Positions 1-64,000 of a stretch of 64,000 nucleotides of DNA are shown piece by piece; within the stretch, counting starts at the first letter, position 1, and every line of letters starts with the position of its first letter. The stretch comes from Amycolatopsis acidicola. GTDB lineage: Bacteria; Actinomycetota; Actinomycetes; Mycobacteriales; Pseudonocardiaceae. The DNA lies in NCBI RefSeq assembly GCF_007713735.2, contig NZ_VMNW02000003.1, positions 1-64,000 of the forward strand, written 5' to 3'. The translations under genes were made by a program, and so were the position numbers. Below the pieces are notes generated by a model. The model saw only the letters and a list, made by a program, of their open reading frames with translations, was not told where the DNA came from and ran no database searches.

Positions 1-36
1 GCACCGAACCCCAAAACCCAGAGCGCGGGATGCGAG

Positions 37-1344
37 CTACTTCCCGACCGAGCCTTCCGTCGCCCCGCCGCCATCCGGCTTCCCAGCCGCACCGGCCGAG
101 CCAGCCGCGCCCTTGTCCGGCGCCGTCGCGTGCAGGGCGGTGGAAAGAGCCTCGGCGGTGAGCTCCACCTGCCACGGTCGCGCACCGCCCGCACGCAGCG
201 CTTCGGTGACGCCCTCGACGCTCTTGTCCTCCGGCGGCCGCCAGCAGGTGCGGCGCAAAAGGTCCGGCAGCAACAGGTTCTCCGGCGGCAGCCGGTGGTG
301 CTCCGCGATCGCATTCAACGCCGCACGGGCGGCGGCGAGGCGGGCGGCGGCATCCGGGTCCTTGTCCGCCCAGCGGTTCGCCGGGGGCGGACCGTCGTGG
401 TGCTGCGCCGGGTTCGGCAGCTCCTCACGCGGCAACGCCCGCGCGGCCTCCAGGTGCCGGAACCAGTTCGCCGTGTACCGCCGCTGCACGCGCCCACCGA
501 ACACCGGCAGCGCCTGCAACTCGGCGACGGTCTTCGGCTCCGACAGCACCGCATTGACGATCGCGCTGTCCGGCAGCACCCGGCTGGGCGCGCGGTCGCG
601 TTTGCGGGCCAGCTCGTCCCGGGCCTCCCAGAGCGCCCGGACGGCGGCGAGGCCCCGCGCGGTGCGAACCTTGTGGATACCCGAAGTGCGGCGCCACGGC
701 TCGGCGCGCGGCGCGGGCTGGGGAGCGGTGCGCACGGCTTCGAACTCCTGGCGCGCCCACTCGAGTTTGCCCTGGGCGTCGAGTTCCGCCTCGAGCTTCT
801 CGCGGAGCTGCACGAGCAGCTCGACGTCGAGAGCGGCGTAGTTGAGCCAGTCCACGGGCAAGGGCCGTTTCGACCAGTCCGCGGCGCTGTGCCCCTTTTC
901 CAGCGTGTACCCGAGCAGCCGCTCGACAAGCGTGCCCAAGGCGACGCGCTCATAACCGGCGAGACGGCCCGCCAGCTCGGTGTCGAACAGACTGGCCGGG
1001 GTGAGCCCCAGCTCGAACAGGCACGGCAGGTCCTGCGAGGCGGCGTGCAGCACCCACTCTTCGCCGTTGATGGCCTGCCGCAGGGGTTCGAGCTCGCCGT
1101 CCAGCGCGATCGGATCGATCAGGACCGTGCCGGCGCCTTCTCTGCGCAGTTGCACCAGGTACGCCTTGGGCCAGTACCGATAACCCGACGCGCGTTCGGT
1201 GTCGACCGCGATGGCCCCGGTGCCAGCGGCGAGCTTCTCGCTCGCGCGGGCCAGGTCCGTGGGGTCGGCTACCACTGGCGGGGTCCCGTCGGCCGGTTCC
1301 TTCAGCAGGATCGGTCCGGCGGGCTCGTGATCAGCGGCTTCCAC
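37..1344 (-). CDS. rnd: Ribonuclease D (DEDDy 3'-5' exonuclease with HRDC domain)
   Basis: Predicted 3'-5' exoribonuclease acting on tRNA 3' ends and other structured RNA in the cytoplasm. The exonuclease domain fills about residues 30-205: Exo I with the D-x-E pair (AVDTERASGY), Exo II (HAASQDLPCLFELG) and Exo III with the Y-x3-D pattern (NYAALDVELL). An HRDC-type helical domain follows at about 225-300 and a second helical segment at about 330-400; the tail is low-complexity Gly/Ala. Length (about 435 aa) is normal for actinobacterial homologues. The start is uncertain: I use GTG at 1344, but an in-frame TTG lies three codons upstream at 1353. It sits in the usual actinobacterial neighbourhood with DUF3000 and hemE. 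The family call is secure; the RNA substrate here is not known. Confidence 0.93.
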   Translation of the reverse strand: MEAADHEPAGPILLKEPADGTPPVVADPTDLARASEKLAAGTGAIAVDTERASGYRYWPKAYLVQLRREGAGTVLIDPIALDGELEPLRQAINGEEWVLHAASQDLPCLFELGLTPASLFDTELAGRLAGYERVALGTLVERLLGYTLEKGHSAADWSKRPLPVDWLNYAALDVELLVQLREKLEAELDAQGKLEWARQEFEAVRTAPQPAPRAEPWRRTSGIHKVRTARGLAAVRALWEARDELARKRDRAPSRVLPDSAIVNAVLSEPKTVAELQALPVFGGRVQRRYTANWFRHLEAARALPREELPNPAQHHDGPPPANRWADKDPDAAARLAAARAALNAIAEHHRLPPENLLLPDLLRRTCWRPPEDKSVEGVTEALRAGGARPWQVELTAEALSTALHATAPDKGAAGSAGAAGKPDGGGATEGSVGK

Positions 1345-1359
1345 AGCTTTCAACCCTAC

Positions 1360-1393
1360 GGGACGGGCGGACCGCGCCTGGTTAGCCCGTCCC
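1360..1393 (-). terminator. Hairpin between response regulator and RNase D
   Basis: A perfect 9-bp inverted repeat (GGGACGGGC at 1360-1368 and GCCCGTCCC at 1385-1393) with a 16-nt loop lies in the 60-bp gap between two minus-strand genes. It could end transcription of the upstream regulator. There is no T-tract, which is common in high-GC actinobacteria, so the role is inferred from position and symmetry alone. Confidence 0.45.
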
Positions 1394-1410
1394 GCAGAGC
1401 CTCGAGCGTG

Positions 1411-2127
1411 TCAGCGGATGACGCCCGCGCGCATCGCCAGCGCCACCATCTGCGCCCGGTCACCGGTGCCGAGCTTGCGCCCGATCCGGGACAGATGCGA
1501 CTTGACGGTGAGCGCGGAGAGGCTGAGCTCCTCGCCGATCTCCTTGTTGGACTGACCGTCCGCCACGAGCTGGAGAACCTCCACCTCGCGTGCGGACAGC
1601 TCCCGCGGCGTGTTGTCCGTGCCGGGGACCCTTGTCCCGGTGGCCAGCACCGGTGCCACGCTCGGGTCCGCGTACACGCCGCCCTCGAGCACCCGGCGCA
1701 CGCCGTCCGTCACCACCATGGGCGAGGCCGACTTGAGCAGGTATGCCTGGGCGCCCGCCTGGAACGCCGAACGTACGGCGTACGGGTCGTCCGAGGATGC
1801 GAGCACCACGATCCGGGGCCAGCCGTGGTTGCGAAGTTCCGTAACCAGTTCGATGCCCGAACCGTCGGGCAACCCCAGATCGAGAATCGCCAGATCACAG
1901 GGACCGGTTGCGGTCGCCCGGGCTCTGGCTTCGGCTACCGAGGCAGCCTCGTGTACTGTGCCCGCTCCCATTTGAGCGAGTCGTGCGGCAATAGCCTCCC
2001 TCAGTAACGGGTGGTCATCGACCACCAGCACGGAAAACAGCTCTTCCCGCGGGTGCGGAACCATGCTCGCCGGCAAGGCGCCGGCTGGCGTGGATCTGAC
2101 GGCCTGAGATAAGCCGACGGCAGCCAC
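1411..2127 (-). CDS. NarL/LuxR-family response regulator
   Basis: DNA-binding response regulator of about 238 aa. The receiver domain (about residues 30-150) begins with FSVLVVDDHPLL, has the phospho-acceptor Asp in LAILDLGLPDGSG and the conserved Lys in YLLKSASP. The C-terminal LuxR-type helix-turn-helix (about 175-235) contains LSAREVEVLQLVADGQSNKE. I choose GTG at 2127 because GGGAGG lies 7 nt upstream; a longer frame to 2232 has no such site. No histidine kinase gene is adjacent, so it is an orphan regulator here. A near-perfect palindrome about 150 bp upstream may be its own operator or that of another factor. Family is clear; stimulus and targets are unknown. Confidence 0.9.
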   Translation of the reverse strand: MAAVGLSQAVRSTPAGALPASMVPHPREELFSVLVVDDHPLLREAIAARLAQMGAGTVHEAASVAEARARATATGPCDLAILDLGLPDGSGIELVTELRNHGWPRIVVLASSDDPYAVRSAFQAGAQAYLLKSASPMVVTDGVRRVLEGGVYADPSVAPVLATGTRVPGTDNTPRELSAREVEVLQLVADGQSNKEIGEELSLSALTVKSHLSRIGRKLGTGDRAQMVALAMRAGVIR

Positions 2128-2590
2128 GTCACTACCTCCCTGGAGTCGGTCGTGCCCCCCGACCGGCACCGGGACTTTCGGCCAAACAGCCGCGCCAGCT
2201 CTAGACCGAAAGTGGTGTCGTCGAAGAGGCACTCTAGCCGCCCGAGAGGGTCAGCGGGGGGATCGAACGGGTATCTATCCCGATCGGGTAGTTACTAAGT
2301 GGTGTCCGTGTAGCACGAATGGGTTAATTCACGCGTAGTGGTTAACGATTCGCTCAACGAACACGATAGAGCTAGATGCCGGTACGCCGTCTGCGCGTGC
2401 ATACAGTGCGTGCATCTGCTCGTTCACCAATTTAGCCCCGCGACCACCGCTCGGGGGAGGGGCTTCACCGGATCGATGTAAGCCGTTCTCCTGGCGTTCG
2501 AACGGCCGCGCTACGCCCGTCCAGGTGGCCCATCAGAGGACGCGCGTCAGCCACTGGGGGTTCAGTGCGAATTTCCGGTTTCCGGGGAGC
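2128..2590. other. Non-coding promoter region of the response regulator
   Basis: About 460 bp with no credible gene, between the start of the regulator and the 3' end of the DUF3000 gene. It is clearly more AT-rich than its surroundings. It holds the palindrome at 2275-2291 and a direct repeat GCGTGCAT at 2395-2402 and 2408-2415. It probably carries the long promoter region of the minus-strand regulator; no sigma-70-like hexamer pair is convincing. Confidence 0.5.
2275..2291. promoter_or_regulatory. Palindrome CTATCCCGATCGGGTAG, possible operator
   Basis: A 17-nt near-perfect palindrome centred on CGATCG, with one mismatched position in each arm. It lies about 150 bp upstream of the response-regulator start codon. 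Dimeric regulators commonly bind such sites, but the factor is not known. Confidence 0.4.
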
Positions 2591-3154
2591 TCAGGAACTC
2601 TGCCGGTGCCCGAACAGCGTCACGCCGACCGGCGGCAGGCCCGCGACGCTCGACATGAGCTGGATGAACGCGTCGCCGTGCGGGCCGAGGTGCTCGTCGG
2701 ACGGGGTCCAGGACGCGCGCAGCTCCAGATCGTCGGTGCGGGACGGGCCGGAGATGTCACCGAATCGGGCGGATGAGGTCTCCGTCACAGTGCCGCCCAG
2801 CGCGGTCCACGAAGCGCCCGAGGTTTCCAGCGCGTCGGTCAGCCAGGACCAGCCGACGGCGGGCAGGAACGGGTCGGTGGCGAGTTCGCGGTCGATCTCC
2901 GCGCGGACGTAGATCACCATCCGCAGCACCCCGTTCCAGGCCTCCTGGCCTTCGGGGTCGTGCAGGAGGACCAGCCGCCCCGTCGCGGGAACGTCGGCGG
3001 GGCCGGTGACTTCACAGCTCAGCGCGTACGCCCAGGGGGCGAGACGCTGCGGAGCGCGCACCGTTTCCATGGTCATCTCCGGACGGGGCCGGACGGCCTG
3101 CAGTGCCGCGACTGCTTCACGGAACATCTCGGGTGCTTGCGTCATCGCGGTCAC
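2591..3154 (-). CDS. DUF3000 domain-containing protein
   Basis: Conserved actinobacterial protein of unknown function, 187 aa, matching the DUF3000 family as I remember it. Recognisable stretches are [18 protein letters not shown] near the N-terminus and the [19 protein letters not shown] block at mid-protein. No signal peptide, membrane segment or catalytic motif is visible, so a cytosolic location is likely. It is divergent from hemE and near rnd, the usual order in actinobacteria. GTG at 3154 is supported by TACAGT (complement of 3161-3166) exactly 6 nt upstream, which fits a leaderless transcript starting at the GTG; ATG at 3145 is the alternative. Function remains unknown. Confidence 0.85.
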
Positions 3155-3166
3155 GAGCCGACTGTA
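3155..3166 (-). promoter_or_regulatory. Putative -10 element of a leaderless DUF3000 transcript
   Basis: On the minus strand TACAGT (TAnnnT pattern) is followed by 6 nt and then the GTG start codon. No Shine-Dalgarno sequence is present. This spacing is the hallmark of leaderless actinobacterial promoters. Confidence 0.45.
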
Positions 3167-3240
3167 AATCCGAACGCCGGCCGGAAGGCGTAGACGCGCC
3201 GAGGAAAGCCCGCGACGGCCCGCGTGGCACGATATTTACG

Positions 3241-4320
3241 ATGGCTACTACTGCTCCGTCGCGCCGTGAAGCGGCACAGCGCGGTCTGTCGGACGCTCCC
3301 CTGCTGGTCGCCGCTCGCGGTGGCCGCCCGTCGCGGCTGCCGGTCTGGTTCATGCGGCAGGCCGGCCGCTCGCTGCCCGAGTACCGCGCGCTGCGCGAGG
3401 GCGTGCCAATGCTCAAGGCGTGCTTCGAACCGGAGCTGCTCGCCGAGATCACCCTGCAGCCCGTGCGGCGGCACGGAGTGGACGCGGCGGTGCTGTACAG
3501 CGACATCGTCGTGCCGCTCTACGCGGCCGGGATGGACATCGACCTCGTGCCCGGCACCGGCCCCGTCGTGGCCGCGCCGGTCCGCGACGCCGCCGCCATC
3601 CGCGCGCTGCCGGAGCTGCACGCCGAACAGGTCGCGGCGGTGGCCGAAGGCGTGCGCCTGCTCGTCGGGCGGCTGGACCGAACGCCGTTGATCGGTTTCG
3701 CCGGCGCGCCGTTCACGCTTGCTTCCTACCTGATCGAAGGTGGGCCGAGCCGGAACTACGAGCGCACCAAGGCGCTCATGCGCTCCGAGCCCGCGCTGTG
3801 GCACGAGCTGGCCGGCAAGCTCGCCGACATCGCGCTGACGTTCCTGCGCGCGCAGCTGGACGCTGGGGCGGACGCGGTGCAGCTGTTCGACTCCTGGGCC
3901 GGTGCGCTGTCGCTGCGCGAGTACCGCGAGTTCGTGCTGCCGCATTCGGCGAAGGTGCTGGGCGGGGTCGCCGAGTACGACGTGCCGCGGATCCACTTCG
4001 GCGTCGGCACCGGCGAACTGCTCACCGCGATGCGCGAAGCGGGCGCGGATGTCGTCGGGGTCGACTGGCGCATCCCGCTCGACGAGGCCGTGCGGCGGCT
4101 GACCGCCGACGGTGAGCCCAAGCCCGCGGTGCAGGGCAACCTGGATCCCGCGCTGCTGGGCGCTTCCTGGCCGGTGATCGAGGCCGAGGTCCGGCGGATC
4201 GCCGAGGAGGGCAGGGCCGCGGCCGGCCACATCTTCAACCTGGGCCACGGCGTGCCGCCGGGGACGGATCCCGAGGTGCTGACCCGGGTCGCCGAACTGG
4301 TGCACGAGCTCGAGCCGTGA
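3241..4320 (+). CDS. hemE: Uroporphyrinogen decarboxylase
   Basis: Decarboxylates the four acetate side chains of uroporphyrinogen III to give coproporphyrinogen III, a cytosolic step of heme synthesis. At 359 aa it has normal length. Both family signatures are present: [16 protein letters not shown] at 34-49, with arginines that bind substrate carboxylates, and [17 protein letters not shown] at 152-168; the catalytic Asp is in YSDI at about 88. ATG at 3241 is chosen because the family begins just before this point; no good ribosome site precedes it, so the transcript may be leaderless (GATATT lies 4 nt upstream). The stop overlaps the GTG of hemG by 4 nt, indicating translational coupling. 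Confidence 0.97.
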
Positions 4321-5693
4321 CCAGGGTCGCGGTCGTCGGCGGCGGGGTTTCCGGGGCCACCGCGGCGTACCGGCTGCGGCAGTCGCTCGGCGGTGCCGCG
4401 GAGCTCGTCGTCTTCGAGTCTTCGGCTTCACTGGGCGGAAAACTGCGCACGGTGGAGCTCGCGGGCACCCGGTACGACGTGGGCGTGGAGGCTTTTCTCG
4501 CGCGCAGGCCGGAGGCGGTCGCGCTGATCGAGGAGATCGGCCTCGACGGCGAGCTGGCCCATCCGACGGGCGCGAAGTCGACGGTGCGGGCAGGCGGGCA
4601 GAAGGTCGCGATGCCGGGCGGCACGATGATGGGCATCCCGGGTTCGGCGGACGCGGTCGCGGGCGTGCTGTCCGAGGAGGGGCGCCGCCGCGTCGCCGCC
4701 GAACCGGAATTGCCGCCCGTGCACGTGAACGGGGATGTCGCGCTGGGCGAGTTGTTGCGCGCTCGCTTCGGCGACGAGCTGGTCGACAGGCTGGTGGACC
4801 CGTTGCTGGGCGGCGTATACGCGGGCGGGGCGGACGGGCTCGGGCTGCGCGCGACGGTGCCCGCGCTGGCGTCCGCGATCGACGCGGGAGCGCCCTCGCT
4901 GACGGCCGCGGCCGCGTCGCTGCTGCCCAGCGCGCCCAGCACGAAGCCGGTGTTCGGCACGCTGACCGGCGGGATGAGCACGCTCATCGACAGGCTGATC
5001 GAGCTGGCCAAACCGGAGATCCGGCTGAACACGTTGGTGCGCGGGCTTTCCCGCACCGCCGAAGGCTGGCGGCTCGAGCTGACCGAGGGCATCGACGACG
5101 TCGACGCGGTGATCCTCGCGGTGCCCGCGCCGGCCGCGCGCCGGTTGCTGGAGCAGGCCGCGCCCGTCGCTTCGGCCGCGCTGGGCCAGGTCGAGCTGGC
5201 GTCGATGGCGGTCGTCGGCCTCGCGTTGCCGCCCGGCACGGAGCTGCCCGCGGCGTCGGGCGTGCTGATCGGGGCCGGTGAGCGGTATCCGGACGGCAAA
5301 CCCTTGGCCGCCAAGGCGTTCACCTTCTCCAGCCGGAAATGGGCGCATCTGGACGATCCCGTGCTGCTGCGCGGTTCGGTCGGGCGGTTCGGCGAGCCCG
5401 GCGCCCTGCGCGCGGACGACGAGGAGCTGGTCCGGCTCGTGCGGGCGGATCTGGCCGAGCTGACCGGAGTGACCGCCGAGCCGATCGACGTGCACGTCCA
5501 GCGCTGGGGCGGCGGGCTGCCGCAGTACGGCGTCGGGCACGGCGAGCTCGTCGAGCGGGCCGAAAGCGCCGTGGCGGCGGTGCCCGGCCTGGCCATCGCG
5601 GGCGCGGCGCTGCACGGGGTCGGCGTGCCGGCCTGTATCGCGACGGCGACCGAGGCCGCGAGCCGCATCACCTCGGAGCTGCGGCGGCACTGA
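4317..5693 (+). CDS. hemG: Coproporphyrinogen III / protoporphyrinogen oxidase (HemY/CgoX type)
   Basis: FAD-dependent oxidase of 458 aa that removes six electrons from the porphyrinogen. In organisms with hemQ the expected substrate is coproporphyrinogen III (CgoX, also called HemY). The N-terminus has the Rossmann FAD motif [17 protein letters not shown]. The C-terminal FAD-contact region is visible as [18 protein letters not shown]. The GTG start overlaps the hemE stop codon (GTGA). Direction and spacing put it in one operon with hemE and hemQ. Substrate choice is inferred from hemQ rather than read from the protein. Confidence 0.95.
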
Positions 5694-5712
5694 GTAGTGC
5701 CAAGATGGGGTC

Positions 5713-6405
5713 ATGGCGCGCCTCAACTACTCCGAGCTGAACAACAGCATTCGTTACACCGCCTGGTCCGTGTTCCGGGTCGAGCAGGGCAAGCTCCCCG
5801 AAGACCGCGGTGCCGTCACGAGCGAGACCACCGAGTACCTCGACGCGCTCGAGGGCAAGGGTGTCGTCGTGCGCGGGGTGTACGACGTGTCGGCCCTGCG
5901 CGCCGACGCGGACTACATGATCTGGTGGCACGCCGAAGAGGTCGAGCAGGTGCAGGCCGCGTACACCGGTTTCCGGCACACGCCGCTGGGCCGCGTCTCG
6001 GTGCCGGTGTGGAGCCAGTTCGCGCTGCACCGCGAGGCGGAGTTCAACAAGAGCCACATCCCGGCGTTCCTGGCAGGTGAAGAGGCCCGCAAGTACATCT
6101 GCGTGTACCCGTTCGTCCGCTCGTACGAGTGGTACCTGCTGCCGGACGACGAGCGCCGCAAGCTGCTCGCGGAGCACGGCAAGATGGCGCGCGACTACCC
6201 GGACGTGCGGGCCAACACGGTCGCCTCGTTCGCGCTCGGCGACTACGAGTGGATCCTCGCCTTCGAGGCCGACGAGCTGCACCGGATCGTGGACCTCATG
6301 CGGCACCTGCGCGGCAGTGAGACGCGGCGGCACGTGCGCGAGGAGATCCCGTTCTACACCGGGACGAAGGTGCCCCCTGCCGAGCTGATCGCCGCCCTGC
6401 CGTAG
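5713..6405 (+). CDS. hemQ: Coproheme decarboxylase HemQ (chlorite dismutase-like fold)
   Basis: Final enzyme of the coproporphyrin-dependent heme pathway: hydrogen-peroxide-dependent decarboxylation of the two propionates of coproheme to give heme b. At 230 aa it has the usual actinobacterial length. The start [20 protein letters not shown], the segment [14 protein letters not shown] and the C-terminal block with EIPFYTG are typical of HemQ as I know the family. It lies 19 nt after hemG, so the operon holds three of the late heme genes. hemH and hemA/B/C/D are not in this window. Confidence 0.95.
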
Positions 6406-7742
6406 TGCTCGGCGAACTGTGGCGGTCGCTGACCGGGGACGAACTCCGGCCGGGCGCCGCGGTCATCGAGGGCGGCGAGGCCGTGCTGCCCGGCCCGTTC
6501 CGGGTCGCGGCGGCGGCCTCGGCGAGTATCGCCGCGGCCACGCTCGCGGCCGGCGAGTTGTTGCGCCTCAACGGGATCGAGCCCGGCACGGTGTCCGTGG
6601 ACACCCGGCACGCGGCGGCCGCGTTCCGCAGCGAGCAGTACGTGCGGGTGGACGGCGAAGCGCCGCCCGGCGTGTGGGGCGGGCTCTCGGGCGACTACCG
6701 CGCGGCTGACGGCTGGGTGAAGCTGCATTGCAACTACCCCAAGCACAACGCGGCGGCGCGGCGCGCGCTCGGGATCCCGGACAGCGCGGACGCCGCGGCC
6801 GAGGCCGTCGCGAAGCGGACGGCGTGGGACGTGCAGGAGGCCGTCGTCGAGGCGGGTGGCGCGGCCGCGGCTATGCGCACCCGCGACGAGTGGCTGGCCC
6901 ACCCGCAGGGACAGGCGCTCGCGGACGCGCCGCTGGTGGAGTTCACGCCGATCGCGCACTCCCCGGCCCGCCCACTGTCCACTTCGGACAGGCCGCTCGG
7001 CGGAGTCCGGGTGCTGGAGCTGACGCACGTGATCGCGGGCCCGGTCGCCGGGCGGGCACTGGCCGCGCACGGCGCCGACGTGCTGCAGATCGGCGCGGCG
7101 CACCTGCCAAGGCTGCGGACGCTGGACATCGACACCGGGCTCGGCAAACGGTCCGCCTTCGTCGATCTCCGCACCGGCGAAGGCAGGGCGCGGCTGTGGC
7201 GGTTGATCGCCGAGGCGGACGTGCTGCTGCAGTCGTACCGGCCAGGAGCGTTGGCGGCGCTCGGGTTCACGCCGGAGAAGCTCGCCGAAGCACGCCCGGG
7301 GATCGTGCTCGTGGAACTCGACGCCTACGGCTGGAGCGGCCCGTGGGCACGGCGGCGGGGCTTCGACAGCCTGGTGCAGATGGCTTCCGGGATCGCGGCG
7401 GAGACGGCGGTAGACAAGCCGCGCCCGTTGCCCGCTCAGGCGCTGGACCACGCGACGGGCTGGCTCGCCGCGGCCGCGGCGATGACGGGGCTGCGCAGGC
7501 GTGCCGCCGAGGGCGGCTCCTACCGCGCCCTGCTCGCGCTGGCGAGCACGGGGCGTTGGCTGGATTCCTTGGGACGCAAGGAGAATACGACCGAGGAGCT
7601 GGACACGACCGGCCTGTTCGACGAGCTCGACAGCCCGTTCGGGCGGCTCACCCACGTCCGGGTGCCGGGGACCTTGCCCGGGGCGAACCCGTTCTGGGCA
7701 CAAGGTTCACCGTTGCCGGGTGAGGACACCGCGGAATTCTGA
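6405..7742 (+). CDS. CoA-transferase family III (CaiB/BaiF-like) protein
   Basis: 445-aa protein with the CaiB/BaiF fold, which moves CoA between acyl groups. The clearest block is the second half: PLGGVRVLELTHVIAGPVAGR, then the CoA-binding region and WSGPWARRRGFDSLVQMASG. The first 190 residues look like a divergent additional CoA-transferase half, making it longer than a minimal subunit. The GTG start overlaps the hemQ stop by one base, so it is probably co-transcribed with heme genes. There is no metabolic link that I can name. Substrate is unknown, and a non-catalytic role cannot be excluded. Confidence 0.8.
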   Translation: MLGELWRSLTGDELRPGAAVIEGGEAVLPGPFRVAAAASASIAAATLAAGELLRLNGIEPGTVSVDTRHAAAAFRSEQYVRVDGEAPPGVWGGLSGDYRAADGWVKLHCNYPKHNAAARRALGIPDSADAAAEAVAKRTAWDVQEAVVEAGGAAAAMRTRDEWLAHPQGQALADAPLVEFTPIAHSPARPLSTSDRPLGGVRVLELTHVIAGPVAGRALAAHGADVLQIGAAHLPRLRTLDIDTGLGKRSAFVDLRTGEGRARLWRLIAEADVLLQSYRPGALAALGFTPEKLAEARPGIVLVELDAYGWSGPWARRRGFDSLVQMASGIAAETAVDKPRPLPAQALDHATGWLAAAAAMTGLRRRAAEGGSYRALLALASTGRWLDSLGRKENTTEELDTTGLFDELDSPFGRLTHVRVPGTLPGANPFWAQGSPLPGEDTAEF

Positions 7743-7757
7743 CGGTTTCCTGCGCTG

Positions 7758-8873
7758 ATGAGCTTGCACACCGACATGCCCACGCCGGCGCAGGTCACGC
7801 GGTTGCTGACCACGCGGTCGCCGGTCGCGGTCTCGCTGTACCTGCCGACCCAGCCGGAGGGACCGGGCGACGGGGAGCGCATCGACCTGAAGAACCTCGC
7901 GGGCGAAGCGGGGGCCCAGCTGCGTGAGGGCGACGCGGGCCGGGACGAGCTGGCCTCCGTCGAGGAACAGCTGGCGGACCTCGTGGAGGACGACGAGTTC
8001 TGGCGTTTCCAGGCGCGCAGCCTGGCCGTGTTCGTGACCCCGGCGGGGCTCACGACGTTCCGGCTGCCCAACCAGCTCAGCCGCTCGGTGGAGGTCTCCG
8101 ACCGGTTCCACGTCAAGCCGCTGCTTCGCGCGCTGACCTTCACCCAGGCGGCGTTCGTCCTGGAGCTGGCGCAGGGTTCGGTGCGGCTGCTGGAGGTGGT
8201 GCCCGAGCTGCGCCCGGCGGAGGTGGCCGTGCCGGGCCTGCCGACGGACGTGGCGAGCGCGGTGGGGAAGTCCTCGATCGCCGACCGCGCGCCGGTCGGG
8301 CGGTTGCAGGGGAGCGAGGGACAGAAGGTCCGGATGCGGCAGTACGCCCGCCAGGTGGACCAGGCGATCCGGCCCATCCTCGCCGGGCAGGCCGTGCCGC
8401 TGATCCTGGCCGCGGTGGAGCCGCTGGACGGGATCTTCCGTTCGGTCTGCAGCTATCCGCATCTCGCGCCGACGACGATTTCGCCCAGCGGAGGCGACAC
8501 CCAGCTGATCGAGAACGCCCGGCGCGTCCTCGACGAAGTGCACGCCGGGGAGCTTCGGGAAGCGCGGGAGCTGTTCGAGCAGCGGACCTCGCAGGGCCGC
8601 ACTGTCACCGACACCGCCGATGTCGCGCGGTTCGCCACGGCAGGCGCCGTCGGCACTCTGTTCGTGGACATCGACGCGACGGTTTCCGGGCTCGTGGACG
8701 AGCAGACCGGGGAGATCGAGTTCCGCGAAGGGGATTCGGTGGACTACGGCGTTTTGGACGAGATCGCCCGCCGGGTGTGGCTCACGGGCGGGCGGATACT
8801 CGCCGTCCGCCGGGAGGACGTCCCGGGCGGCGGCGAGACGGCCGCGATCCTGCGGTTCGCGCCCGGCGCTTGA
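7758..8873 (+). CDS. Bacterial aeRF1-like (baeRF) domain protein, hypothetical
   Basis: 371-aa cytosolic protein without signal or membrane segments. The opening (LTTRSPVAVSLYLPTQPEG), the middle VFVTPAGLTTFRLPN and the C-terminal alpha/beta domain with VGTLFVDIDATVSG and a VWLTGGRILAVR segment resemble the bacterial homologues of archaeo-eukaryotic release factor eRF1, which are proposed to act on ribosomes. This is recognition by layout, not by a single diagnostic motif. It is 15 nt after the CaiB-like gene and converges on msrB with a 4-nt gap, so it is the last gene of the hem-containing unit. The molecular role is unproven. Confidence 0.6.
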   Translation: MSLHTDMPTPAQVTRLLTTRSPVAVSLYLPTQPEGPGDGERIDLKNLAGEAGAQLREGDAGRDELASVEEQLADLVEDDEFWRFQARSLAVFVTPAGLTTFRLPNQLSRSVEVSDRFHVKPLLRALTFTQAAFVLELAQGSVRLLEVVPELRPAEVAVPGLPTDVASAVGKSSIADRAPVGRLQGSEGQKVRMRQYARQVDQAIRPILAGQAVPLILAAVEPLDGIFRSVCSYPHLAPTTISPSGGDTQLIENARRVLDEVHAGELREARELFEQRTSQGRTVTDTADVARFATAGAVGTLFVDIDATVSGLVDEQTGEIEFREGDSVDYGVLDEIARRVWLTGGRILAVRREDVPGGGETAAILRFAPGA

Positions 8874-8877
8874 GCGC

Positions 8878-9300
8878 TCAGTCCTTCGGGACCAGCTTCA
8901 TGGCGATCGAGTTGATGCAGTAGCGCTGGTCGGTGGGCGTGGCGTAGCCCTCGCCCTCGAAGACGTGGCCGAGGTGGCTGTGGCAGTTCGCGCACAGCAC
9001 CTCCTTGCGCACCATGCCGAGCGAACGGTCTTCACGGATGACGACGGCGTCGCTGTCGGCCGGGTCGAAGAAGGACGGCCACCCGCAGTGGCTCTCGAAC
9101 TTGGTGTCGCTCGAGAAAAGCTCGGCCCCGCAGGCGCGGCACTCGTAGACGCCCTCGGTCTTGGTTTCGTTGTACTCGCCGGTGAACGGGCGCTCGGTGG
9201 CCGCCTTGCGGAGCACCGCGTACTCCTCGGGGGCCAGTTGCTCCCGCCACTCCTGGTCCGACTTGACCACTTTGGGCGCGGTTCCGGTGACAGGTTCCAT
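8878..9300 (-). CDS. msrB: Peptide-methionine (R)-S-oxide reductase
   Basis: Repairs oxidised proteins by reducing the R epimer of methionine sulfoxide, using thioredoxin. At 140 aa it is a single MsrB domain. It carries both zinc-binding CxxC pairs (CRACG and CANCHSHLGHVF) and the catalytic cysteine near the C-terminus in RYCINSIAMKL. No signal peptide is seen, so it acts in the cytoplasm. It lies 4 nt from the 3' end of the convergent baeRF-like gene. The gene downstream of it in the opposite orientation has no functional link. Confidence 0.96.
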   Translation of the reverse strand: MEPVTGTAPKVVKSDQEWREQLAPEEYAVLRKAATERPFTGEYNETKTEGVYECRACGAELFSSDTKFESHCGWPSFFDPADSDAVVIREDRSLGMVRKEVLCANCHSHLGHVFEGEGYATPTDQRYCINSIAMKLVPKD

Positions 9301-9310
9301 GCGGCCGAGT

Positions 9311-9601
9311 TTACCGAGCGAGCCACTGGAGGGCCCGGACGATGATGTCCCACGAGGCCACCACCACGCCGAACACGATCAGGGCCGCGACCAGCGCGGC
9401 GACCCAGTACCGGAGCCCGCCGGCGCGGTTGCTGGAGTCGGCGAAGTCCTCGACCTGGCGCAGGGAGGACTCGATCGTGAAACCCGGTTCGCAGCGCTGC
9501 ATGCGGTCAAGGTGCGCGGCGAACGCCCTGGCCTCGGGATCCTCCGGATCCAGCCCGGCCAGCTCCTCGTCGAAGCGAGGATTGCGCTCGCTCTCGGTCA
9601 T
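9311..9601 (-). CDS. Small single-pass membrane protein, hypothetical
   Basis: 96-aa protein starting MTESERNPRFDEEL. An acidic cytosolic segment of about 60 residues is followed by one transmembrane helix (about 67-88, RYWVAALVAALIVFGVVVAS) close to the C-terminus. The ATG at 9601 is chosen because upstream in-frame sequence overlaps the kinase gene and reads as non-coding. It is on the same strand as and 17 nt downstream of the Ser/Thr kinase gene, so the two are probably co-transcribed. I do not recognise a characterised family; an accessory or substrate role for the kinase is only a guess. Confidence 0.7.
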   Translation of the reverse strand: MTESERNPRFDEELAGLDPEDPEARAFAAHLDRMQRCEPGFTIESSLRQVEDFADSSNRAGGLRYWVAALVAALIVFGVVVASWDIIVRALQWLAR

Positions 9602-9618
9602 AGGACCAAGGTAAGCCA

Positions 9619-11190
9619 TCAGCCGATGCGCGTGTCCGCGTCTATGCGCAGGCCCGCGGCGGTCTTCACGACACGCCAGTGCGGGCGGCCGGCACCGTCG
9701 ATCGAGACGTACATGTCCACCGAACCGTCGGCGTTCGCGCCGTTGTCGGCCCTGATCGACTGGTAGCCGACGATCTTGTGCTGGGCCCAGTACGCCTCGA
9801 ACGCCGCCTCGTCGCCGAAGACCGCCTGCGCCGCCGGGGTGAGCAGGTTCCACGCCGTGTCGGTGCCGACGCTGTTGATGTAGCTCTGCACGGGCACGGA
9901 GGCCTCGGTGTAGCCGACCGTGCCGCCGGTGTTCGGGGTCTGGCCCAGCGCGGCGTTCGAGGCGGAGCTGGAGGCGCTGGACGGCGGGGCCGACGTCTGC
10001 TGGCCGCCGGTCGGCACGCCCTGCGCGTTGCTGCCCGTGCCGGAATCACCCGAATTGAGCGTGAAGAACAACACCAGCGCCACGATCACCACCACGGCGG
10101 CGGCCGAGCCGATGATGATGTTGCGGCGTTTGTTCGGGGCCTGCGAGCTCGCCTGCTGCTGCCCGGCGGGGCGCGCCGGCGGGATGAAAGCCGCCGTGGG
10201 CTGGCGCGGGGAGCGCTGCGGGGCCGGGGCCGCGACGTTGTTCGCCGCGGCGGAGTTGCGCGCCCACGGGGGCCGCTCGGCCGGGGGCTCGGCGGCGACT
10301 CCGGCGGGTTGGCGGCCAGGGGCGTACAGCGGGGGTGACACGCGCGTGGCGGCCTGATCCACGTCTGTCGAATCGTCCGTGGCCAGCGCGGAGAGCCTGT
10401 CCCGCGCCTCCGCCATGCTGGGTCTTTCGTCCGGCTCGACCCGCAGCAGGTGCATCAGCAGCGCGGTGGCCTTCCCGGACTGCTTGGGCGGGATGACCTG
10501 GCCGTTCGCCGCCGTGTAGAGCAGCGCGAGCTGGTTGGTCGAGTTGCCGTACGGCGGCTGGCCCTCCAGCGCGTGGTAGAGGGTGGCGCCGAGGGAGAAC
10601 ACGTCGGACGCGGGGGACGGGTCCGAACCGCGGGCCAGCTCGGGCGCGAGGTACGCGGGGGTGCCGCCGATCAGGCCCGTCTGGGTGAGGGTGAGGTCAC
10701 CGGCCGCGCGGGAGATGCCGAAGTCGGTGATCTTCGCCGTGCCGTGCTCGTCGATGAGGATGTTCGCCGGTTTGATGTCGCGGTGCACGATGCCCGCGCG
10801 GTGCGCGGCGACCAGCGCGGCCGCCACCTGCTCGCCGATCCTGGCGACCTGGCTCAGCGGCAGCGTGCCGTGCTCGGCGATGACCGCGGAGAGGCTCTGC
10901 GACGGCAGGTACTCCATGACGAGGCACGGGTCGCCGTCCTGCTCGGCGATGTCGAACACGACGATCGCGTTGGGGTGCTGGAAGCGTGCCGCGTTCTTGG
11001 CCTCGCGCATCGCCCGTTGCCGCATGCTGCTGCGCTCGGCCTCGGAAAGCCCCGGCTGGGCGAGAATCTGCTTCACCGCCACCGCGCGTTCGAGCCGCTC
11101 GTCGACCGCGCGCCAAACGACGCCCATGGCGCCGCTGCCGATGTGCTCAACGAGGCGATAGTGCCCTGCGATCAGCTGACCGGTGTCGAT
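9619..11190 (-). CDS. Membrane-anchored Ser/Thr protein kinase (start codon appears to be ATC)
   Basis: Hanks-type kinase of about 523 aa. Cytosolic kinase domain: glycine loop IGSGAMGVV at 17-25, catalytic Lys40 in AVKQI, HRD at 136-138 (IVHRDIKPANIL), DFG at 156-158, and PAYLAPE. A Pro/Ala-rich linker leads to one transmembrane helix at 357-378 and an extracytoplasmic domain of about 145 residues that looks NTF2-like rather than PASTA. No ATG, GTG or TTG occurs at the expected N-terminus: GAGGAG is followed after 8 nt by ATC at 11190, giving IDTGQLIAGHYRL; CTG at 11175 is the fallback. It starts 5 nt after the stop of the VTT gene, suggesting coupled translation. Confidence 0.88.
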   Translation of the reverse strand: MDTGQLIAGHYRLVEHIGSGAMGVVWRAVDERLERAVAVKQILAQPGLSEAERSSMRQRAMREAKNAARFQHPNAIVVFDIAEQDGDPCLVMEYLPSQSLSAVIAEHGTLPLSQVARIGEQVAAALVAAHRAGIVHRDIKPANILIDEHGTAKITDFGISRAAGDLTLTQTGLIGGTPAYLAPELARGSDPSPASDVFSLGATLYHALEGQPPYGNSTNQLALLYTAANGQVIPPKQSGKATALLMHLLRVEPDERPSMAEARDRLSALATDDSTDVDQAATRVSPPLYAPGRQPAGVAAEPPAERPPWARNSAAANNVAAPAPQRSPRQPTAAFIPPARPAGQQQASSQAPNKRRNIIIGSAAAVVVIVALVLFFTLNSGDSGTGSNAQGVPTGGQQTSAPPSSASSSASNAALGQTPNTGGTVGYTEASVPVQSYINSVGTDTAWNLLTPAAQAVFGDEAAFEAYWAQHKIVGYQSIRADNGANADGSVDMYVSIDGAGRPHWRVVKTAAGLRIDADTRIG

Positions 11191-11195
11191 GGCGA

Positions 11196-11924
11196 CTACT
11201 CCTCGGAAACTACCTGCATTTCTTGGCCTGACGGGGCACGCACACCCTCCTCGCGCGCCGCACTGAGTGTAGCGGGCGGCCTCGTGCGGCCGTCGTAAGC
11301 TGTCCCCCTGACGACCTTGATCATTCCGAGCGCTCCCACCAGCGCGAATGCGAGGTAGCACACAAAAAGCGCGGGCGGGGTGCCGCCGGTGAGCGCGTCG
11401 CCGAGCACCACCACCGCGATCGTGCCGGGGAGACTGCCCAGCACGGTACCGGCGAGGTACGGCCACCAGCGCACGTTGAGGATCCCGCAGCAGTACCCCA
11501 AGGGGGCAAAGGGAACCACGGGGATCAGGCGCAGCGAGGTGACCGCGAGGACGCCGCCGCCGGCGAGTCGTTCGTCCACCGCGCGCACGGATTTCCGCTG
11601 CAGGTGCCGGGACATGAGATCGCGGCCCAGCAGCCGGGCGAGCCCGAAGCCGAGCGCGCCGGAGATGGCCGTCGCCACGATCGCCACGACGATGCCGACC
11701 GCGTTGCCGAGCAGGAGACCGGCCGCGAGGTTGAACACCGTGCGCGGTATGGGGGCCACTGTGAGTACCGAATATGCCGCCAGCAAAAGGAAAGCCGTGG
11801 CCGGGCCCGCGCCGGACGCCCAGTCGCGCAGCTGCGCCGGGCTCGGCACGGGCAGCAGGAAGGCCGCCGCCACGACCGCGGCGAGCAGCACGAGAGCGAC
11901 GACCAGTTTGACTCGGCGGGGCAC
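11196..11924 (-). CDS. VTT/DedA-type (TVP38/TMEM64) membrane protein
   Basis: 242-aa polytopic inner-membrane protein of the VTT (SNARE-associated, DedA/TVP38) superfamily; such proteins are thought to be lipid or ion transporters or scramblases. The N-terminus is a clear transmembrane helix (VKLVVALVLLAAVVAAAFLLP). The family core appears as APIPRTVFNLAAGLLLGNAVG and RLIPVVPFAPLGYCCGI with the characteristic proline-glycine pattern. GTG at 11924 places the start right before the first helix; further upstream in-frame sequence belongs to the divergent polymerase gene. Its last codons contain the ribosome site for the kinase gene that follows. Confidence 0.85.
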   Translation of the reverse strand: MPRRVKLVVALVLLAAVVAAAFLLPVPSPAQLRDWASGAGPATAFLLLAAYSVLTVAPIPRTVFNLAAGLLLGNAVGIVVAIVATAISGALGFGLARLLGRDLMSRHLQRKSVRAVDERLAGGGVLAVTSLRLIPVVPFAPLGYCCGILNVRWWPYLAGTVLGSLPGTIAVVVLGDALTGGTPPALFVCYLAFALVGALGMIKVVRGTAYDGRTRPPATLSAAREEGVRAPSGQEMQVVSEE

Positions 11925-11978
11925 GGCTACACGGTATTGCACGCGGAAAAACAGGGGTGTGAAGGCTACGGTGAGGCT

Positions 11979-12992
11979 GTGCCCAAGAACGGCGAACCGA
12001 TCGAACTCGAGGCAGGCGGCCGGAAAGTGCGCCTGTCCAGTCCGGACAAGGTGTACTTCCCCGAGCGGGGCATCACCAAACGGCAGGTGGCCGAGTACTA
12101 CCTCGCGGTCGCGGAGCCGTTGCTGCGGGCGATCGGCGAGCGTCCGACGACGCTGAAGCGTTTCCCGGACGGGGTCGGCGGCGAATTCTTCTACGCCAAG
12201 CGCGTGCCCAAGGGCGCGCCGTCGTGGGTGGAGCCGGTGCGGATCACGTTCCCGTCCGGGCGTACCGCGGAAGAGGTGTGCCCGACCGAGCCCGCGGTGA
12301 TCCTGTGGGCGGCCAATCTCGGCACGTTCGACTTCCACCCGTGGCCCGTGCGGCGCCCCGACGTCGACCATCCCGACGAGCTGCGCATCGACGTGGACCC
12401 GTCGGACGTGACGGGTTTCGACGACGCCGTGCGCGTGGCGGGCACAGTGCGCGAGGTACTCGCCGAAGCGGGGCTGACCGGGTACCCGAAGACCTCGGGC
12501 GGGCGCGGGGTGCACGTGCTGGCGCGGATCCGGCCGGAATGGGACTTCGTCGAGGTGCGGCACGCGGTGATCGCGATCGGCCGCGAGGTCGAACGGCGGA
12601 TGCCGAAGCTGGCCACCATCGCGTGGTGGAAGGAAGAGCGCAACGGCCGGGTCTTCCTGGACTACAACCAGGCGGCTCGGGACCGGACGGTGGCGTCGAG
12701 CTGGTCCGTCCGCGCCACCCAGCGTGCGACGGTGTCCACGCCGCTGACCTGGGAGCAGCTGGGCGAGGTCCGGCCGGACGACTTCGATGTGCTCACCGTG
12801 CCCGGCTGGCTGGCCGAGCACGGCGACCCGCACGCGGACCTGGATGCCGAGGCTTTCGGGCTGGAGACCGCGCTGGAGTGGTACGCGCGGGACGAGCGGG
12901 ACCGGGGCCTGGGGGAAATGCCGTATCCGCCGGATTATCCCAAGATGCCGGGCGAACCGAAGCGCGTGCAGCCGAGCAAGGCGCGCGACTGA
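11979..12992 (+). CDS. LigD-like DNA polymerase/primase domain protein (stand-alone PolDom)
   Basis: 337-aa archaeo-eukaryotic primase-type polymerase, like the polymerase domain of the bacterial end-joining ligase LigD. The metal-binding pair is visible in LRIDVDP (Asp138 and Asp140), followed by the nucleotide-binding signature KTSGGRGVHV at 171-180 and a third acidic motif in FLDYNQ. There is no ligase or phosphoesterase domain. The start is GTG at 11979; upstream frame overlaps the divergent VTT gene. No Ku gene is in the window. Proposed role: gap filling or primer synthesis in double-strand break repair. Confidence 0.9.
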   Translation: MPKNGEPIELEAGGRKVRLSSPDKVYFPERGITKRQVAEYYLAVAEPLLRAIGERPTTLKRFPDGVGGEFFYAKRVPKGAPSWVEPVRITFPSGRTAEEVCPTEPAVILWAANLGTFDFHPWPVRRPDVDHPDELRIDVDPSDVTGFDDAVRVAGTVREVLAEAGLTGYPKTSGGRGVHVLARIRPEWDFVEVRHAVIAIGREVERRMPKLATIAWWKEERNGRVFLDYNQAARDRTVASSWSVRATQRATVSTPLTWEQLGEVRPDDFDVLTVPGWLAEHGDPHADLDAEAFGLETALEWYARDERDRGLGEMPYPPDYPKMPGEPKRVQPSKARD

Positions 12993-13065
12993 CCTGCGGA
13001 AAAGGGGGCTCGGAGCTCGATTCGGCGGTTCGCACAGCGCTTACTCCCCGGATAACTTCGATCTT

Positions 13066-13734
13066 ATGACCGAAGCATTGGCCGACCTCGCGAATTCGTT
13101 CGCCCGCTACCTCCGTGCCGAAGGACGCGCGGATCGCACAGTCAAACTGCACACCCAGGCTCCGCGCTTCTTCGCGAGATGGCTCGCGGAAGGTCAGCAT
13201 GAGCCTGACCTCGACGCGCTGACCCGTGACAACCTCGTCGGCTGGTTCAACCATCTGCGAGACCGGGGACAGAAGCCCGGCACCGTCCGGATTCGCCACG
13301 CCGGGATGCTCCGGTTCATCGGCTGGCTCATTGACGAGGACGAACTCGACAGCAATCCCATGGTCGGCATCCGCAAACCCGGCCTTCCGGACACACCCGT
13401 CCCGGTGCTGTCCGATGCCGAATTGACCGCGCTGCTGAAAGCGTGCAAAGGCCGAGGGTTCAAGGAACGCCGCGATGAAGCGATCATCCGGCTGTTGCTC
13501 GACTGCGGCGTTCGGGTGTCCGAGCTTTGCGGGCTGACGATCGATCGGGAAATCGAAGGCAGGACCATCCCGGGGACTGTCCATCTCGAAAGCGGTTCAG
13601 CCCTGGTGACGGGCAAGCGCGGTAAGCAGCGTGCCGTATATTTTCGGTGCGCGCACCGAACGAGCGCTCGATCGCTACCTGCGGGTCCGACGGACGCACC
13701 GCCTCGCCGCCCACGCCTCGTGGGCACGCTGTGA
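13066..13734 (+). pseudogene. Tyrosine recombinase (XerC/phage integrase-like), frameshifted and truncated
   Basis: The SAM-like N-terminal DNA-binding domain (about residues 5-95) is intact, followed by the start of the catalytic domain: first catalytic Arg in DCGVRVSELCGL and the beta-hairpin Lys in VTGKRGKQRAVYF. Immediately after VYF the frame is lost at a run of four T (13641-13644). One base less would continue as GARTERALDRYLRVR, which is the expected integrase sequence and is present in the next frame. The remaining catalytic residues (H-x-x-R, His/Trp and the Tyr nucleophile) are absent, so excision or integration activity is unlikely. Confidence 0.85.
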
Positions 13735-13984
13735 AGACCGAGCCGCACGGACGGTCCCCGCCCACGACGGCCTCGACCGTCGCATCGCGGCTGACTTCGG
13801 CATCCCTTCAGATTTGCCGCATGCCGAGTACTCCCGCCGCCTTGTGAGCGCGCGGAAGGCTTGGTTCGGTCGCCTGGCCTTGCGGTCGGCCGCCGTTCGA
13901 CGGCGGACCGCTCGTGCCTCGCGGCGAATCGAGGACGCTGATGTCGAGGCAATCGAGAAGTTGTCTGGTCACGACTTGACGTGA
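13645..13984 (+). pseudogene. Out-of-frame integrase continuation fused to a small-protein remnant
   Basis: In the +1 frame relative to the integrase, about 25 residues continue the recombinase (GARTERALDRYLRVR). The similarity then ends near 13715. From about 13735 the frame reads like the tail of a short actinobacterial protein of unknown function (FGIPSDLPHAEYSRRLV followed by ARKAWFGRLALRSAAVRRR), a pattern I associate with small proteins found near XRE regulators. No start codon or ribosome site serves this part. It looks like a deletion junction between two decayed genes. Confidence 0.55.
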
Positions 13985-14321
13985 AGGCTTCACAGGTAGC
14001 CCCGGCGATGCTCCTTGTTGCCGCGAGGGCAGGGCCTGCTCCTCGCGCTGTTGCTTCCCCGGGGCCCTGGCGGAGCCCAGCACGGCGGGAACGGCCCCCC
14101 AATAAACATACGGCGCTCGATCCGGTCCGATCGCAGATCGCCCAGCGGCAGTTCCGGTCCGGTGGTGCCCGTCGAAAACTGCCTTTGTGACAGCGGTCAA
14201 ACCTGGCCTGAGAGATTGTCCCCGTGGCTTGGACACCACGGTCGTGGGTCGTCCCGTGCGGCGGGTGGTGTTCGCACACGCGAACATGTCACCGAAAGCA
14301 CTCGTTCGATGACTGCTGTCC
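13985..14321. other. Gap without a recognisable gene
   Basis: About 340 bp between the integrase remnant and the IclR remnant. A 41-codon frame from GTG at 14187 to TGA at 14310-14312 has no homologue that I recognise. No hairpin, tRNA or repeat was found by eye. It is probably decayed DNA. Confidence 0.4.
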
Positions 14322-14774
14322 GTGGTCATCCAGCTCGGCGGCGGACGTCCACTGCACGGCTCGGCCGTCGGCAAGCTCATCGCCGCCTACAACCCCGACC
14401 TCGAAGCCCGCGCGCTCGGCGCCTCCCGCCTGGAACAGTTCACCGCCTTCACCCTGACCAACCGCGACCAGTTGCGCGTCGAATACGCCGCCATCCGCGA
14501 CCAGGCCTACAGCATCAGCGACGGCGAAAGCGTCGAGGGCATCATCGGGCTGGCCACTCCCGTCATCGACGCCAGCGGCACCGTCATCGCCGCCGTGCAC
14601 ATCTGTGCGCCACGCGGTCGGCTGGCACCCGACCGCCGCCCCATGGTGCTGACCCAGATGTTGCAGACCGGCGTGCAGATCTCGCGCCAGCTCGGCGCCC
14701 CCGACGACACGCTCCCGGACACCACTCTGGACACGGTCATCGCCTCGGAAGAACGACGGGCCTCCGCGTCGTGA
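14322..14774 (+). pseudogene. IclR-family regulator, ligand-binding domain only
   Basis: The 150-aa frame matches the effector-binding half of IclR regulators: LHGSAVGKLIAAYNPD, then FTAFTLTNRDQLRVEYAAIR, AYSISDGESVEGIIGLATPV and a final VIAAVHIC strand. The N-terminal winged helix-turn-helix (about 80 residues) is missing, and no such domain is found in any frame within 300 bp upstream. The domain itself has no internal stop, so it may be a recent truncation. Without DNA-binding domain it cannot work as a normal regulator. Confidence 0.75.
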
Positions 14775-14788
14775 GACAACGCTTGCGA

Positions 14789-15163
14789 TCAATCCCCACC
14801 GGATGCGGGCTCCCAGGCGGCGACGAGGTCCAGCAGACCAGGGAAGCGCGCGTCGAGGTCCTCGGCGCGCACGCGGCTGCGCCGCTCCAGCCCGTACTGC
14901 CGCTGCCGCAGGATGCCCGCCTCCCGCAGCGCCTTGAAATGGTGGGTCAGCGACGACTTCGGCCGGTCCAGCCCGAACCAGCCGCACGGATGGTCGTACG
15001 CCTCGCGTTCCAGTAGCAGTTTGCGCACGATCGTCAGCCGCAAGGGGTCACTCAGCGCACTCAGCACGACCTCCAGCCGCAGGTCCTCACGCGCCGGCTC
15101 GGGCAGGGGCGGCGGCAGTTCGGCGGGCGGGAGATCCAGGTCGGTCACCGGTGACGTGCGCAT
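14789..15163 (-). CDS. ArsR-family transcriptional regulator
   Basis: 124-aa winged-helix regulator. The DNA-binding region is visible as LEVVLSALSDPLRLTIVRKL and SSLTHHFKALREAGIL (recognition helix). There is no CxC-type metal site of classical ArsR, so it probably senses a small organic ligand. It is divergent from a major-facilitator transporter with a 95-bp shared promoter full of inverted repeats, which strongly suggests that it represses the transporter and itself. ATG at 15163 is preferred; GTG two codons upstream is possible. Confidence 0.88.
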   Translation of the reverse strand: MRTSPVTDLDLPPAELPPPLPEPAREDLRLEVVLSALSDPLRLTIVRKLLLEREAYDHPCGWFGLDRPKSSLTHHFKALREAGILRQRQYGLERRSRVRAEDLDARFPGLLDLVAAWEPASGGD

Positions 15164-15180
15164 GCCCACATTCAACCACT

Positions 15181-15251
15181 CCAGTACGACTTTAGTCGAA
15201 CTAATGCTATGTTCGAGTCTGCTCGTACTAGTTCGACTTGATTCGTACTGG
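15181..15251. promoter_or_regulatory. Operator region between arsR-like and MFS genes
   Basis: Nested inverted repeats: CCAGTACGA at 15181-15189 pairs with TCGTACTGG at 15243-15251, and inside lie the palindrome TTAGTCGAACTAA (15192-15204) and a related copy in CTAGTTCGACTTG. The repeated core is TAGTYGAACTA. The transporter's ribosome site GGAGG (15250-15254) abuts the right arm. This is the likely binding region of the divergent ArsR protein. Confidence 0.65.
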
Positions 15252-15258
15252 AGGATAG

Positions 15259-16452
15259 ATGGTCGCCGTATCCGACGCCGCGCCGCCTCGCGCCGGCAAT
15301 CCGTGGCTCGCCGCATGGCCGGTCACAGCGGTGTTCGTGCTGTCGAACGCGCCCACCCCGCTGTATGTGCTGTGGCAGCACCGGCTGGGCTTCTCCGCCG
15401 GAACGCTCACGGTGATCTTCGCCGCCTACATCGCCGGACTGCTCGCCGCGCTGCTGGTCGCGGGCCGCGCCTCCGACCGGGTCGGCCGCAAACCCGTCGT
15501 CCTGCCCGGAGTACTGCTCGCGCTGGTCGCGTGCGCACTGTTCGCCACCGCCACCTCCGTACTCGCGCTGGGCATCGCACGGCTGCTCGCCGGGATCGCG
15601 GTCGGCATCACGGTCTCGGCAGGTATGGCGGCCGTCGTCGACGTCGGCGGACCCGAACGCGCGCGCACCGCCACGCTCGCCGCGTCCACCGCCATGGTCT
15701 TCGGCGCAGGGCTCGGACCGCTGCTCGCCGGAGTGCTGTCGGAAACCCTGCCCGGGCCCACGGTGACGATCTTCGTGCTTTCGGCGGCAGTGCTGCTCAG
15801 CGCGGCCCTCGTGGTCGCTCGACAGCCGCTCCAGCGCCCGGCTGAACGCGGCACAGGTGGCTGGGTGCGCGTACCCGCCGTGCCCCGCGCGCAACGCCGG
15901 CCCGTCTGGCTGGGCATCGCGGTTTTCGCGCCGGGCATCACGTCCACTTCGTTCGTGCTCTCGCTCGGCCCGGCACTGCTCGCCGACGTGCTCGGCACCA
16001 GCAACCGGCTGCTCGCCGGGGCGACCGCGTTCGTCATGTTCGGCGCCGCCACCGCCGTCCAGTTCGCCGCGCGGCGCCTCGGGGTCCGCGCCATTCTGCT
16101 CACCGGCGCGGTCGCGGCGCTCGCCTGCATGGCCGCACTCCTCGTCGCCGTGCACGCACGCTGGATCCTGGCGATCGTCGTCACCGCTGTACTCGCCGGC
16201 GCGGCACAAGGGCTCGGTCAACTCGGCGGGCTCACCATGATCAGCACCCACGTGCCCGAACAGCGGCGCGCCGAAGCCAACGCTCTGCTCAACTTCGGCG
16301 GCTACATCCCCGCCGCGCTACTGCCCGTCGGCACCGGCTACCTCAGTGACGCCCTGGGATTCGCGACCGGATCGACCATCTTCGCTGCCGCTATCGTTGT
16401 CGCATCCCTTGCGGCTGGCGGGCTCGTCTGGCGCCACACGCGCACGACATGA
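15259..16452 (+). CDS. Major facilitator superfamily transporter
   Basis: 397-aa inner-membrane transporter with about 12 hydrophobic helices. The loop between helices 2 and 3 carries the MFS signature as RASDRVGRKPVVLPG. The arrangement suggests a drug or metabolite exporter of the proton-driven type. A good ribosome site (GGAGG) precedes the ATG by 4 nt. It is divergent from the ArsR-family gene, which probably controls it. It is intact although it lies within a region full of decayed genes. Substrate is unknown. Confidence 0.88.
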   Translation: MVAVSDAAPPRAGNPWLAAWPVTAVFVLSNAPTPLYVLWQHRLGFSAGTLTVIFAAYIAGLLAALLVAGRASDRVGRKPVVLPGVLLALVACALFATATSVLALGIARLLAGIAVGITVSAGMAAVVDVGGPERARTATLAASTAMVFGAGLGPLLAGVLSETLPGPTVTIFVLSAAVLLSAALVVARQPLQRPAERGTGGWVRVPAVPRAQRRPVWLGIAVFAPGITSTSFVLSLGPALLADVLGTSNRLLAGATAFVMFGAATAVQFAARRLGVRAILLTGAVAALACMAALLVAVHARWILAIVVTAVLAGAAQGLGQLGGLTMISTHVPEQRRAEANALLNFGGYIPAALLPVGTGYLSDALGFATGSTIFAAAIVVASLAAGGLVWRHTRTT

Positions 16453-16830
16453 GCACACCATCATCGCCCAATCGCCGCGACAGCACCAATCGCTAATTGC
16501 CCGTCGCAAGAAATGTCACGAGCCTGAGACTGATCTTGACGAAATTACGGTGAGACAACCGGAAAACTCGCAAGTCAATGAAGATCGACATGTCACGCGT
16601 GGTGAGACCCTGCAGGGCGGTTGTTCGAGCGGGCGCTTACGACCTGCATCAATCGCCAATGAGCTCGTCGTCTCTGGGGATGCTGCGCGCAGTAGCGGGC
16701 TGCCCTCGCCGCCGCTGCCGTAGTGCACAGCGTGAGGGGCTGGTCAGTGCCAGTGCGGCAACTTGACAATTATACGGCGCATGCGTCCAAAAGGGAGCGG
16801 TGATTGTTTCAGTAGGAGATCGAGGTCAGC
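16453..16830. other. Gap without a recognisable gene
   Basis: About 380 bp, lower in GC than its surroundings, between the transporter and the BTAD remnant. Short frames on both strands have no recognisable similarity. No repeat or hairpin stood out. Confidence 0.4.
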
Positions 16831-17223
16831 TCAATTGGCTTGTCGACTTTCCAGTGGATTGTCCCGTTGCCGCAGGGCTTCGGCAAGACGCAAGGTGTCG
16901 GGTGCCGGACGTTGGCCCAAATCAGACAGTGATGTGGTCAGCAGGTGCAGCGTGCGCTCGATGTTGGCGTGGTGCCCGAGGCGAGCTTGCATGCGCATGA
17001 GGTCGCGGTAGATCGCTTCATTGTACGGATCGAGCTGACGCGCGTTCTCCAGCAGTTCGAGAGCCTCTTCGGGAGCCTCGTTCCTGATCTCGGCGATCAG
17101 GAAGCTAAGCGAGTCAAGGACTTCCCGTCGGAGCGCTTCGCGGGGGCCTTCGATCCACTTGGCTGTGATTCCGCCGCCAAGGTCTCCGCGGTACAGCTCG
17201 GGAACTCGCCGCAGGGCCGCCAA
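16831..17223 (-). pseudogene. BTAD (bacterial transcriptional activator) domain fragment
   Basis: About 130 residues that match the helical BTAD domain of SARP-type regulators: VPELYRGDLGGGITAKWIEG, then REALRREVLDSL, LELLENARQLDPYNEAIYRD and LHLLTTSLSDLGQRPAPDT, which is the usual C-terminal end. The N-terminal part of any such regulator is missing. Upstream on the same strand, one frame away, lies the start of an XRE regulator, so a deletion seems to have joined two unrelated genes. Confidence 0.75.
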
Positions 17224-17227
17224 GCGG

Positions 17228-17371
17228 TCGGCCGTTCGGCGAGGGTTCGGACGTCCCTCGTTCCCAGCGCACGACGGTACTGGGATCGACGCCGAAGGTA
17301 TACGCGAGCGACTCCTGCGTGTACCCGGCGGCCTTCCGGGCGCGTACCAGACCAGTGCGCTTGGTTGCCAT
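17228..17371 (-). pseudogene. XRE-type helix-turn-helix N-terminus, truncated
   Basis: From ATG at 17371 the frame reads MATKRTGLVRARKAAGYTQE and continues through GVDPSTVVRWERGTSEP, a complete XRE helix-turn-helix of about 45 residues. After this the sequence changes abruptly and the frame runs on into unrelated residues opposite the BTAD fragment. The intact N-terminus has its own start, so a short HTH peptide could still be made, but the normal protein cannot. Confidence 0.7.
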
Positions 17372-17641
17372 GAGTGTCCTCATCATTAGAGATCGAGTCC
17401 TGGTCACATTACTGCAGGTCAAGCATGCAGATGCAAGGTTTTCGCCAGGATTTCGCCGGTCTCTCGCTCTGGTGGGGTGGGGCACGGCCCGTCAAGGTCG
17501 ACTGTGGCCCCAGCGTCGGGGACGAATCCCCGCCCACCGGACCTTGGTGACACGCGATTCTTGCGCGTGCGCGCTACTGGTTCGGTTGCCCCGGCGCTGA
17601 GTGCGTCATCGGTTTCGTTGGCGTAGCAAGGGAGTGCAGCC

Positions 17642-17881
17642 ATGACCGTCCGATTCGTTGAACGCGCCAAAATCTCAGGCCCGGTCGATGGGCTACGCCG
17701 CAGCCACGATCGGCTGGCGAGGCCGGCGCGACGGGTCCCGGAGCCGGCACAGCTCTACACCCTCGTCGTTCTGACGCTCTGTCTCCATGGCCCGGCGACA
17801 GATAACTGTTGCTGCAGCTGTAAAGCAGCGTGGCCGTGCGAGCCAGTTCGGCTGGCGTGCAGGCTGCGAGAGGGGTTTTGA
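17642..17881 (+). CDS. Small Cys-rich protein with a C-x2-C-x4-PC-like motif, hypothetical
   Basis: 79-aa frame with a strong ribosome site (AAGGGAG, 7 nt before ATG). The C-terminal half contains NCCCSCKAAWPCEPVRLA and ends RLREGF. A cysteine pair followed by WPC and an R-L-x-x-R-L tail is a pattern I recall in short Pseudonocardiaceae proteins of unknown function; it may bind zinc. Seven cysteines in 40 residues are unlikely by chance in such GC-rich DNA. The next gene begins 2 nt after its stop, suggesting an operon. No function can be assigned. Confidence 0.55.
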   Translation: MTVRFVERAKISGPVDGLRRSHDRLARPARRVPEPAQLYTLVVLTLCLHGPATDNCCCSCKAAWPCEPVRLACRLREGF

Positions 17882-17883
17882 CC

Positions 17884-18141
17884 GTGTCCGCCACCACGAT
17901 CGAAATGGACGCCTTGGTGCGCGCTCTGGTCGTCAACGCAGCCAACTTGCCCACTGCGGCTGTGCAACTACAGCAGGGAGTGCTGAGTTCGGAGCGAGAA
18001 CACGAACTCGGCGAGTTCCTGATCCGGCTCGGCGAACTCCTGCACCAACACGCCGACCTCACTGGGGGACAACGTGACGCGGCCCACGGGAGCGCCTCGT
18101 GCGTGCCAGACCGCGGTACAGAGCGGCGTGGTTCGCCGTGA
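17884..18141 (+). CDS. Small helical protein, hypothetical
   Basis: 85-aa frame from GTG at 17884, 2 nt after the previous stop, with GAGAGGGG as ribosome site. The first 60 residues are predicted mostly helical (MDALVRALVVNAANLPTAAV, EHELGEFLIRLGELLHQHA); the end is basic and low in structure. I do not recognise the family. Placement between two other small frames with tight spacing is the main reason for calling it a gene. Confidence 0.5.
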   Translation: MSATTIEMDALVRALVVNAANLPTAAVQLQQGVLSSEREHELGEFLIRLGELLHQHADLTGGQRDAAHGSASCVPDRGTERRGSP

Positions 18142-18422
18142 GTCGGGTAGGGCTGGTGGCTCTCGTCTACTTTGGACTCGTCGCGGTTGCGCTGGCGCTG
18201 CTGTTGATACGTCGCCGGCTTGCGCGGCGTCGTGAACGTGCACGTCACCTTCCGTTTGGCAGGTCATCACGCGGGTCGAGCAGGAGCGACGAGCGCAGGG
18301 CACTGACCGACTGCCCCGTCGTGTCTACGGTCTACCAGCCGGATGGCGCTGGCCGGATCGAGATGTCGATGATGCGCCGAGCCGTGCCCCGGCGAGGACC
18401 TTATGAGCGTCTTCCAGCCTGA
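18138..18422 (+). CDS. Small single-pass membrane protein, hypothetical
   Basis: 94-aa protein that starts with a hydrophobic helix (VGLVALVYFGLVAVALALLL) followed by a stretch of arginines, so the N-terminus is probably inserted with the basic tail in the cytoplasm. GTG at 18138 overlaps the preceding stop (GTGA); an in-frame GTG at 18099 is possible. It ends inside the start region of the GntR remnant. It is the third gene of a compact small-gene operon. No family recognised. Confidence 0.5.
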   Translation: MSRVGLVALVYFGLVAVALALLLIRRRLARRRERARHLPFGRSSRGSSRSDERRALTDCPVVSTVYQPDGAGRIEMSMMRRAVPRRGPYERLPA

Positions 18423-18862
18423 TGTGACCGCCGGGCCTCTACGAGCAGTTCGCTGATTACCTGGCTGTGCGGATCGAATCAGGCGCGTGGCCACCAGGAG
18501 CGCTGTTCTCTGGCCAACACCAGATACCGGGCGAGGACGGCGTGTCCCGCCACACCGCCCTCCAAGCCGTCCAGGTGCTGCAAGCCCGCAGCCTGATCGT
18601 CACGCGGCCCAGCCAGGGTTCCTACATCGCGCCGCGGCGATCGAACGCAGCCGCCGGGTACAAAACTTCGAGTCGAAAGGTACCGATGATGCCCCGCCCG
18701 ACGAACGAGGCTTTCTCCAACGCCTCGCCGACGCGGGAAGGCACCTGCGAGCCGGCAAGCGGGTGCTCCGGCTATGAGAAGGACCTGGAGGAGGCGATGA
18801 AGCACGAGGGCATCGCCCGGCCGGATGGTTTCCCAGGGGCAGGGAGCCAGCCACCCATCTGA
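18403..18862 (+). pseudogene. GntR-family regulator, frameshifted
   Basis: ATG at 18403 has a ribosome site (GCGAGG) and begins MSVFQPDVTAG, but the frame then stops at 18456. The next frame carries the true GntR winged helix: LYEQFADYLAVRIESGAWPP, EDGVSRHTALQAVQVL and SLIVTRPSQGSYIAP. A single-base change near 18437 would join the two. Downstream a third frame holds a helical stretch (DERGFLQRLADAGRHLRAGK) that may be the original C-terminal part. At least one and possibly two frameshifts make the regulator non-functional. Confidence 0.7.
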
Positions 18863-19209
18863 CCGTACTCACCGTCGAAGCCGTCGCGACCGAGGTTGCC
18901 CGTCGAAGTCCGCCAGCCTTTTGGTGACAGTGCCGGATAGCTTCGTGAGGGCGTGTGCCGGTCGTTCGGAGCTCGCTGTGTCGGCGTCGTAGGCAGAGGT
19001 CCGGCGCGGCACACGGCGTGGTTGCGTCACGCAGAAGTTTAATTTACTCTACATTAAAAATTGCACGCAGGTCGTCTCACACTGAGGAGCTTCGACGAAG
19101 AGGTCGTGCCAGGTGGTTCCGAGGTCGGGGCCGGGGACGGTCGCCTCGCCATGCCCGCAGTCGCACTGAGGGAGTGCGGAGACGCCGTGATGGTCGAGGA
19201 GCCCGGTTC
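18863..19209. other. Non-coding stretch and promoter region of the phosphotransferase
   Basis: About 350 bp. The left part has no recognisable gene. The right part holds the AT-rich motif at 19038-19060, which marks the left edge of the catabolic block. The long leader between the motif and the start codon at 19210 has no gene or structure that I can name. Confidence 0.45.
19044..19060 (+). promoter_or_regulatory. Shared AT-rich 17-nt motif, site 1
   Basis: Reads TTACTCTACATTAAAAA. Upstream of the phosphotransferase gene. It overlaps an inverted repeat TTTAAT-N9-ATTAAA at 19038-19058. See sites 2-7 at 22102, 26894, 44707, 48106, 49600 and 55684, which share A at position 3, TTA at 11-13 and A at 15. 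Confidence 0.6.
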
Positions 19210-20400
19210 ATGGTGGTGAGGGACAAGGTGCGCGCGGTCGGCCTTGCGGCGCGTGTTGGCCGGCATGTCGCCCGCGAGAAGGTCGGCCCCAAGGTCCGGC
19301 CGACCACCCCGGAGGCAGTGCCTCCGTCGGCCGAGTCGATCACGACTGAATGGCTGACCGCTGTTCTGTGCCGGAACGTTCCCGGCGCGCGCGTTGTGAA
19401 GGTCGGCCTTGGACGTGGAGATAATGGAACCAGTGCGCGGCGAGCGGTCGCCGTGACGTACAACGAAAAGGGCGCAACCGCTGGCCTGCCGACGCGGCTG
19501 TTCACGAAATCCACGGCGACGTTCGCGTCTCGGCTGCTGCTCGGCCTCACCGAGATCGTGGAGGGGGAGACGCTTTTCTACAACCGAATGCGGCCGGAGT
19601 TGACGATCCGCAGTCCACGGTCGTTCCACGCCTGCTTCGATCCGCGCACCTACCGCTCTCTCGTGCTTGTGGAGGATCTCGCGCACGAAGGCTGGAAATT
19701 TCCGGATCCACTTCACAACCGGGTCACCCGGGCCGACGCCGAGGACATGGTGTCCGAGATGGCCACGTACCACGCCGCATTCTGGGACAGTTCGCGCTTT
19801 GACACCGATCTGCGGAGATTGCGGCCCGCGCGCGAGTGGCAGGAGAACCTCAACCGCAAGGTCGGCTTCGAAAAGCGAACATTGGTCGGCCTCGAACGAG
19901 CTCGAGAAGTTGTGCCACGGGAGCTGTACGCGGACCGGAATGCGCTGTACCCCGCTTTCATGCGCTCGTTGGAGCTGCACCGCACGGCTCCGGCGACACT
20001 TCTGCACCAGGATGTGCACCTTGGGAACTGGCTGCGCGACGCGGACGGCCGGATGGGTCTCTACGATTGGCAATGTGTCGCCCGAGGACATTGGGCTCTG
20101 GACTACTCGTACGCGCTCGCCGGTGGTCTAGCGACCGAGGACCGGCGCAACTGGGAGAAGGACCTCCTGAACCTCTACCTCGAACGCTTGGGGGAGCACG
20201 GTGTCGGCGAGCCACCATCGTTCGAGGAAGCCTGGCTCGGCTACCGCCAACAGCCGATGCACGCGCTGGTGTTCGGGCTGTTCACCCTGGGCGGCAGCAG
20301 GTTCGAACCTGAGCTTCAGCCCCGTGACTACACGCTCGCAGCGATCAAGCGGATCGCCCAGCACGTAGTGGATCTGGAGTCGATCAACGCGATCGGATGA
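19210..20400 (+). CDS. Phosphotransferase family protein (aminoglycoside/choline-kinase-like)
   Basis: 396-aa protein with the fold of APH/choline kinases. The catalytic loop is HQDVHLGNWL (Asp and Asn of Brenner's motif) and the metal-binding Asp follows in GLYDWQC. The ATP-binding lobe is less conserved. Start ATG at 19210 follows GAGGAG by 8 nt. Such proteins are often found beside acyl-CoA dehydrogenase and ligase genes in actinobacterial lipid or steroid loci, where they may phosphorylate a hydroxyl group of an intermediate. The shared motif in its promoter ties it to the catabolic block rather than to antibiotic resistance. Substrate is unknown. Confidence 0.82.
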   Translation: MVVRDKVRAVGLAARVGRHVAREKVGPKVRPTTPEAVPPSAESITTEWLTAVLCRNVPGARVVKVGLGRGDNGTSARRAVAVTYNEKGATAGLPTRLFTKSTATFASRLLLGLTEIVEGETLFYNRMRPELTIRSPRSFHACFDPRTYRSLVLVEDLAHEGWKFPDPLHNRVTRADAEDMVSEMATYHAAFWDSSRFDTDLRRLRPAREWQENLNRKVGFEKRTLVGLERAREVVPRELYADRNALYPAFMRSLELHRTAPATLLHQDVHLGNWLRDADGRMGLYDWQCVARGHWALDYSYALAGGLATEDRRNWEKDLLNLYLERLGEHGVGEPPSFEEAWLGYRQQPMHALVFGLFTLGGSRFEPELQPRDYTLAAIKRIAQHVVDLESINAIG

Positions 20401-20499
20401 CGCCGTCAGCCCGTGGTGCCGGATCGGTTTGGTGAGCTCGATGTTGTGTCCGCGGCGCCTGCCGCCGTGTGGTCACCTGACTTCAGTGAGGTGTATTCG

Positions 20500-21201
20500 A
20501 TGAACGAACGGGTCAAGCTGCTCTGCGCGTGGTGTGGTCCCGCCACCGTCGTGCTCGCGTTGATCGGCTGGCTGATCGCGGGCGTCCTACCGATCCCGCC
20601 CGCGGCACATCAGAGTGCTGCGGATATCGCTGCCTTCTATGAGGATTCACCGTCGCGCACGATGGCAGGACTCATCCTGTCGGCGCTCGCGGTAGGGTTG
20701 GTGTTCCCGCTGGTGGCGCTGATCGGTGTGCACATGGTGCGGATGGAAGGCCGTACCCCGCTGATGACCTTCCTGCAATTGGTCACCGGTGCGGCGACCG
20801 GCGTGCTGCTGCTGATCCCGTTGCTGTTGATGGTGGTCTGCGCGTTCCGGCCCGACCGATCGCCCGAGTTGACATTGCTGCTCAATGATGTGGCCTGGCT
20901 GCTGTTCATCACGCCGATCGCTCCCTTCATGATCCAGAATGTCGCCATCGGTATCGCGGTACTCGCGGACCGCAACCCGGAACCGGTTTTACCGCGGTGG
21001 GTCGGTTATCTGAACTTCTGGGTGGCCTTCCTGTTCGTGCCGGACGTCCTGGCCTACTTCTTCTACAGTGGACCGTTTGCCTGGCAAGGCATCTTCGTAT
21101 TCTGGCTGGCTTTGACGGCGTATGCGGTGTGGCTTGTCACGATGGGGCTGGTCCTGCGTCGCTCGGTGAAGACGTCCGCCGCTGTGCCGGTGGCGGCATG
21201 A
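20500..21201 (+). CDS. Polytopic membrane protein, hypothetical
   Basis: 233-aa protein with about six transmembrane helices (for example LCAWCGPATVVLALIGWLIA near the start and GVLLLIPLLLMVVCAF in the middle). I recognise no characterised family. ATG at 20500 follows GTGAGG; the frame extends further upstream without a ribosome site. Its stop overlaps the start of the oxidase-subunit-III gene (ATGA), and that gene overlaps the next in the same way. It is therefore translated with two small respiratory-oxidase-like subunits and may form a complex with them. Confidence 0.75.
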   Translation: MNERVKLLCAWCGPATVVLALIGWLIAGVLPIPPAAHQSAADIAAFYEDSPSRTMAGLILSALAVGLVFPLVALIGVHMVRMEGRTPLMTFLQLVTGAATGVLLLIPLLLMVVCAFRPDRSPELTLLLNDVAWLLFITPIAPFMIQNVAIGIAVLADRNPEPVLPRWVGYLNFWVAFLFVPDVLAYFFYSGPFAWQGIFVFWLALTAYAVWLVTMGLVLRRSVKTSAAVPVAA

Positions 21202-21785
21202 CGCCGGAGCTGCCCGAATTCCTGGTCGAGGAAACCGGGCAGGTGCCGCGGGCGGCAGTCGTCCCTGATCGAGCACCGCCGCCGGGCGAATCCGGGCTGT
21301 GGGTCTTCATCTTCGGCGACATGACCTTGTTCGCGGCGTTCTTCGTCGTGTTCCTCTGGGAATTCAGGCAAGACAGGTCCGGCTTCTCGGCTTCGGCGGA
21401 TCAGTTGCTTCTTCCGCTGGGAGCGGTCAACACGCTCGTCCTGCTGACCAGCTCACTGTTGGTTGTGCTCGGAGTCCATCGCGGCCGCCGGGGAGCGTTC
21501 ACCGGCGCGCTGCTGTGCGGATCGCTCTTCGTGGTGCTCAAGGTGACGGAGTACGTGCACGAAGCGGGGCTCGGCAACACGCTCGCCACGGACTCGTTTT
21601 TCACCTTCTACTACGTGTTCACTGGTATTCACCTGCTACACGTGCTGGTCGGCGGTGTCCTGCTGGTCAGTGCACGGCACGGCACGAGCAGGCGGTTCAT
21701 CGAGGGGGCCGGAACATACTGGCACCTGGTCGACCTGTTGTGGGTCGTTCTCTTCTCCCTGTTCTATTTGGCGGGTGCCGCATGA
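21198..21785 (+). CDS. Heme-copper oxidase subunit III-like protein (CtaE/NorE type)
   Basis: 195-aa membrane protein with five hydrophobic helices. The start of helix 1 matches subunit III of heme-copper oxidases (GESGLWVFIFGDMTLFAAFF). The family end is visible as FTGIHLLHVLVGGVLL and YWHLVDLLWVVLFSLFYL. Subunit III normally binds catalytic subunit I, but no subunit I or II gene is near, so it is an orphan here; NorE-like proteins are a known precedent. Coupled by ATGA overlaps to genes on both sides. Confidence 0.85.
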   Translation: MTPELPEFLVEETGQVPRAAVVPDRAPPPGESGLWVFIFGDMTLFAAFFVVFLWEFRQDRSGFSASADQLLLPLGAVNTLVLLTSSLLVVLGVHRGRRGAFTGALLCGSLFVVLKVTEYVHEAGLGNTLATDSFFTFYYVFTGIHLLHVLVGGVLLVSARHGTSRRFIEGAGTYWHLVDLLWVVLFSLFYLAGAA

Positions 21786-22054
21786 GTGGAGACAACCGAC
21801 GCCGGATCCTGGCGGTATGGGCCGGGCTGATGCTCGCGACCGCGTGTGGCTGGTGGATCGGCACTGATCATCCGATCCGTGGTACCGGTCCGCATTGGGC
21901 GGCAGCCGCGGTGGTGTCCATCGCCTTCATCAAGGCCCGCTACATCGGTCTCGACTTCATGGGACTGCGGCAAGCATCACGTATGCTCCGCGGCCTTTTT
22001 GCCGTCTGGACGACCGTTGTCGGCGCCGCGGTCACCTTGCTCGCGCTCGTCTGA
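21782..22054 (+). CDS. Cytochrome c oxidase subunit IV-like (NorF/COX4-type) small membrane protein
   Basis: 90-aa protein with three predicted helices. ILAVWAGLMLATACGWWIG, then AAVVSIAFIKARYIGLDFMG, which is a conserved segment of the prokaryotic subunit IV/NorF group, and a C-terminal helix. ATG at 21782 overlaps the subunit-III stop. The pair III plus IV without the other subunits resembles NorEF. Together with the six-helix protein it forms a three-gene operon. Confidence 0.75.
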   Translation: MSGDNRRRILAVWAGLMLATACGWWIGTDHPIRGTGPHWAAAAVVSIAFIKARYIGLDFMGLRQASRMLRGLFAVWTTVVGAAVTLLALV

Positions 22055-22101
22055 CCCACCACTCACTCGAACGGGTGACATCTGAGTTCTGGCCAGATCT
22101 T

Positions 22102-22118
22102 TGAATCACGATTAAAAA
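22102..22118 (+). promoter_or_regulatory. Shared AT-rich 17-nt motif, site 7
   Basis: Reads TGAATCACGATTAAAAA, in the promoter region of the SCP2-like gene, about 65 nt before its ATG. It includes the inverted pair GAATC-AC-GATTA. Confidence 0.6.
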
Positions 22119-22183
22119 TCGCTAGCATGGCATCCGGCCGCCCGTCGGGGTGCGGTCCAGGCCCACAGAGACGTGGAGGAAGT

Positions 22184-22588
22184 ATGTCGTTCGCCAATGA
22201 GGACGAGGTCCGTCGCTACATCGGCGGTATCTTCGAAACGGCGTTCAAAGACCAGGAGATCGGCCCCAAGCTGGTCGAGACCGGCCTGGTGCTCAAGTTC
22301 GCGTTCACCGAACCGGATGCGCACATCGTGATCGACATGCCGGAGCAGCAGGTCCACCTGGGGGATGCGCCCGGCAAAGAGCCGTCCGCCACGATGTCGA
22401 TGCAGAGCGAGACCGGCAACGCGTATTGGCAGGGCAAGGTGAACCTGCCGTTCGCGATGGCGCGCGGCAAGATCAAGGTGGACGGGAACGTCGCCAACCT
22501 GCTGAAATTGGCTCCGCTGGGCAAGAAGCTGTACCCGGTGTACATCGAGACCCTTCGCAATGACGGACGTACCGACCTGCTCGTCTGA
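22184..22588 (+). CDS. SCP2 sterol-carrier domain protein
   Basis: 134-aa single-domain protein of the SCP2 type, which binds sterols, fatty acyl-CoA or similar hydrophobic ligands. The core beta sheet with LKFAFTEPDAHIVIDM and the final helical part MARGKIKVDGNVANLLKLAP are typical. The start ATG at 22184 has GGAGGA just upstream. First gene of a run of four (SCP2, sigma factor, ligase, P450) that ends at a strong terminator. A shuttle for the CoA-ester substrate between enzymes is plausible; ligand unknown. Confidence 0.85.
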   Translation: MSFANEDEVRRYIGGIFETAFKDQEIGPKLVETGLVLKFAFTEPDAHIVIDMPEQQVHLGDAPGKEPSATMSMQSETGNAYWQGKVNLPFAMARGKIKVDGNVANLLKLAPLGKKLYPVYIETLRNDGRTDLLV

Positions 22589-22614
22589 CCGTTGCTTGTG
22601 GAGGGATCGTCGCA

Positions 22615-23187
22615 ATGAGCACAAGTCTCGGCAGTGCGGTCGAAGCCTGGGATCTCGTCGACCGCACGCGTACCGGTGACATCGACGCGTTTTCCGACCT
22701 GTACCGGCGTCACTACGCCGAGGTTTTCGATTTCGTGCTGGTGCGTGCCCGGAACTGGACTCTCGCGGAGGAGATCACCGCGGAGACGTTCTGCCGCGCG
22801 CTGCGCCGCATCGACTCGGTGACTTATCGCGGTTCGTCACCCGCGGCCTGGCTGAGCACGATCGCTCGCAACATCATCATCGACGAGTTCAAATCCTCGC
22901 GGAGGCGCAGGGAAGTGCCGTGGCTGGAAGGTGCTGACTGGCCGGGCGAGGCCACCGACCCGGGAGTCCGGGTGTGTCAGCGCGAGGCCGCGATCGAATT
23001 GCACCGGTCGATGGCGCAGCTCACCGATGAGCAACGGCGATGCCTGACGTTGCGGTTCTTCGAGCACCGGCCGGTCGCGGAGGTCGCGCGGTTGATGCGC
23101 AAGAGCGAAGGATCGGTGCGAGCCTTGCAGAACCGGGCGGTACGCAGGCTTGGCGACTTTCTCACGACGGGGGCGGCCGGCCGCTGA
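22615..23187 (+). CDS. ECF-type RNA polymerase sigma factor
   Basis: 190-aa sigma-70 family factor with only regions 2 and 4. Region 2: DLYRRHYAEVFDFVLVRARN, then AEEITAETFCRALRRI. Region 4: LTDEQRRCLTLRFFEHRPVA, then RLMRKSEGSVRALQNRAVRR. No anti-sigma gene is adjacent and no extension is present. ATG at 22615 follows GGAGGG. It sits inside the SCP2-ligase-P450 operon, 26 nt after SCP2 and 30 nt before the ligase. It may direct part of the catabolic genes, but no shared promoter for it could be identified by eye. Confidence 0.93.
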   Translation: MSTSLGSAVEAWDLVDRTRTGDIDAFSDLYRRHYAEVFDFVLVRARNWTLAEEITAETFCRALRRIDSVTYRGSSPAAWLSTIARNIIIDEFKSSRRRREVPWLEGADWPGEATDPGVRVCQREAAIELHRSMAQLTDEQRRCLTLRFFEHRPVAEVARLMRKSEGSVRALQNRAVRRLGDFLTTGAAGR

Positions 23188-23217
23188 ACCGGCCGTGAAC
23201 TGGAAAGGAAAGCTGGT

Positions 23218-24753
23218 ATGTATCCCGGAAACCACGCGCGAAGGAACCCGGACAAACTGGCGGTGGTGATGGCGGAATCCGGCCGTGCGCTCACCTATCG
23301 CGAGCTCGACGATCGCTCGGCGAAGTTCGCGCGGGTCCTGCATGACGCCGGACTGCGCCGCGGGGACGTCCTGGCGATGTTGTCGGAGAACACGCTCGAG
23401 TGCTTCGAGCTCTACTGGGCGGCGATCCGGTCGGGCCTGTATGTCACCGCGATCAACCGACACCTGTCGCCCGGCGAAGTGGCTTATATCGTCAACGACA
23501 GCGGTGCGCGTGCCCTGGCCGTTTCCGCGACGCTTGCTCCGATTGCCGAGGCCATCACGGATCGGACACCCCAGATCAAGCGCAGGTATGCCTTCGGCGG
23601 CCCGGTGGCGGGGCATGAAACGTATGAAGAGGTGCTGCAAGCCGTCGGCGCGCGGCTGGAAGATCAGCCGCGCGGGGCGGAGATGCTGTACTCGTCGGGG
23701 ACGACTGGCCGACCCAAGGGGATTCGCTTGCCTCTGCCGGAACATCAGGTCCACGAAGCGCCGGACCTACTGCTCCCGTTGTTCCAGAAGATGTACGGCC
23801 TCACCGAAGACGATGTCTATCTCTCCCCGGCGCCGATTTACCACGCTGCCCCGCTCCGGTGGTGCGCGGTGTTCAACGCGCTGGGCGCGACCGTCGTGCT
23901 GATGGAGAAGTTCGATGCGGAGGGCGCGTTGCGGGCGATCGAGCAGCACCGCGTCACAGTGACGCAGATGGTGCCGACGATGTTCGTCCGGATGTTGCAG
24001 CTCCCGGACGATGTCCGCGCGCGCTATGACACCTCGAGTCTCAAGGTCGCGGTCCATGCCGCCGCGCCTTGCCCGGTCGAGGTGAAACAGCGGATGATCG
24101 ACTGGTGGGGGCCGATCCTGCACGAGTACTACGGCTCGACCGAAGGCAATGGTGTCACGTTCATCGACACGGAACAGTGGCGTCGCAAGCCGGGTTCCGT
24201 CGGGCGTAGCGCACTCGGACCGGTGCACATCTGTGACGACGAGGGCCGTGAGCTACCGCCAGGCGAAGTGGGGCTGGTCTATTTCGAACGTGAGCAGTTG
24301 CCCTTCGAGTACCACAACGCCCCGGAGAAGACGAAGGACGCACAGCATCCCGATCATCCACATTGGACCGCCATCGGCGATATGGGCTATGTGGACGAGG
24401 ATGGTTTCGTGTTCCTCACCGACCGCAAGGCTTTCATGATCATCTCCGGTGGGGTCAACATCTACCCGCAGGAGGTCGAGGACATCCTGGTGCTGCATCC
24501 CAAGGTGCGTGACGTCGCCGTCATCGGTGTTCCGGATCCGGAGATGGGCGAGCAGGTCAAGGCAGTCGTCGAGGTAGCGCCGGGTGTCGGGGCGGGAGCC
24601 GAACTGGAGCGGGAGCTCATTGGCTACATCCGTGATCGCATCGCGCATTACAAAGCGCCCCGTAGTATCGACTTCGTCGAGGAATTGCCCAGGACACCTA
24701 CGGGCAAGCTGCTCAAACGCACGTTACGGGATCGCTATCTCACCCCTGCTTGA
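23218..24753 (+). CDS. Acyl-CoA ligase (AMP-forming, FadD-like)
   Basis: 511-aa member of the adenylate-forming superfamily; activates a carboxylic acid with ATP and CoA. The P-loop is YSSGTTGRPKG, the A5 motif YYGSTEGNG, the hinge region DRKAFMIISGGVNIYPQEVE and the catalytic Lys in PRTPTGKLLKR near the end. A distinctive feature is LPLPEHQVHEAPDLLLPLFQ directly after the P-loop, typical of a subgroup of actinobacterial FadD proteins. It is co-directional with the P450 gene 15 nt downstream. Substrate unknown; a steroid- or terpenoid-like acid is consistent with the neighbours. Confidence 0.93.
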   Translation: MYPGNHARRNPDKLAVVMAESGRALTYRELDDRSAKFARVLHDAGLRRGDVLAMLSENTLECFELYWAAIRSGLYVTAINRHLSPGEVAYIVNDSGARALAVSATLAPIAEAITDRTPQIKRRYAFGGPVAGHETYEEVLQAVGARLEDQPRGAEMLYSSGTTGRPKGIRLPLPEHQVHEAPDLLLPLFQKMYGLTEDDVYLSPAPIYHAAPLRWCAVFNALGATVVLMEKFDAEGALRAIEQHRVTVTQMVPTMFVRMLQLPDDVRARYDTSSLKVAVHAAAPCPVEVKQRMIDWWGPILHEYYGSTEGNGVTFIDTEQWRRKPGSVGRSALGPVHICDDEGRELPPGEVGLVYFEREQLPFEYHNAPEKTKDAQHPDHPHWTAIGDMGYVDEDGFVFLTDRKAFMIISGGVNIYPQEVEDILVLHPKVRDVAVIGVPDPEMGEQVKAVVEVAPGVGAGAELERELIGYIRDRIAHYKAPRSIDFVEELPRTPTGKLLKRTLRDRYLTPA

Positions 24754-24768
24754 ACGACCGGAGGAACC

Positions 24769-26025
24769 ATGACATCCGCTGTCTCCGAACAAAAAACGTA
24801 CGACCCGGTCTCCGTGTCGCCCTTGTCGTTTTGGGCGGCCACCGCGGAGGAGCGCGAGGAGAGCTTCCGCGTTCTGCGACGGGAACGGCCGATCAGCTGG
24901 CACCCGCCGCTCGAGGGATCACTGATGCCCCCGCAGCAGGATGGGATCTGGGCCGTCGTCCGGCACGAGGACATCCTGCGCGTGAGCAAGGACTGGGAGA
25001 CCTTCACGTCCGCGGAAGGAGTGCAACAGGAGGAAGTGCCGGACGAGATCCTCGAAGCCGCTGAGTCGTTTCTCGGTATGGACCCGCCACGGCACACTCG
25101 TTTGCGGAAGCTCGTCAGTGCGGCCTTCACGCCCAGGCAGGTCGCCAAGATCGAGGAGCAGATCAAGAACCAGGCCAGGACCATTGTCGACGAGTTGCTC
25201 GACGCCGGTGACTGCGACCTGGTCTCTCAGGTCTCGAAGCGTCTTCCGATGTGGACGATCTACGAGATGATGGGTTTGCCCGTCGCCGACCGGGAGGCCG
25301 CCGCGCACGCTGCCGACGGCATGGTGTCCTGGGCCGACGAGGACGTTGCCGCCGGGCGGGAGCCGGGCACCGTGCTCAACGAATCGCTGGTGACCTTGCT
25401 GAGCAAGGGCCTGGAATTCGCCGAGTTCCGGCGTGCGAACCCGGCCGAAGACCTCATGACCAACCTGGTGCAGGCCGAAGTGGACGGTCACCGGCTGTCG
25501 GATGAGGAGATTGGCGCCTTCTTCGTGCTGTTGTCGGTCGCGGGCAACGACACGACACGCAATACGATCAGCCTGACGGCCAAGGCATTCACCGATTTCC
25601 CGGATCAGAAGGCGTTGCTGCTCGAGGACTTCGACGGCCGGATCAAGACTGCCACGGAAGAGTTCGTCCGGTGGGCCAGCCCGGTCATGACGTTCCGGCG
25701 AACCGTCACCAAGGACGTCGAGCTCCATGGCCGCCACTTGTCGGCGGGAGACTGGGTGGTGATGTTCTACTCTTCGGGCAACCGGGACGAGAGTGTGTTC
25801 GCCGACCCGAACCGTTTCGACATCACCCGCAACCCCAATCCACATGTGGGGTTCGGTGGCGGCGGGCCGCACTTCTGCATGGGGAACATGCTTGCAAAGA
25901 CTCAGCTCCGTGCGCTGTTCGGTGAACTGCTGCACCGGGTACCAGGGTTGCAGGTGGGTGAGCCGACCTACCTGACCGGCAATTTCGTTCGAGGCGTGAA
26001 GTCGTTGCCCTGCACCATCCGCTGA
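24769..26025 (+). CDS. Cytochrome P450 (resembles the CYP124/125/142 group)
   Basis: 418-aa soluble P450. The I-helix oxygen-binding motif is AGNDTTRN, the K-helix E-x-x-R is in TEEFVRW and the heme-binding loop is GFGGGGPHFCMG with Cys370 as thiolate ligand. In general layout it resembles actinobacterial P450s that hydroxylate the terminal methyl of steroid or isoprenoid chains; that group assignment is impressionistic. Redox partners (ferredoxin and reductase) are not encoded nearby. ATG at 24769 has GGAGGAA upstream. Last gene of the operon; a strong terminator follows 5 nt after the stop. Confidence 0.93.
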   Translation: MTSAVSEQKTYDPVSVSPLSFWAATAEEREESFRVLRRERPISWHPPLEGSLMPPQQDGIWAVVRHEDILRVSKDWETFTSAEGVQQEEVPDEILEAAESFLGMDPPRHTRLRKLVSAAFTPRQVAKIEEQIKNQARTIVDELLDAGDCDLVSQVSKRLPMWTIYEMMGLPVADREAAAHAADGMVSWADEDVAAGREPGTVLNESLVTLLSKGLEFAEFRRANPAEDLMTNLVQAEVDGHRLSDEEIGAFFVLLSVAGNDTTRNTISLTAKAFTDFPDQKALLLEDFDGRIKTATEEFVRWASPVMTFRRTVTKDVELHGRHLSAGDWVVMFYSSGNRDESVFADPNRFDITRNPNPHVGFGGGGPHFCMGNMLAKTQLRALFGELLHRVPGLQVGEPTYLTGNFVRGVKSLPCTIR

Positions 26026-26030
26026 CGGGG

Positions 26031-26066
26031 AAAGAGCCCGCCTCCGAATCCGGAGGCGGGCTCTTT
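26031..26066. terminator. Strong bidirectional terminator hairpin
   Basis: A perfect 16-bp stem (26031-26046 with 26051-26066) with an AATC loop, starting AAAGAGCCCGCC and ending GGGCTCTTT. It has A/T runs at both ends, so it works in both directions between the converging P450 and SDR genes. Confidence 0.93.
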
Positions 26067-26078
26067 CTCATGCCCCGC

Positions 26079-26870
26079 TCAGATTTCCGGGGCCGGCACC
26101 AGACCTGAGAGCACTGCGCCGGTGATCCCGCCGTCCACCACGAGCGCATGACCGTTGACCCACCGGGCGCCGGGCGACACCAGGAAGAGGATCGGCTCGG
26201 CGATGTCGTCCGGCGTGGCGTGGCGACCGAGGAGGAACTTGACCCCGTCGAGGTTGTCCTTGCCCATCGACTCCTCGAAGTCGGCCAGAATGGGGGTTTC
26301 AACGGGGCCGGGGAGGATCGCGTTCATCCGGACGTTCTGCTCGACCAGCCCGGTCGCCATCGCCATGGTGTAGACCGTCACGCATTCCTTGGAGAAGTTG
26401 TACGTGTTGCCCTCCTGCGGATGGTCGCGGAACCAGTCCAACCCGGATTCGAAGGTGTCGGCCGCCAGCAGCTCCCGGATCGACTCGAGACGTTGTGCCC
26501 AGCCGAACCCGGCGGTGGAGGAGACGTTGACGATCGCGCCGCCCGGGTTCAGCCGGTCGAACATCGCCTCCGTGAGGTGGCGCAGGCCGAGAAAGTTGAC
26601 TTTGAAGACGAGTTCGGACGGCGCGGTTCCCGGGAGGCCTGCCACGTTGATGTGCGCGTCGAAGCCGGAATCGAGTTGCGCGAGGGCCTCGTCGATGCTC
26701 GCCGGGTCGGACAGGTCGATCGGGATGTGCCGCGACACAGGCACCGTGGGGTGGTTGCGGTCCAAGCTCACCACGGTCGCGCCCCCCTTGGTCAGCTGTT
26801 CGGCCACCGCCTGCCCGATTCCGGACGCGGCGCCGGTCACGACGCAGCGCAGGCCGCTCACACTCGACAT
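26079..26870 (-). CDS. Short-chain dehydrogenase/reductase
   Basis: 263-aa classical-type SDR that uses NAD(P). The cofactor motif is TGAASGIG at 12-19, NVAG stands in place of NNAG and the catalytic Tyr-Lys pair is YNFSK. The overall form with a long insertion before the active site (LLAADTFESGLDWF) resembles proteins annotated as coniferyl-alcohol or 3-alpha-hydroxysteroid dehydrogenases. It is divergent from the aldehyde dehydrogenase gene and shares with it the promoter that carries motif site 2. Alcohol oxidation followed by aldehyde oxidation is a plausible pair of reactions for the divergent genes. Confidence 0.9.
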   Translation of the reverse strand: MSSVSGLRCVVTGAASGIGQAVAEQLTKGGATVVSLDRNHPTVPVSRHIPIDLSDPASIDEALAQLDSGFDAHINVAGLPGTAPSELVFKVNFLGLRHLTEAMFDRLNPGGAIVNVSSTAGFGWAQRLESIRELLAADTFESGLDWFRDHPQEGNTYNFSKECVTVYTMAMATGLVEQNVRMNAILPGPVETPILADFEESMGKDNLDGVKFLLGRHATPDDIAEPILFLVSPGARWVNGHALVVDGGITGAVLSGLVPAPEI

Positions 26871-26893
26871 AGGACTTCCTTCCAGCTCGCTTC

Positions 26894-26910
26894 AATTTAA
26901 TTTAGACTAT
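26894..26910 (-). promoter_or_regulatory. Shared AT-rich 17-nt motif, site 2
   Basis: On the minus strand it reads ATAGTCTAAATTAAATT. It lies in the 103-bp divergent promoter between the SDR (start 26870) and the aldehyde dehydrogenase (start 26974). Confidence 0.65.
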
Positions 26911-26973
26911 AAAATGCGGTACGGTGTCAGCTCAAGGGCTACCGGCCGCGGCTGCGTATCGAAGGAGATTGCA

Positions 26974-28374
26974 GTGACCTCAGACGTATCGAGCGAAACC
27001 AGGCCGGCCGCCGACACCGTCGGCGACGCGGTCACGGAGCTCCGCGCCACCTTCGCGACCGGGCGGACGAAAAGTCCCGCCTGGAGAACCCGCCAGTTGG
27101 CCTGCATCGAGCGCATGCTCGACGAGCACGAGGACGAGATCGCCGCGGCGCTGGCCGACGATCTCGGGCGAACCAAGGCTGAAGCCTGGCTGGGAGACAT
27201 CGCCTCGACCAAGTCGGAAGCGACGTACGCGCGGAAGCACTTGCGGAAGTGGATGAAACGCCGCCGCACCTCGCTCTCGTTGAGCTCTTTGCCTGGCAGG
27301 GGCTGGTACCAGTACGAACCGCTCGGCGTCGTCCTGATCATCGGCCCGTGGAACTATCCGGTGTACCTCACCCTCGGGCCGCTCGTGGCCGCCGTGGCCG
27401 CGGGCAACTGCGCGGTGGTCAAGCCGTCCGAACACGCTCCCGCGTCATCGCGTTTGCTGGCCCGGCTGCTGCCGGAGTACCTCGACAGCGAGGCCGTAAC
27501 AGTCGTCGAGGGTGAAGCGCAGGTGACTCAGGAACTGCTCGCGCAAGGTGTCGATCACGCCTTCTTCACCGGCGGTACCGAAGTCGGCAAGCGGATCATG
27601 GCTGCCGCTGCCCCACACCTGACTCCGGTCACCCTCGAACTGGGCGGCAAGAGCCCGGTGATCGTGACGGGCAATGCGGACATCGAGGTGGCCGCGCGGC
27701 GGATCGCCTGGGTGAAGCTGATGAATGCCGGTCAGACCTGCATCGCGCCCGACTACGTTCTCGTCGACAGGAGTGTCCGGGACAAACTGGTCGATGCCAT
27801 TGTGCGGACCATGGGCACTTTCCGTACCGGGCAGGCGCCGTCGATGCGCATCGTCAACCGCCGCCAGTTCGATCGCCTGGCCGCTGTCCTCGAGCACTCG
27901 GACGGAGACGTCGTCCTCGGTGGGGGAACCGACGTGGACACAATGGGTATCGCGCCGACGGTGGTCGTGGACCCGAGCCCGGACTCGCCGGTGATGGAGT
28001 CGGAGATCTTCGGCCCGATCCTCCCAGTGCTCACAGTGGACTCTCTGGACGACGCGATTTCCTTCGTCAATGGACGGCCCAAGCCGCTCGCGGTGTATTT
28101 GTTCACAAAGAATAGTGCCGAGCGCGACAAGGTTCTCGGAAACACCACTTCGGGTGGCGCGGTCGTCAACCACATAGCCATGCATTGCCTCGCCCCGCAG
28201 TTGCCTTTCGGTGGAGTCGGTGACAGCGGCATCGGTGCCTACCACGGGCGATGGGGATTCGAGGCGCTGAGCCATCGAAAGGCGGTGCTGTCCAAGCCGT
28301 CCCGGCCGGATCCGTCGCTGATGTACCCGCCGTACACGGACAGGAAGCTCAAGCTGATGCGCCGCTTCTTCTGA
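26974..28374 (+). CDS. Aldehyde dehydrogenase family protein (class 3-like)
   Basis: 466-aa NAD(P)-dependent aldehyde dehydrogenase, soluble. Visible motifs are GPWNYPVYLTLGPL (class 3 fatty/aromatic aldehyde type), FTGGTEVGKRIM, the general-base Glu in LELGGKSPVIV and the nucleophilic Cys in NAGQTCIAPDY. GTG at 26974 is chosen because GAAGGAGA stands 5 nt upstream; upstream frame overlaps the divergent promoter. It would oxidise an aldehyde from the P450/SDR steps to the acid that the ligases activate. A histidine kinase gene follows after 24 nt. Confidence 0.93.
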   Translation: MTSDVSSETRPAADTVGDAVTELRATFATGRTKSPAWRTRQLACIERMLDEHEDEIAAALADDLGRTKAEAWLGDIASTKSEATYARKHLRKWMKRRRTSLSLSSLPGRGWYQYEPLGVVLIIGPWNYPVYLTLGPLVAAVAAGNCAVVKPSEHAPASSRLLARLLPEYLDSEAVTVVEGEAQVTQELLAQGVDHAFFTGGTEVGKRIMAAAAPHLTPVTLELGGKSPVIVTGNADIEVAARRIAWVKLMNAGQTCIAPDYVLVDRSVRDKLVDAIVRTMGTFRTGQAPSMRIVNRRQFDRLAAVLEHSDGDVVLGGGTDVDTMGIAPTVVVDPSPDSPVMESEIFGPILPVLTVDSLDDAISFVNGRPKPLAVYLFTKNSAERDKVLGNTTSGGAVVNHIAMHCLAPQLPFGGVGDSGIGAYHGRWGFEALSHRKAVLSKPSRPDPSLMYPPYTDRKLKLMRRFF

Positions 28375-28398
28375 GTCCGGTCGGGAAGGGCCGTAGCC

Positions 28399-29094
28399 GT
28401 GACCACTATGGAATTCCCAGCTGCCGACGCCATGTCGCAGGACCCGTCGAAGGTGCTGCGCTCAGCAGCGGCCGAGCTGCACGACGGCGTGGCACAGGAC
28501 CTGTTCGCCGCGAGCATGGAGGTCGAGGACCTGACTCGTGCGGGCGGGCTTCCTCCCGGGGTGGGCGACCAGCTCGCCCGGATCGCGTCCAATCTGCACA
28601 AGAGTTCCCTGCAGTTGCGTGGCGTGCTCACGGGCATGTTCGAGGGAAACCTGGATCGCCGTGGTGACACCGTCGTCGAGCGGATTCGGTCGTGTGTCGA
28701 GAGGGCCTTGCACCGGAGTGACCTGACGATCGACATCCGGCTCGAGGGGACCGGGCCCGAGCCGGACCCGGACTGCGCGGACCTGATCGTGCGTTCGGTC
28801 CGCGAAGGGCTCGCCAACGTGGTCAAGCACGCCGACGCGACCGAGGTGCTGGTCATCATGCGGAGAGGCACGTCATGGTGGACGGTCATGGTGGAAGACG
28901 ACGGCCTCGGGGACGCGACCGTGGTCCGGCACATGATCGTGAAGTCGGCCGGGCTCACGCTGGGACTGGCGAGCCTCGCGGCGGAGGCTGACCGGCTTGG
29001 CGGGCGCCTGTGGTTGTCGTCGGCAGGGCGGCTCAGCGGCGTCAATCTCAGTATCTCCGTCCCGGTGAGGGTGGTGAGCAGCGATGCCGGCTGA
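28399..29094 (+). CDS. Soluble NarL-type sensor histidine kinase lacking a sensor domain
   Basis: 231-aa kinase of the HisKA_3 class. The phospho-accepting His28 is in ELHDGVAQDLFAASME, and the HATPase domain has the N-box REGLANVVKHADAT and a VEDDGLGD G-box. There is no transmembrane segment, PAS or GAF domain: about 20 residues precede the dimerisation helix. So the signal must arrive through a partner protein or the kinase works constitutively. GTG at 28399 has a GGGAAGGG site. The stop overlaps the response-regulator start by 11 nt. Cognate regulator: 29084. Confidence 0.88.
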   Translation: MTTMEFPAADAMSQDPSKVLRSAAAELHDGVAQDLFAASMEVEDLTRAGGLPPGVGDQLARIASNLHKSSLQLRGVLTGMFEGNLDRRGDTVVERIRSCVERALHRSDLTIDIRLEGTGPEPDPDCADLIVRSVREGLANVVKHADATEVLVIMRRGTSWWTVMVEDDGLGDATVVRHMIVKSAGLTLGLASLAAEADRLGGRLWLSSAGRLSGVNLSISVPVRVVSSDAG

Positions 29095-29701
29095 GCTCAC
29101 GGCCGTCCTGATCGACGACCATCAACTCGTTTTGGAAGGGCTTTCCCGTGCGCTCGCTCGCGAAGGGCTGCGGGTCGTCGGTTCGTTCGTGGCGGCGCCG
29201 GAGGCTCTGGGGTATCTCTCGGAGCATCCGGTCGATTTCGCTGTCGTCGACTTGAGGCTGGGTGGTGACTCGGGGATTCGTGTGGTCGGCGAAATCCGGC
29301 GGCTCTCGCCGAAGACGCGAGTCGCGGTACTCACCAGTTATGACGACCGCGTGGCGGCTGCCGCGGCCATCCGTTCGGGCGCGACCGGTTTTCTGTTGAA
29401 GACCACGCTTTCCAGCGATCTCGGGCGGCAGTTGCGTGAGGTCGCCGAAGGAAACCTGGTCGTCGACGCTCGTGTCGCCGCAGCAGTTTTCGAACCGTCC
29501 GATCTGCTGGGCGGGACCGAGGTGACGGTTTTGCGCTTGGTGGCCGAAGGGCTGACGAACCGCGAGATCGGTCAGCGGATGCACCTGAGTCACTACACGA
29601 TCAAGGATCACCTCACGAAGGCCATGCGAAAGCTCGGGACGGGTACGCGCGCCGAGACCGTGGCCAAGGCTGTCCAACAGGGACTGCTGCGGCAGGTGTG
29701 A
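29084..29701 (+). CDS. NarL/LuxR-family response regulator
   Basis: 205-aa regulator with receiver domain (LTAVLIDDHQLVLEGLSRAL, phospho-acceptor Asp in FAVVDLRLGGDSG, Lys in FLLKTT) and a C-terminal LuxR-type helix-turn-helix (VAEGLTNREIGQRMHLSHYT). The gene overlaps the histidine kinase gene, so the two are a pair. The MCE operon starts about 500 bp downstream after one small membrane gene, and a perfect palindrome lies just before it. Control of the MCE operon by this regulator is a reasonable inference. Confidence 0.92.
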   Translation: MPAELTAVLIDDHQLVLEGLSRALAREGLRVVGSFVAAPEALGYLSEHPVDFAVVDLRLGGDSGIRVVGEIRRLSPKTRVAVLTSYDDRVAAAAAIRSGATGFLLKTTLSSDLGRQLREVAEGNLVVDARVAAAVFEPSDLLGGTEVTVLRLVAEGLTNREIGQRMHLSHYTIKDHLTKAMRKLGTGTRAETVAKAVQQGLLRQV

Positions 29702-29716
29702 AGGGAGGCCGGGCCA

Positions 29717-30097
29717 ATGCAGTGGGATCCGATGCGTTGGGCGGACGAAGTGGATGCCCCAGGCGTCGTCAGGGGCGCTTCGACGGGGTTCACCGTTCTC
29801 GTGCTCGGTGGGCTGGCCGCGCCGTTGGGCGCGCTGGTTCCCGTGGCCGGCACTGTCTGGCTGCCAGTGGTCGCCCTCGTGGCGTTCGTGGTCGCCGCCG
29901 CGAGGGTCGGTACCGCGCCGAGACCGTGGTTGCACGGCATGGTTGCCGCGCTGTCCGCCTATTTGCTGGTCCTTCCGCTCGTCCTGCTCGGCGGGTCGCA
30001 TGACGTCGGGCAGATGGGACTGACCTTCCTCGCGGCGGTACTCGTCGGTGCCGGTTCCGGTTTCCTCGCCGGTTACCGGCGCGACCGTCTGAAGTAG
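29717..30097 (+). CDS. Small four-helix membrane protein, hypothetical
   Basis: 126-aa protein with about four hydrophobic helices (FTVLVLGGLAAPLGALVPVA, WLPVVALVAFVVAAARV, LSAYLLVLPLVLLGG and LTFLAAVLVGAGSGFLAG). It begins 15 nt after the response regulator and precedes the MCE operon on the same strand. I do not recognise the family. As the kinase lacks any sensor part, this protein is a candidate membrane partner, but no sequence evidence supports that beyond position. Confidence 0.65.
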   Translation: MQWDPMRWADEVDAPGVVRGASTGFTVLVLGGLAAPLGALVPVAGTVWLPVVALVAFVVAAARVGTAPRPWLHGMVAALSAYLLVLPLVLLGGSHDVGQMGLTFLAAVLVGAGSGFLAGYRRDRLK

Positions 30098-30100
30098 ACG

Positions 30101-30118
30101 GACCCCCAAATGGGGGTC
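30101..30118. promoter_or_regulatory. Perfect palindrome before the MCE operon
   Basis: GACCCCCAAATGGGGGTC: 7-bp arms with a 4-nt AAAT centre, 102 bp before the first MCE-operon start codon. There is no T-tract, so it may be an operator (candidate target of the regulator encoded at 29084) rather than a terminator. Confidence 0.5.
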
Positions 30119-30219
30119 GGCTCCCACCCCGTTCAAGGGTGATCCAGCGCGCAACCGTACTGACCACCGGTCGCCACCCGTTGTACCCGTGACACGGCAA
30201 CCAACCGGGAGGCGCAACG

Positions 30220-31047
30220 GTGAGCATCCCCACTGCAGGAGCTGGTGGATTCGTCCGCCGCTGGCGTGACGCCGCGGCGATTCCGCTCAGCGACGCCGGT
30301 GACATCGTCGGGTTCGGCGGGAAGGTGCTCTGGTCGGCGATCCGCCACCCGTTCGGTTACTGGGGCGAGGTGCGCAACCAGCTGTTCGACGCGTTGCGGT
30401 TGTGCTGGTTTCCGCTGCTGATCTCCAGCACGGCATTCGGCCTCGGAGTGGTGGGTATCCAGGCGGGAAACCTGTTGGCATTACTCGGGGTTCCCGAGCG
30501 TCTGGGTTCGCTGATGGTGGTCGGCAGCGTGCGTGAGTTCGGTCCGTGGATCGACGCGATGATCGTTGCCGGGGTCGTCGGGACCGCGATGACGGCAGAC
30601 CTCGGCGCCCGCCGGACGCGCGAGGAGATCGACGCGATGGAGGTGCTGGGCGTCGACGCGTTGCGGACGCTCGTGGTTCCCCGGGTGATCGCGATGATCA
30701 TCGTCACCGCCTTGATGGACATGGTTTCGCTGGCGTGCGGGGTCATCGGTGGCTACATCGGCGCGGTTCCGATCCACGGAGCCGACGCGGCGTCGTTCTT
30801 CCAGCTGTTCTTCGCGAACTCGACGACGATCGACATCTGGGCGACCGTCGCGAAAACCGCGTTGTTCGGGCTCATCATCGGGGTTGTCTGCAGCTACAAG
30901 GGATTCACCGCGAGCGGCGGGCCCGTCGGCGTCGGGCGCGCGGTCAACCAGGCGGTGGTGATCGCGTTCGCGGCGACCTGGATTTTCAACGCGGTGTTCA
31001 CCGCGATCCTGCTGGGGCTCAACCCCGCGATGCAGGCATTCAAGTGA
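30220..31047 (+). CDS. yrbEA: MCE transporter permease YrbEA (MlaE family)
   Basis: 275-aa MlaE-type permease, the first of two membrane subunits of an ABC-type MCE lipid/steroid importer. It has a long N-terminal amphipathic start and five hydrophobic helices. The conserved MlaE block appears as GPWIDAMIVAGVVGTAMTAD followed by GARRTREEIDAMEVLGVDAL. GTG at 30220 follows GGGAGG by 7 nt. First gene of a long operon: spacing to YrbEB is 10 nt, and nearly all later genes overlap. Confidence 0.95.
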   Translation: MSIPTAGAGGFVRRWRDAAAIPLSDAGDIVGFGGKVLWSAIRHPFGYWGEVRNQLFDALRLCWFPLLISSTAFGLGVVGIQAGNLLALLGVPERLGSLMVVGSVREFGPWIDAMIVAGVVGTAMTADLGARRTREEIDAMEVLGVDALRTLVVPRVIAMIIVTALMDMVSLACGVIGGYIGAVPIHGADAASFFQLFFANSTTIDIWATVAKTALFGLIIGVVCSYKGFTASGGPVGVGRAVNQAVVIAFAATWIFNAVFTAILLGLNPAMQAFK

Positions 31048-31057
31048 GAGGGCGGAA

Positions 31058-31906
31058 ATGACGACCGTACTGCCCCCCAAACGGCCGACCGAAGACCAGG
31101 ACGTCGAGGTCTCGCTGACGCGGGTCACGGAGAAGGTGCGCACCTCGGTCACCACTGGCGGCGAGATTGTGAAATTCTCCGGGCGCACGATCCGTTCGTT
31201 CGGCGATCTCCGGCATTTCGTTCCGGAAATCCTGCAGCAGACCGGAATCCTGATTCTGTCCAGCGGCCTGATCATCTGGCTGATGGAGTTCGTCATCGGC
31301 TACGAGTGCGGGCTGGAAGGCAAATACGTACTCGACCAGATCGGCGCTCCGCTGTACTCCGGCGTCTTCAACGCGTGGTGTCTGTTGCGCGAGATGTCAC
31401 CCTATATGTATGGGTACATCTTCGCGGCCAAAGTCGGCTGCGGGCTCGTCGCGGAGATCGGGTCGATGCGGATCTCGGACGAGATCGACGCGCTCGAAGT
31501 CATGGGTGTCAAGTCCCGCAGCTACCTGGTCGGCACCCGGATCGTCGCCGCCTGGATCGCGATCCCGTTCCTGTTCATCGTGGGGCTCGGGATTTCCTTC
31601 ATCGGCGGATACCTGGTGACGGTGCAGCTCCTGGGTGGTGTTTCACCCGGCGGTTACTCGTTCATCTTCTGGCTGTTCCAGAACCCGCTCGACCTGTTGT
31701 TCGCCTTGATCAAGGTCATGCTCATGGCCACCGCGATCATCTTCGTCGGGTGCTACTACGGCTACACCGCCGGTGGTGGCCCGGTCGGGGTCGGCCGGAA
31801 CACGGCCAGATCGATGATGCTCAACATGGTGCTGGTCCACGTGATCGCGTTCCTGGCCACGGAACTGCTCTGGGGCACGAACCTCAACGCGCCGATCGCC
31901 AACTGA
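31058..31906 (+). CDS. yrbEB: MCE transporter permease YrbEB (MlaE family)
   Basis: 282-aa second MlaE-type permease. The conserved region is YIFAAKVGCGLVAEIGSMRI followed by SDEIDALEVMGVKSRSYLVG; the C-terminal part has GCYYGYTAGGGPVGVGRNTA, as in YrbEA. The first 60 residues are a soluble polar segment. YrbEA and YrbEB form a heterodimer in the inner membrane and contact the ATPase encoded next and the MceA-F assembly. Spacing to the ATPase gene is 18 nt with GGAGG upstream of it. Confidence 0.95.
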   Translation: MTTVLPPKRPTEDQDVEVSLTRVTEKVRTSVTTGGEIVKFSGRTIRSFGDLRHFVPEILQQTGILILSSGLIIWLMEFVIGYECGLEGKYVLDQIGAPLYSGVFNAWCLLREMSPYMYGYIFAAKVGCGLVAEIGSMRISDEIDALEVMGVKSRSYLVGTRIVAAWIAIPFLFIVGLGISFIGGYLVTVQLLGGVSPGGYSFIFWLFQNPLDLLFALIKVMLMATAIIFVGCYYGYTAGGGPVGVGRNTARSMMLNMVLVHVIAFLATELLWGTNLNAPIAN

Positions 31907-31924
31907 GTCCCTGGAGGAAAAGTC

Positions 31925-32728
31925 GTGACGACACAACCGATCCCAGCCGTCCGAGGTCTGGCGGAGAGCAATGGGCAGCCGCCCATGCTGGTGCGGAACC
32001 TCAAGAAGTCCTTCGGGTCCTTCCAGGTGATGAAGGACCTGAGTCTCACTTTCGAGGACAATGCCATCACGACAGTCCTCGGCCCGTCCGGTACCGGCAA
32101 GAGTGTGCTGATCAAGCACCTGGTCGGGTTGCTCGAACCGGATGCCGGCGAGGTCATCGTGTTCGGCAGGAACATCTGGCAGATCAGTGAGAACGAGCGT
32201 TACGAGATCCGCAAGAACTTCGGGGTCCTGTTCCAGGACGGCGCCCTGTTCGGCTCGATGAACCTCTACGACAACATCGCGTTTCCGCTGCGCAAGCACA
32301 CCCCTAAGAGCGAAGACGAGATCGAACACATCGTGCTGTCACGCGCCAGGGAGGTCGGTCTCGAGGCGTCCTTGGGTAAACGCCCCAACGAGATCTCCGG
32401 TGGGATGCGCAAGCGCGCCGGTTTCGCCAGGGCGCTCGTGCTCAACCCGAAGATCGTGTTGTTCGACGAGCCGGACTCGGGTCTGGATCCGGTGCGTACG
32501 AGCCTGCTGTGTGACCTGATCCTGGACGTGCACCGGGAACACGGTGGCGCGTACCTCGTCGTCACCCACGATATTCGCAGCGCTCGCAAGGTTTCCGACT
32601 ACGTCGGGGTCATCTGGCGTGGTGAGGTCGTCCACTACAGCGGGGCGGAAGAAGCCTTCGCCAGCGACGACCCCTTCGTCCGGCAGTTCCTGGCCGGCGA
32701 GTCCGCCGGTCCGCTCGGAATGGACTGA
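31925..32728 (+). CDS. mceG: MCE ABC-transporter ATPase (MceG/Mkl, MlaF-like)
   Basis: 267-aa ATP-binding subunit that powers the importer. Walker A GPSGTGKS at 53-60, signature ISGGMRKR at 157-164, Walker B IVLFDEPDSG at 177-186, H-loop in VVTHDIRSA. Mycobacterial MceG is a single protein encoded far from the mce loci and has a C-terminal extension; this one lies inside the operon between permeases and MceA and ends soon after the nucleotide-binding domain, so it appears dedicated to this transporter. GTG at 31925. Confidence 0.94.
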   Translation: MTTQPIPAVRGLAESNGQPPMLVRNLKKSFGSFQVMKDLSLTFEDNAITTVLGPSGTGKSVLIKHLVGLLEPDAGEVIVFGRNIWQISENERYEIRKNFGVLFQDGALFGSMNLYDNIAFPLRKHTPKSEDEIEHIVLSRAREVGLEASLGKRPNEISGGMRKRAGFARALVLNPKIVLFDEPDSGLDPVRTSLLCDLILDVHREHGGAYLVVTHDIRSARKVSDYVGVIWRGEVVHYSGAEEAFASDDPFVRQFLAGESAGPLGMD

Positions 32729-32732
32729 ACCC

Positions 32733-33962
32733 ATGCGAACAGTCGTCGTCATCTCCGCGATCGCGGTGACCGCAGCGGTCGTGACCGGAGTGGCCGCCGT
32801 CTCGGCGCCCGACTACCAGGTGAGTGTCATGCTCCCGTCCGCCACGAATCTCGTGCCGGGCGGCACGGTGGAGATCAAGGGCTTCTCCGCGGGCAAGGTC
32901 AGTGACATCGAGCCGGTCGGCGGGCAGGCGAAGATCACCATGGAGCTGGATTCGTCCTACGCTCCGCTGCATGACGGCGCGGTGGCGACCGTCCGGTGGA
33001 ATTCTCTCGTGGGCGAGCGGCATCTGGCCATTACCGATGGCCCGTCCGCGAACGTCCAAGTGCCCAGCGGCGGGATGCTGAAGGGGAACATGCCGCAGCC
33101 GATGGAGCTCGACCAGGTGCTGGCGGCACTGGACCCGCCGACGCGGCAGCGGCTGACTTCGCTCATCAACAACCTGCAGCAGACTCTCAACGGTCACGAG
33201 CAGGACCTCAACGCGACAGTGCAGAGTGCGGGGCCGGCGCTGCAGGCGCTCGGTCAAGTGCTGCAGGCGCTTGGCACCGATGGACCGGCGATCTCGGCTC
33301 TCGTGACGCAGGTCGAGCAGATGGTTTCGACGTTGTCCGGCCGGGACGGTCAGGTGCGTGACATCGTCGACCGGCTTTCCGCGCTGAGTGGGAACGTCGT
33401 GCAGCAGCGGCAAGCGCTGGACCAGTCGCTGCAGAAGCTTCCCGGTGCGTTGCAGACCGCCACCGACACCCTTGGTGACGTGCCCGGGGCGGTCGACAAG
33501 ACAGTTCCGTTGCTCGACGATCTCAAACCCGCGACCGACCAGCTCCCCGCTGTCGCCGGGAATCTGAAGCCGGTCCTGCAAGACCTGCGCCCACTGGTGG
33601 CCCAGTTGCGCCCGACGCTCGCGTCGGCACAGACGTTGCTGCAATACACGCCGGGCCTGCTCGACGAGGCCCATGCCGTCGTGCCGGGCGCGACGTCACT
33701 CGTCAGCGACCTGGTGCCTGCCGTCGACTTCCTCCGGCCGTACACCCCGGAGCTGATCGGTTTTCTCACGAACTGGAGTTCCGCGATGTCGAACTACGGC
33801 GGGGACGGGCATTACGCCCGCGTGCTCGCGCAAGTCGGGCTGTCCAGCGTGAACATCAACCCGGGGATCACCCCGCCCGGGTTCAGCACCAGTACTCAGC
33901 CGGCGCCGGGTGCGCTGGTCAACCAGCCGTGGACCGATGCGACGGGCGGTGGGGTGAAATGA
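32733..33962 (+). CDS. mceA: MCE family protein, MceA position
   Basis: 409-aa envelope protein. One N-terminal transmembrane helix (VVVISAIAVTAAVVTGVAAV) precedes the MCE/MlaD domain (about 30-110), which begins VSVMLPSATNLVPGGTVEIK and holds the loop VRWNSLVGERHLAI. The rest is a long helical region with heptad-like Leu/Gln repeats that in MCE complexes builds the tunnel across the periplasm. ATG at 32733 is used, 4 nt after the ATPase stop. The stop overlaps the next gene (ATGA). Confidence 0.93.
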   Translation: MRTVVVISAIAVTAAVVTGVAAVSAPDYQVSVMLPSATNLVPGGTVEIKGFSAGKVSDIEPVGGQAKITMELDSSYAPLHDGAVATVRWNSLVGERHLAITDGPSANVQVPSGGMLKGNMPQPMELDQVLAALDPPTRQRLTSLINNLQQTLNGHEQDLNATVQSAGPALQALGQVLQALGTDGPAISALVTQVEQMVSTLSGRDGQVRDIVDRLSALSGNVVQQRQALDQSLQKLPGALQTATDTLGDVPGAVDKTVPLLDDLKPATDQLPAVAGNLKPVLQDLRPLVAQLRPTLASAQTLLQYTPGLLDEAHAVVPGATSLVSDLVPAVDFLRPYTPELIGFLTNWSSAMSNYGGDGHYARVLAQVGLSSVNINPGITPPGFSTSTQPAPGALVNQPWTDATGGGVK

Positions 33963-35380
33963 CCCGGAAACACCGGCGGCCGCCCGGCAGGTGGCCCGCC
34001 GGCCGGCTGATCGCGGTACTCACGGCCGTGGTGCTCGCGACCTCCGGCTGGATGAGTGTGCTTTCCGAAGGCGACGACTCCGGAGCCGTCGTGGTGGCGG
34101 AGTTCGCCAACGCCAGTCCGTTGCTGACCGGAAGCGACATCAAGGTGCACGGGGTCAAGGTCGGCACTATTTCGTCGATCACGCTCGAGGATGGCAAGGC
34201 GCTCGTCGCGATGAAGCTCGACAACTCCGCGCTGCCGCTGCACCGGGACGCGACAGCACGCGTACGGGCTGTCAGCCTGCTCGGCGAGCGCTACCTGGAC
34301 CTCGACCGCGGCACCGATTCGGCACCCGCGCTCATGCCAGGGGCACGGCTGCCGATCAGCCAGACCTCGCAGAGCACCGACCTCGACCAGGTTCTCGACA
34401 CCATCGACCAGCCGACCGGTGACGCGCTGGCCGAACTGGTCGGCGCACTCGGCGACGGGCTCGACGGCAACGGCCAGAACGCCGCCGCGCTGATCAAGGC
34501 TCTCGGTCCGGCGTTGAACGACACCAACGGCCTGGTGCGGATCCTCGGCCAGCAGAACGGACTGCTCAACAACGTCGTGGACAGGTTGCAGCCGGTGGTG
34601 ACGGCGCTGGCCGCCGACAACGGGCAGAGCATGGACTCCCTCGTCGACAACGCCGCCACGCTCGCCCGTACCGCGGCCGACCGGCAGCAGAACCTGGAGA
34701 GCACGCTCGCCGGGCTGCCGCAGACGCTGACCGACGCCCGCCAAGTCTTGGGTTCCCTGACGGGCACCGCGCAGCAGACGACCCCGACGCTCGCCTCGCT
34801 GCGCCCGGCCACGGACAACCTGACCGCCATCAGCCAGGAGATCACCCAGTTCACGGCGAGTGCGGATCCCGCGCTGTCCGCCGCGGAGCCGGTGCTGGAC
34901 AAGGCGAAGGACCTGCTGGATCAGGCTCGCCCCGTGACCGACGCGCTGCGCGCCGCCGGACCGGCCTTGCGCAGCGTGGCTGCCGACGCGCAGCCCATCG
35001 TGACCGCGGTGGCGGGCAACTTCCAGAACGTGCTGAACTTCCTGCGGTACTGGGCGCTGACAACCAACGGCTATGACGGAATCTCGCACTACTTCCGCGG
35101 CCACGTGACGTTCGACGCCAGCATCGCGGCCGGGCATCTCCTCGGCCCGGACGTGAGTGTCCCGCCGCTGAACCAGCCGCCCCCACCCGTCGCCGGTGCC
35201 GCGCCACAGCAATCCGCTCCGGGAGGCGTGGACGGCATCATCTCCAACCTGCTGGGCGCACAAGGAGGCGCGCCTACCGGATTGCTCGCCCCACAGGCGG
35301 CGCCTGGTGACAGCGCCACCGGCCTCGACCAGACCCAGGAGTCCGGTGCCCTGCAGTTCCTCCTGGGAGGCGGGAAATGA
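33959..35380 (+). CDS. mceB: MCE family protein, MceB position
   Basis: 473-aa MCE protein, longest of the six. Basic cytosolic start, signal-anchor helix (LIAVLTAVVLATSGWMSVL), MCE domain with VVVAEFANASPLLTGSDIKV and VRAVSLLGERYLDLDRG, a long helical rod and a Pro/Gly/Gln-rich C-terminus of about 80 residues, probably unstructured. ATGA overlap with MceA. In MCE importers one copy of each of six proteins forms a heterohexamer; this one takes the second place. Confidence 0.93.
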   Translation: MTRKHRRPPGRWPAGRLIAVLTAVVLATSGWMSVLSEGDDSGAVVVAEFANASPLLTGSDIKVHGVKVGTISSITLEDGKALVAMKLDNSALPLHRDATARVRAVSLLGERYLDLDRGTDSAPALMPGARLPISQTSQSTDLDQVLDTIDQPTGDALAELVGALGDGLDGNGQNAAALIKALGPALNDTNGLVRILGQQNGLLNNVVDRLQPVVTALAADNGQSMDSLVDNAATLARTAADRQQNLESTLAGLPQTLTDARQVLGSLTGTAQQTTPTLASLRPATDNLTAISQEITQFTASADPALSAAEPVLDKAKDLLDQARPVTDALRAAGPALRSVAADAQPIVTAVAGNFQNVLNFLRYWALTTNGYDGISHYFRGHVTFDASIAAGHLLGPDVSVPPLNQPPPPVAGAAPQQSAPGGVDGIISNLLGAQGGAPTGLLAPQAAPGDSATGLDQTQESGALQFLLGGGK

Positions 35381-36651
35381 AGGCGAAAAAGCGTTCAGTG
35401 GTGATCGGCGGTCTTGTCGTGGTGTTGTTCGTCGGCGCGGTGCTGTTCGCGGTCAACGCGCAGCACGGTCTGCCGGGCAGCACGGAAACCACTGTGCAGG
35501 CCGCATTCGACGACGTCGGTTCGTTGCGAGCCGGGGACGAGGTGCGGATCGCCGGCGTGCGCGTGGGCCAGGTCGGCAAGATAACGTTGTCCGGTGGGAA
35601 AGCCATCGCGGAACTGGAACTGTCCGGAGTGGACAACGTGTACCGCAACGCCACCGCGAACACCGCGTCGGTGGGTGCCCGTTCGGCGCTGGGGCTGAAG
35701 TTCGTCAACCTGGAACCCGGCACTCCCGATGCCGGGGTCATCCCGCCCGACCAAGTGATCCCCTCGTCGAAAACGACCGGCGCGCAGGACATCACCGACC
35801 TGCTGACCGTGCTCGACCAGCCGACCCGCGACGCGCTCGGTTCCACGCTGCGCGAGACCGGTAACGGGATGGCAGGTCAGGGCGGAAACCTCAGTGACGC
35901 GCTCAAAAACCTGCCGCAGGAGTTACCCGACCTGGCTGCGGTGTCGCGGGCACTGTCGGCGGACGGGGGAGCCGACACGACGCAGATGCTCACCGCGCTG
36001 GATTCTTTTGCCGGTCGCTTCAGCGGGCAGCAGGACCAGATCGCTGCCCTGGTGCGAAACCTGAACACGACGCTCGGCGCGGTCGGCGTGGACGGCGGCG
36101 CGCCGCTCGGCGAGAGCATCGACCATGCTCCGGCCACCTTGCAGGACGTCCGGGGTGCGCTCGACGCCTTGAAGCAGCCACTGGCCGACACACGATCGGC
36201 AATGACGAACCTGCGCGACGGGGCGCAGGCGCTCGGCCAGGCAACGCCGGATGTCCGTGGTGTACTCCGGGAAGCGGTGCCGCCGCTCGCCAAGGTGCCG
36301 GCCATCGCAGACCAGGCTCAGCCGGCCGAAGAAGGGCTCACCAAGGTGCTCACCGATGCGCGCCCGCTCGCGCCGCGCGTCACCGGCGCCGTCACGACGG
36401 CGGCCGACCCGCTGGCGGTGATGGCGCCGTACGCACCGGAGATCAGTGATTTCTTCACTTACATTTCCCGTGCACTCAGCGACGGGGATGACGCGGGGCA
36501 CTGGGCGCGATTCATGGTCCTGCCCAGCCCGGAGATGGTGACGGGTCTGGTACCGGGTCTGAAGGCGCCGCTGACCCAGCGCGACCCTTACGCGGCTCCC
36601 GGCCAGGCGGCCAACGAACGGAATTCGGCACTGCTCGGAGGCGCCAAGTGA
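35377..36651 (+). CDS. mceC: MCE family protein, MceC position
   Basis: 424-aa MCE protein: signal anchor (VVIGGLVVVLFVGAVLFAV), MCE domain starting TVQAAFDDVGSLRAGDEVRI with VGARSALGLKFVNLEPG, then a helical rod, and a C-terminal tail. ATGA overlap with MceB and GTGA overlap with MceD. No extra domain. Confidence 0.93.
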   Translation: MKAKKRSVVIGGLVVVLFVGAVLFAVNAQHGLPGSTETTVQAAFDDVGSLRAGDEVRIAGVRVGQVGKITLSGGKAIAELELSGVDNVYRNATANTASVGARSALGLKFVNLEPGTPDAGVIPPDQVIPSSKTTGAQDITDLLTVLDQPTRDALGSTLRETGNGMAGQGGNLSDALKNLPQELPDLAAVSRALSADGGADTTQMLTALDSFAGRFSGQQDQIAALVRNLNTTLGAVGVDGGAPLGESIDHAPATLQDVRGALDALKQPLADTRSAMTNLRDGAQALGQATPDVRGVLREAVPPLAKVPAIADQAQPAEEGLTKVLTDARPLAPRVTGAVTTAADPLAVMAPYAPEISDFFTYISRALSDGDDAGHWARFMVLPSPEMVTGLVPGLKAPLTQRDPYAAPGQAANERNSALLGGAK

Positions 36652-37940
36652 AGGCCACATCCGTCACGCCGCTGCGGCTGGGGATCCTGCTGATCGCGGT
36701 CACCGCCGTCGTCGCGGTGCTGATCTTCTGGAAGGACCGGATCACCGTCGCGCTCACGCCGACCTCCACGATCAAAGTGCACCTCGCCGAGAACTACGGC
36801 ATGTCGCCGTACGCCAGCCGGGTCAAGGTCGCCGGCGTCGAAGTCGGGCAGGTGACCGATGTCCAGCCGGAGCCCGGCGGTGCGCTCGTCACCGTCGAGG
36901 TGGACACCGATGTGCCGGGAAAACTGCGGACCCAGCCTTCGGGGCAGGTGCGCCCGACGACTTTGCTCGGGGGCAACTACTTCCTCGATCTCGTTCCCGG
37001 CGGGCCGCCCGGCCCGTTCACCGGCGACATCCCCAAGGAGCGCACGTCGGTTCCCGTGGAGATGGACAAGATCAGCCGGACGCTGCAACCCGACACTCTC
37101 ACTTCGTTGCAGGGTGACCTGCGCGACCTCGACGGCGTGCTGTCCGGCGATGGCCGCACGGCGTTGCAGGACCTGGCCGCGGACGCACCCGGCGCACTGC
37201 GGCCCGCGGGACCCGTGCTGCAAGCCTTGCAGGGCACCGAACCCGACAGCGATCTGCCGAACCTGGTCAGCGGGCTGGAGCAGACGGCCGCGGCACTGAC
37301 CTCGCAACAGGGGCAGCTCGACTCCATTGTGAACGGTCTGGACAAGACGAGCGACGTGCTCGGCGACCGCTCCCACGATCTCAGCCAGGCGATAGCGAAC
37401 CTGCCCGCGACACTCGATTCGACGACCACCGGACTGTCCAAACTAGACACTTCGCTGCACAAGCTCGGGGACACCGCGGGCCCGGCACGCCCGGTCGCGA
37501 CTGAACTCGACACCGCCCTGCAGCACCTCAATCCGGTGCTGGCGAAGCTGCGGCCACTGGTGAACAAGACCAACAACCTGCTCGTCGACGCGCGCCCGCT
37601 CGTCGACGAGCTGACACCTACGGCTCAGCAAGCGACCGCCGTCCTGCAGGACGTGCAGGGGCCGGTTCTGGACCGGCTCAACGGACCGATCAAGTCCACC
37701 GTGCTCTCGCCGTATCACGGCACCGGCCACTACGAGGGCAGTGGCACCGACGATCCGTTCTACAAGGAACTCGCCTACCTGGTCACCGGAATGGACCGGC
37801 TGGCCCAGGTGACCGATGCCAACGGCGCCACGATCGGCTACGGGATCGGCCTCAGCCCGGGCACCGTGGGCGGCTTGCCGATCAGCCTCGAGCAGTTGTT
37901 CGGGAACCTGACCGGCATCGGACAAAAGGGGAGTCGCTGA
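36648..37940 (+). CDS. mceD: MCE family protein, MceD position
   Basis: 430-aa MCE protein beginning with GTG that overlaps the MceC stop. Signal anchor LGILLIAVTAVVAVLIFW; MCE domain with IKVHLAENYGMSPYASRVKV and VRPTTLLGGNYFLDLVPGG; helical rod; a C-terminal segment (SPYHGTGHYEGSGTDDPFYK) typical of the D-position proteins. Gap to MceE is 1 nt. Confidence 0.93.
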   Translation: MKATSVTPLRLGILLIAVTAVVAVLIFWKDRITVALTPTSTIKVHLAENYGMSPYASRVKVAGVEVGQVTDVQPEPGGALVTVEVDTDVPGKLRTQPSGQVRPTTLLGGNYFLDLVPGGPPGPFTGDIPKERTSVPVEMDKISRTLQPDTLTSLQGDLRDLDGVLSGDGRTALQDLAADAPGALRPAGPVLQALQGTEPDSDLPNLVSGLEQTAAALTSQQGQLDSIVNGLDKTSDVLGDRSHDLSQAIANLPATLDSTTTGLSKLDTSLHKLGDTAGPARPVATELDTALQHLNPVLAKLRPLVNKTNNLLVDARPLVDELTPTAQQATAVLQDVQGPVLDRLNGPIKSTVLSPYHGTGHYEGSGTDDPFYKELAYLVTGMDRLAQVTDANGATIGYGIGLSPGTVGGLPISLEQLFGNLTGIGQKGSR

Positions 37941-37941
37941 G

Positions 37942-39198
37942 ATGAGCGCACTGACGCGCCGCGCGCGCCGTTCCTGGCAACGGCTCCGCACTGAACCGAA
38001 GCTGGGACGCAATGTGTCCCTGCTGGTGGTACTGCTCCTCCTGGCAGCGGTTTCGGGTGGCTACATCCTTTCCCACCAGGGGTCGGGTCTCACGAACTGG
38101 CCCTGGAGCGACCGCTTCACGTTCCACGCCGAGTTCGCCGACGCGCAAGGAGTGGCGGCGGGCCAGGGACAGGAGGTGCGCATCGCCGGGGTCACGGTGG
38201 GCGCGATCCAGTCCGCTTCGGTGAGCCAGGACGGCACGGCGGACCTCGAGCTGGGCATCGACAGCAAGTACCGGGTATACGACAACGCGACCCTCGTGCT
38301 GCGGCCGAAGAGCCCGCTCAACGAGATGTACGTCGAGATCAACCCCGGTGGCCCGCCGGGAAAGCAGGTGACGGACGGCCAGACTCTCCCAGTCGGCAAC
38401 ACCCGCAGCCCGGTCACCATCGACCAGGTCACCCAGCACCTCGACGACAACACGAGGCAAGCACTGGGTGCACTGGTGAACGAGGCGGACACCGCGCTCG
38501 CGGACGCGCCGCAAACGCTTCCGTCCGGGCTGACCGCGACGGACCAGGTGATGCGGTCGCTGCAGCCGGTGGTCACCGCGCTCAACACCCGTCGGGAGAC
38601 GCTGGCGCAGCTCGTGCACGCGATTTCCGTGGTGTCGCAGAGTGTTGGCGGGAACGACTCGCGGCTGACCGAGCTCGCGGCGAACCTGCAACGAACCCTG
38701 GACACGCTGAGCAACCAGAGCAGCCCGCTCAACGACTCGCTGCAGCAGCTCCCGGACCTGACCACCCAGCTCAAGCAAGCGACCGACGCGGTCTCGCAGC
38801 TGACCACCCAGCTGGACCCCACACTGGACGATCTCCGGAACGCCAGCTCTTCGCTGCCCGGTGCGCTGGACAAACTGAGCGGTACCGCGGACAAGATCGG
38901 CTCGGTGGCGGACAAGGCCACGCCTGTCGTCGACCAAGCGGGCCCGGTGGTTGCGGATCTGCGGCCGCTCGTCGGCGACGTCAACGCGGCCCTGCCGGAC
39001 TTGAAACAGATCACCAGCCAGCTCAATCCCGTGACGGCGGCTCTCGTGCCCTACCTGCCCGACCTGCAGGCGTTCGTCTACAACACCGCGTCGGCCACCA
39101 GCGTGGTGGACGGTTCCGGCGGCATGCTGCGCGGGATCGGGCAGGTCGGGCCGGACACGATCCCGTTGCTGCGCACCCTCGGCCAGTCGGGCAGGTGA
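37942..39198 (+). CDS. mceE: MCE family protein, MceE position (no lipobox)
   Basis: 418-aa MCE protein. Signal anchor NVSLLVVLLLLAAVSGGYIL, MCE domain with FTFHAEFADAQGVAAGQGQE and VLRPKSPLNEMYVEINPGG, long helical rod. In mycobacteria MceE is usually a lipoprotein with a cysteine after the signal peptide; here no cysteine is found in that region, so it seems to be membrane-anchored like the others. Next gene starts 7 nt later. Confidence 0.92.
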   Translation: MSALTRRARRSWQRLRTEPKLGRNVSLLVVLLLLAAVSGGYILSHQGSGLTNWPWSDRFTFHAEFADAQGVAAGQGQEVRIAGVTVGAIQSASVSQDGTADLELGIDSKYRVYDNATLVLRPKSPLNEMYVEINPGGPPGKQVTDGQTLPVGNTRSPVTIDQVTQHLDDNTRQALGALVNEADTALADAPQTLPSGLTATDQVMRSLQPVVTALNTRRETLAQLVHAISVVSQSVGGNDSRLTELAANLQRTLDTLSNQSSPLNDSLQQLPDLTTQLKQATDAVSQLTTQLDPTLDDLRNASSSLPGALDKLSGTADKIGSVADKATPVVDQAGPVVADLRPLVGDVNAALPDLKQITSQLNPVTAALVPYLPDLQAFVYNTASATSVVDGSGGMLRGIGQVGPDTIPLLRTLGQSGR

Positions 39199-39205
39199 GG
39201 CTCTC

Positions 39206-40495
39206 ATGAAGATCAAGAAGTCACTGCTTCCGCACATCCAGCTGGCCGTCGTGCTCGCGTTCGTCGCGGCGTGCGTGACGTTCTTCGGCTACCTCTGGGT
39301 CGGTTCCGGCGGCGGTATCCCGCTCGTGACCGGCAAGGGATACCGGGTGTCGCTGGACATCCCGCACGTGTCCAACCTCGTGCGTGGGTCCGACGTGATG
39401 TCCGCCGGGGTGAAGATCGGCACGGTCGCCGACGTCCACGTCGACGGTAACCAGGCCTCGGTGATGATGCAGCTCGACGGCGGGCCGCGACCGTTGCACG
39501 AAGGGGCCGCGGTCGTCGTGCGGTACAAGACGCTGCTCGAGGAGACGTTCCTCGAAGTCACCGACGGGACGGGTGCGCCGATCGCCGACGGATCGCGGCT
39601 CCCGGCGGGATCGGGCAAGCCGGCCGTCGAGCTGAACGACGTGCTCAACAGCCTGGACCAGCCGACGCGCGACGCGCTCGCGGGTTCGATCCGCTCGCTC
39701 GGGGCCGCGACCGCGGACGGCCGCGACAGCATCTCGGCCGCGCTGTCCGGGCTCGGGGACGCGGCAAGACAGGGCAAGGACGCGCTGGGCGCGCTCGCGG
39801 CGCAGTCCGACCAGTTGCAACAGCTCACCGGTGACACGGCCAGCCTGGTCGCCGCGCTCGACAGCCGGCAGGGCCAGATCGCGCAGCTCGTGACCGACGC
39901 CGAACAGCTGACTTCGGTTACCGCGGCCGGAAAGGACGATCTGACTTCGGTCATGCGTGAGCTGCCCGGGCTGCTCGACAAGGCGCGCAGCGCGAGCACC
40001 GGACTCACGCAGCTTTCGCAGTCGCTGGCTCCCGTCGCCGCGAACCTGAAGACCGCGGCACCCGATGTCAGTGCGGCACTGCAACAACTGCCCCAGACCG
40101 CCGCCGATCTGCGGCGGCTGCTGCCTTCGCTGAACGGCGTGCTCGACACCGCGTCGCCGACGCTGGCCCGGGTGCCCGTTGTCGCGAGTGATGCGGACGC
40201 ACTGATTCCGCCGGCGGACGTCGCCTTGCGTGATGTCAACCCGATGCTGTCGTACCTGGCGCCCTACGGGCACGAGATCACCGGGTTCTTCGTCAACTTC
40301 GGACAGTCGCTGAACACCCAGAACGGGGTGCTGAAGATGACGCTGGTGGTCAACGAGCAGAGTGCCTCCGGCCTGCCCTTGACGACGAATCCCCCGTTGT
40401 TCGACCGGAACAACCCGTACCCGGCCGCGGGGTCGCTGAACGATCCCAAGTCGTTCTCCGGCCAGTACCCGCGTGTCCAGCAAGAAGGCAAGTAA
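39206..40495 (+). CDS. mceF: MCE family protein, MceF position
   Basis: 429-aa MCE protein, the sixth and last of the set. Signal anchor IQLAVVLAFVAACVTFFGYL; MCE domain with YRVSLDIPHVSNLVRGSDVM and VRYKTLLEETFLEVTDG; helical rod; short C-terminal tail. The gene abuts the MmpL-like gene without a gap (stop at 40495, ATG at 40496), so the RND protein is part of the same operon. Confidence 0.93.
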   Translation: MKIKKSLLPHIQLAVVLAFVAACVTFFGYLWVGSGGGIPLVTGKGYRVSLDIPHVSNLVRGSDVMSAGVKIGTVADVHVDGNQASVMMQLDGGPRPLHEGAAVVVRYKTLLEETFLEVTDGTGAPIADGSRLPAGSGKPAVELNDVLNSLDQPTRDALAGSIRSLGAATADGRDSISAALSGLGDAARQGKDALGALAAQSDQLQQLTGDTASLVAALDSRQGQIAQLVTDAEQLTSVTAAGKDDLTSVMRELPGLLDKARSASTGLTQLSQSLAPVAANLKTAAPDVSAALQQLPQTAADLRRLLPSLNGVLDTASPTLARVPVVASDADALIPPADVALRDVNPMLSYLAPYGHEITGFFVNFGQSLNTQNGVLKMTLVVNEQSASGLPLTTNPPLFDRNNPYPAAGSLNDPKSFSGQYPRVQQEGK

Positions 40496-42799
40496 ATGAA
40501 GGCCAGGGCCCGGCGGATCCTGTCCGCGGTGCGTCATCCGACGCGCCGCGGGGCGTTCGCGGTACTCGCCGTACTCGCCGTACTCGTCGTCGGTGGTTTC
40601 GTGGCCGGCGGCGCTGCGCGGTTACGGGTGCAGACGGATCTGGACTCCTTTCTGCCCCGGGACGATCCGGAGCTGACCCAGTTCGACTCCGTGTCCCGCG
40701 TGTTCGGTGCGGACCCGATCGTCGTGCTGGTCCGGGCGCACCAGCCGGGGCAGCAACTGGACGAGGCGCACCTGTTGCCCCTACTCGGGCTCGAGGGCAA
40801 GCTGTCCCAGCTCCCCGATGTCGCTGCGGTCTACGGTCCGGGCACGACGCTCAACCAGATCGCGGGGCAGACACAGCTCCTGCTCGCCGAGCTCACCGGC
40901 CGGCGTGACGGGATCCAGAGCCAGGCCGTCGATGCCGCAAAACAGCGCGGCGCCTCCGATTCGGCGGCACAGGAGGCAGGTCAGGAAGCCTTGCGGCAGT
41001 TCGATCTCCGCTACGGCCCGCTGCTGGTGCAGGCGATGCCCGCAGGTCTGCCCACCCTGCACAACCCTGGCTTCGTCCGTTCGGTCGTCTACGACACGCA
41101 GGGGAAGCCCAAGGGGCAGTGGCGCTTCATCATCCCCAGCGCCGACTCGGCCGCCGTCCTCATTCGCCCGCGTCAGGGCCTGGACGAGACTGCCGCGAAG
41201 TCCCTTGTGGACAGTGTCCGGTCGACGGTGGCCGACGCGAAGCTCGACGCGGCACAGGTACAGGTATCCGGCGTCCCGGTGATCATCTCGGCACTCGGTG
41301 ACGAGGTGCGCGGTGAGATCCCGTTGCTCGGCGGGATCGCGGTGCTGGCACTGGCCGGCTGCTTCCTCCTGGTGCCCTGGACGCGATGGCGGCGCCGGCT
41401 TTTGCCGGTCGCGACGACGTTGCTGGCCGTGGCGATGACGCTGGCGATCTTCGGCTGGCTGGACAAACCGGTCTCACTGGGTGTGGTGGCCTTCCTGCCG
41501 GTGTTGTTGGGCATCGGCAGCTACTACCCGACCTATTTCGCTCAGCACGCGAGATGGCGGATGGTGTTCGTCGTGGTCACGGCGAGCGCGGCCAGCTTCG
41601 CGACGCTGACCCTCTCGCCGATGCCGTTCATCTCGGACCTGGGACTGGCCATGTCCGTTGGTGTGCTGCTCGCGGCCGGAACCGGGTTCGTCCTGCTCGG
41701 ACGCCACCCGCGGGAGGAAGACTCCGAACCGGGACGAACCGCACCTCGCGCGCGGCGGCACACCAGGTCGACCGTCCTGGCCGCCGGGCTCGTGGTCGGG
41801 GCACTCGGCTGGGCGGCCTTGCCCGGCATGCCGTTGGAAGGCAGCTTCGAGAAGCTCGCGGCAGGATTGCCCGCGTTGTCGGACGCCAGGGACGTCGAAT
41901 CCGTGATGGGTTCCTCAGGGGAGCTCGACGTGGTGCTCGACGGGGGAGATGCCCTTGCTCCGCAGGCGATCGCGTGGGCGCAGCAGGCCCAGAACGTCGC
42001 CGTGTCCCGGTATGGTGATCAGCTTCGTCCGGTGGTTTCGCCGCCGACACTGCTGCCTTTCCTCGGCGCGGCACCGAACGCGGACCAGATACAGGCGGGA
42101 GTTCGCCTGCTGCCGAAGTACCTCACCGGCGCGGTGTTCAGCGACGACAACAAGACGGCGCTGCTCAGCTTCGGTGTCCGGTTCGACGACATGGGCTCGC
42201 TGCAGCACGTCCGCGACGACCTGGCCGCCTCCCTGCCTCCGCCGCCCGCCGGCTATCACGTGGAGATCACCGGCTTGCCCGCCGTCGCCGTCCGGGGCAA
42301 CGAGCTGCTTTCCGGAGACCGGGTGCTGATGAACCTCGCGGGCATCGTCGCGGCCGGCTCCGTGCTCGCGCTCGGTCTGCGCCGCCGCGCTGACGCAGGG
42401 CGGGCAGTGCTCGCCGCGGCGATCGCGACGGGTGCCGGTCTGGCCGGCATGCACCTGGCGGGGGTTCCGCTGAGCCCGGTAACCGTCGGGCTCGGTTCCC
42501 TCACCGCGGCGGTCGGCTGTGAGTTCACTGTGCTGCTCGCCGAGTCGGCCCGCCGGAACAGTCGCACGTTGCGGCGGTCGGTCGGGCTGGCGGCATTGAC
42601 CTCGGCGGTCGGCTACACCGTGCTTTCCTTCTCCGGATTGACGGCGATCCGGGAGTTCGGCCTGCTGCTCGCCGGCTCGGTCCTGCTCGCGCTCGCCGCC
42701 GCCGCGTGCGTCGTGTGGGCGACGGTGGGCAGACCCGGGCGAGGAACGGAAACCGCAGACATCCCCGAAGTTCGCAAGCCCATGGTTGGAGTTCGATGA
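40496..42799 (+). CDS. MmpL-like RND superfamily transporter
   Basis: 767-aa inner-membrane protein with about 12 helices in two RND repeats. The first has an extracytoplasmic domain after helix 1 (LRVQTDLDSFLPRDDPELTQ) and a second follows after helix 7 (MPLEGSFEKLAAGLPALSDA). The helix-4 region (SPMPFISDLGLAMSVGVLLA) is characteristic of MMPL/HAE3 proteins. It directly follows MceF, which is unusual: typical mce operons continue with Mce-associated membrane proteins. A role in moving substrate into or away from the MCE tunnel is inferred from linkage. Confidence 0.88.
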   Translation: MKARARRILSAVRHPTRRGAFAVLAVLAVLVVGGFVAGGAARLRVQTDLDSFLPRDDPELTQFDSVSRVFGADPIVVLVRAHQPGQQLDEAHLLPLLGLEGKLSQLPDVAAVYGPGTTLNQIAGQTQLLLAELTGRRDGIQSQAVDAAKQRGASDSAAQEAGQEALRQFDLRYGPLLVQAMPAGLPTLHNPGFVRSVVYDTQGKPKGQWRFIIPSADSAAVLIRPRQGLDETAAKSLVDSVRSTVADAKLDAAQVQVSGVPVIISALGDEVRGEIPLLGGIAVLALAGCFLLVPWTRWRRRLLPVATTLLAVAMTLAIFGWLDKPVSLGVVAFLPVLLGIGSYYPTYFAQHARWRMVFVVVTASAASFATLTLSPMPFISDLGLAMSVGVLLAAGTGFVLLGRHPREEDSEPGRTAPRARRHTRSTVLAAGLVVGALGWAALPGMPLEGSFEKLAAGLPALSDARDVESVMGSSGELDVVLDGGDALAPQAIAWAQQAQNVAVSRYGDQLRPVVSPPTLLPFLGAAPNADQIQAGVRLLPKYLTGAVFSDDNKTALLSFGVRFDDMGSLQHVRDDLAASLPPPPAGYHVEITGLPAVAVRGNELLSGDRVLMNLAGIVAAGSVLALGLRRRADAGRAVLAAAIATGAGLAGMHLAGVPLSPVTVGLGSLTAAVGCEFTVLLAESARRNSRTLRRSVGLAALTSAVGYTVLSFSGLTAIREFGLLLAGSVLLALAAAACVVWATVGRPGRGTETADIPEVRKPMVGVR

Positions 42800-44055
42800 T
42801 GAGCACTGACACCGAAGAAGCCACCGCACTCGGTCCCCGGGCGGAACAGGCCCGCGCCAAGCTACGGGACGCCCTCGCCGGGCCGGAAAAGCCTGTGGAG
42901 GAAAGGGAAGAACCGCAGCGGAAGCGGTGGCGCCCCCGGCTTCCGGGCTGGCGTCCGCGACTGCCGCGGTCGCGGCGCTCGCGCGTCGTGCTGGTTGCGC
43001 TGCTGGTTGTTGCGCTCGTATGTACCGGAAGCTTCTTCTGGGTCAAATCGGGTAAATCGTTGCTGGGCTTGAAATCCGGTGAGGGGGTTCTGTCCTTCCT
43101 GCCGACCTGGCTGCCCGAGGGCGTCGCGTTCGAGTACAAGGATCGCCAGATCAGTTCCGGCGAACTGGACTCCGAAGTGCAGACCCTGCGCGCGCTTTAC
43201 GGCGTGCAGGTGCCGACTGATCCAGGGCAACTGGCTACGTTCCGCAAGGATGCGGCGAAGGCGTACGCGGTGAGCCTCATCCTGGACCAGGCCGCCCTCG
43301 ACAATGGAATCGTCGTCGCCGACAAGACGGCCCGCGACACCCTGGCGAAGTTCGTGCAGGAGAAGCTGGGGGACGGACCCGACGCCTACAACAAGTTCGT
43401 GGCGGCGCTCGGTGACCAGGGCACCACCGAACAGGCCGTGGTGGACGAGCTCAAACGCAGGCTCGCGATGGCCCAGCTGTTCGACAAGGTGACCGCCGGG
43501 CTGCCCCAGGTGACTGACCAGGATGTACAGACGGCGTTCGCCCAGCGCAAGGATTCGCTCGGGGCCCCCGAGAAGCGCCAGATCTCCAACATCGTCGTGG
43601 GATCCCAAGACGACGCCGACCGCGTGCTGGCGGCATTGCGGTCTGGTACGCCCTTCGCCGCGGAGGCCCAGCAGGCGAGCCTCGACGGCAGCACCCGCGA
43701 CAAGGGGGGAGATCTCGGTGCGGTAAGCCGGGACCAGCTGGAACAGGCCTACGGCGACGCCGCCTTCACCGCGATGCCGGGGCAGCCCTTCGGACCGGTC
43801 CAGAACTCCTACGGCTGGAACATCGGCGTGATCGGCCAGGTGACACCGCCGGTACCCGCCGACTTCGCCCAGGTGAAGGACCAGCTCCGGCAGACGCTGG
43901 AAGTCGAGCGCGCGGTGGACAAGTGGCGTAACTGGCTCGGGAGTGAGATCGCGGACGCCGGCATCCGCTACGCCGACGACTACCGCCCTGCCAACCCTGA
44001 CGCGGCACCCAGCGGAACGCCGACCCAGAGCGGTATCCCGGCCGGTGGCAAGTGA
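42796..44055 (+). CDS. Membrane-anchored parvulin-type peptidyl-prolyl isomerase
   Basis: 419-aa protein. A very basic cytosolic segment (RKRWRPRLPGWRPRLPRSRR) is followed by one transmembrane helix at about 70-90, a SurA-N-like helical region (about 110-225) and a parvulin domain (about 240-345) with KRQISNIVVGSQDDADRVLA, DKGGDLGAVSRDQLEQAYGD and QNSYGWNIGVIGQV. It would act outside the cytoplasmic membrane as a folding factor. ATG at 42796 overlaps the RND stop (ATGA); a second ATG follows. Its place in the operon suggests service to MCE or RND proteins. Confidence 0.85.
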   Translation: MMSTDTEEATALGPRAEQARAKLRDALAGPEKPVEEREEPQRKRWRPRLPGWRPRLPRSRRSRVVLVALLVVALVCTGSFFWVKSGKSLLGLKSGEGVLSFLPTWLPEGVAFEYKDRQISSGELDSEVQTLRALYGVQVPTDPGQLATFRKDAAKAYAVSLILDQAALDNGIVVADKTARDTLAKFVQEKLGDGPDAYNKFVAALGDQGTTEQAVVDELKRRLAMAQLFDKVTAGLPQVTDQDVQTAFAQRKDSLGAPEKRQISNIVVGSQDDADRVLAALRSGTPFAAEAQQASLDGSTRDKGGDLGAVSRDQLEQAYGDAAFTAMPGQPFGPVQNSYGWNIGVIGQVTPPVPADFAQVKDQLRQTLEVERAVDKWRNWLGSEIADAGIRYADDYRPANPDAAPSGTPTQSGIPAGGK

Positions 44056-44267
44056 ATGCCCTGCCGTTCTTCGTACTGGCGGCCGTCCTGTCGGGACTGG
44101 CCTGGTGGGGCGGCCGCCAGTCGTGGGATTCGCTGGTGTTCAGTGACCCGCGCCAGCGCGAGCACAAGCAGCGCGTGCTCCGGCGCGGTGTCCGCGCCTG
44201 CTGGACGCTCGCTGCGGCGTTCGCGCTGTTCGCCGCGGCCGCGCTGATAGCGTCACTTGCGGCTTGA
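44052..44267 (+). CDS. Small two-helix membrane protein, hypothetical
   Basis: 71-aa protein with two hydrophobic helices (PFFVLAAVLSGLAWWGG near the start; LAAAFALFAAAALIASLAA at the end) and a basic loop rich in Arg and Lys. GTG at 44052 overlaps the isomerase stop (GTGA). It is the last gene of the MCE operon; its 3' end overlaps the convergent gene by 15 nt. Not a family that I know; may be a small subunit of the envelope complex. Confidence 0.65.
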   Translation: MNALPFFVLAAVLSGLAWWGGRQSWDSLVFSDPRQREHKQRVLRRGVRACWTLAAAFALFAAAALIASLAA

Positions 44268-44699
44268 CCGCGGGAACGGGCTGGGACGCCACGGCGGCGG
44301 CAGTCCCCGCAGGTAGCGGTGGACCTTCGTGGTGACTAGCGGTGCACTACCGAGAACCATGAGCACGAGCCCGGCGATCGTCGCGAAAGCATGACCGCTC
44401 AGTGCGAACACCAGGACGACCGCGGCGCTCGCCGGGGGCAGCAGGTACGCCATCACCTTTTGGCCGCGCAGAAGCGGGCGAACCGCCGCGAGCGTCAGTG
44501 CAGCGGCGATCACGCAGATGAGCATCAGGCCGAGCGGACGCTCCACAAAGGACGTGTATTCAGGGCCGTAGGTCTGCGCGAGCGGATCATCACCCGGCGT
44601 CCGACCGGTATCGAAGGCTTCCGCTGCCACGACGAGTTCGAGCGTGCCCAGTGCCGACCAGGCCACTGACGCGGCCACCAGCGCTCGGGGAGCAGGCAT
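44253..44699 (-). CDS. Four-helix membrane protein, hypothetical
   Basis: 148-aa protein with about four hydrophobic helices (for example RPLGLMLICVIAAALTLAAV and AAVVLVFALSGHAFATIAGL) and a Pro/Arg-rich C-terminal tail. ATG at 44699 is used; no ribosome site is clear. It converges with the MCE operon and is divergent from the oxidoreductase gene, sharing with it the promoter that carries motif site 3. Function unknown. Confidence 0.65.
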   Translation of the reverse strand: MPAPRALVAASVAWSALGTLELVVAAEAFDTGRTPGDDPLAQTYGPEYTSFVERPLGLMLICVIAAALTLAAVRPLLRGQKVMAYLLPPASAAVVLVFALSGHAFATIAGLVLMVLGSAPLVTTKVHRYLRGLPPPWRPSPFPRSSRK

Positions 44700-44706
44700 A
44701 CCGTGG

Positions 44707-44723
44707 AATTTAACACAGACTAA
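44707..44723 (-). promoter_or_regulatory. Shared AT-rich 17-nt motif, site 3
   Basis: On the minus strand it reads TTAGTCTGTGTTAAATT. Placed in the 57-bp divergent gap between the four-helix membrane protein and the quinone oxidoreductase. Confidence 0.65.
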
Positions 44724-44744
44724 GAAATGTGGATACGGGTTCGC

Positions 44745-44757
44745 TACGCTGATGCGA
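44745..44757 (+). promoter_or_regulatory. Putative -10 element of a leaderless oxidoreductase transcript
   Basis: TACGCT (44746-44750 region) followed by GATGCG and then the ATG at 44757: a TAnnnT hexamer 6 nt before the start codon, with no ribosome site. Confidence 0.4.
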
Positions 44758-45713
44758 TGAAAGCCATGCTGCTGCGAGAACTCGCTGGGCCACAAGCCAT
44801 CGAGCGCGCCGAGTTGCCGGATCCGGCCGGCGAGGGCGTACTGATCGAAGTCCGCGCCGCCGGGATCTGCTATCCCGATCTCCTGGTGACGCACGGGCGT
44901 TACCAGGTGCAAATGCAGCCACCGTTCGTACCCGGGTCGGAGGTGTCCGGCGTCGTGCTGACCGCACCGGACGACAGCGGATTCCGCCCGGGAGAACGGG
45001 TTTCGGCGATGACGAACCAGGGCGGCTACGCCGAGCGCGTCCTCGTGCCGCCCGCCGTCGTCCGGAAACTCCCGCGGAGCCTCGATTTCGCCGACGGCGC
45101 GGCCTTGCTGGCCAACCACCACACCGCGCATTTCGCGTTGTACAGGCGGGCGGGGCTTGTCGCCGGGGAGACTGTGCTGGTGCTGGGCGCGGCCGGGGGA
45201 GTGGGATCCGCGGCGATACAGGTCGCCAAGGCCCTCGGTGCCCGTGTGCTCGCCGGTGTCCGCCGGAGCGGACACGACGAATTCCTGCGAGGGCTTGGGG
45301 CGGACGAGGTGACAGCGCTCGGCGAAGGCTGGCGGGAGCGGGTAGGTGAACTGACTGGCCGAGGTGTGGACATCGTCGTCGACCCGGTCGGCGGGGAGGT
45401 GTTCGACGATGCGGTGCGAGTGCTCGCCCCGGAGGGGCGGCTGCTCGTGCTCGGGTTCGCCGGGGGCGCGATTCCGAGGATCAAGGTGAACCGGTTGCTG
45501 CTGCGCAACGTCAGCATCGTGGGTGCGGGCTGGGGAGAGTTCCTTCGCACTCATCCCGAAGCGCTCGCCGAAACGGCGGGCGCGCTGGAAACCTTGGTGG
45601 ACAAAGGGTTGCGGCCACCTGTCACCCGCCGGTACCCCTTGGAGCAGGCATCGCGAGCACTGGCTGACCTCGAGGAGGGGCGGATCGTGGGCAAGGCTGT
45701 GCTGACCGTCTAG
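44757..45713 (+). CDS. Zinc-independent quinone oxidoreductase / MDR alcohol dehydrogenase
   Basis: 318-aa medium-chain dehydrogenase/reductase. The N-terminal domain has PFVPGSEVSGVVL and the NADPH-binding Rossmann motif is LGAAGGVGSAAIQVAKALGA. The zinc ligands of alcohol dehydrogenases are not evident, so NADPH:quinone reductase or enoyl reductase is more likely. ATG at 44757 is chosen from the family start (MKAMLLRELAGP). A terminator hairpin follows the stop. It reduces an unsaturated carbonyl or quinone, substrate unknown. Confidence 0.88.
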   Translation: MKAMLLRELAGPQAIERAELPDPAGEGVLIEVRAAGICYPDLLVTHGRYQVQMQPPFVPGSEVSGVVLTAPDDSGFRPGERVSAMTNQGGYAERVLVPPAVVRKLPRSLDFADGAALLANHHTAHFALYRRAGLVAGETVLVLGAAGGVGSAAIQVAKALGARVLAGVRRSGHDEFLRGLGADEVTALGEGWRERVGELTGRGVDIVVDPVGGEVFDDAVRVLAPEGRLLVLGFAGGAIPRIKVNRLLLRNVSIVGAGWGEFLRTHPEALAETAGALETLVDKGLRPPVTRRYPLEQASRALADLEEGRIVGKAVLTV

Positions 45714-45720
45714 TGGTCGT

Positions 45721-45749
45721 GGGGGCCGGCCGCCCGATGTCCGGCCCCC
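45721..45749. terminator. Hairpin between convergent oxidoreductase and acyl-CoA dehydrogenase
   Basis: Inverted repeat GGGGGCCGG (45721-45729) and CCGGCCCCC (45741-45749), 9-bp stem and 11-nt loop, placed between two converging genes 8 nt from each. Probable bidirectional terminator without T-tract. Confidence 0.7.
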
Positions 45750-45757
45750 GCCACCGC

Positions 45758-46906
45758 TCAGCGGGCGAGGTCCCGCCCGATGATCTCTTTCATGATCGCG
45801 GTCGTCCCGCCGTAGATCGTCTCGATCCGCGTGTCCAGGTACGCCCTCGCGACCGGGTACTCGGTCATGTAGCCGTACCCGCCGTGGAGCTGCAGGCAGC
45901 GGTCCACCAGCCGTTTCTGCAGTTCGCTGATGTACCACTTGCCCTTGGCCGCGTCGACGGGTGTCAGTTCTCCGGCGTTGAACGCCAGCGCGGAGTCATC
46001 CACATAGGACTGAGCAATGTCGATCTCGGTCGCCATCTCCGCTAGCTCGAACCGCACGTGCTGGAAGTCCCCGATCGCTTGGCCGAAAGCGCGGCGCTCG
46101 AAGCAATAACGGCGGGTGTCCTCGAAGATCGCACGGCAGGTGGCGATCGCCTTGGCGGAGACGCCGAGGCGCTCCCTCGGAAGGTGACTCATCAGGTGGT
46201 GCAGGCCCCTGCCTTCGGTGCCGAGCAGGTTGGCGGCGGGAACACGGAGGTCTTCGAAGAACAGTTCGGCGGTGTCCTGTCCCGGCAGCCCGACCTTGTC
46301 GAGCTTGCGGCCCCGGACGAATCCGGGCATGTCCCGCTCCACGACGAACAGGCTGAAGCCCTTCGAGCCGGCGTCCGGATCCGTGCGTGCCGCGACGATC
46401 ACGAGGTCGGCCATGATGCCGCTGCTGATGAACGTCTTCTGTCCGTTGAGGATCCAGTCCGCGCCGTCCTTCCTGGCTGTGGTCCGGATCCCCTGCAGAT
46501 CGCTGCCGGCCCCGGGCTCGGTCATCGCGAGCGCGCCGATGAGCTCACCGGCGGCCATCCCGGGCAGCCAGCGTTGTTTCTGCTCGTCGGTGGTCAGGTC
46601 GAGTAGGTAGTGCAGGACGAGGTCGTCCTGCAGGGATATGGTGAGGCCGAAGGACAACGCGTGGATCTTCGCGATCTCTTCGCACACGATCATCCGGTAC
46701 CGGTAGTCCTGTTCACCGGCGCCGCCGTATATCTCGGGGATCTGCAGTCCGTAGATCCCCTGTTTGGCCGCGGCGGCGAAGACCGAGCGGTCGATCCAGC
46801 GTTCGGCGTCCCAGCGTTCGTGATGGGGCACGACCTCCCTGGCGACGAACTCCCGGACTGTTTCCCGGTAGGCCTCGTGATCCGCGGTGTACAGTGTCCG
46901 CCGCAT
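45758..46906 (-). CDS. Acyl-CoA dehydrogenase
   Basis: 382-aa FAD enzyme that introduces the alpha-beta double bond into an acyl-CoA, the first step of each beta-oxidation round. The family signatures are ALAMTEPGAGSDLQGIRTTA (FAD and substrate contact) and YGYMTEYPVARAYLDTRIET followed by IYGGTTAIMKEII at the C-terminus, which also holds the catalytic-base region. ATG at 46906 lies 4 nt after the thiolase stop; the upstream in-frame part overlaps that gene. It forms a two-gene unit with the thiolase. Confidence 0.95.
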   Translation of the reverse strand: MRRTLYTADHEAYRETVREFVAREVVPHHERWDAERWIDRSVFAAAAKQGIYGLQIPEIYGGAGEQDYRYRMIVCEEIAKIHALSFGLTISLQDDLVLHYLLDLTTDEQKQRWLPGMAAGELIGALAMTEPGAGSDLQGIRTTARKDGADWILNGQKTFISSGIMADLVIVAARTDPDAGSKGFSLFVVERDMPGFVRGRKLDKVGLPGQDTAELFFEDLRVPAANLLGTEGRGLHHLMSHLPRERLGVSAKAIATCRAIFEDTRRYCFERRAFGQAIGDFQHVRFELAEMATEIDIAQSYVDDSALAFNAGELTPVDAAKGKWYISELQKRLVDRCLQLHGGYGYMTEYPVARAYLDTRIETIYGGTTAIMKEIIGRDLAR

Positions 46907-46910
46907 GTCG

Positions 46911-48065
46911 TCAGCCCAGTCGCTCGATGATCGTGACGTTGGCCTGGCCACCGCCTTCACACATGGTCTGCAGCCCGAACCGTCCGCCGGTGCGCTCGAG
47001 CTCGTGCAGGAGCGTGATCATGATCCTGGCGCCGGACGCGCCGAGCGGATGACCGAGCGAAATGGCGCCGCCGTTGACGTTGGTCTTCGCGGGGTCGGCC
47101 CCGGTCTCCTTGAGCCAGGCCAGCACGACGCTGGCGAACGCTTCGTTGACCTCGAACAGGTCGATGTCGTCCACACCGAGCCCGGTCTTCTCCAGCGCCC
47201 GCTGCGTGGCGGGCAGCGGTGCGATCAGAAGGTTGACCGGGTCCGCGCCCAGCACGGACAGGTGGTGGATACGCGCGCGTGGCTTCAAGCCGTGGGTTCG
47301 CACGGCTTCCTCCGAGGCCACCAGGATCGCGGCGGAGGCGTCGGAGATCTGGCTGGAGACCGCGGCGGTGAGACGTCCGCCGGGGACCAGAGTCTTCAGT
47401 CCGGCCATCTTTTCCAGTGAGGTGTCCGCGCGAGGACCCTCGTCCTGTTTGACGTCTCCGAAGGGGATGATTTCCCGGTCGAAACGACCCTCTTCGCGAG
47501 CGTGGACGGCACGCTGGTGACTGCGGAGCGCGAACTCCTCCATGTCGGCGCGGGTGAAGCCGAACGACTCGGCGATGGTCTCGGCGGACCGGAATTGCGA
47601 GATCTCCTGCGTGCCGTACCGCGCTTCCCAGTCCTGGGAGCCCGACCACGGATCGGTTGCCCCGTAAGGCTCTCCGGCGGTGAAGGAGCTGAGGATGGGG
47701 AACTGGGTCATGTTCTGCACGCCACCGGCCACGACCAGGTCGGCCGTGCCGCTCATGACCGCCTGCGCGGCGAAGTGCACGGCCTGCTGCGACGAACCGC
47801 ATTGCCGGTCGATCGTCACGCCGGGCACGGTCTCCGGTAACCCGGCGGCCAGCGCGCAGGTGCGTGCGATGTCGCCCGCCTGCGAACCGATCGCATCGAG
47901 GCAGCCGTAGATCACGTCGTCGATGGCCGCGGGATCGAAGTCGCCGCGGGCGACGAGTGTGCGGATGACGTGGGCGCCGAGGTCGGCCGGATGTGTGGTG
48001 GCGAATCCGCCCTTGCGGCGGCCGACCGGGGTGCGGATGGCGTCGACGAGATAGGCGTCGGGCAT
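46911..48065 (-). CDS. Thiolase (acetyl-CoA acyltransferase)
   Basis: 384-aa degradative-type thiolase that cleaves 3-ketoacyl-CoA. The nucleophilic Cys is in DRQCGSSQQAVHFAA, the catalytic His in GHPLGASGARI and the second Cys in MCEGGGQANV. ATG at 48065 follows GGAGGAG. It is transcribed before the acyl-CoA dehydrogenase from a promoter that carries motif site 4. Complete and of usual length. Confidence 0.95.
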   Translation of the reverse strand: MPDAYLVDAIRTPVGRRKGGFATTHPADLGAHVIRTLVARGDFDPAAIDDVIYGCLDAIGSQAGDIARTCALAAGLPETVPGVTIDRQCGSSQQAVHFAAQAVMSGTADLVVAGGVQNMTQFPILSSFTAGEPYGATDPWSGSQDWEARYGTQEISQFRSAETIAESFGFTRADMEEFALRSHQRAVHAREEGRFDREIIPFGDVKQDEGPRADTSLEKMAGLKTLVPGGRLTAAVSSQISDASAAILVASEEAVRTHGLKPRARIHHLSVLGADPVNLLIAPLPATQRALEKTGLGVDDIDLFEVNEAFASVVLAWLKETGADPAKTNVNGGAISLGHPLGASGARIMITLLHELERTGGRFGLQTMCEGGGQANVTIIERLG

Positions 48066-48105
48066 GGTGTCTCCTCCGTTGGAACTACCGTGAACCGGCA
48101 GACGG

Positions 48106-48122
48106 AATTTAACATAGATTCA
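48106..48122 (-). promoter_or_regulatory. Shared AT-rich 17-nt motif, site 4
   Basis: On the minus strand it reads TGAATCTATGTTAAATT, about 40 nt upstream of the thiolase ATG, in the 70-bp gap after the TetR gene. A promoter motif between two co-directional genes argues that thiolase and dehydrogenase have their own promoter. Confidence 0.65.
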
Positions 48123-48135
48123 AAACAATGAGGAT

Positions 48136-48756
48136 CTAGTGTGGCGTAGCGAACCCGAGGCCGTGCCGGATGAGACTCTGGGCAGTCTCTATGACGGCGG
48201 AGAGGGAACCCTGTTGCGGGTTCCACCACTCGGTGGTCCAGTTCAAGGCGCCCATCACGAGCATGCGGGCAGCCCGCAGATCGAGGTCCGGTCGCAGCTG
48301 GCCCGCACGGCGTGCCGCCTCCAGCAGGCCACGCCACAAGCCGATGTACTCGGCGCCCTCTGCTCGCAGTCGGTCGCGGACCTCGTCTGGAAGCTGGCCG
48401 ATGTTCCGGGTCACGGCGGTGGCGAAATCCGAAAGTTGCAGTTCCACTTGAAGGTGGGCTTGTACCGCGGTCTCGATGCGGTCCATCGGCGCGGTGGCCG
48501 ACGGCAGTCCGGCGAGCGCCGACTCGACATGCTCTCTCAGTCGTCGCTGGCCAACGGCCATCACCTCGGCGATGAGATCTTCCCGTGAGTCGAAGTAGTA
48601 GTAGACGGCGGGCGCGCGGAGCTCGGCCGAGTCGGCGATGTCCGACAGCCTGGTCTCGGAATAGCCCTTCGCGCTGAGGATCGTGGCCGCGGCGGCGAGG
48701 ATGCGCTCGCGGGTCGCCGACGGCGTGACCGGCTTCTTGGATTTTCCCTTGGCCAT
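48136..48756 (-). CDS. TetR-family transcriptional regulator
   Basis: 206-aa regulator. The N-terminal helix-turn-helix reads RILAAAATILSAKGYSETRL, then SDIADSAELRAPAVYYYFDS. The C-terminal half is helical and should bind a small ligand, often an acyl-CoA in such loci. It is one nt behind the SDR gene and co-transcribed with it from the promoter with site 5. It is the only TetR-type gene in the catabolic block, hence the first candidate for binding the shared 17-nt motif and for autoregulation. Ligand unknown. Confidence 0.92.
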   Translation of the reverse strand: MAKGKSKKPVTPSATRERILAAAATILSAKGYSETRLSDIADSAELRAPAVYYYFDSREDLIAEVMAVGQRRLREHVESALAGLPSATAPMDRIETAVQAHLQVELQLSDFATAVTRNIGQLPDEVRDRLRAEGAEYIGLWRGLLEAARRAGQLRPDLDLRAARMLVMGALNWTTEWWNPQQGSLSAVIETAQSLIRHGLGFATPH

Positions 48757-48757
48757 G

Positions 48758-49555
48758 TCAGGGCATCGAGTAGCCGCCGCTGACCGAGAACACCTGTCCG
48801 GTCACTTGGCGCGCGGTGCGTTCGGACGAGACCCACACGACCGCGTTCGCGATGTCGTCGGCCGTGGTGAGCCTGCGCAGGGGGATTCCCTTCGTCATCG
48901 CCTCGATCTGCTTTTCGTTGAAGACGGCTTCCGGATCGGCGGCCCACAGGCTCTTCGGTCCGACGGCGTCCTTGCCTTCTGGCACGACGAGGCCGGGGCA
49001 CACGACATTGGATCGGATCCCGTGCCTGCCATGCTCTTTGGCGACTGTGCGGGCGAGTGCCAGTAACGATGCTTTCGTCGCGCCATAGACGCCTTGGCGG
49101 ATTTCGCCGAACGCGGCATCGCTGGCGATGAAGACGATGGAACCCTGTCCTGCCTCCCGCATCGGGGTGATCGCCGCCTGGGTGCAGTCGATCGCCGCGA
49201 AGACGTTGATCTCGACCAGTTTCTGCCAGCGAGCACGATCGGTGTCTTCGGTGAAGAAACCGGGCACACTCCAGCCGGCGTTGTTGACGAGCGCGTCGAT
49301 TCCACCCCAGCGGTCGATCAGTTCGCCGACCACCCGGGCGCCCGCCCCCTCGTGGGTCAGGTCCTGCTCGACGACTTCGGCGGCGGTCGCACCGCGCTCG
49401 AGTGCTTCCGCCTGGACCTTGGCAGCCTGCTCGCCGTCGACGTCGCAGATCAGCAGCCGCGCGCCTTCGGCCGCGAAACCGTGGACTATGCCCCGTCCGA
49501 TGTTGGAGGCCCCGCCGGTGACGAGAACGCGGGCTCCGCGCAGGTCGAGATCCAT
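48758..49555 (-). CDS. Short-chain dehydrogenase/reductase
   Basis: 265-aa classical SDR: cofactor motif TGGASNIGRG, NNAGW, and the active-site Tyr-Lys in YGATK, with a C-terminal SVSGGYSMP. ATG at 49555 follows AAAGGAG by 5 nt. It would oxidise a 3-hydroxyacyl-CoA or another secondary alcohol. First gene of the minus-strand unit with tetR; divergent from the MaoC-led operon, sharing its promoter. Confidence 0.92.
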   Translation of the reverse strand: MDLDLRGARVLVTGGASNIGRGIVHGFAAEGARLLICDVDGEQAAKVQAEALERGATAAEVVEQDLTHEGAGARVVGELIDRWGGIDALVNNAGWSVPGFFTEDTDRARWQKLVEINVFAAIDCTQAAITPMREAGQGSIVFIASDAAFGEIRQGVYGATKASLLALARTVAKEHGRHGIRSNVVCPGLVVPEGKDAVGPKSLWAADPEAVFNEKQIEAMTKGIPLRRLTTADDIANAVVWVSSERTARQVTGQVFSVSGGYSMP

Positions 49556-49599
49556 CCGTGCTCCTTTGCCGGTGCCTGCCGTGGTTGACTCCGGGATCC

Positions 49600-49616
49600 T
49601 ATCTAATTTATCTTCA
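49600..49616 (-). promoter_or_regulatory. Shared AT-rich 17-nt motif, site 5
   Basis: On the minus strand it reads TGAAGATAAATTAGATA. The weakest of the seven copies. It lies in the 94-bp divergent promoter between the SDR-tetR unit and the MaoC operon, so one site could control both, including tetR itself. Confidence 0.5.
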
Positions 49617-49649
49617 ATTTGAAAATGCTGTCGGCGCACTGGAGCGTGT

Positions 49650-50102
49650 ATGAGGATCTTCAACGGCATCGCCGAGCTCGCGGGCGCGGTGGGTGAGGAA
49701 CTGGGCAGCAGCGACTGGACGGTCGTCGATCAGGAGCGCATCAACGCGTTCGCCGGCGCGACGGGTGACCACCAATGGATCCACGTCGACGTCGAGAAGG
49801 CGGCGACCGGCCCGTTCGGTGGCACCATCGCGCACGGGCTCCTCACTCTGTCGATGCTGCCGACCTTCCTGCACCAGATCTACCGAGTCGACAACGTCTC
49901 GATGGCCGTGAACTACGGCCTGAACAAGGTGCGGTTGCCCGCTCCGGTGCCGGCGGGGGCCAAGTTGCGTGCGACGTCCAGGCTCGTGGAGGTGACTCCG
50001 CTCGACGGCGCGGTACAGGCGGTGCTGTCGACGACGATCGAGATCGAGGACGCTCCGAAGCCGGCCTGTGTTGTCGAGTCGATCGTGCGGTACCTGTCGT
50101 GA
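49650..50102 (+). CDS. MaoC-like hot-dog hydratase
   Basis: 150-aa single hot-dog domain. The catalytic Asp and His are in [14 protein letters not shown], the motif of R-specific enoyl-CoA hydratases; [11 protein letters not shown] follows. It would hydrate an enoyl-CoA. ATG at 49650 follows GGAG. It starts a plus-strand operon with SDR and four crotonase genes. Stop overlaps the SDR start (GTGA). Confidence 0.9.
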
Positions 50103-50839
50103 CCGGCGGGCTGCTGAGCGGCCGTGCCGCGGTAGTCACCGGTGCGGCGCAAGGGATCGGGCTGGCGATCGCGCGATCACTGCACGCACAGGGAGCGAAG
50201 GTCGCGCTGGTCGACCTCGACGGTGACCGGGCCGGGCAGGCGGCTGCCGAACTCGGCGGCGCGGTGCTGCCGCTGGCCTGCGACGTCACTGACGAGGAGT
50301 CGATGGACACGGTCCTGCGGCGGACGGTCGAGGAGTTCGGGTCGCTGGATGTCCACGTCAACAACGCGGGCATCACCCGCGACGCCTCGCTGCGCAAGAT
50401 GACCGTGCAGGATTTCGAGGCGGTCATGGACGTGCACTTGAAGGGCACCTGGCTCGGTGTTCGTGCGGCGTCGGCGATCATGCGGGAGGCCGGGCGGGGC
50501 TCGATCGTGAACATGTCGTCGCTGTCCGGGAAGTCCGGCAACCCGGGCCAGACGAACTACAGCGCCGCCAAGGCCGGCATCGTCGGGCTCACCAAGGCCG
50601 CCGCGAAAGAGTTGGCGCACAAGGGTGTCCGGGTCAACGCCGTGCAGCCGGGGCTCATCCGCACCCCTATGACCGAGGCGATGCCATCCGATGTCTTCGC
50701 CGAACGAGAGGCGGGCGTGCCGATGAAGCGCGCGGGCGAACCGGACGAGGTCGCGGGCGCCGTGCTGTTCCTCGCATCGGACCTTTCCAGCTACATGACC
50801 GGAGCCGTCCTCGAAGTCGGAGGCGGGCGGTTGATGTGA
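50099..50839 (+). CDS. FabG-like short-chain dehydrogenase/reductase
   Basis: 246-aa SDR: cofactor motif [16 protein letters not shown] in [15 protein letters not shown], active-site YSAAK and C-terminal VLEVGGG. Similar to FabG-type 3-ketoacyl reductases or 3-hydroxyacyl-CoA dehydrogenases. GTG at 50099 overlaps the MaoC stop. MaoC next to FabG-like SDR suggests a hydration then oxidation pair. Stop overlaps the next gene. Confidence 0.92.
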
Positions 50840-51636
50840 CTGGTGACGATTTGGTTCGGGTCGACGAGCCCGAGCCCGGAATCATCCGGCTGACCTTGAA
50901 CCGGCCGGATCGGCTGAACGCGCTCACCCCGGCACTGCTGGACCGCTTCACCGAAGCGCTCGGGACCGCAGCGCGCAGCGAGTCCGCGCGTGTCGTCATA
51001 TTGTCCGGTGCCGGGCGCGCGTTCTGCTCCGGCTTCGATCTCGGAGAGATCGCGGAGACCGGGACACAAGGGCTGCCTGAACTGCTCACGCACCAGGAGG
51101 GCTGGGCGAGAGCTGTCGAGCGGGTCGTCGAACTACCGATACCGGTGATCGCCGCCGTGCAGGGACCGGCGGTCGGCGCCGGCCTGTCGCTGGCGATGGC
51201 CGCGGATCTGCGGGTGGCCACGCCATCCGCGCGATTCGGTGCCGCCTTCGTGCGGATCGGCCTTTCCGGCGCCGATCTCGGACTGTCCTGGAGCCTGCCG
51301 CGCGTGATCGGGATGGGCGCCGCCGCGGAGCTGATGCTCACGGGCCGCGGCATCGACGGACACGAGGCGGTACGGCTCGGAATGGTCAACAAACTGTGCG
51401 AGGGAGCCGAACTGGCCCCGACCGCGCTCGCGCTGGCCAGGGAGATCGCGGCCAACAGCCCGTTCGGCGTCCGGCTGACGAAACAGGCTTTGCGAAGCGG
51501 GGTCGATGCGCCGTCGCTGAGGGCCGCGGTGGACAACGAGAACCGCAACCAGATCCTGGCCTCCCGCACCGCGGACATGGCTGAGGCCTTGCGGGCCAGG
51601 GAACAGCGCCGCGAACCGGTCTATGAGAACAGGTGA
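50836..51636 (+). CDS. Enoyl-CoA hydratase/isomerase (crotonase) 1
   Basis: 266-aa crotonase. Oxyanion-hole segments: [13 protein letters not shown] and [17 protein letters not shown]. The usual glutamate pair of hydratases is not obvious ([14 protein letters not shown] in the second active-site loop), so an isomerase, hydrolase or C-C lyase function is also possible. GTG at 50836 overlaps the SDR stop. First of four tandem crotonase genes. Confidence 0.9.
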
Positions 51637-51640
51637 GAAT

Positions 51641-52417
51641 GTGACCACGAAGGACGAGCCCGCGGTCGTCGCCCGGCTCGACGGTGCGATCGGCCGGATC
51701 GTGCTCAACCGGCCCGACGCGATGAACGCCATCACCGTCGAACTGGGCAGACAGCTCGAGGAAGCGCTGCGTGAACTCGCCGAGTCGGCGGCCGTCATCG
51801 TGATCCGCGGCGCGGGCGGCAACTTCTCCGTCGGCGGGGATTTCCACGAGCTCGAGCGGCTTCGAACCGACGGGCCGGCGGCCTTGAAACCGTTGTTCGA
51901 GAACTTCGGGCGAGCTTGTACGACGATCGCGGAACTGGCGGTGCCCGTAGTCACGGTCGTCGAAGGCTACGCGATGGCCGGTGGTTTCGAGCTGATGCAG
52001 GCCTCCGACATCGCCTTGGTCCGTGCTGACGCCAAACTGGCGGACAACCATGCCAACTTCGGGCAAGTGCCCGGCGGTGGTGGTTCCCAGCGGCTGGCAC
52101 GGCTGGTCGGCCGGCAGCGCGCGCTCGGACACATTCTCTCCGGTGAACGGCTGTCCGGGGCACAGGCCGCCGAGTGGGGACTGGCCTACCGCAGCTTCGC
52201 GCCAGAGGAGTTCGAAGAGGGCGTCACCGCGTTCGTCGCGCGAATCGCCGGCAAGGACCGGATCGCGCTCGGGAAGATCAAGAAACTCGTGGACGACGGC
52301 CTGCGAGGGTCGCTGGCGGAAGGGCTGGCACTGGAACTGCGCACGGTGGTCGACCACGTCGCCGGGGCATCGGCAGGCGCCGGGATCGCCACCTTCACCC
52401 AGGGCGAAGGAGCCTGA
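51641..52417 (+). CDS. Enoyl-CoA hydratase/isomerase (crotonase) 2
   Basis: About 258 aa. Oxyanion-hole segments: GGNFSVGGDFHEL and GYAMAGGFELMQASDIA, with the second loop HANFGQVPGGGGSQRLARL. GTG at 51641 is used; ATG at 51623 is an alternative six codons upstream, inside the previous gene. The insertion is small and no extra domain is seen. Confidence 0.9.
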   Translation: MTTKDEPAVVARLDGAIGRIVLNRPDAMNAITVELGRQLEEALRELAESAAVIVIRGAGGNFSVGGDFHELERLRTDGPAALKPLFENFGRACTTIAELAVPVVTVVEGYAMAGGFELMQASDIALVRADAKLADNHANFGQVPGGGGSQRLARLVGRQRALGHILSGERLSGAQAAEWGLAYRSFAPEEFEEGVTAFVARIAGKDRIALGKIKKLVDDGLRGSLAEGLALELRTVVDHVAGASAGAGIATFTQGEGA

Positions 52418-52418
52418 A

Positions 52419-53228
52419 ATGACGGACAAGCTGATCGATTCGGGGCCGGTCCTGCTGGACCTCGACGCGGACGGGGTCGCGCGGTTGAGGCTCAACCGGC
52501 CGGAAGCGGCGAACGGCATGAACGTCGAGCTGCTGAAGGCATTGCACAGCGCGATCATGCTGGTGCACGGGGAAAGCCGGGTCCGGGCGGTGGTGCTGTC
52601 TGGCGAGGGTCGGCATTTCTGCGCCGGCGGTGACGTGCGGGATTTCGCGAGCAAGGGCGAGGGCTTGCCGGACTACCTGCGTGAGGCGACGTCCTGGCTC
52701 CAGATCGCGGTGTCGGCACTCGTGCAGCTGCGGCCACCGGTGATCGCGGCGGTGCACGGGTTCGCCGCCGGGGGAGGCGGGTTCGGGTTGGCCTGCGCCG
52801 CCGATCTCGTCGTCGCGGCGGAGTCGGCGAAGTTCTTTTCCGGTGCGGTGCGTGTGGGGATGGCACCGGACGCCGGGGTCACGGTGACGCTGGCCCGGCT
52901 GGTCGGCTTGCGCAAGGCGATGGAAATCCTGCTCACCAACCCGACATTGACCGCACGCGAGGCGCTCGACGCGGGACTACTCACGAAGGTCGTGCCGGAC
53001 GAGACGGTGCGCGACGAAGCTTTGGCACTCGCGCGGACGATTGTCGCGTTGCCGCCGAAGGCGATCGCCGCGACGAAGCGCCTGCTGTGGCAGGGCTTGG
53101 GATCGTCGCTGGATTCGCAGCTGCCCGACGAGGCTCGCACGGTGTCGGAGCTATCCGGCACCGCCGACTCCCGCGAGGGCCTGGCTGCAGTGATCGTGCG
53201 CCGGTCGCCGAATTTCACGGGAGAGTAG
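52419..53228 (+). CDS. Enoyl-CoA hydratase/isomerase (crotonase) 3
   Basis: 269-aa crotonase. Oxyanion-hole segments: GRHFCAGGDVRDF and GFAAGGGGFGLACAADL; the loop VGMAPDAGVTVTLARLVG resembles delta3-delta2 isomerases (PaaG/ECI-like). ATG at 52419 is 1 nt after the previous stop. Confidence 0.9.
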   Translation: MTDKLIDSGPVLLDLDADGVARLRLNRPEAANGMNVELLKALHSAIMLVHGESRVRAVVLSGEGRHFCAGGDVRDFASKGEGLPDYLREATSWLQIAVSALVQLRPPVIAAVHGFAAGGGGFGLACAADLVVAAESAKFFSGAVRVGMAPDAGVTVTLARLVGLRKAMEILLTNPTLTAREALDAGLLTKVVPDETVRDEALALARTIVALPPKAIAATKRLLWQGLGSSLDSQLPDEARTVSELSGTADSREGLAAVIVRRSPNFTGE

Positions 53229-53230
53229 CC

Positions 53231-54004
53231 GTGACCGACTGCGTACTCACAGAAGACCAGGACGAAATCCGGACGATCACTCTCAATCGGCCGGAAAAGC
53301 GCAACGCGATCGATCTCGAACTGCGCGTCGTGCTAGCCGAGGCGCTGGAAGCGGCGATGGAGGACACCGCGGTCCGAGTCGTGATTCTCACCGGTGCCGC
53401 GGGCACGTTCTGCTCGGGCGGGGACATCTCGACGATGCGACGGCAACCGGCAGCGGAAACCGTGCCTCGTGCGCAGGCCGCTCAACGTGTGATCCGGGCG
53501 ATCTGGACCGGCCCGAAGCCGGTCATCGCTGCTGTCGAAGGGTACGCGTTCGGGGCGGGCACGGCGCTCGCGCTCGCGTGTGACCGTGTTGTCGCGTCGA
53601 CCGGCAGCACCTTCAGCACGACGTTCACGGGTGTCGGTCTCGCGGGGGACATGGGAATTTTCGCTTCGCTCCCCGCCCGCGTGGGGTCCGCGACCGCACG
53701 GCAGTTGATGTTGCTGCCCCGTCGGATTCCCGGCACCGAAGCCCGCGACCTTGGCATGGTCGACCGCCTGGCGGAGCCAGGGCGTGCGCTGGAGTCCGCG
53801 CTTGAGGAGGCCGCCGTGATCGCGGGCGGGCCTCCGCTCGCGCTCGCGGGTATCAAGTTCATGTTCGCTTCCTGGCCCCGGGATCCGTGTGAGGTTCTCG
53901 ACCGGGAAGTCGAGTTGCAGTCCCGCTTGTTCGACACCGAAGACTTCGCCGAAGGTGTCGCCGCCTTCCGTGAACGGCGGCGTCCGTCGTTTCACGGACA
54001 CTGA
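53231..54004 (+). CDS. Enoyl-CoA hydratase/isomerase (crotonase) 4
   Basis: 257-aa crotonase. Oxyanion-hole segments: AGTFCSGGDISTMRR and GYAFGAGTALALACDRV, second loop FTGVGLAGDMGIFASLPARV. GTG at 53231 follows the previous stop by 2 nt. The four copies differ strongly from each other, so they are not recent duplicates and probably act on different intermediates. Confidence 0.9.
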   Translation: MTDCVLTEDQDEIRTITLNRPEKRNAIDLELRVVLAEALEAAMEDTAVRVVILTGAAGTFCSGGDISTMRRQPAAETVPRAQAAQRVIRAIWTGPKPVIAAVEGYAFGAGTALALACDRVVASTGSTFSTTFTGVGLAGDMGIFASLPARVGSATARQLMLLPRRIPGTEARDLGMVDRLAEPGRALESALEEAAVIAGGPPLALAGIKFMFASWPRDPCEVLDREVELQSRLFDTEDFAEGVAAFRERRRPSFHGH

Positions 54005-54034
54005 ACCAGCGCTCAGCCAACGGAGGTTGGAGGC

Positions 54035-55639
54035 ATGCAGGAATCCTTGTGGCACAAGGACGAATCCGTCCCGCTTGTCGACCACACAGTCGGGTCGTTG
54101 CTCGCGGCCCGCGCCGGCGAGCACGCGGATGCGCCCGCATTGGTGGGAAACGCTTATCGCGATGGCTCGCAACGTCGGCTTACCTACGGGGAGCTCTACG
54201 CCGAGGCGCGGCAGGTTGCACGCGCGCTGCTGCGCCTGGCCGAGCCCGGGGAGTTCGTGGCGTTGTGGGCGCAGAACATCGTGGAATGGCCGATCATCCA
54301 GTACGGGGCCGCGCTCGCCGGCGTGTACCTGGTGGCGCTCAACCCTGTCCTGCGCAAGAACGACCTGAGCTACGCGCTCAACCACTCCGAGTCGGTGGTG
54401 CTGGTCCACGCCGATCGTAGCCGCGAATACGACATGGCGTCGGTGGTCGCGTCAGTGCGCGACGAGTGCCCGAAGCTTCGTCACGTGATCAGTCTGTCCG
54501 ATTGGGACAGCTGGCTGGACTCCGGCGACGAACACGAACCACTTTCCGACTGCGATACCGATTCGCCGGTGATGTTGCAGTACACGTCGGGTACTACCGG
54601 CAAACCCAAGGGAGTCCTCCTGAGGCATCGTTCGCTCGTGAACGTCGCCAAACTGACGATGGACACCGCGGAGGTTCAGCCCGGTGCCGTGACCGTCAAT
54701 CCGCTGCCGATGTTCCACACCGCCGCTTGCGTGATCGGCACGCTCGGCCCGCTGTGGCTGGGTGGGTGCGAAATCCTGATCGAGCGGTTCGAACCGTCGG
54801 CCGTGCTGGATGTTCTGCGCACCGAACGCGCAGACGTGTTGTTCTATGTACCGACCGTGCTGGGCAGCCTGATCGAGACGGCCAAGAAAACAGGCGAACC
54901 CGCGCCGCGCCTGACAACCGTGATGGGCGGAGCGGCGAAAGTGCCGCGGCCGATGATCGAAGCTGCGGAAACCCTCTTCGGCGCCTCGGTGCACAACTTG
55001 TTCGGGCAGACGGAACTGGCTCCCGTGCTGACGATGACCCGGCGCGGGGACACCCGCGACGACCAGGTGAACACTGTCGGCAGGCCGCTGCCTCAGGTCG
55101 ACTGCAAGATCATCGATCCGGCGACCGGTCAGATCCAGCCTCTCGGCGTGCGAGGGGAGATCTGCGCGCGCGGCTACCAGCAGCTGGTGGAATACCTGCA
55201 CGATCCCGACGCGACGGCACGGACGGTCGACGCGGAGGGCTGGGTGCACACCGGTGACCTCGGCAGCATGGACGAGCGCGGCATGATCACACTCGGCGGG
55301 CGGATCAAGGACCTCATCATCAGAGGCGGAGAGAACATCGCACCGGCGGAGATCGAAGCCTGCCTTCTGAACCACGAAGCTGTGGCCGAAGTGTCCGTCA
55401 TCGCCGTGCCGGACGACAAGTGGGGGGAGACCGTGGGCGCGATCGTTCGCTTGCGGGACCGGCCACGGCCTGGGTTGCGTGACGAACTCGACGCGGTCTG
55501 CCGCGCCCGCCTCGCGGCGTACAAAATCCCGCAGCACTGGCTGTTCGCCGACGAACTGCCGACGACTCCGACCGGGAAAGTGCAGAAGTTCAAGCTCGTC
55601 GACGCCGTCATGCGTGGCGCGCTGACTCAGTTGCCCTGA
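54035..55639 (+). CDS. AMP-dependent acyl-CoA ligase
   Basis: 534-aa adenylate-forming enzyme. P-loop YTSGTTGKPKG, A5-like FGQTELAPV, hinge GGRIKDLIIRGGENIAPAEI and catalytic Lys in PTTPTGKVQKFK. Similar to long-/medium-chain or aromatic acid ligases. Last gene of the plus-strand operon started by MaoC, 30 nt after crotonase 4. Substrate unknown. Confidence 0.93.
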   Translation: MQESLWHKDESVPLVDHTVGSLLAARAGEHADAPALVGNAYRDGSQRRLTYGELYAEARQVARALLRLAEPGEFVALWAQNIVEWPIIQYGAALAGVYLVALNPVLRKNDLSYALNHSESVVLVHADRSREYDMASVVASVRDECPKLRHVISLSDWDSWLDSGDEHEPLSDCDTDSPVMLQYTSGTTGKPKGVLLRHRSLVNVAKLTMDTAEVQPGAVTVNPLPMFHTAACVIGTLGPLWLGGCEILIERFEPSAVLDVLRTERADVLFYVPTVLGSLIETAKKTGEPAPRLTTVMGGAAKVPRPMIEAAETLFGASVHNLFGQTELAPVLTMTRRGDTRDDQVNTVGRPLPQVDCKIIDPATGQIQPLGVRGEICARGYQQLVEYLHDPDATARTVDAEGWVHTGDLGSMDERGMITLGGRIKDLIIRGGENIAPAEIEACLLNHEAVAEVSVIAVPDDKWGETVGAIVRLRDRPRPGLRDELDAVCRARLAAYKIPQHWLFADELPTTPTGKVQKFKLVDAVMRGALTQLP

Positions 55640-55683
55640 CCCGCACCCGCACGGGTTGTCCCGGCCCCTGCGCATCGGTTAAT

Positions 55684-55700
55684 CTAATTACGATTAAATT
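55684..55700 (+). promoter_or_regulatory. Shared AT-rich 17-nt motif, site 6
   Basis: Reads CTAATTACGATTAAATT. It overlaps a perfect inverted repeat TTAATC-N7-GATTAA (55679-55697) and ends two bases before the GGAGG ribosome site of the next ligase, so a bound protein would block both promoter and start. Confidence 0.65.
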
Positions 55701-55711
55701 TGGAGGCAGTC

Positions 55712-57418
55712 GTGGCCATCGACATCGAGCAGCGCCGCTCCCGGCTACGCGAGCGGTTCCCCCGCTGGGTACCGAGGACCCTCGGCGCGTGGATGGACCA
55801 CTGTGCGCAGGAGTACGGTGACCGGCCGTTCGTCATCGGCGACGAGATCACGTTGTCCTACGCGGAAACCGCCCGCTGGGCGGACCGGATGGCGGACGGC
55901 CTCGCGGCGCTCGGTGTGCGTACGGGTGACCGGGTCGGCATCCTGCTGGCGAACTACCCCGAGTTCGCGCCGGTGAAGTTCGCGGTCGCCAAGACCGGGG
56001 CGGTCGCGATCCCGTTCAACTACCTGTACCGCGCAGAAGAACTGGCGTACGTGCTCGAACAATCCGAGTGTTCGGTTCTGATCACCATGACCGGATTCGG
56101 CGATCTGGACTACCTGGGCACCCTCGACCGGATCGCGCCGGGCTGGGCCGAGGGCAAGCCCGAAGGACTTCCGCACCTGCGGCATGTCGTGGTGCTCTCC
56201 ACCGATGGCCGGGACCGCGACGGAGTGCTGACCGTCGCGGGCCTGGGAGAGTTGGGCGACGAGCACGTCGGCCTCGCCGAAGACACCGCGCAGCCCGGCG
56301 ACGTGGGCGACATGCTCTACACCTCGGGGACCACCGGGTCTCCCAAGGGGGTTCTGGTCACCCACGACGCCGTGCAGCGAACCGCATACGCGTCAGCACT
56401 CACGCGCGCGTTCGAAGACGGTCGTCGTATTCTGTTTTCCCTGCCCTGCTACCACATGTTCGGATATGTGGAAGGCCTGCTGGCCACGATGGTGGTGGGC
56501 GGCGCGATCATCCCGCAGACGACGTTCGATCCCGTGCGTTATTTCGAGGGCATCCATCGGCACCGCGCGACCGACATCCTGTGTGTGCCGACCATGACGG
56601 TTGCGCTACTGGAGCATCCCCGTCGCCCGGAATTCGATCTCTCCTCGCTGTCCGCGATCTTGTCCGGCGCGGCGCCGGCGCCCCTGTGGTTGTGGGAGCG
56701 GGTGAGTGCCGAACTGGGTGTGGACGAGATCGTGACCGGCTACGGAATGACCGAATGCGGTGGCGCGATGACCCTCACGCTCCCGGAAGACGACCTGAGC
56801 TACTCGTCCGAGACGGTCGGCAGGAGCAAACTGGCCGGCAGTGCCGGGGTTCAGGGGCAGGACGCCATCACCGTCTACAAGACGATCGATCCGGTGACCG
56901 GCGAAGACCTACCGCCGCACGCTGAAGGGGAACTGGCGTCGCTCGGCCCGACGAACATGCTCGGGTTCTGGAACAAACCCGAGGAAACCGCTGCCGCGAA
57001 GCGGGAAGGCTGGATCGTCTCGGGCGACCTCGGCCGGGTTCGCGAAGACGGCTACATCGAGGTGACGGGGCGCAGCAAGGAGCTCTACAAGAGCGGTGGC
57101 GAACTGGTGATGCCCAAGGAGATCGAAGACCTGCTCAGCACCCACCCCGCAATCAGCCAGGTGTTCGCGATCGGTGTCCCGGACGAGCGCTGGGGCGACG
57201 CGGGCTGTGTTTGCGTCGTCCCTGCGCCGGGCTACCAGATCTCACGCGAGGAGATTCTCGCGTTGTGTAAGGAAAAGCTGGCCCGCTTCAAGGTACCCAA
57301 GCACGTGCTGTTCCTCGATTCGGTGGAACTACCGACCACGCCGACCGGGAAGGTCCAGAAGTTCCGGTTGGTGAAGTGGGCACAGCAGAAAATCACGACC
57401 GAAGGGGTGGAAGCGTGA
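55712..57418 (+). CDS. AMP-dependent acyl-CoA synthetase
   Basis: 568-aa adenylate-forming enzyme, the third ligase of the block. P-loop YTSGTTGSPKG, A5 region GYGMTECGG, hinge TGRSKELYKSGGELVMPKEI, catalytic Lys in PTTPTGKVQKFR. GTG at 55712 has GGAGG 5 nt upstream. It leads an operon with a Rieske dioxygenase; its stop overlaps the alpha-subunit start. Substrate unknown. Confidence 0.93.
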   Translation: MAIDIEQRRSRLRERFPRWVPRTLGAWMDHCAQEYGDRPFVIGDEITLSYAETARWADRMADGLAALGVRTGDRVGILLANYPEFAPVKFAVAKTGAVAIPFNYLYRAEELAYVLEQSECSVLITMTGFGDLDYLGTLDRIAPGWAEGKPEGLPHLRHVVVLSTDGRDRDGVLTVAGLGELGDEHVGLAEDTAQPGDVGDMLYTSGTTGSPKGVLVTHDAVQRTAYASALTRAFEDGRRILFSLPCYHMFGYVEGLLATMVVGGAIIPQTTFDPVRYFEGIHRHRATDILCVPTMTVALLEHPRRPEFDLSSLSAILSGAAPAPLWLWERVSAELGVDEIVTGYGMTECGGAMTLTLPEDDLSYSSETVGRSKLAGSAGVQGQDAITVYKTIDPVTGEDLPPHAEGELASLGPTNMLGFWNKPEETAAAKREGWIVSGDLGRVREDGYIEVTGRSKELYKSGGELVMPKEIEDLLSTHPAISQVFAIGVPDERWGDAGCVCVVPAPGYQISREEILALCKEKLARFKVPKHVLFLDSVELPTTPTGKVQKFRLVKWAQQKITTEGVEA

Positions 57419-58680
57419 CCGCCACAGTGCCCGGCAACGGCACGATCTACGACGACCTGATCAAGCCCGACCGGGTACACGGGTCGCTCTACACCGAGCC
57501 GCGGATCTTCGCCGACGAGCTGGCCCGGATCTGGTACCGCACCTGGGTCTATGTCGGCCACGAGAGCGAGATTCCGCAGCCTGGTGACTACGTGCGCAAG
57601 AACATCGGCCCGCAGGACCTGGTGATGACCAGGGACCGGGACGGTCAAGTGCATCTGCTGCTGAACCGCTGCGCGCACCGCGCGAACCTGGTGTGCGAGG
57701 ACCAGCGGGGGAACTCGAACTCGTTCCGGTGCCCCTACCACGGCTGGACCTACCGCAACAGCGGTGAACTGCTCGGCTACCCGTACAACATGGGCTACGG
57801 CGGCAAGGGAAAGCTGGACCTGGCCATGGGGCGGGTACCGAGGATGGAGTCCTACCGGGGATTCGTCTTCGGCAGCTTCGCGGAGGACGGACCGAGCCTC
57901 GTCGAGCACCTCGGCCCCGCAGCCGGCGAGATCGACCGGCTCTGCCGACTTTCGCCCGAGGGCGAGGTCGAACTCAGCGCCGGCTGGCTCAAGCACCGGA
58001 CACGGGCCAACTGGAAACTGCTGGCCGAGAACGAAACCGACGGGTACCACCCGCAGTTCGTACACGGCTCGATCTTCAGTGTCACGGGCAGTCCGATCGG
58101 CGCGCTCTACAGCGACCAGTCGACGGCCGTGACGCGCAACCTCGGCAACGGGCACAGTGAAAACGACCTGCGCCCGGAGTTCCGCAAGTTCGGTGAACCG
58201 ATGCGCTGGTTCGGCACCACCGAGAGCCGAGTACCGGAGTACGTCGCGAAGATGCGCGAGGCCCACGGTCCGGCAGCGGAAGACATCCTCATCGAGGGCG
58301 CTCCGCACGTGATGATCTTCCCGAACCTGTTCATCGCCGAGATCCAGGTTTTCGTGATCCAGCCGCTGTCAGCGGGGGAGTGTGTTCAGCACGCGACAGC
58401 GGTGCAGCTCAAGGGGGCTCCGGAGTTGAACCGGCGCATGGTGTCGCAGTCGATCGGTTCGGTCGGCCCGGCGGGCATGCTGCTCGCGGACGACACCGAG
58501 ATGTACGAGCGCAACCAGCGCGGGGCCGAGCAGCTTCGCCCCGAGTGGCTGGACATCCGGCGAGGGCTGGCACGCGAGCAGGTCGACGAGCGCGGCCTGA
58601 AGATCGGTACCGCGACGGACGAGACCGGTATGCGTGGCTTCTGGGCGCACTACAAGAAGCTGATGGAGGACGGGAAATGA
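57415..58680 (+). CDS. Rieske ring-hydroxylating dioxygenase, alpha subunit
   Basis: 421-aa catalytic subunit. The Rieske [2Fe-2S] ligands are Cys86-x-His88 (NRCAHRANLVC) and Cys106-x2-His109 (RCPYHGW). The mononuclear iron site is NETDGYHPQFVH with His212 and His217, and Asp209 as the bridge to the Rieske centre. Dihydroxylation of an aromatic or unsaturated ring is expected. GTG at 57415 overlaps the ligase stop. Beta subunit follows; ferredoxin and reductase genes are absent from the window. Confidence 0.94.
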   Translation: MTATVPGNGTIYDDLIKPDRVHGSLYTEPRIFADELARIWYRTWVYVGHESEIPQPGDYVRKNIGPQDLVMTRDRDGQVHLLLNRCAHRANLVCEDQRGNSNSFRCPYHGWTYRNSGELLGYPYNMGYGGKGKLDLAMGRVPRMESYRGFVFGSFAEDGPSLVEHLGPAAGEIDRLCRLSPEGEVELSAGWLKHRTRANWKLLAENETDGYHPQFVHGSIFSVTGSPIGALYSDQSTAVTRNLGNGHSENDLRPEFRKFGEPMRWFGTTESRVPEYVAKMREAHGPAAEDILIEGAPHVMIFPNLFIAEIQVFVIQPLSAGECVQHATAVQLKGAPELNRRMVSQSIGSVGPAGMLLADDTEMYERNQRGAEQLRPEWLDIRRGLAREQVDERGLKIGTATDETGMRGFWAHYKKLMEDGK

Positions 58681-59162
58681 CCGCCGCGACAGAGCTGGAC
58701 ATCCGGCAGGTCGAGCAGTTCCTCTTCCGCGAGGCGCGCTATGCCGACGAACACGACTACGACGCGTGGGAAGCGCTGTGGACGGACGACGCCCTGTATT
58801 GGGTGCCGGCCGGGGACGACACGTCGGATCCGGCGACTGTCGTTGCGGTCGTCTACGACAACCGCAATCGCATCTCCACCCGGCTCAAGCAGTTGCGGAC
58901 CGGGAAGCGGTATTCCCAGTCACCGCCGTCGAACCTGCGCCGCACAGTGTCCAATGTGGAATTTCTCGGTGTCGAAGGCGAAGACACGGTCGTCGCCGCG
59001 AACTTCGTGCTCGCCGAGTCGCGGGTCCGCGGCACCGAGATCTGGGCCGGCCGGACGACCTACCGGCTGCGCGTCGTCGACGGCGAGCTCAAGCTCGCCT
59101 ACAAGAAGGTGGACCTCGTCAACGCTGACCAGGCACTCCCCACGATGGCGTTCCTGATCTGA
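58677..59162 (+). CDS. Rieske dioxygenase, beta subunit
   Basis: 161-aa protein of the SnoaL/NTF2-like beta-subunit family: EQFLFREARYADEHDYDAWE and LWTDDALYWVP near the start and the C-terminal YKKVDLVNADQALPTMAFLI. ATGA overlap with the alpha subunit. It has a structural role in the alpha3-beta3 hexamer. Confidence 0.92.
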   Translation: MTAATELDIRQVEQFLFREARYADEHDYDAWEALWTDDALYWVPAGDDTSDPATVVAVVYDNRNRISTRLKQLRTGKRYSQSPPSNLRRTVSNVEFLGVEGEDTVVAANFVLAESRVRGTEIWAGRTTYRLRVVDGELKLAYKKVDLVNADQALPTMAFLI

Positions 59163-59171
59163 GGAGAAGCT

Positions 59172-59396
59172 GTGGCAGACAAGGAATACCGGAACGTCGT
59201 CGGCAGCGAGTTCGCCGAGATCGCTGTTTCGACCGACCACGACGGCAACGGGCCGCGACTGCGGCTGGAAGATCTGCGGACCGGCCGCGTCCGCCACTTG
59301 GACGCGCTGGAGCTCGAGACGATCGTCTGGCTGCCGGAAGGACATCTGCAGCGATTGCTCGACCCCGCCGCGGACCGCTGGCGCGAGGATGTGTGA
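59172..59396 (+). CDS. Small protein linked to the dioxygenase, hypothetical
   Basis: 74-aa acidic protein starting MADKEYRNVVGSEFAEIAVS and ending in LLDPAADRWREDV. No cysteine is present, so it is not the missing ferredoxin. GTG at 59172 with GAGGAGA upstream. It overlaps the CoA-transferase gene (GTGA). No family recognised; probably an accessory protein of the dioxygenase or transferase. Confidence 0.7.
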   Translation: MADKEYRNVVGSEFAEIAVSTDHDGNGPRLRLEDLRTGRVRHLDALELETIVWLPEGHLQRLLDPAADRWREDV

Positions 59397-60655
59397 AGGT
59401 CCTGAACACCCCGGGAGAGCTTGACCTCGCGGAGTTCGTCCGCCCTGGCGACACGATCGTCTGGGGACAAGCCTGCGGGGAACCGCTCACGCTGACCGAA
59501 CAGTTGGCCGCGCACCGGGAGCAACTGGGCCCTGTGCGGTGCTTCCTGGGCATCCCGGCGTCCGGCACGATCCAGCCGGAGCACGGGGACCACCTGTCCT
59601 TCGTGTCGTACTGCGGCAGCGGCGGGAACCGGGCTCTGTACCGTGCCGGGGCGCTCGACGTGGTGCCGGTGCACTACTCGACCCTTCCGCAGCTGCTCTC
59701 AGCCGGTTCGCTTCGTGCCGATGTGGTGCTGCTCCAGCTGTCCCCGGCCGACGAAACCGGAAGGTACTCGCTGGCACTCGCCGACGATTACGTGTCGGCC
59801 GCGATCGCCACCGCACGTGTGGTCATCGCGGAGATCAACGACCGGGCGCCGCGGACATCGGGCAGGCGCCTCCGTGAGGACGAACTGGACGTCGTCGTGC
59901 ATACGTCGCGGCCGCCCGCCGAAGTGGCGCCTCGACGGGCCGGGGATGTCACCCGGCGGATCGCGGCCAACGTGGCAGGGCTGATCGACGACGGTGCCAC
60001 GCTGCAGTTCGGGATCGGGGCCCTGCCGGAGGCGGTGCTGGCTGAGCTGGTCGACCGGCGGGACCTCGGCGTGCATTCCGGGCTGCTCAACGACGCGGTG
60101 GCCGATCTGATGGAAGCCGGCGTGATCACCAACGCGCGCAAGAGTCTCGACCGAGGTCATGCCGTCGCCGGGCTACTCATGGGAACCCGGCGGTTGTTCG
60201 ACTTCGCCGACCGCAACCCGGCTGTTGTCCTGCGCGAGACCGCATACACCCACGATCCCGAAGTCCTTGCGGCGCAAGACCGCCTGGTGGCCATCAATTC
60301 GGCGCTCGAGGTGGACCTGTCCGGGCAGGTCAACGCGGAGGTCGCGGGCGCGGACTACGTGGGCGCCGTCGGCGGTGCGGCGGACTTCCTCCGCGGGGCC
60401 GCCCGGTCGCGCGGAGGAGTCCCGGTCGTCGCGCTTCCGGCGACCGCGGGAGACGCGAGCCGGATCGTCGCGTCGTTGTCCGGCCCGGTGAGTACCGCGC
60501 GTTCGGATGCGGGGTTCGTGGTGACCGAGTTCGGGGTCGCCGATCTGCGAGGACAGTCGTTGCGGGTACGGCAAGAGCGGCTGCTGGCGATCGCCCATCC
60601 CGGGCATCGCCAGGCGCTCGAAGGGGCGATCGACAGAAGGGAAGTACTGGTATGA
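59393..60655 (+). CDS. Acetyl-CoA hydrolase/transferase family protein
   Basis: 420-aa two-domain protein of the family of 4-hydroxybutyrate and succinate CoA-transferases. The CoA-binding motif is FGIGALPEAVLAELV. The catalytic Glu of the family lies in an H-S/T-E-M/L segment; here it reads GVHSGLLND, with Gly230 where Glu is expected. The protein may thus use another residue, or have another activity. GTG at 59393 overlaps the small gene; stop overlaps the thiolase start (ATGA). Confidence 0.85.
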   Translation: MKVLNTPGELDLAEFVRPGDTIVWGQACGEPLTLTEQLAAHREQLGPVRCFLGIPASGTIQPEHGDHLSFVSYCGSGGNRALYRAGALDVVPVHYSTLPQLLSAGSLRADVVLLQLSPADETGRYSLALADDYVSAAIATARVVIAEINDRAPRTSGRRLREDELDVVVHTSRPPAEVAPRRAGDVTRRIAANVAGLIDDGATLQFGIGALPEAVLAELVDRRDLGVHSGLLNDAVADLMEAGVITNARKSLDRGHAVAGLLMGTRRLFDFADRNPAVVLRETAYTHDPEVLAAQDRLVAINSALEVDLSGQVNAEVAGADYVGAVGGAADFLRGAARSRGGVPVVALPATAGDASRIVASLSGPVSTARSDAGFVVTEFGVADLRGQSLRVRQERLLAIAHPGHRQALEGAIDRREVLV

Positions 60656-61860
60656 GGCGAGCCGCCATCGTGAGTCCGGTGCGCACGCCGGTGGGTGCCT
60701 TCGGCGGCGCCTTGCGTCGCGTTCCGGCCGAGGAGCTGGCCGCGGCCGTGCTGAAGGAGCTGCTCTCTCGGTCCACTGTGGACCCCGAGCGGATCGAAGA
60801 CGTGGTGTTCGCGCAGTCCTACGCCAACTCGGAGGCGCCGTGCATCGGCCGGTGGGCAGCGCTGCACGCCGGTTTGCCGGTCGAGGTTCCCGGTCTGCAG
60901 ACGGACCGGCGCTGTGGTGGTGGACTGCAGGCGGTCGTGACGGCCGCGATGATGGTCCAGACGGGCGCGGCCGACGTTGTCGTGGCCGGTGGCGTGGAGA
61001 GCATGAGCTCGATCGAGCACTACACCACCAGTGTTCGCTGGGGCAGCCGGTCAGGCAACGTGGCGCTCTACGACCGCCTCGACCGCGGGCGCGAGCGTTC
61101 CCAGCCGGAATGGCGATTCGGCCCGATCAGCGGAATGATCGAAACCGCCGAGAACGTGGCCGAGCGCCACGGCGTCACCCGCGAGCAGGCGGACGCTTTC
61201 GCGGCACGCAGCCACCAGCGCGCTGCCGCCGCCTGGCGGGACGGCAAGTTCGCCGACGAGGTCATCGCGGTCCAAGTCCCCCAGCGCAAGGGAGACCCGC
61301 TGCCCTTCACCGAGGACGAGGGTGTCCGCCCGGATTCCACACCTGACTCATTGGCCAGGCTGCGGCCGATCACGCCGGGTGGCACGGTGACGGCGGGCAA
61401 TGCCAGCCAGCAGAACGACGCCGCGGCAGCCTGCCTGATCGTTGCCGAAGACAAGCTCGGTGAGCTTGGCCTGGAACCGCTCGGTTTCCTGCGCGGCTGG
61501 TCAGCCGCGGGATGTGACCCGGCCACCATGGGCCTGGGACCCGTGCCCGCGGTCGCCAAGCTGTTCGACCGCACCGGCGTCACCTTCGACGATCTCGACC
61601 TGATCGAGGTGAACGAGGCCTTCGCCTGCCAGGTGCTCGGCGTGCTCAAAGGCTGGGGTGTCAAGGAAGACGAGGTCGAGGCCCGGTTGAACGTGAACGG
61701 ATCGGGCATCTCGCTCGGCCATCCCATCGGGGCCACCGGGGTACGGATCTTGACCACCGTGCTGCACGAGTTGCGTCGCCGCAAAGGAAACCTCGCGCTG
61801 GAAACCATGTGCATCGGCGGCGGGCAAGGCATGGCGGCACTGTTCGAAGGGGTCTCATGA
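60652..61860 (+). CDS. Thiolase (acetyl-CoA acyltransferase)
   Basis: 402-aa degradative thiolase. Nucleophile Cys in DRRCGGGLQAVV, His in GHPIGATGVRI, second Cys in MCIGGGQGMA. Probably the terminal C-C cleaving enzyme of the pathway branch encoded in this operon. ATGA overlaps on both sides. Confidence 0.95.
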   Translation: MRRAAIVSPVRTPVGAFGGALRRVPAEELAAAVLKELLSRSTVDPERIEDVVFAQSYANSEAPCIGRWAALHAGLPVEVPGLQTDRRCGGGLQAVVTAAMMVQTGAADVVVAGGVESMSSIEHYTTSVRWGSRSGNVALYDRLDRGRERSQPEWRFGPISGMIETAENVAERHGVTREQADAFAARSHQRAAAAWRDGKFADEVIAVQVPQRKGDPLPFTEDEGVRPDSTPDSLARLRPITPGGTVTAGNASQQNDAAAACLIVAEDKLGELGLEPLGFLRGWSAAGCDPATMGLGPVPAVAKLFDRTGVTFDDLDLIEVNEAFACQVLGVLKGWGVKEDEVEARLNVNGSGISLGHPIGATGVRILTTVLHELRRRKGNLALETMCIGGGQGMAALFEGVS

Positions 61861-63182
61861 GCACACTCCTCGCCTACTCGGCCTATCTGCCCAAACATCG
61901 GCTTCGATTGTCTGAAAAGGACAATCGGGTTGCCGCCTCCTTCGACGAGGACAGCACGACGATGGCCGTCGAGGCCGCGTCCGCGCTGCTGCGTGACCAC
62001 GACGCCGCGCCGGAAGTCCTGTATTTCGCGACCACTTCGCCGGCGTACTTCGACAAGACCAACGCGTCGGCCATCCACGCGGCTCTCGGGTTGCCTCAGG
62101 CGGTGTTCGCCGCCGACCTCGCCGGTTCGGCTCGCTCGGGTTTCGCCGCGTGGCGGGCGGCGCGAGCGGCGGGCGGGCTGGCCGTTGTCGCGGACGTGCG
62201 GACCGGACGGCCCGGGTCCGGCGACGAACGCGGTGGAGGCGACGGCGCCGTGGCTTTCCTGTTCGGCGACGAACCGGAAGGCATCGCCGAGGTGTTGGCG
62301 GAGCATTCCCTTTCAGCCGAGCTGCTCGACCGCTGGCGTCAACCCGGCGACGCGGCAGGTGGCCAGTGGGAGGAGCGGTTCGGTCTTGAGACCTATCTGC
62401 CGCTGCTGCGGCAAACGGCGGTCGAAGCGCTGAAGCTGGCGGGGCTCGGCGAGGCTGACCACGTGGTCGTCGTGTCGCCGAACTCCGGTGTGCGTAAGCA
62501 GGCGGCTCGTGTGTTTCCCGGCGCCACGTCCTCGCCCATCGGCCATTCGGGGGCAGCGGACTTCGCGCTCGGGCTGGCGGACGTGCTCGACCGGGCGGGC
62601 GTGGGGGAGACGGTGCTGATTTTGTCGGCTGCGGACGGTTGCGACGCCATCGTCTTGCGGACCACGGAACGTCTTCCGGCGGCCCGGCAGGCGCGGTCCG
62701 TGGCTGGGCAGCTCGCTGACGGCGTCGAAGTCCCTTACCTGACTTACCTGAACTGGCGAGGATGGCTCGAACGTGAGCCACCACGCCGGCCGGAGCCGGA
62801 CCTGCCCGCCGCTCCGCCCAGCTCGCGTACGGCGGCCTGGAAGTTCTCCTTTACCGGCAGTGCCTGCGGCAGCTGCGGGTTCGTGCACCTGCCTCCGCAA
62901 CGCGGGTGCAAGAAATGCGGATCCGTGGACGAGATGGAACCCCGCCGGCTCGCGTCCGCACAGGGCACCGTCGCCACCTACACCGTCGACCGGCTCGCGT
63001 TTTCCCCGTCCCCGCCCCTGATCGAGGCTGTCGTCGATTTCGACGGCGGCGGCCGGTACACACTCGAAGTTGCCGACGCGCTGCCGGAAGAGCTCGCGGT
63101 CGGCACCCGGGTTGGCCTGTCCTTTCGCCGCCTGTTCACCGCCGGCGGTGTGCACAACTACTTCTGGAAGGCGCGCTTGTGA
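61857..63182 (+). CDS. HMG-CoA synthase-like / DUF35 (OB-fold, zinc ribbon) fusion
   Basis: 441-aa protein. Residues 1-290 have a thiolase-like fold related to HMG-CoA synthase and KAS III. The nucleophilic Cys position reads DLAGSARSGF, without cysteine. From about 325 a DUF35 zinc ribbon follows (Cys337, Cys340, Cys351, Cys354: CGSC and CKKC) with an OB-fold to the end. DUF35 proteins pair with lipid-transfer thiolases as hydratase or aldolase partners in steroid side-chain loss. The next gene encodes such a thiolase, overlapping by GTGA, so a complex is likely. Confidence 0.85.
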   Translation: MSTLLAYSAYLPKHRLRLSEKDNRVAASFDEDSTTMAVEAASALLRDHDAAPEVLYFATTSPAYFDKTNASAIHAALGLPQAVFAADLAGSARSGFAAWRAARAAGGLAVVADVRTGRPGSGDERGGGDGAVAFLFGDEPEGIAEVLAEHSLSAELLDRWRQPGDAAGGQWEERFGLETYLPLLRQTAVEALKLAGLGEADHVVVVSPNSGVRKQAARVFPGATSSPIGHSGAADFALGLADVLDRAGVGETVLILSAADGCDAIVLRTTERLPAARQARSVAGQLADGVEVPYLTYLNWRGWLEREPPRRPEPDLPAAPPSSRTAAWKFSFTGSACGSCGFVHLPPQRGCKKCGSVDEMEPRRLASAQGTVATYTVDRLAFSPSPPLIEAVVDFDGGGRYTLEVADALPEELAVGTRVGLSFRRLFTAGGVHNYFWKARL

Positions 63183-64000
63183 GCAGCAAGGGAATCCGTG
63201 ACCGCGTCGCCGTCGTCGGGATGGGCTGCACGCGGTTCGGCGAGCATTGGGCGTCCTCGGCCGAAGACATGCTGGTCGATGCTGCTGGAGAGGTCTTCGA
63301 GACGACGCCGGTCGCCCGCGACGACGTGGATGCCTACTGGCTGGGCACCCTGGGGTCGGGGCAGTCCGGTCTCACACTCAGCAAGGCGTTGTCGCTGGAC
63401 TACAAGCCTGTTTCGCGCGTGGAGAACTACTGCGCGACCGGATCGGAGGCATTCCGCAACGCCTGCTACGCGGTGGCGTCGGGCGCCTACGACCGAGTCA
63501 TGGCGATCGGGGTGGAAAAGCTCAAGGACTCCGGGTTTTCCGGGCTGCTGCGGGCCGATCCGCCGGGGGACGGGACGGCCCCCGAGCTGAGCCTGACCGC
63601 GCCGGCGGCCTTCTCCTTGCTCGATCCGGCCTACTGCGCACGATATTCGGTGGACCCGGCCGACATGCGGTCGGCGATGACCCATGTGGCCTGGAAGAAC
63701 CACGACAACGGCACCCGAAACCCCAAGGCGCAGTTCCGGTCCGGGGTGACGAAGGAGAAGATCGAGCGCGCACCGAAGGTGGCCGGAAGGCTCGGCGTCT
63801 TCGACTGTTCCGGAGTCTCCGACGGCGCCGCCGCGGCTCTGATCGTCCGGGCCGAAGACGCGTTCGAGTACACGGACCGCCCGATGTTCGTCAAAGGCCT
63901 GGCACTGGCCGCGGGGCCGGCGCTGGGCGCGTCCGACAGCGAATACGACTACACGACCTTCCCGGAAGTCGTCCGCAGCGCACGGGACGCTTTCGCGCAG
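63179..64000 (+). CDS. Lipid-transfer protein/thiolase (Ltp-like), partial at window end
   Basis: The first 274 codons of a non-specific lipid-transfer-type thiolase, open at the right edge. Start RVAVVGMGCTRFGEHW, the nucleophilic Cys85 in VENYCATGSEAFRN, and VFDCSGVSDGAAAALIVRAE in the middle. GTG at 63179 overlaps the stop of the HMGS/DUF35 gene. In steroid catabolism Ltp-type proteins act with DUF35 domains as thiolase or retro-aldolase. Here the Cys is kept, so thiolase action is more likely. Confidence 0.9.
   Translation, partial: MSSKGIRDRVAVVGMGCTRFGEHWASSAEDMLVDAAGEVFETTPVARDDVDAYWLGTLGSGQSGLTLSKALSLDYKPVSRVENYCATGSEAFRNACYAVASGAYDRVMAIGVEKLKDSGFSGLLRADPPGDGTAPELSLTAPAAFSLLDPAYCARYSVDPADMRSAMTHVAWKNHDNGTRNPKAQFRSGVTKEKIERAPKVAGRLGVFDCSGVSDGAAAALIVRAEDAFEYTDRPMFVKGLALAAGPALGASDSEYDYTTFPEVVRSARDAFAQ

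Follow-up and report, generated by a model that had tools for sequence, protein, structure and literature searches.

The 64,000-nucleotide stretch of Amycolatopsis acidicola DNA analysed here (the window) carries a large catabolic gene cluster, in which genes for acyl-CoA ligases, acyl-CoA dehydrogenase, thiolases and enoyl-CoA hydratases are found together with those for an APH-fold phosphotransferase, an SCP2 protein, a cytochrome P450 and a Mce-type lipid importer (Table 1). The P450 has CYP268A2 as its best PDB match (E 3.8e-153). Two TetR helix-turn-helix proteins are encoded inside the cluster, the paralogues TetR1 and TetR2; the latter is a separate gene 25 kb from TetR1, at C129:73.4 kb (contig C129), beyond the window.

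Seven AT-rich sites had been predicted in the window, with motif starts at 19044(+), 22102(+), 26894(-), 44707(-), 48106(-), 49600(-) and 55684(+). All seven were recovered with the letters, coordinates and strands claimed, and the A at position 3, the TTA at positions 11-13 and the A at position 15 are invariant in 7/7. The sites lie mostly 3-71 bp upstream of start codons, with site 1 at 113 bp; site 7 sits just upstream of a GGAGG, and two model starts (those of ALDH and of FadD_c, a TTG) overlap their own sites by 1-3 bp. The true start of SCP2 may be 22184 and not 22127. The site list has none directly upstream of the Mce operon. Two details of the original prediction had to be corrected: site 5 (48106), assigned to the regulator's own operon, stands between the TetR1 and thiolase genes and belongs to the predicted thiolase operon, the predicted SDR_b-TetR1 operon carrying site 6 (49600) instead; and just two of the seven sites (26894 and 49600), not three, lie between divergent genes in these gene models.

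Table 1. Putative operator sites and neighbouring genes in the window; scores are from the symmetric matrix
Feature	Coordinates	Strand	Remarks
Operator site 1 (putative)	19041..19060	.	Upstream of APH gene; score 32.0; 113 bp before GTG 19174
APH-fold (aminoglycoside-phosphotransferase-fold) phosphotransferase	19174..20400	+	Pfam PF01636; start codon uncertain
Operator site 2 (putative)	22099..22118	.	Upstream of SCP2 and ECF sigma factor genes; score 24.9; 8 bp before ATG 22127
SCP2, ECF sigma factor, FadD_a, CYP268-like P450	22127..26025	+	Pfam
ECF sigma factor gene	22615-23187		Behind SCP2 and site 2
SDR_a	26079..26870	-	Pfam
Operator site 3 (putative)	26894..26913	.	Between divergent SDR_a (-) and aldehyde dehydrogenase (+); score 31.2; 23 bp before SDR_a ATG
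Aldehyde dehydrogenase (ALDH)	26908..28374	+	Pfam, NCBIfam; start uncertain
LuxR-type response regulator	29084-29701		Part of a two-component pair inside the cluster
Mce-type lipid importer (YrbE pair, ATPase, six MlaD/Mce proteins) and MMPL protein	30220..42799	+	Pfam
Operator site 4 (putative)	44707..44726	.	Upstream of zinc-binding dehydrogenase; score 21.8, lowest of twelve; abuts ATG 44727
Zinc-binding (quinone-oxidoreductase-like) dehydrogenase	44727..45713	+	Pfam
Acyl-CoA dehydrogenase ACAD_a	45758..46960	-	Pfam
thiolase_a	46911..48065	-	Thiolase_N/C; NCBIfam acetyl-CoA C-acetyltransferase above cut-off
Operator site 5 (putative)	48106..48125	.	Promoter of predicted thiolase_a-ACAD_a operon (-); score 31.7; 40 bp before thiolase ATG 48065
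TetR1, first candidate repressor	48136..48756	-	TetR_N and TetR_C_24 domains
SDR_b	48758..49555	-	adh_short; first gene of predicted TetR1 operon; ATG 49555 preceded by AAAGGAG
Operator site 6 (putative)	49600..49619	.	Between predicted SDR_b-TetR1 (-) and MaoC-SDR-ECH (+) operons; score 28.5; 44 and 33 bp from starts
MaoC, SDR_c, four enoyl-CoA hydratases, acyl-CoA ligase FadD_b	49650..55639	+	Pfam
Operator site 7 (putative)	55681..55700	.	Promoter of predicted FadD_c-Rieske oxygenase operon; score 29.6; 11 bp before GTG 55712
FadD_c, Rieske oxygenase alpha subunit, CoA-transferase, thiolase_b, HMG-CoA-synthase-like/DUF35 protein	55712..63182	+	Pfam, NCBIfam, PDB sequences

Confinement and symmetry of the sites

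In leave-one-out matrix scoring over both strands of the 64-kb window, the left-out sites ranked 3 to 13. With the full matrix the seven sites score 23.8-29.7 and all window matches of at least 8.4 are these sites or their own reverse-strand or shifted echoes; the first unrelated match scores just 8.2, bearing out the claim that the window holds no further copies. Counts for the whole genome (9,465,182 bases, 9.47-Mb) rest on pattern searches, in which TKARTCTANRTTAAAWW with up to 3 mismatches gave 30 rows vs 10 rows for the reversed-pattern control. At up to 2 mismatches there are 12 rows, corresponding to nine distinct sites and their reverse-strand echoes, all on C129 between 19 and 77 kb, and four of the nine are additional to those first predicted. 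The 18 rows with 3 mismatches comprise 11 scattered over other contigs and 7 on C129, which add three distinct sites (49600, 55684 and 76430), giving a total of 12 sites in a 58-kb stretch (C129:19-77 kb) that extends beyond the window end. When the 12 sites were used to train a symmetric matrix, they scored 21.8-35.5 with it and the 11 scattered matches 17.8 or less: strong matches are confined to the cluster, not spread at random over the genome.

The 12 sites have in common an imperfect dyad, roughly wwTYKAATnTAnATTMRAww. The inverted repeats quoted originally (TTTAAT-N9-ATTAAA and TTAATC-N7-GATTAA) do exist, but in the common dyad four bases separate the arms (TTKAAT-N4-ATTMAA type). In an unbiased dyad count the top dyads were found in 7/20 windows upstream of MaoC_a and 6/29 upstream of ACAD_c (shuffles at most 2 for each), with no excess at thiolase_a (3/42 windows; shuffles at most 3). 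Sixty column-permuted matrices still match AT-rich intergenic DNA, with a mean of 16.7 and a maximum of 117 matches vs 194 for the real matrix.

Conservation with a TetR subfamily

The distribution of the motif across genomes was followed with a strict 16-mer (at most 1 mismatch). Nineteen same-genus genomes were compared, this one included. The 16-mer occurs five times here and has four matches in G018, which alone among the others carries close relatives of both TetR1 and TetR2; the remaining 17 have none. A further 36 TetR-subfamily genomes were hand-picked, one row per genome, and do not cover every genome behind the 77 loci described below; both paralogues occur together in most of them (at least two subfamily matches in 31/36), and the strict 16-mer is present in 29, with 88 forward matches, the reversed control giving 4. 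Among the forward matches listed, some are on contigs away from the TetR genes, and seven of the 36 genomes have no match to the 16-mer. Sampling the order evenly gave 249 genomes. Of these, 245 have no TetR match at 1e-40, and the 16-mer occurs in 20 of them; two of the four that do have a TetR match (G152 and G275) have no strict 16-mer, and their matrix matches are weak or distant.

At the level of loci, we examined 77 regions representing the best 80 of 221 matches. Matrix matches number 228 forward vs 56 in the same loci read backwards, and seven loci (L093, L095, L101, L105, L114, L117 and L124) have none; several of these seven hold a TetR gene with few or no other cluster genes. The cluster is seen around TetR relatives in Pseudonocardiaceae, Nocardia, Rhodococcus, Streptomyces, Streptosporangiaceae and Mycobacterium. 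L112 (a duplicate of L110) and L042-L052 are left out of the symmetric-matrix, half-site, promoter, shuffle, dyad and neighbour-gene counts.

Conservation is strongest at a defined set of orthologous promoters. The motif stands upstream of MaoC_a in 19/20 orthologues, SnoaL-ECH in 18/20, SDR_b (the head of the predicted TetR1 operon) in 25/28 vs a shuffle mean of 0.35, ACAD_c in 23/29, MBL in 10/14 and thiolase_a (site 5) in 26/37; when the sequences were shuffled in 40-bp blocks, so that AT-rich patches stayed in place, the means for these six gene classes were 0.11-0.59. Of the 20 MaoC_a orthologues, 13 have one divergent region in common with SDR_b. On the same strand, SDR_b is followed by a TetR gene in 23/28 orthologues, and a TetR gene lies within 2.5 kb behind ACAD_c in 17/29. 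Counts are lower for FadD_c (site 7; 6/18), TetR2 itself (15/77) and TetR1 itself (3/24), and no motif was found at the orthologous promoters of the site 3 genes SDR_a (0/10) and ALDH (0/12), nor at those of CoAT3 (0/6) despite its site in this genome. The proposed tie of distant genes to one pathway is supported at many promoters, but it is unevenly conserved.

Candidate regulators

TetR1 forms a clade of its own (24 rows, support 100/99), and its AlphaFold model (pLDDT 89.9) has a typical TetR fold. The original prediction named it as the first candidate to bind the motif; the motif does track close TetR1 relatives across genera, but TetR2 is an equally good candidate, and with two paralogues present the binder cannot be named. 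In one variant, to which we give somewhat less than an even chance, TetR2 would be the sole or main protein to recognise the sites, or else a TetR1-TetR2 heterodimer would do so, leaving TetR1 alone as a minor or non-binding partner. The co-occurrence of the paralogues noted above is in keeping with this, as are G024, which has a single TetR2-type gene and a single site near that gene, and the recognition helices, which differ mainly at one place (R in TetR1, Q in TetR2). Two observations speak against the variant. The SDR_b/MaoC_a footprint is located at the TetR1 operon, and a heterodimer signature was looked for in 189 non-redundant sites without an excess of the two variant half types in combination (C-G 13 observed vs 15.9 expected). 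In the half-site table the half types deviate a little from independence (chi-square p 0.037), which makes this pairing test a weak one; the departure is mostly in G-with-other (1 observed vs 7.4 expected), with G-T at 36 vs 28.5.

In GC-rich DNA the patches could simply be the -10 elements that ordinary promoters carry, but this seems improbable. The sites do stand immediately before start codons and include TAnnnT words, and an operator overlapping the -10 element is likely; however, the strict motif is missing from the 17 same-genus genomes without a close TetR pair, there is no strong match elsewhere in the same genome, and the motif is lost on block shuffling although the AT-rich patches are kept.

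Still less probable is a promoter element of the cluster's ECF sigma factor. A sigma factor would likewise give one motif at many promoters, its gene lies behind SCP2 and site 2, and a homologue at 1e-25 is found in 15/36 genomes. However, 19 of the 21 genomes without a homologue keep the strict motif, among the loci (up to 20 kb around the TetR genes) a homologue is found just in L043, L052 and L063, and a two-part promoter would not look like the dyad seen here. We therefore rejected this candidate by co-occurrence: the motif does not track the sigma gene. Binding by another cluster regulator, such as the LuxR-type response regulator, is equally improbable, since in the fetched loci this regulator of the two-component pair is matched in L085 only and its kinase in none, while the motif follows the TetR genes.

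A proposed switch and its relation to known systems

The sites are most likely docking sites of the two sister TetR repressors, through which a single signal could induce a large part of the pathway. We put at roughly 0.83 the probability that they are operators of a local, probably acyl-CoA-responsive TetR1/TetR2 repressor regulon controlling the cluster. Judged from sequence alone, the dyad stands at core promoters and also before the regulator's own presumed operon. Dimers of TetR1 and/or TetR2 would bind it there, including at TetR1's operon (SDR_b-TetR1, site 6) and probably at TetR2's (ACAD_c then TetR2, site C129:75292), and would block transcription. A CoA thioester, formed early by one of the cluster's acyl-CoA ligases, would probably release the repressors, with P450 oxidation and β-oxidation being induced together. 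The substrate would be a bulky lipid, probably methyl-branched or ring-bearing, as suggested mainly by the CYP268-like P450. Rubber may also be considered; the genome has nine PF09995 matches, none of which lies in the cluster.

The motif would serve as a regulatory signature for a large, widely conserved lipid-catabolic cluster of soil actinobacteria. It helps to delimit the pathway, adding genes of unknown role (APH-fold kinases, SCP2, a metallo-beta-lactamase-fold protein), and offers two named regulators to test and a handle toward the inducer, hence the substrate. No description of the cluster or regulon was found among the papers listed in one open-access library.

The KstR operator follows the pattern TnnAACnnGTTnnA, which has no exact match in the window; its 9 one-mismatch matches (vs 5.9 expected) overlap none of the sites, the nearest ending 18 bp before site 2. 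TetR1 scores 25.2 bits against the KstR equivalog, below the cut-off of 280. As outlined for mycobacteria and rhodococci, KstR2 is a local, autoregulated TetR repressor of a catabolic cluster, with a 14-bp operator, AnCAAGnnCTTGnT, and intergenic dyads 22-82 bp before the starts of repressed genes (PMC3068626). The pattern AnCAAGnnCTTGnT has three one-mismatch matches in our search (vs 0.58 expected), none at the sites; neither operator is present there, and the motif is, as proposed, unlike both. The present system resembles that outline of KstR2 in its local TetR gene, intergenic dyads near starts, catabolic cluster and putative own-operon site, and differs in its gene set and in having two paralogues and not one regulator; TetR1 itself matches KstR2 weakly (E 6.9e-7).

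Mce3R of Mycobacterium tuberculosis is described as a TetR-type regulator of mce and lipid genes, a single double protein with two TetR units acting at asymmetric 25-bp sites (PMC11667970). By that description both the target genes and the two TetR units are similar here, whereas TetR1 and TetR2 are separate genes and the sites are imperfect dyads, some asymmetry of single sites being possible. TetR1 matches Mce3R at 54 bits. Identity of either paralogue with Mce3R was rejected, as the genome's own fused double TetR (C129:195 kb, 97 bits) is Mce3R-like; no motif was found within the 15 kb fetched around that gene. A more tentative proposal, which we think somewhat doubtful, gives the two sister TetRs, which stay together in genomes of many actinobacterial families, one operator in common over the whole ~58-kb pathway, with each of the two reporting a different CoA-thioester intermediate. 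They would then form an unfused counterpart of Mce3R, a two-input switch for an undescribed isoprenoid- or ring-lipid degradation pathway with a Mce importer and a CYP268-like P450.

KstR3 of Mycolicibacterium neoaurum is presented as a TetR repressor of a small operon for sterol side-chain degradation, with aldolase, DUF35-type and acyl-CoA dehydrogenase genes; the main text of that paper does not use the words motif or palindrome (PMC10398937). The system proposed here is similar in joining TetR-type regulators to genes of these kinds, and differs from the small KstR3 operon in its size.

TetR1 scores 66.6 bits against the NCBIfam model for Bacillus-type FadR (NF053878), below the curated cut-off of 200. 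By E-value FadR does not come first: DarR, which has cyclic-nucleotide ligands, and PfmR are the best fold matches of its model, and this makes the assignment of an acyl-CoA effector unsure. By TM-score, among the 50 PDB folds listed, Bacillus FadR (0.75-0.78) and then AibR (0.75) come first (3whb, 3whc, 5gpc, 5k7z); identity to them is ~20-23%, and both have PDB entries solved with an acyl-CoA, the kind of ligand that TetR1 may bind by analogy.

Probable operator sites of the cluster

The seven sites of the original prediction are all present at their positions and strands, the positions said to be invariant are so in all seven, and a matrix scan found no further copy in the window (sites score 23.8-29.7, the first unrelated match 8.2). 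Its statements on placement held in part: two sites (26894 and 49600), not three, lie between divergent genes, and the operon of the candidate repressor TetR1 does have a site, which is site 6 rather than site 5. In the gene models, SDR_b-TetR1 and the divergent MaoC operon are both led by site 6, and the operon downstream of site 5 is thiolase-acyl-CoA dehydrogenase; the operon statement was thus one site off.

Random scatter through the genome (9.47 Mb, 195 contigs) was addressed by pattern rather than matrix search: all matches that depart from the pattern at no more than two positions (12 rows, representing 9 distinct sites) are confined to 19-77 kb of this contig (C129). Three mismatches gave 18 rows, 7 on C129 (three additional distinct sites) and 11 elsewhere; a reversed-pattern control gave 10 rows. 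The gene cluster extends beyond the window end, and five more sites lie just past it, spanning C129:64381-76558; the genes downstream of them are SnoaL-ECH, CoA-transferase III/NMO, acyl-CoA dehydrogenase-TetR2, metallo-beta-lactamase-fold and APH-fold. A symmetric 20-bp matrix built from the twelve sites scores them at 21.8-35.5 and the 11 scattered matches at 17.8 or less, a gap that is partly by construction since the matrix was trained on those twelve.

Coordinates of sites and genes (C129, the contig of the window; L, fetched loci)
Feature	C129 position	Strand	Locus coordinates
Site 1	19044	+	
Site 2	22102	+	
Site 3	26894	-	
Site 4	44707	-	
Site 5	48106	-	
Site 6	49600	-	
Site 7	55684	+	
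Extra site	64384		L040:1381-1400
Extra site	71451		L040:8448-8467
Extra site	75292		L040:12292-12311
Extra site	76430		L040:13427-13446
Extra site	76539		L040:13539-13558
ECF sigma gene	22615-23187		
Histidine kinase and response regulator	28399-29701		
TetR1	48136-48756	-	
HMG-CoA-synthase-like/DUF35 gene	61857-63182		
TetR2	73425-73991		
Broken acyl-CoA dehydrogenase gene	74044-75255		L040:11044-12255
Fused double TetR	195.4-196.6 kb		L160:7372-8586
Fused double TetR, Pseudonocardia halophobica			L164:8166-9491
Fused double TetR, Mycobacterium pinniadriaticum			L165:8718-10103
TetR tandem			L106:9293-10642
TetR tandem			L109:2201-3547
TetR tandem			L123:9263-10606

Aligning the twelve sites reveals an imperfect dyad whose centre falls between positions 7 and 8 of the predicted motif, with the half-site wwT(T/C)(T/G)AATnT in 189 non-redundant sites from other genomes. 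By the gene models, the start codon downstream mostly lies 3-71 bp from the site (113 bp for site 1); two model starts overlap their sites by 1-3 bp, and for several genes the choice of start codon is uncertain.

Two paralogous candidate repressors

TetR1 has a single close paralogue in the genome, TetR2 (56% identical), and two paralogous candidate repressors in one cluster are the unusual feature of this regulon. A near relative (G018) carries both types. From the genomes behind 77 named loci, drawn from the best 80 of 221 subfamily matches, 36 were picked, and 31 of these carry at least two matches to the TetR subfamily profile, counting a partial second match (G292) and two cases in which two of the matches are halves of one fused gene (G305, G307). 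In a tree of 118 TetR rows, the TetR1 clade (24 rows, support 100/99) has the recognition helix RAPA-YYYF; TetR2 groups among QAPA-YYYF rows, which under midpoint rooting are not one clade. Joint action of the two, or a heterodimer, is plausible given this co-occurrence of types. In the half-site table, C-G pairs are not in excess (13 observed versus 15.9 expected), yet there is a slight departure from independence (p 0.037); the half-site DNA thus fits with or without such joint action.

The AlphaFold model of TetR1 (pLDDT 89.9) has a normal TetR fold; DarR and PfmR are the top fold matches by E-value among the matches listed, and Bacillus FadR, with AibR close behind, has the highest TM-scores among the 50 listed. 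FadR and AibR are both known with acyl-CoA entries, and by analogy an acyl-CoA would likely be the effector of this catabolic regulator.

In this assembly the reading frame of the acyl-CoA dehydrogenase gene preceding TetR2 is broken, through assembly error or decay; the counterpart of this gene in Amycolatopsis acididurans is intact. A fused double TetR on the same contig has Mce3R as best PDB match (97 bits), and no motif was found near it in the 15 kb fetched. The halves of the fused genes of L164 and L165 are distant TetR1/TetR2 relatives on long branches of unsure placement. In several mycobacteria two subfamily genes form a head-to-tail tandem with a gap of three bases. mce3R adjoins mce3, and the L109 tandem, which adjoins divergent YrbE genes, is much like that arrangement.

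The motif and the TetR subfamily across genomes

The strict 16-mer (the stringent pattern form, at most one mismatch) occurs five times in this genome, four times in G018 and in none of 17 other same-genus genomes, three of which (G003, G006, G010) have only distant TetR relatives (38-48% identical). G006 has kept relatives of SDR_a, SCP2, P450, FadD_a and ALDH, with a single site scoring above 12 in the fetched 20 kb (symmetric score 20.0). Across the 77 loci the twelve-site matrix gave 228 matches, against 56 in the same sequences read backwards; seven loci had none. At threshold 21 the symmetric matrix gave 194 matches in 76 loci (L112 dropped as duplicate), 192 of them outside conserved coding sequence; 60 matrices with permuted columns averaged 16.7 (sd 21, max 117). 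The strict 16-mer is held by 29 of the 36 TetR-bearing genomes (88 forward matches versus 4 in the reversed control), and some of the matches listed are on contigs away from TetR genes; in the order it is found in 22 of 249 genomes, namely 2 of 4 in which a TetR matched at 1e-40 versus 20 of 245 others.

That the AT-rich patches are purely -10 elements is very improbable, as this leaves the link to TetR genes unexplained; an overlap of the sites with -10 elements is likely. Slightly less credible still is that the ECF sigma factor encoded behind site 2 accounts for the motif: 21 of the 36 genomes have no homologue of it at 1e-25, and the strict motif is present in 19 of those 21. The ECF gene itself lies inside the catabolic cluster, with the BldN family as best NCBIfam match, below cut-off.

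Upstream of orthologous genes, conservation of the motif is uneven.

Promoters with the motif, for gene classes represented by four or more rows
Class	With motif
MaoC_a	19/20
SnoaL-ECH	18/20
SDR_b	25/28
ACAD_c	23/29
MBL	10/14
thiolase_a	26/37
FadD_a	5/8
APH_b	4/8
FadD_c	6/18
FdRed	4/15
SDR_d	3/12
FadD_b	3/12
TetR2	15/77
ECH_b	4/24
P450	2/14
AmineOx	2/15
ACAD_b	2/16
TetR1	3/24
RieskeA	2/20
ACAD_a	3/35
SCP2thiolase	0/13
CoAtransf	0/10
SDR_c	0/17
thiolase_b	0/11
ALDH	0/12
SDR_a	0/10
DUF35	0/9
CoAT3	0/6
DUF7064	0/5
ECH_d	0/10

Permuted matrices gave fractions of 0 to 0.15 by class (SnoaL-ECH excepted, 0.26), and after shuffling in 40-bp blocks, in which AT-rich patches stay in place, the means for the six best classes lay between 0.11 and 0.59. 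The MaoC_a and SDR_b counts are not independent, because 13 of the 20 MaoC_a genes have their divergent region in common with SDR_b. Of the 28 SDR_b genes, 23 are followed by a TetR gene on the same strand; for ACAD_c, 17 of 29 have a TetR gene no more than 2.5 kb behind them, the ACAD_c ends being ragged since the query is a broken frame. ALDH, SDR_a and CoAT3 are without the motif elsewhere despite a site in this cluster.

Known systems and the pathway

Taken together, the motif is very probably a real operator, as predicted from sequence, of a regulon familiar in kind and undescribed as far as we searched. The operators of KstR2 (PMC3068626) and Mce3R (PMC11667970) differ from it both in sequence and in symmetry. 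A different operon is controlled by KstR3 of M. neoaurum, and the main text gives no motif for it (PMC10398937). No description of this regulon was found in the open-access literature searched; a survey of mycobacterial TetR motifs gives its logos as figures only, outside the comparison (PMC4482099).

The cluster P450 is closest, among solved structures, to CYP268A2, and CYP268 is listed alongside families oxidising steroids and hydrocarbons (PMC6408508). The window has three acyl-CoA ligases, and the cluster a Rieske oxygenase resembling aromatic-ring dioxygenases, an SCP2-type thiolase and a DUF35 protein as well as a Mce importer; from the P450 and this gene set, the probable substrate is a bulky lipid that carries a branched side chain and perhaps a ring. 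Between a thiolase and an SCP2-type thiolase sits a gene whose product combines an HMG-CoA-synthase-like region (109 bits, short of the 244 cut-off) with a DUF35 domain at the C terminus, a neighbourhood which recalls the archaeal thiolase/DUF35/HMGCS grouping. A histidine kinase and a LuxR-type response regulator are encoded directly before the Mce importer operon.
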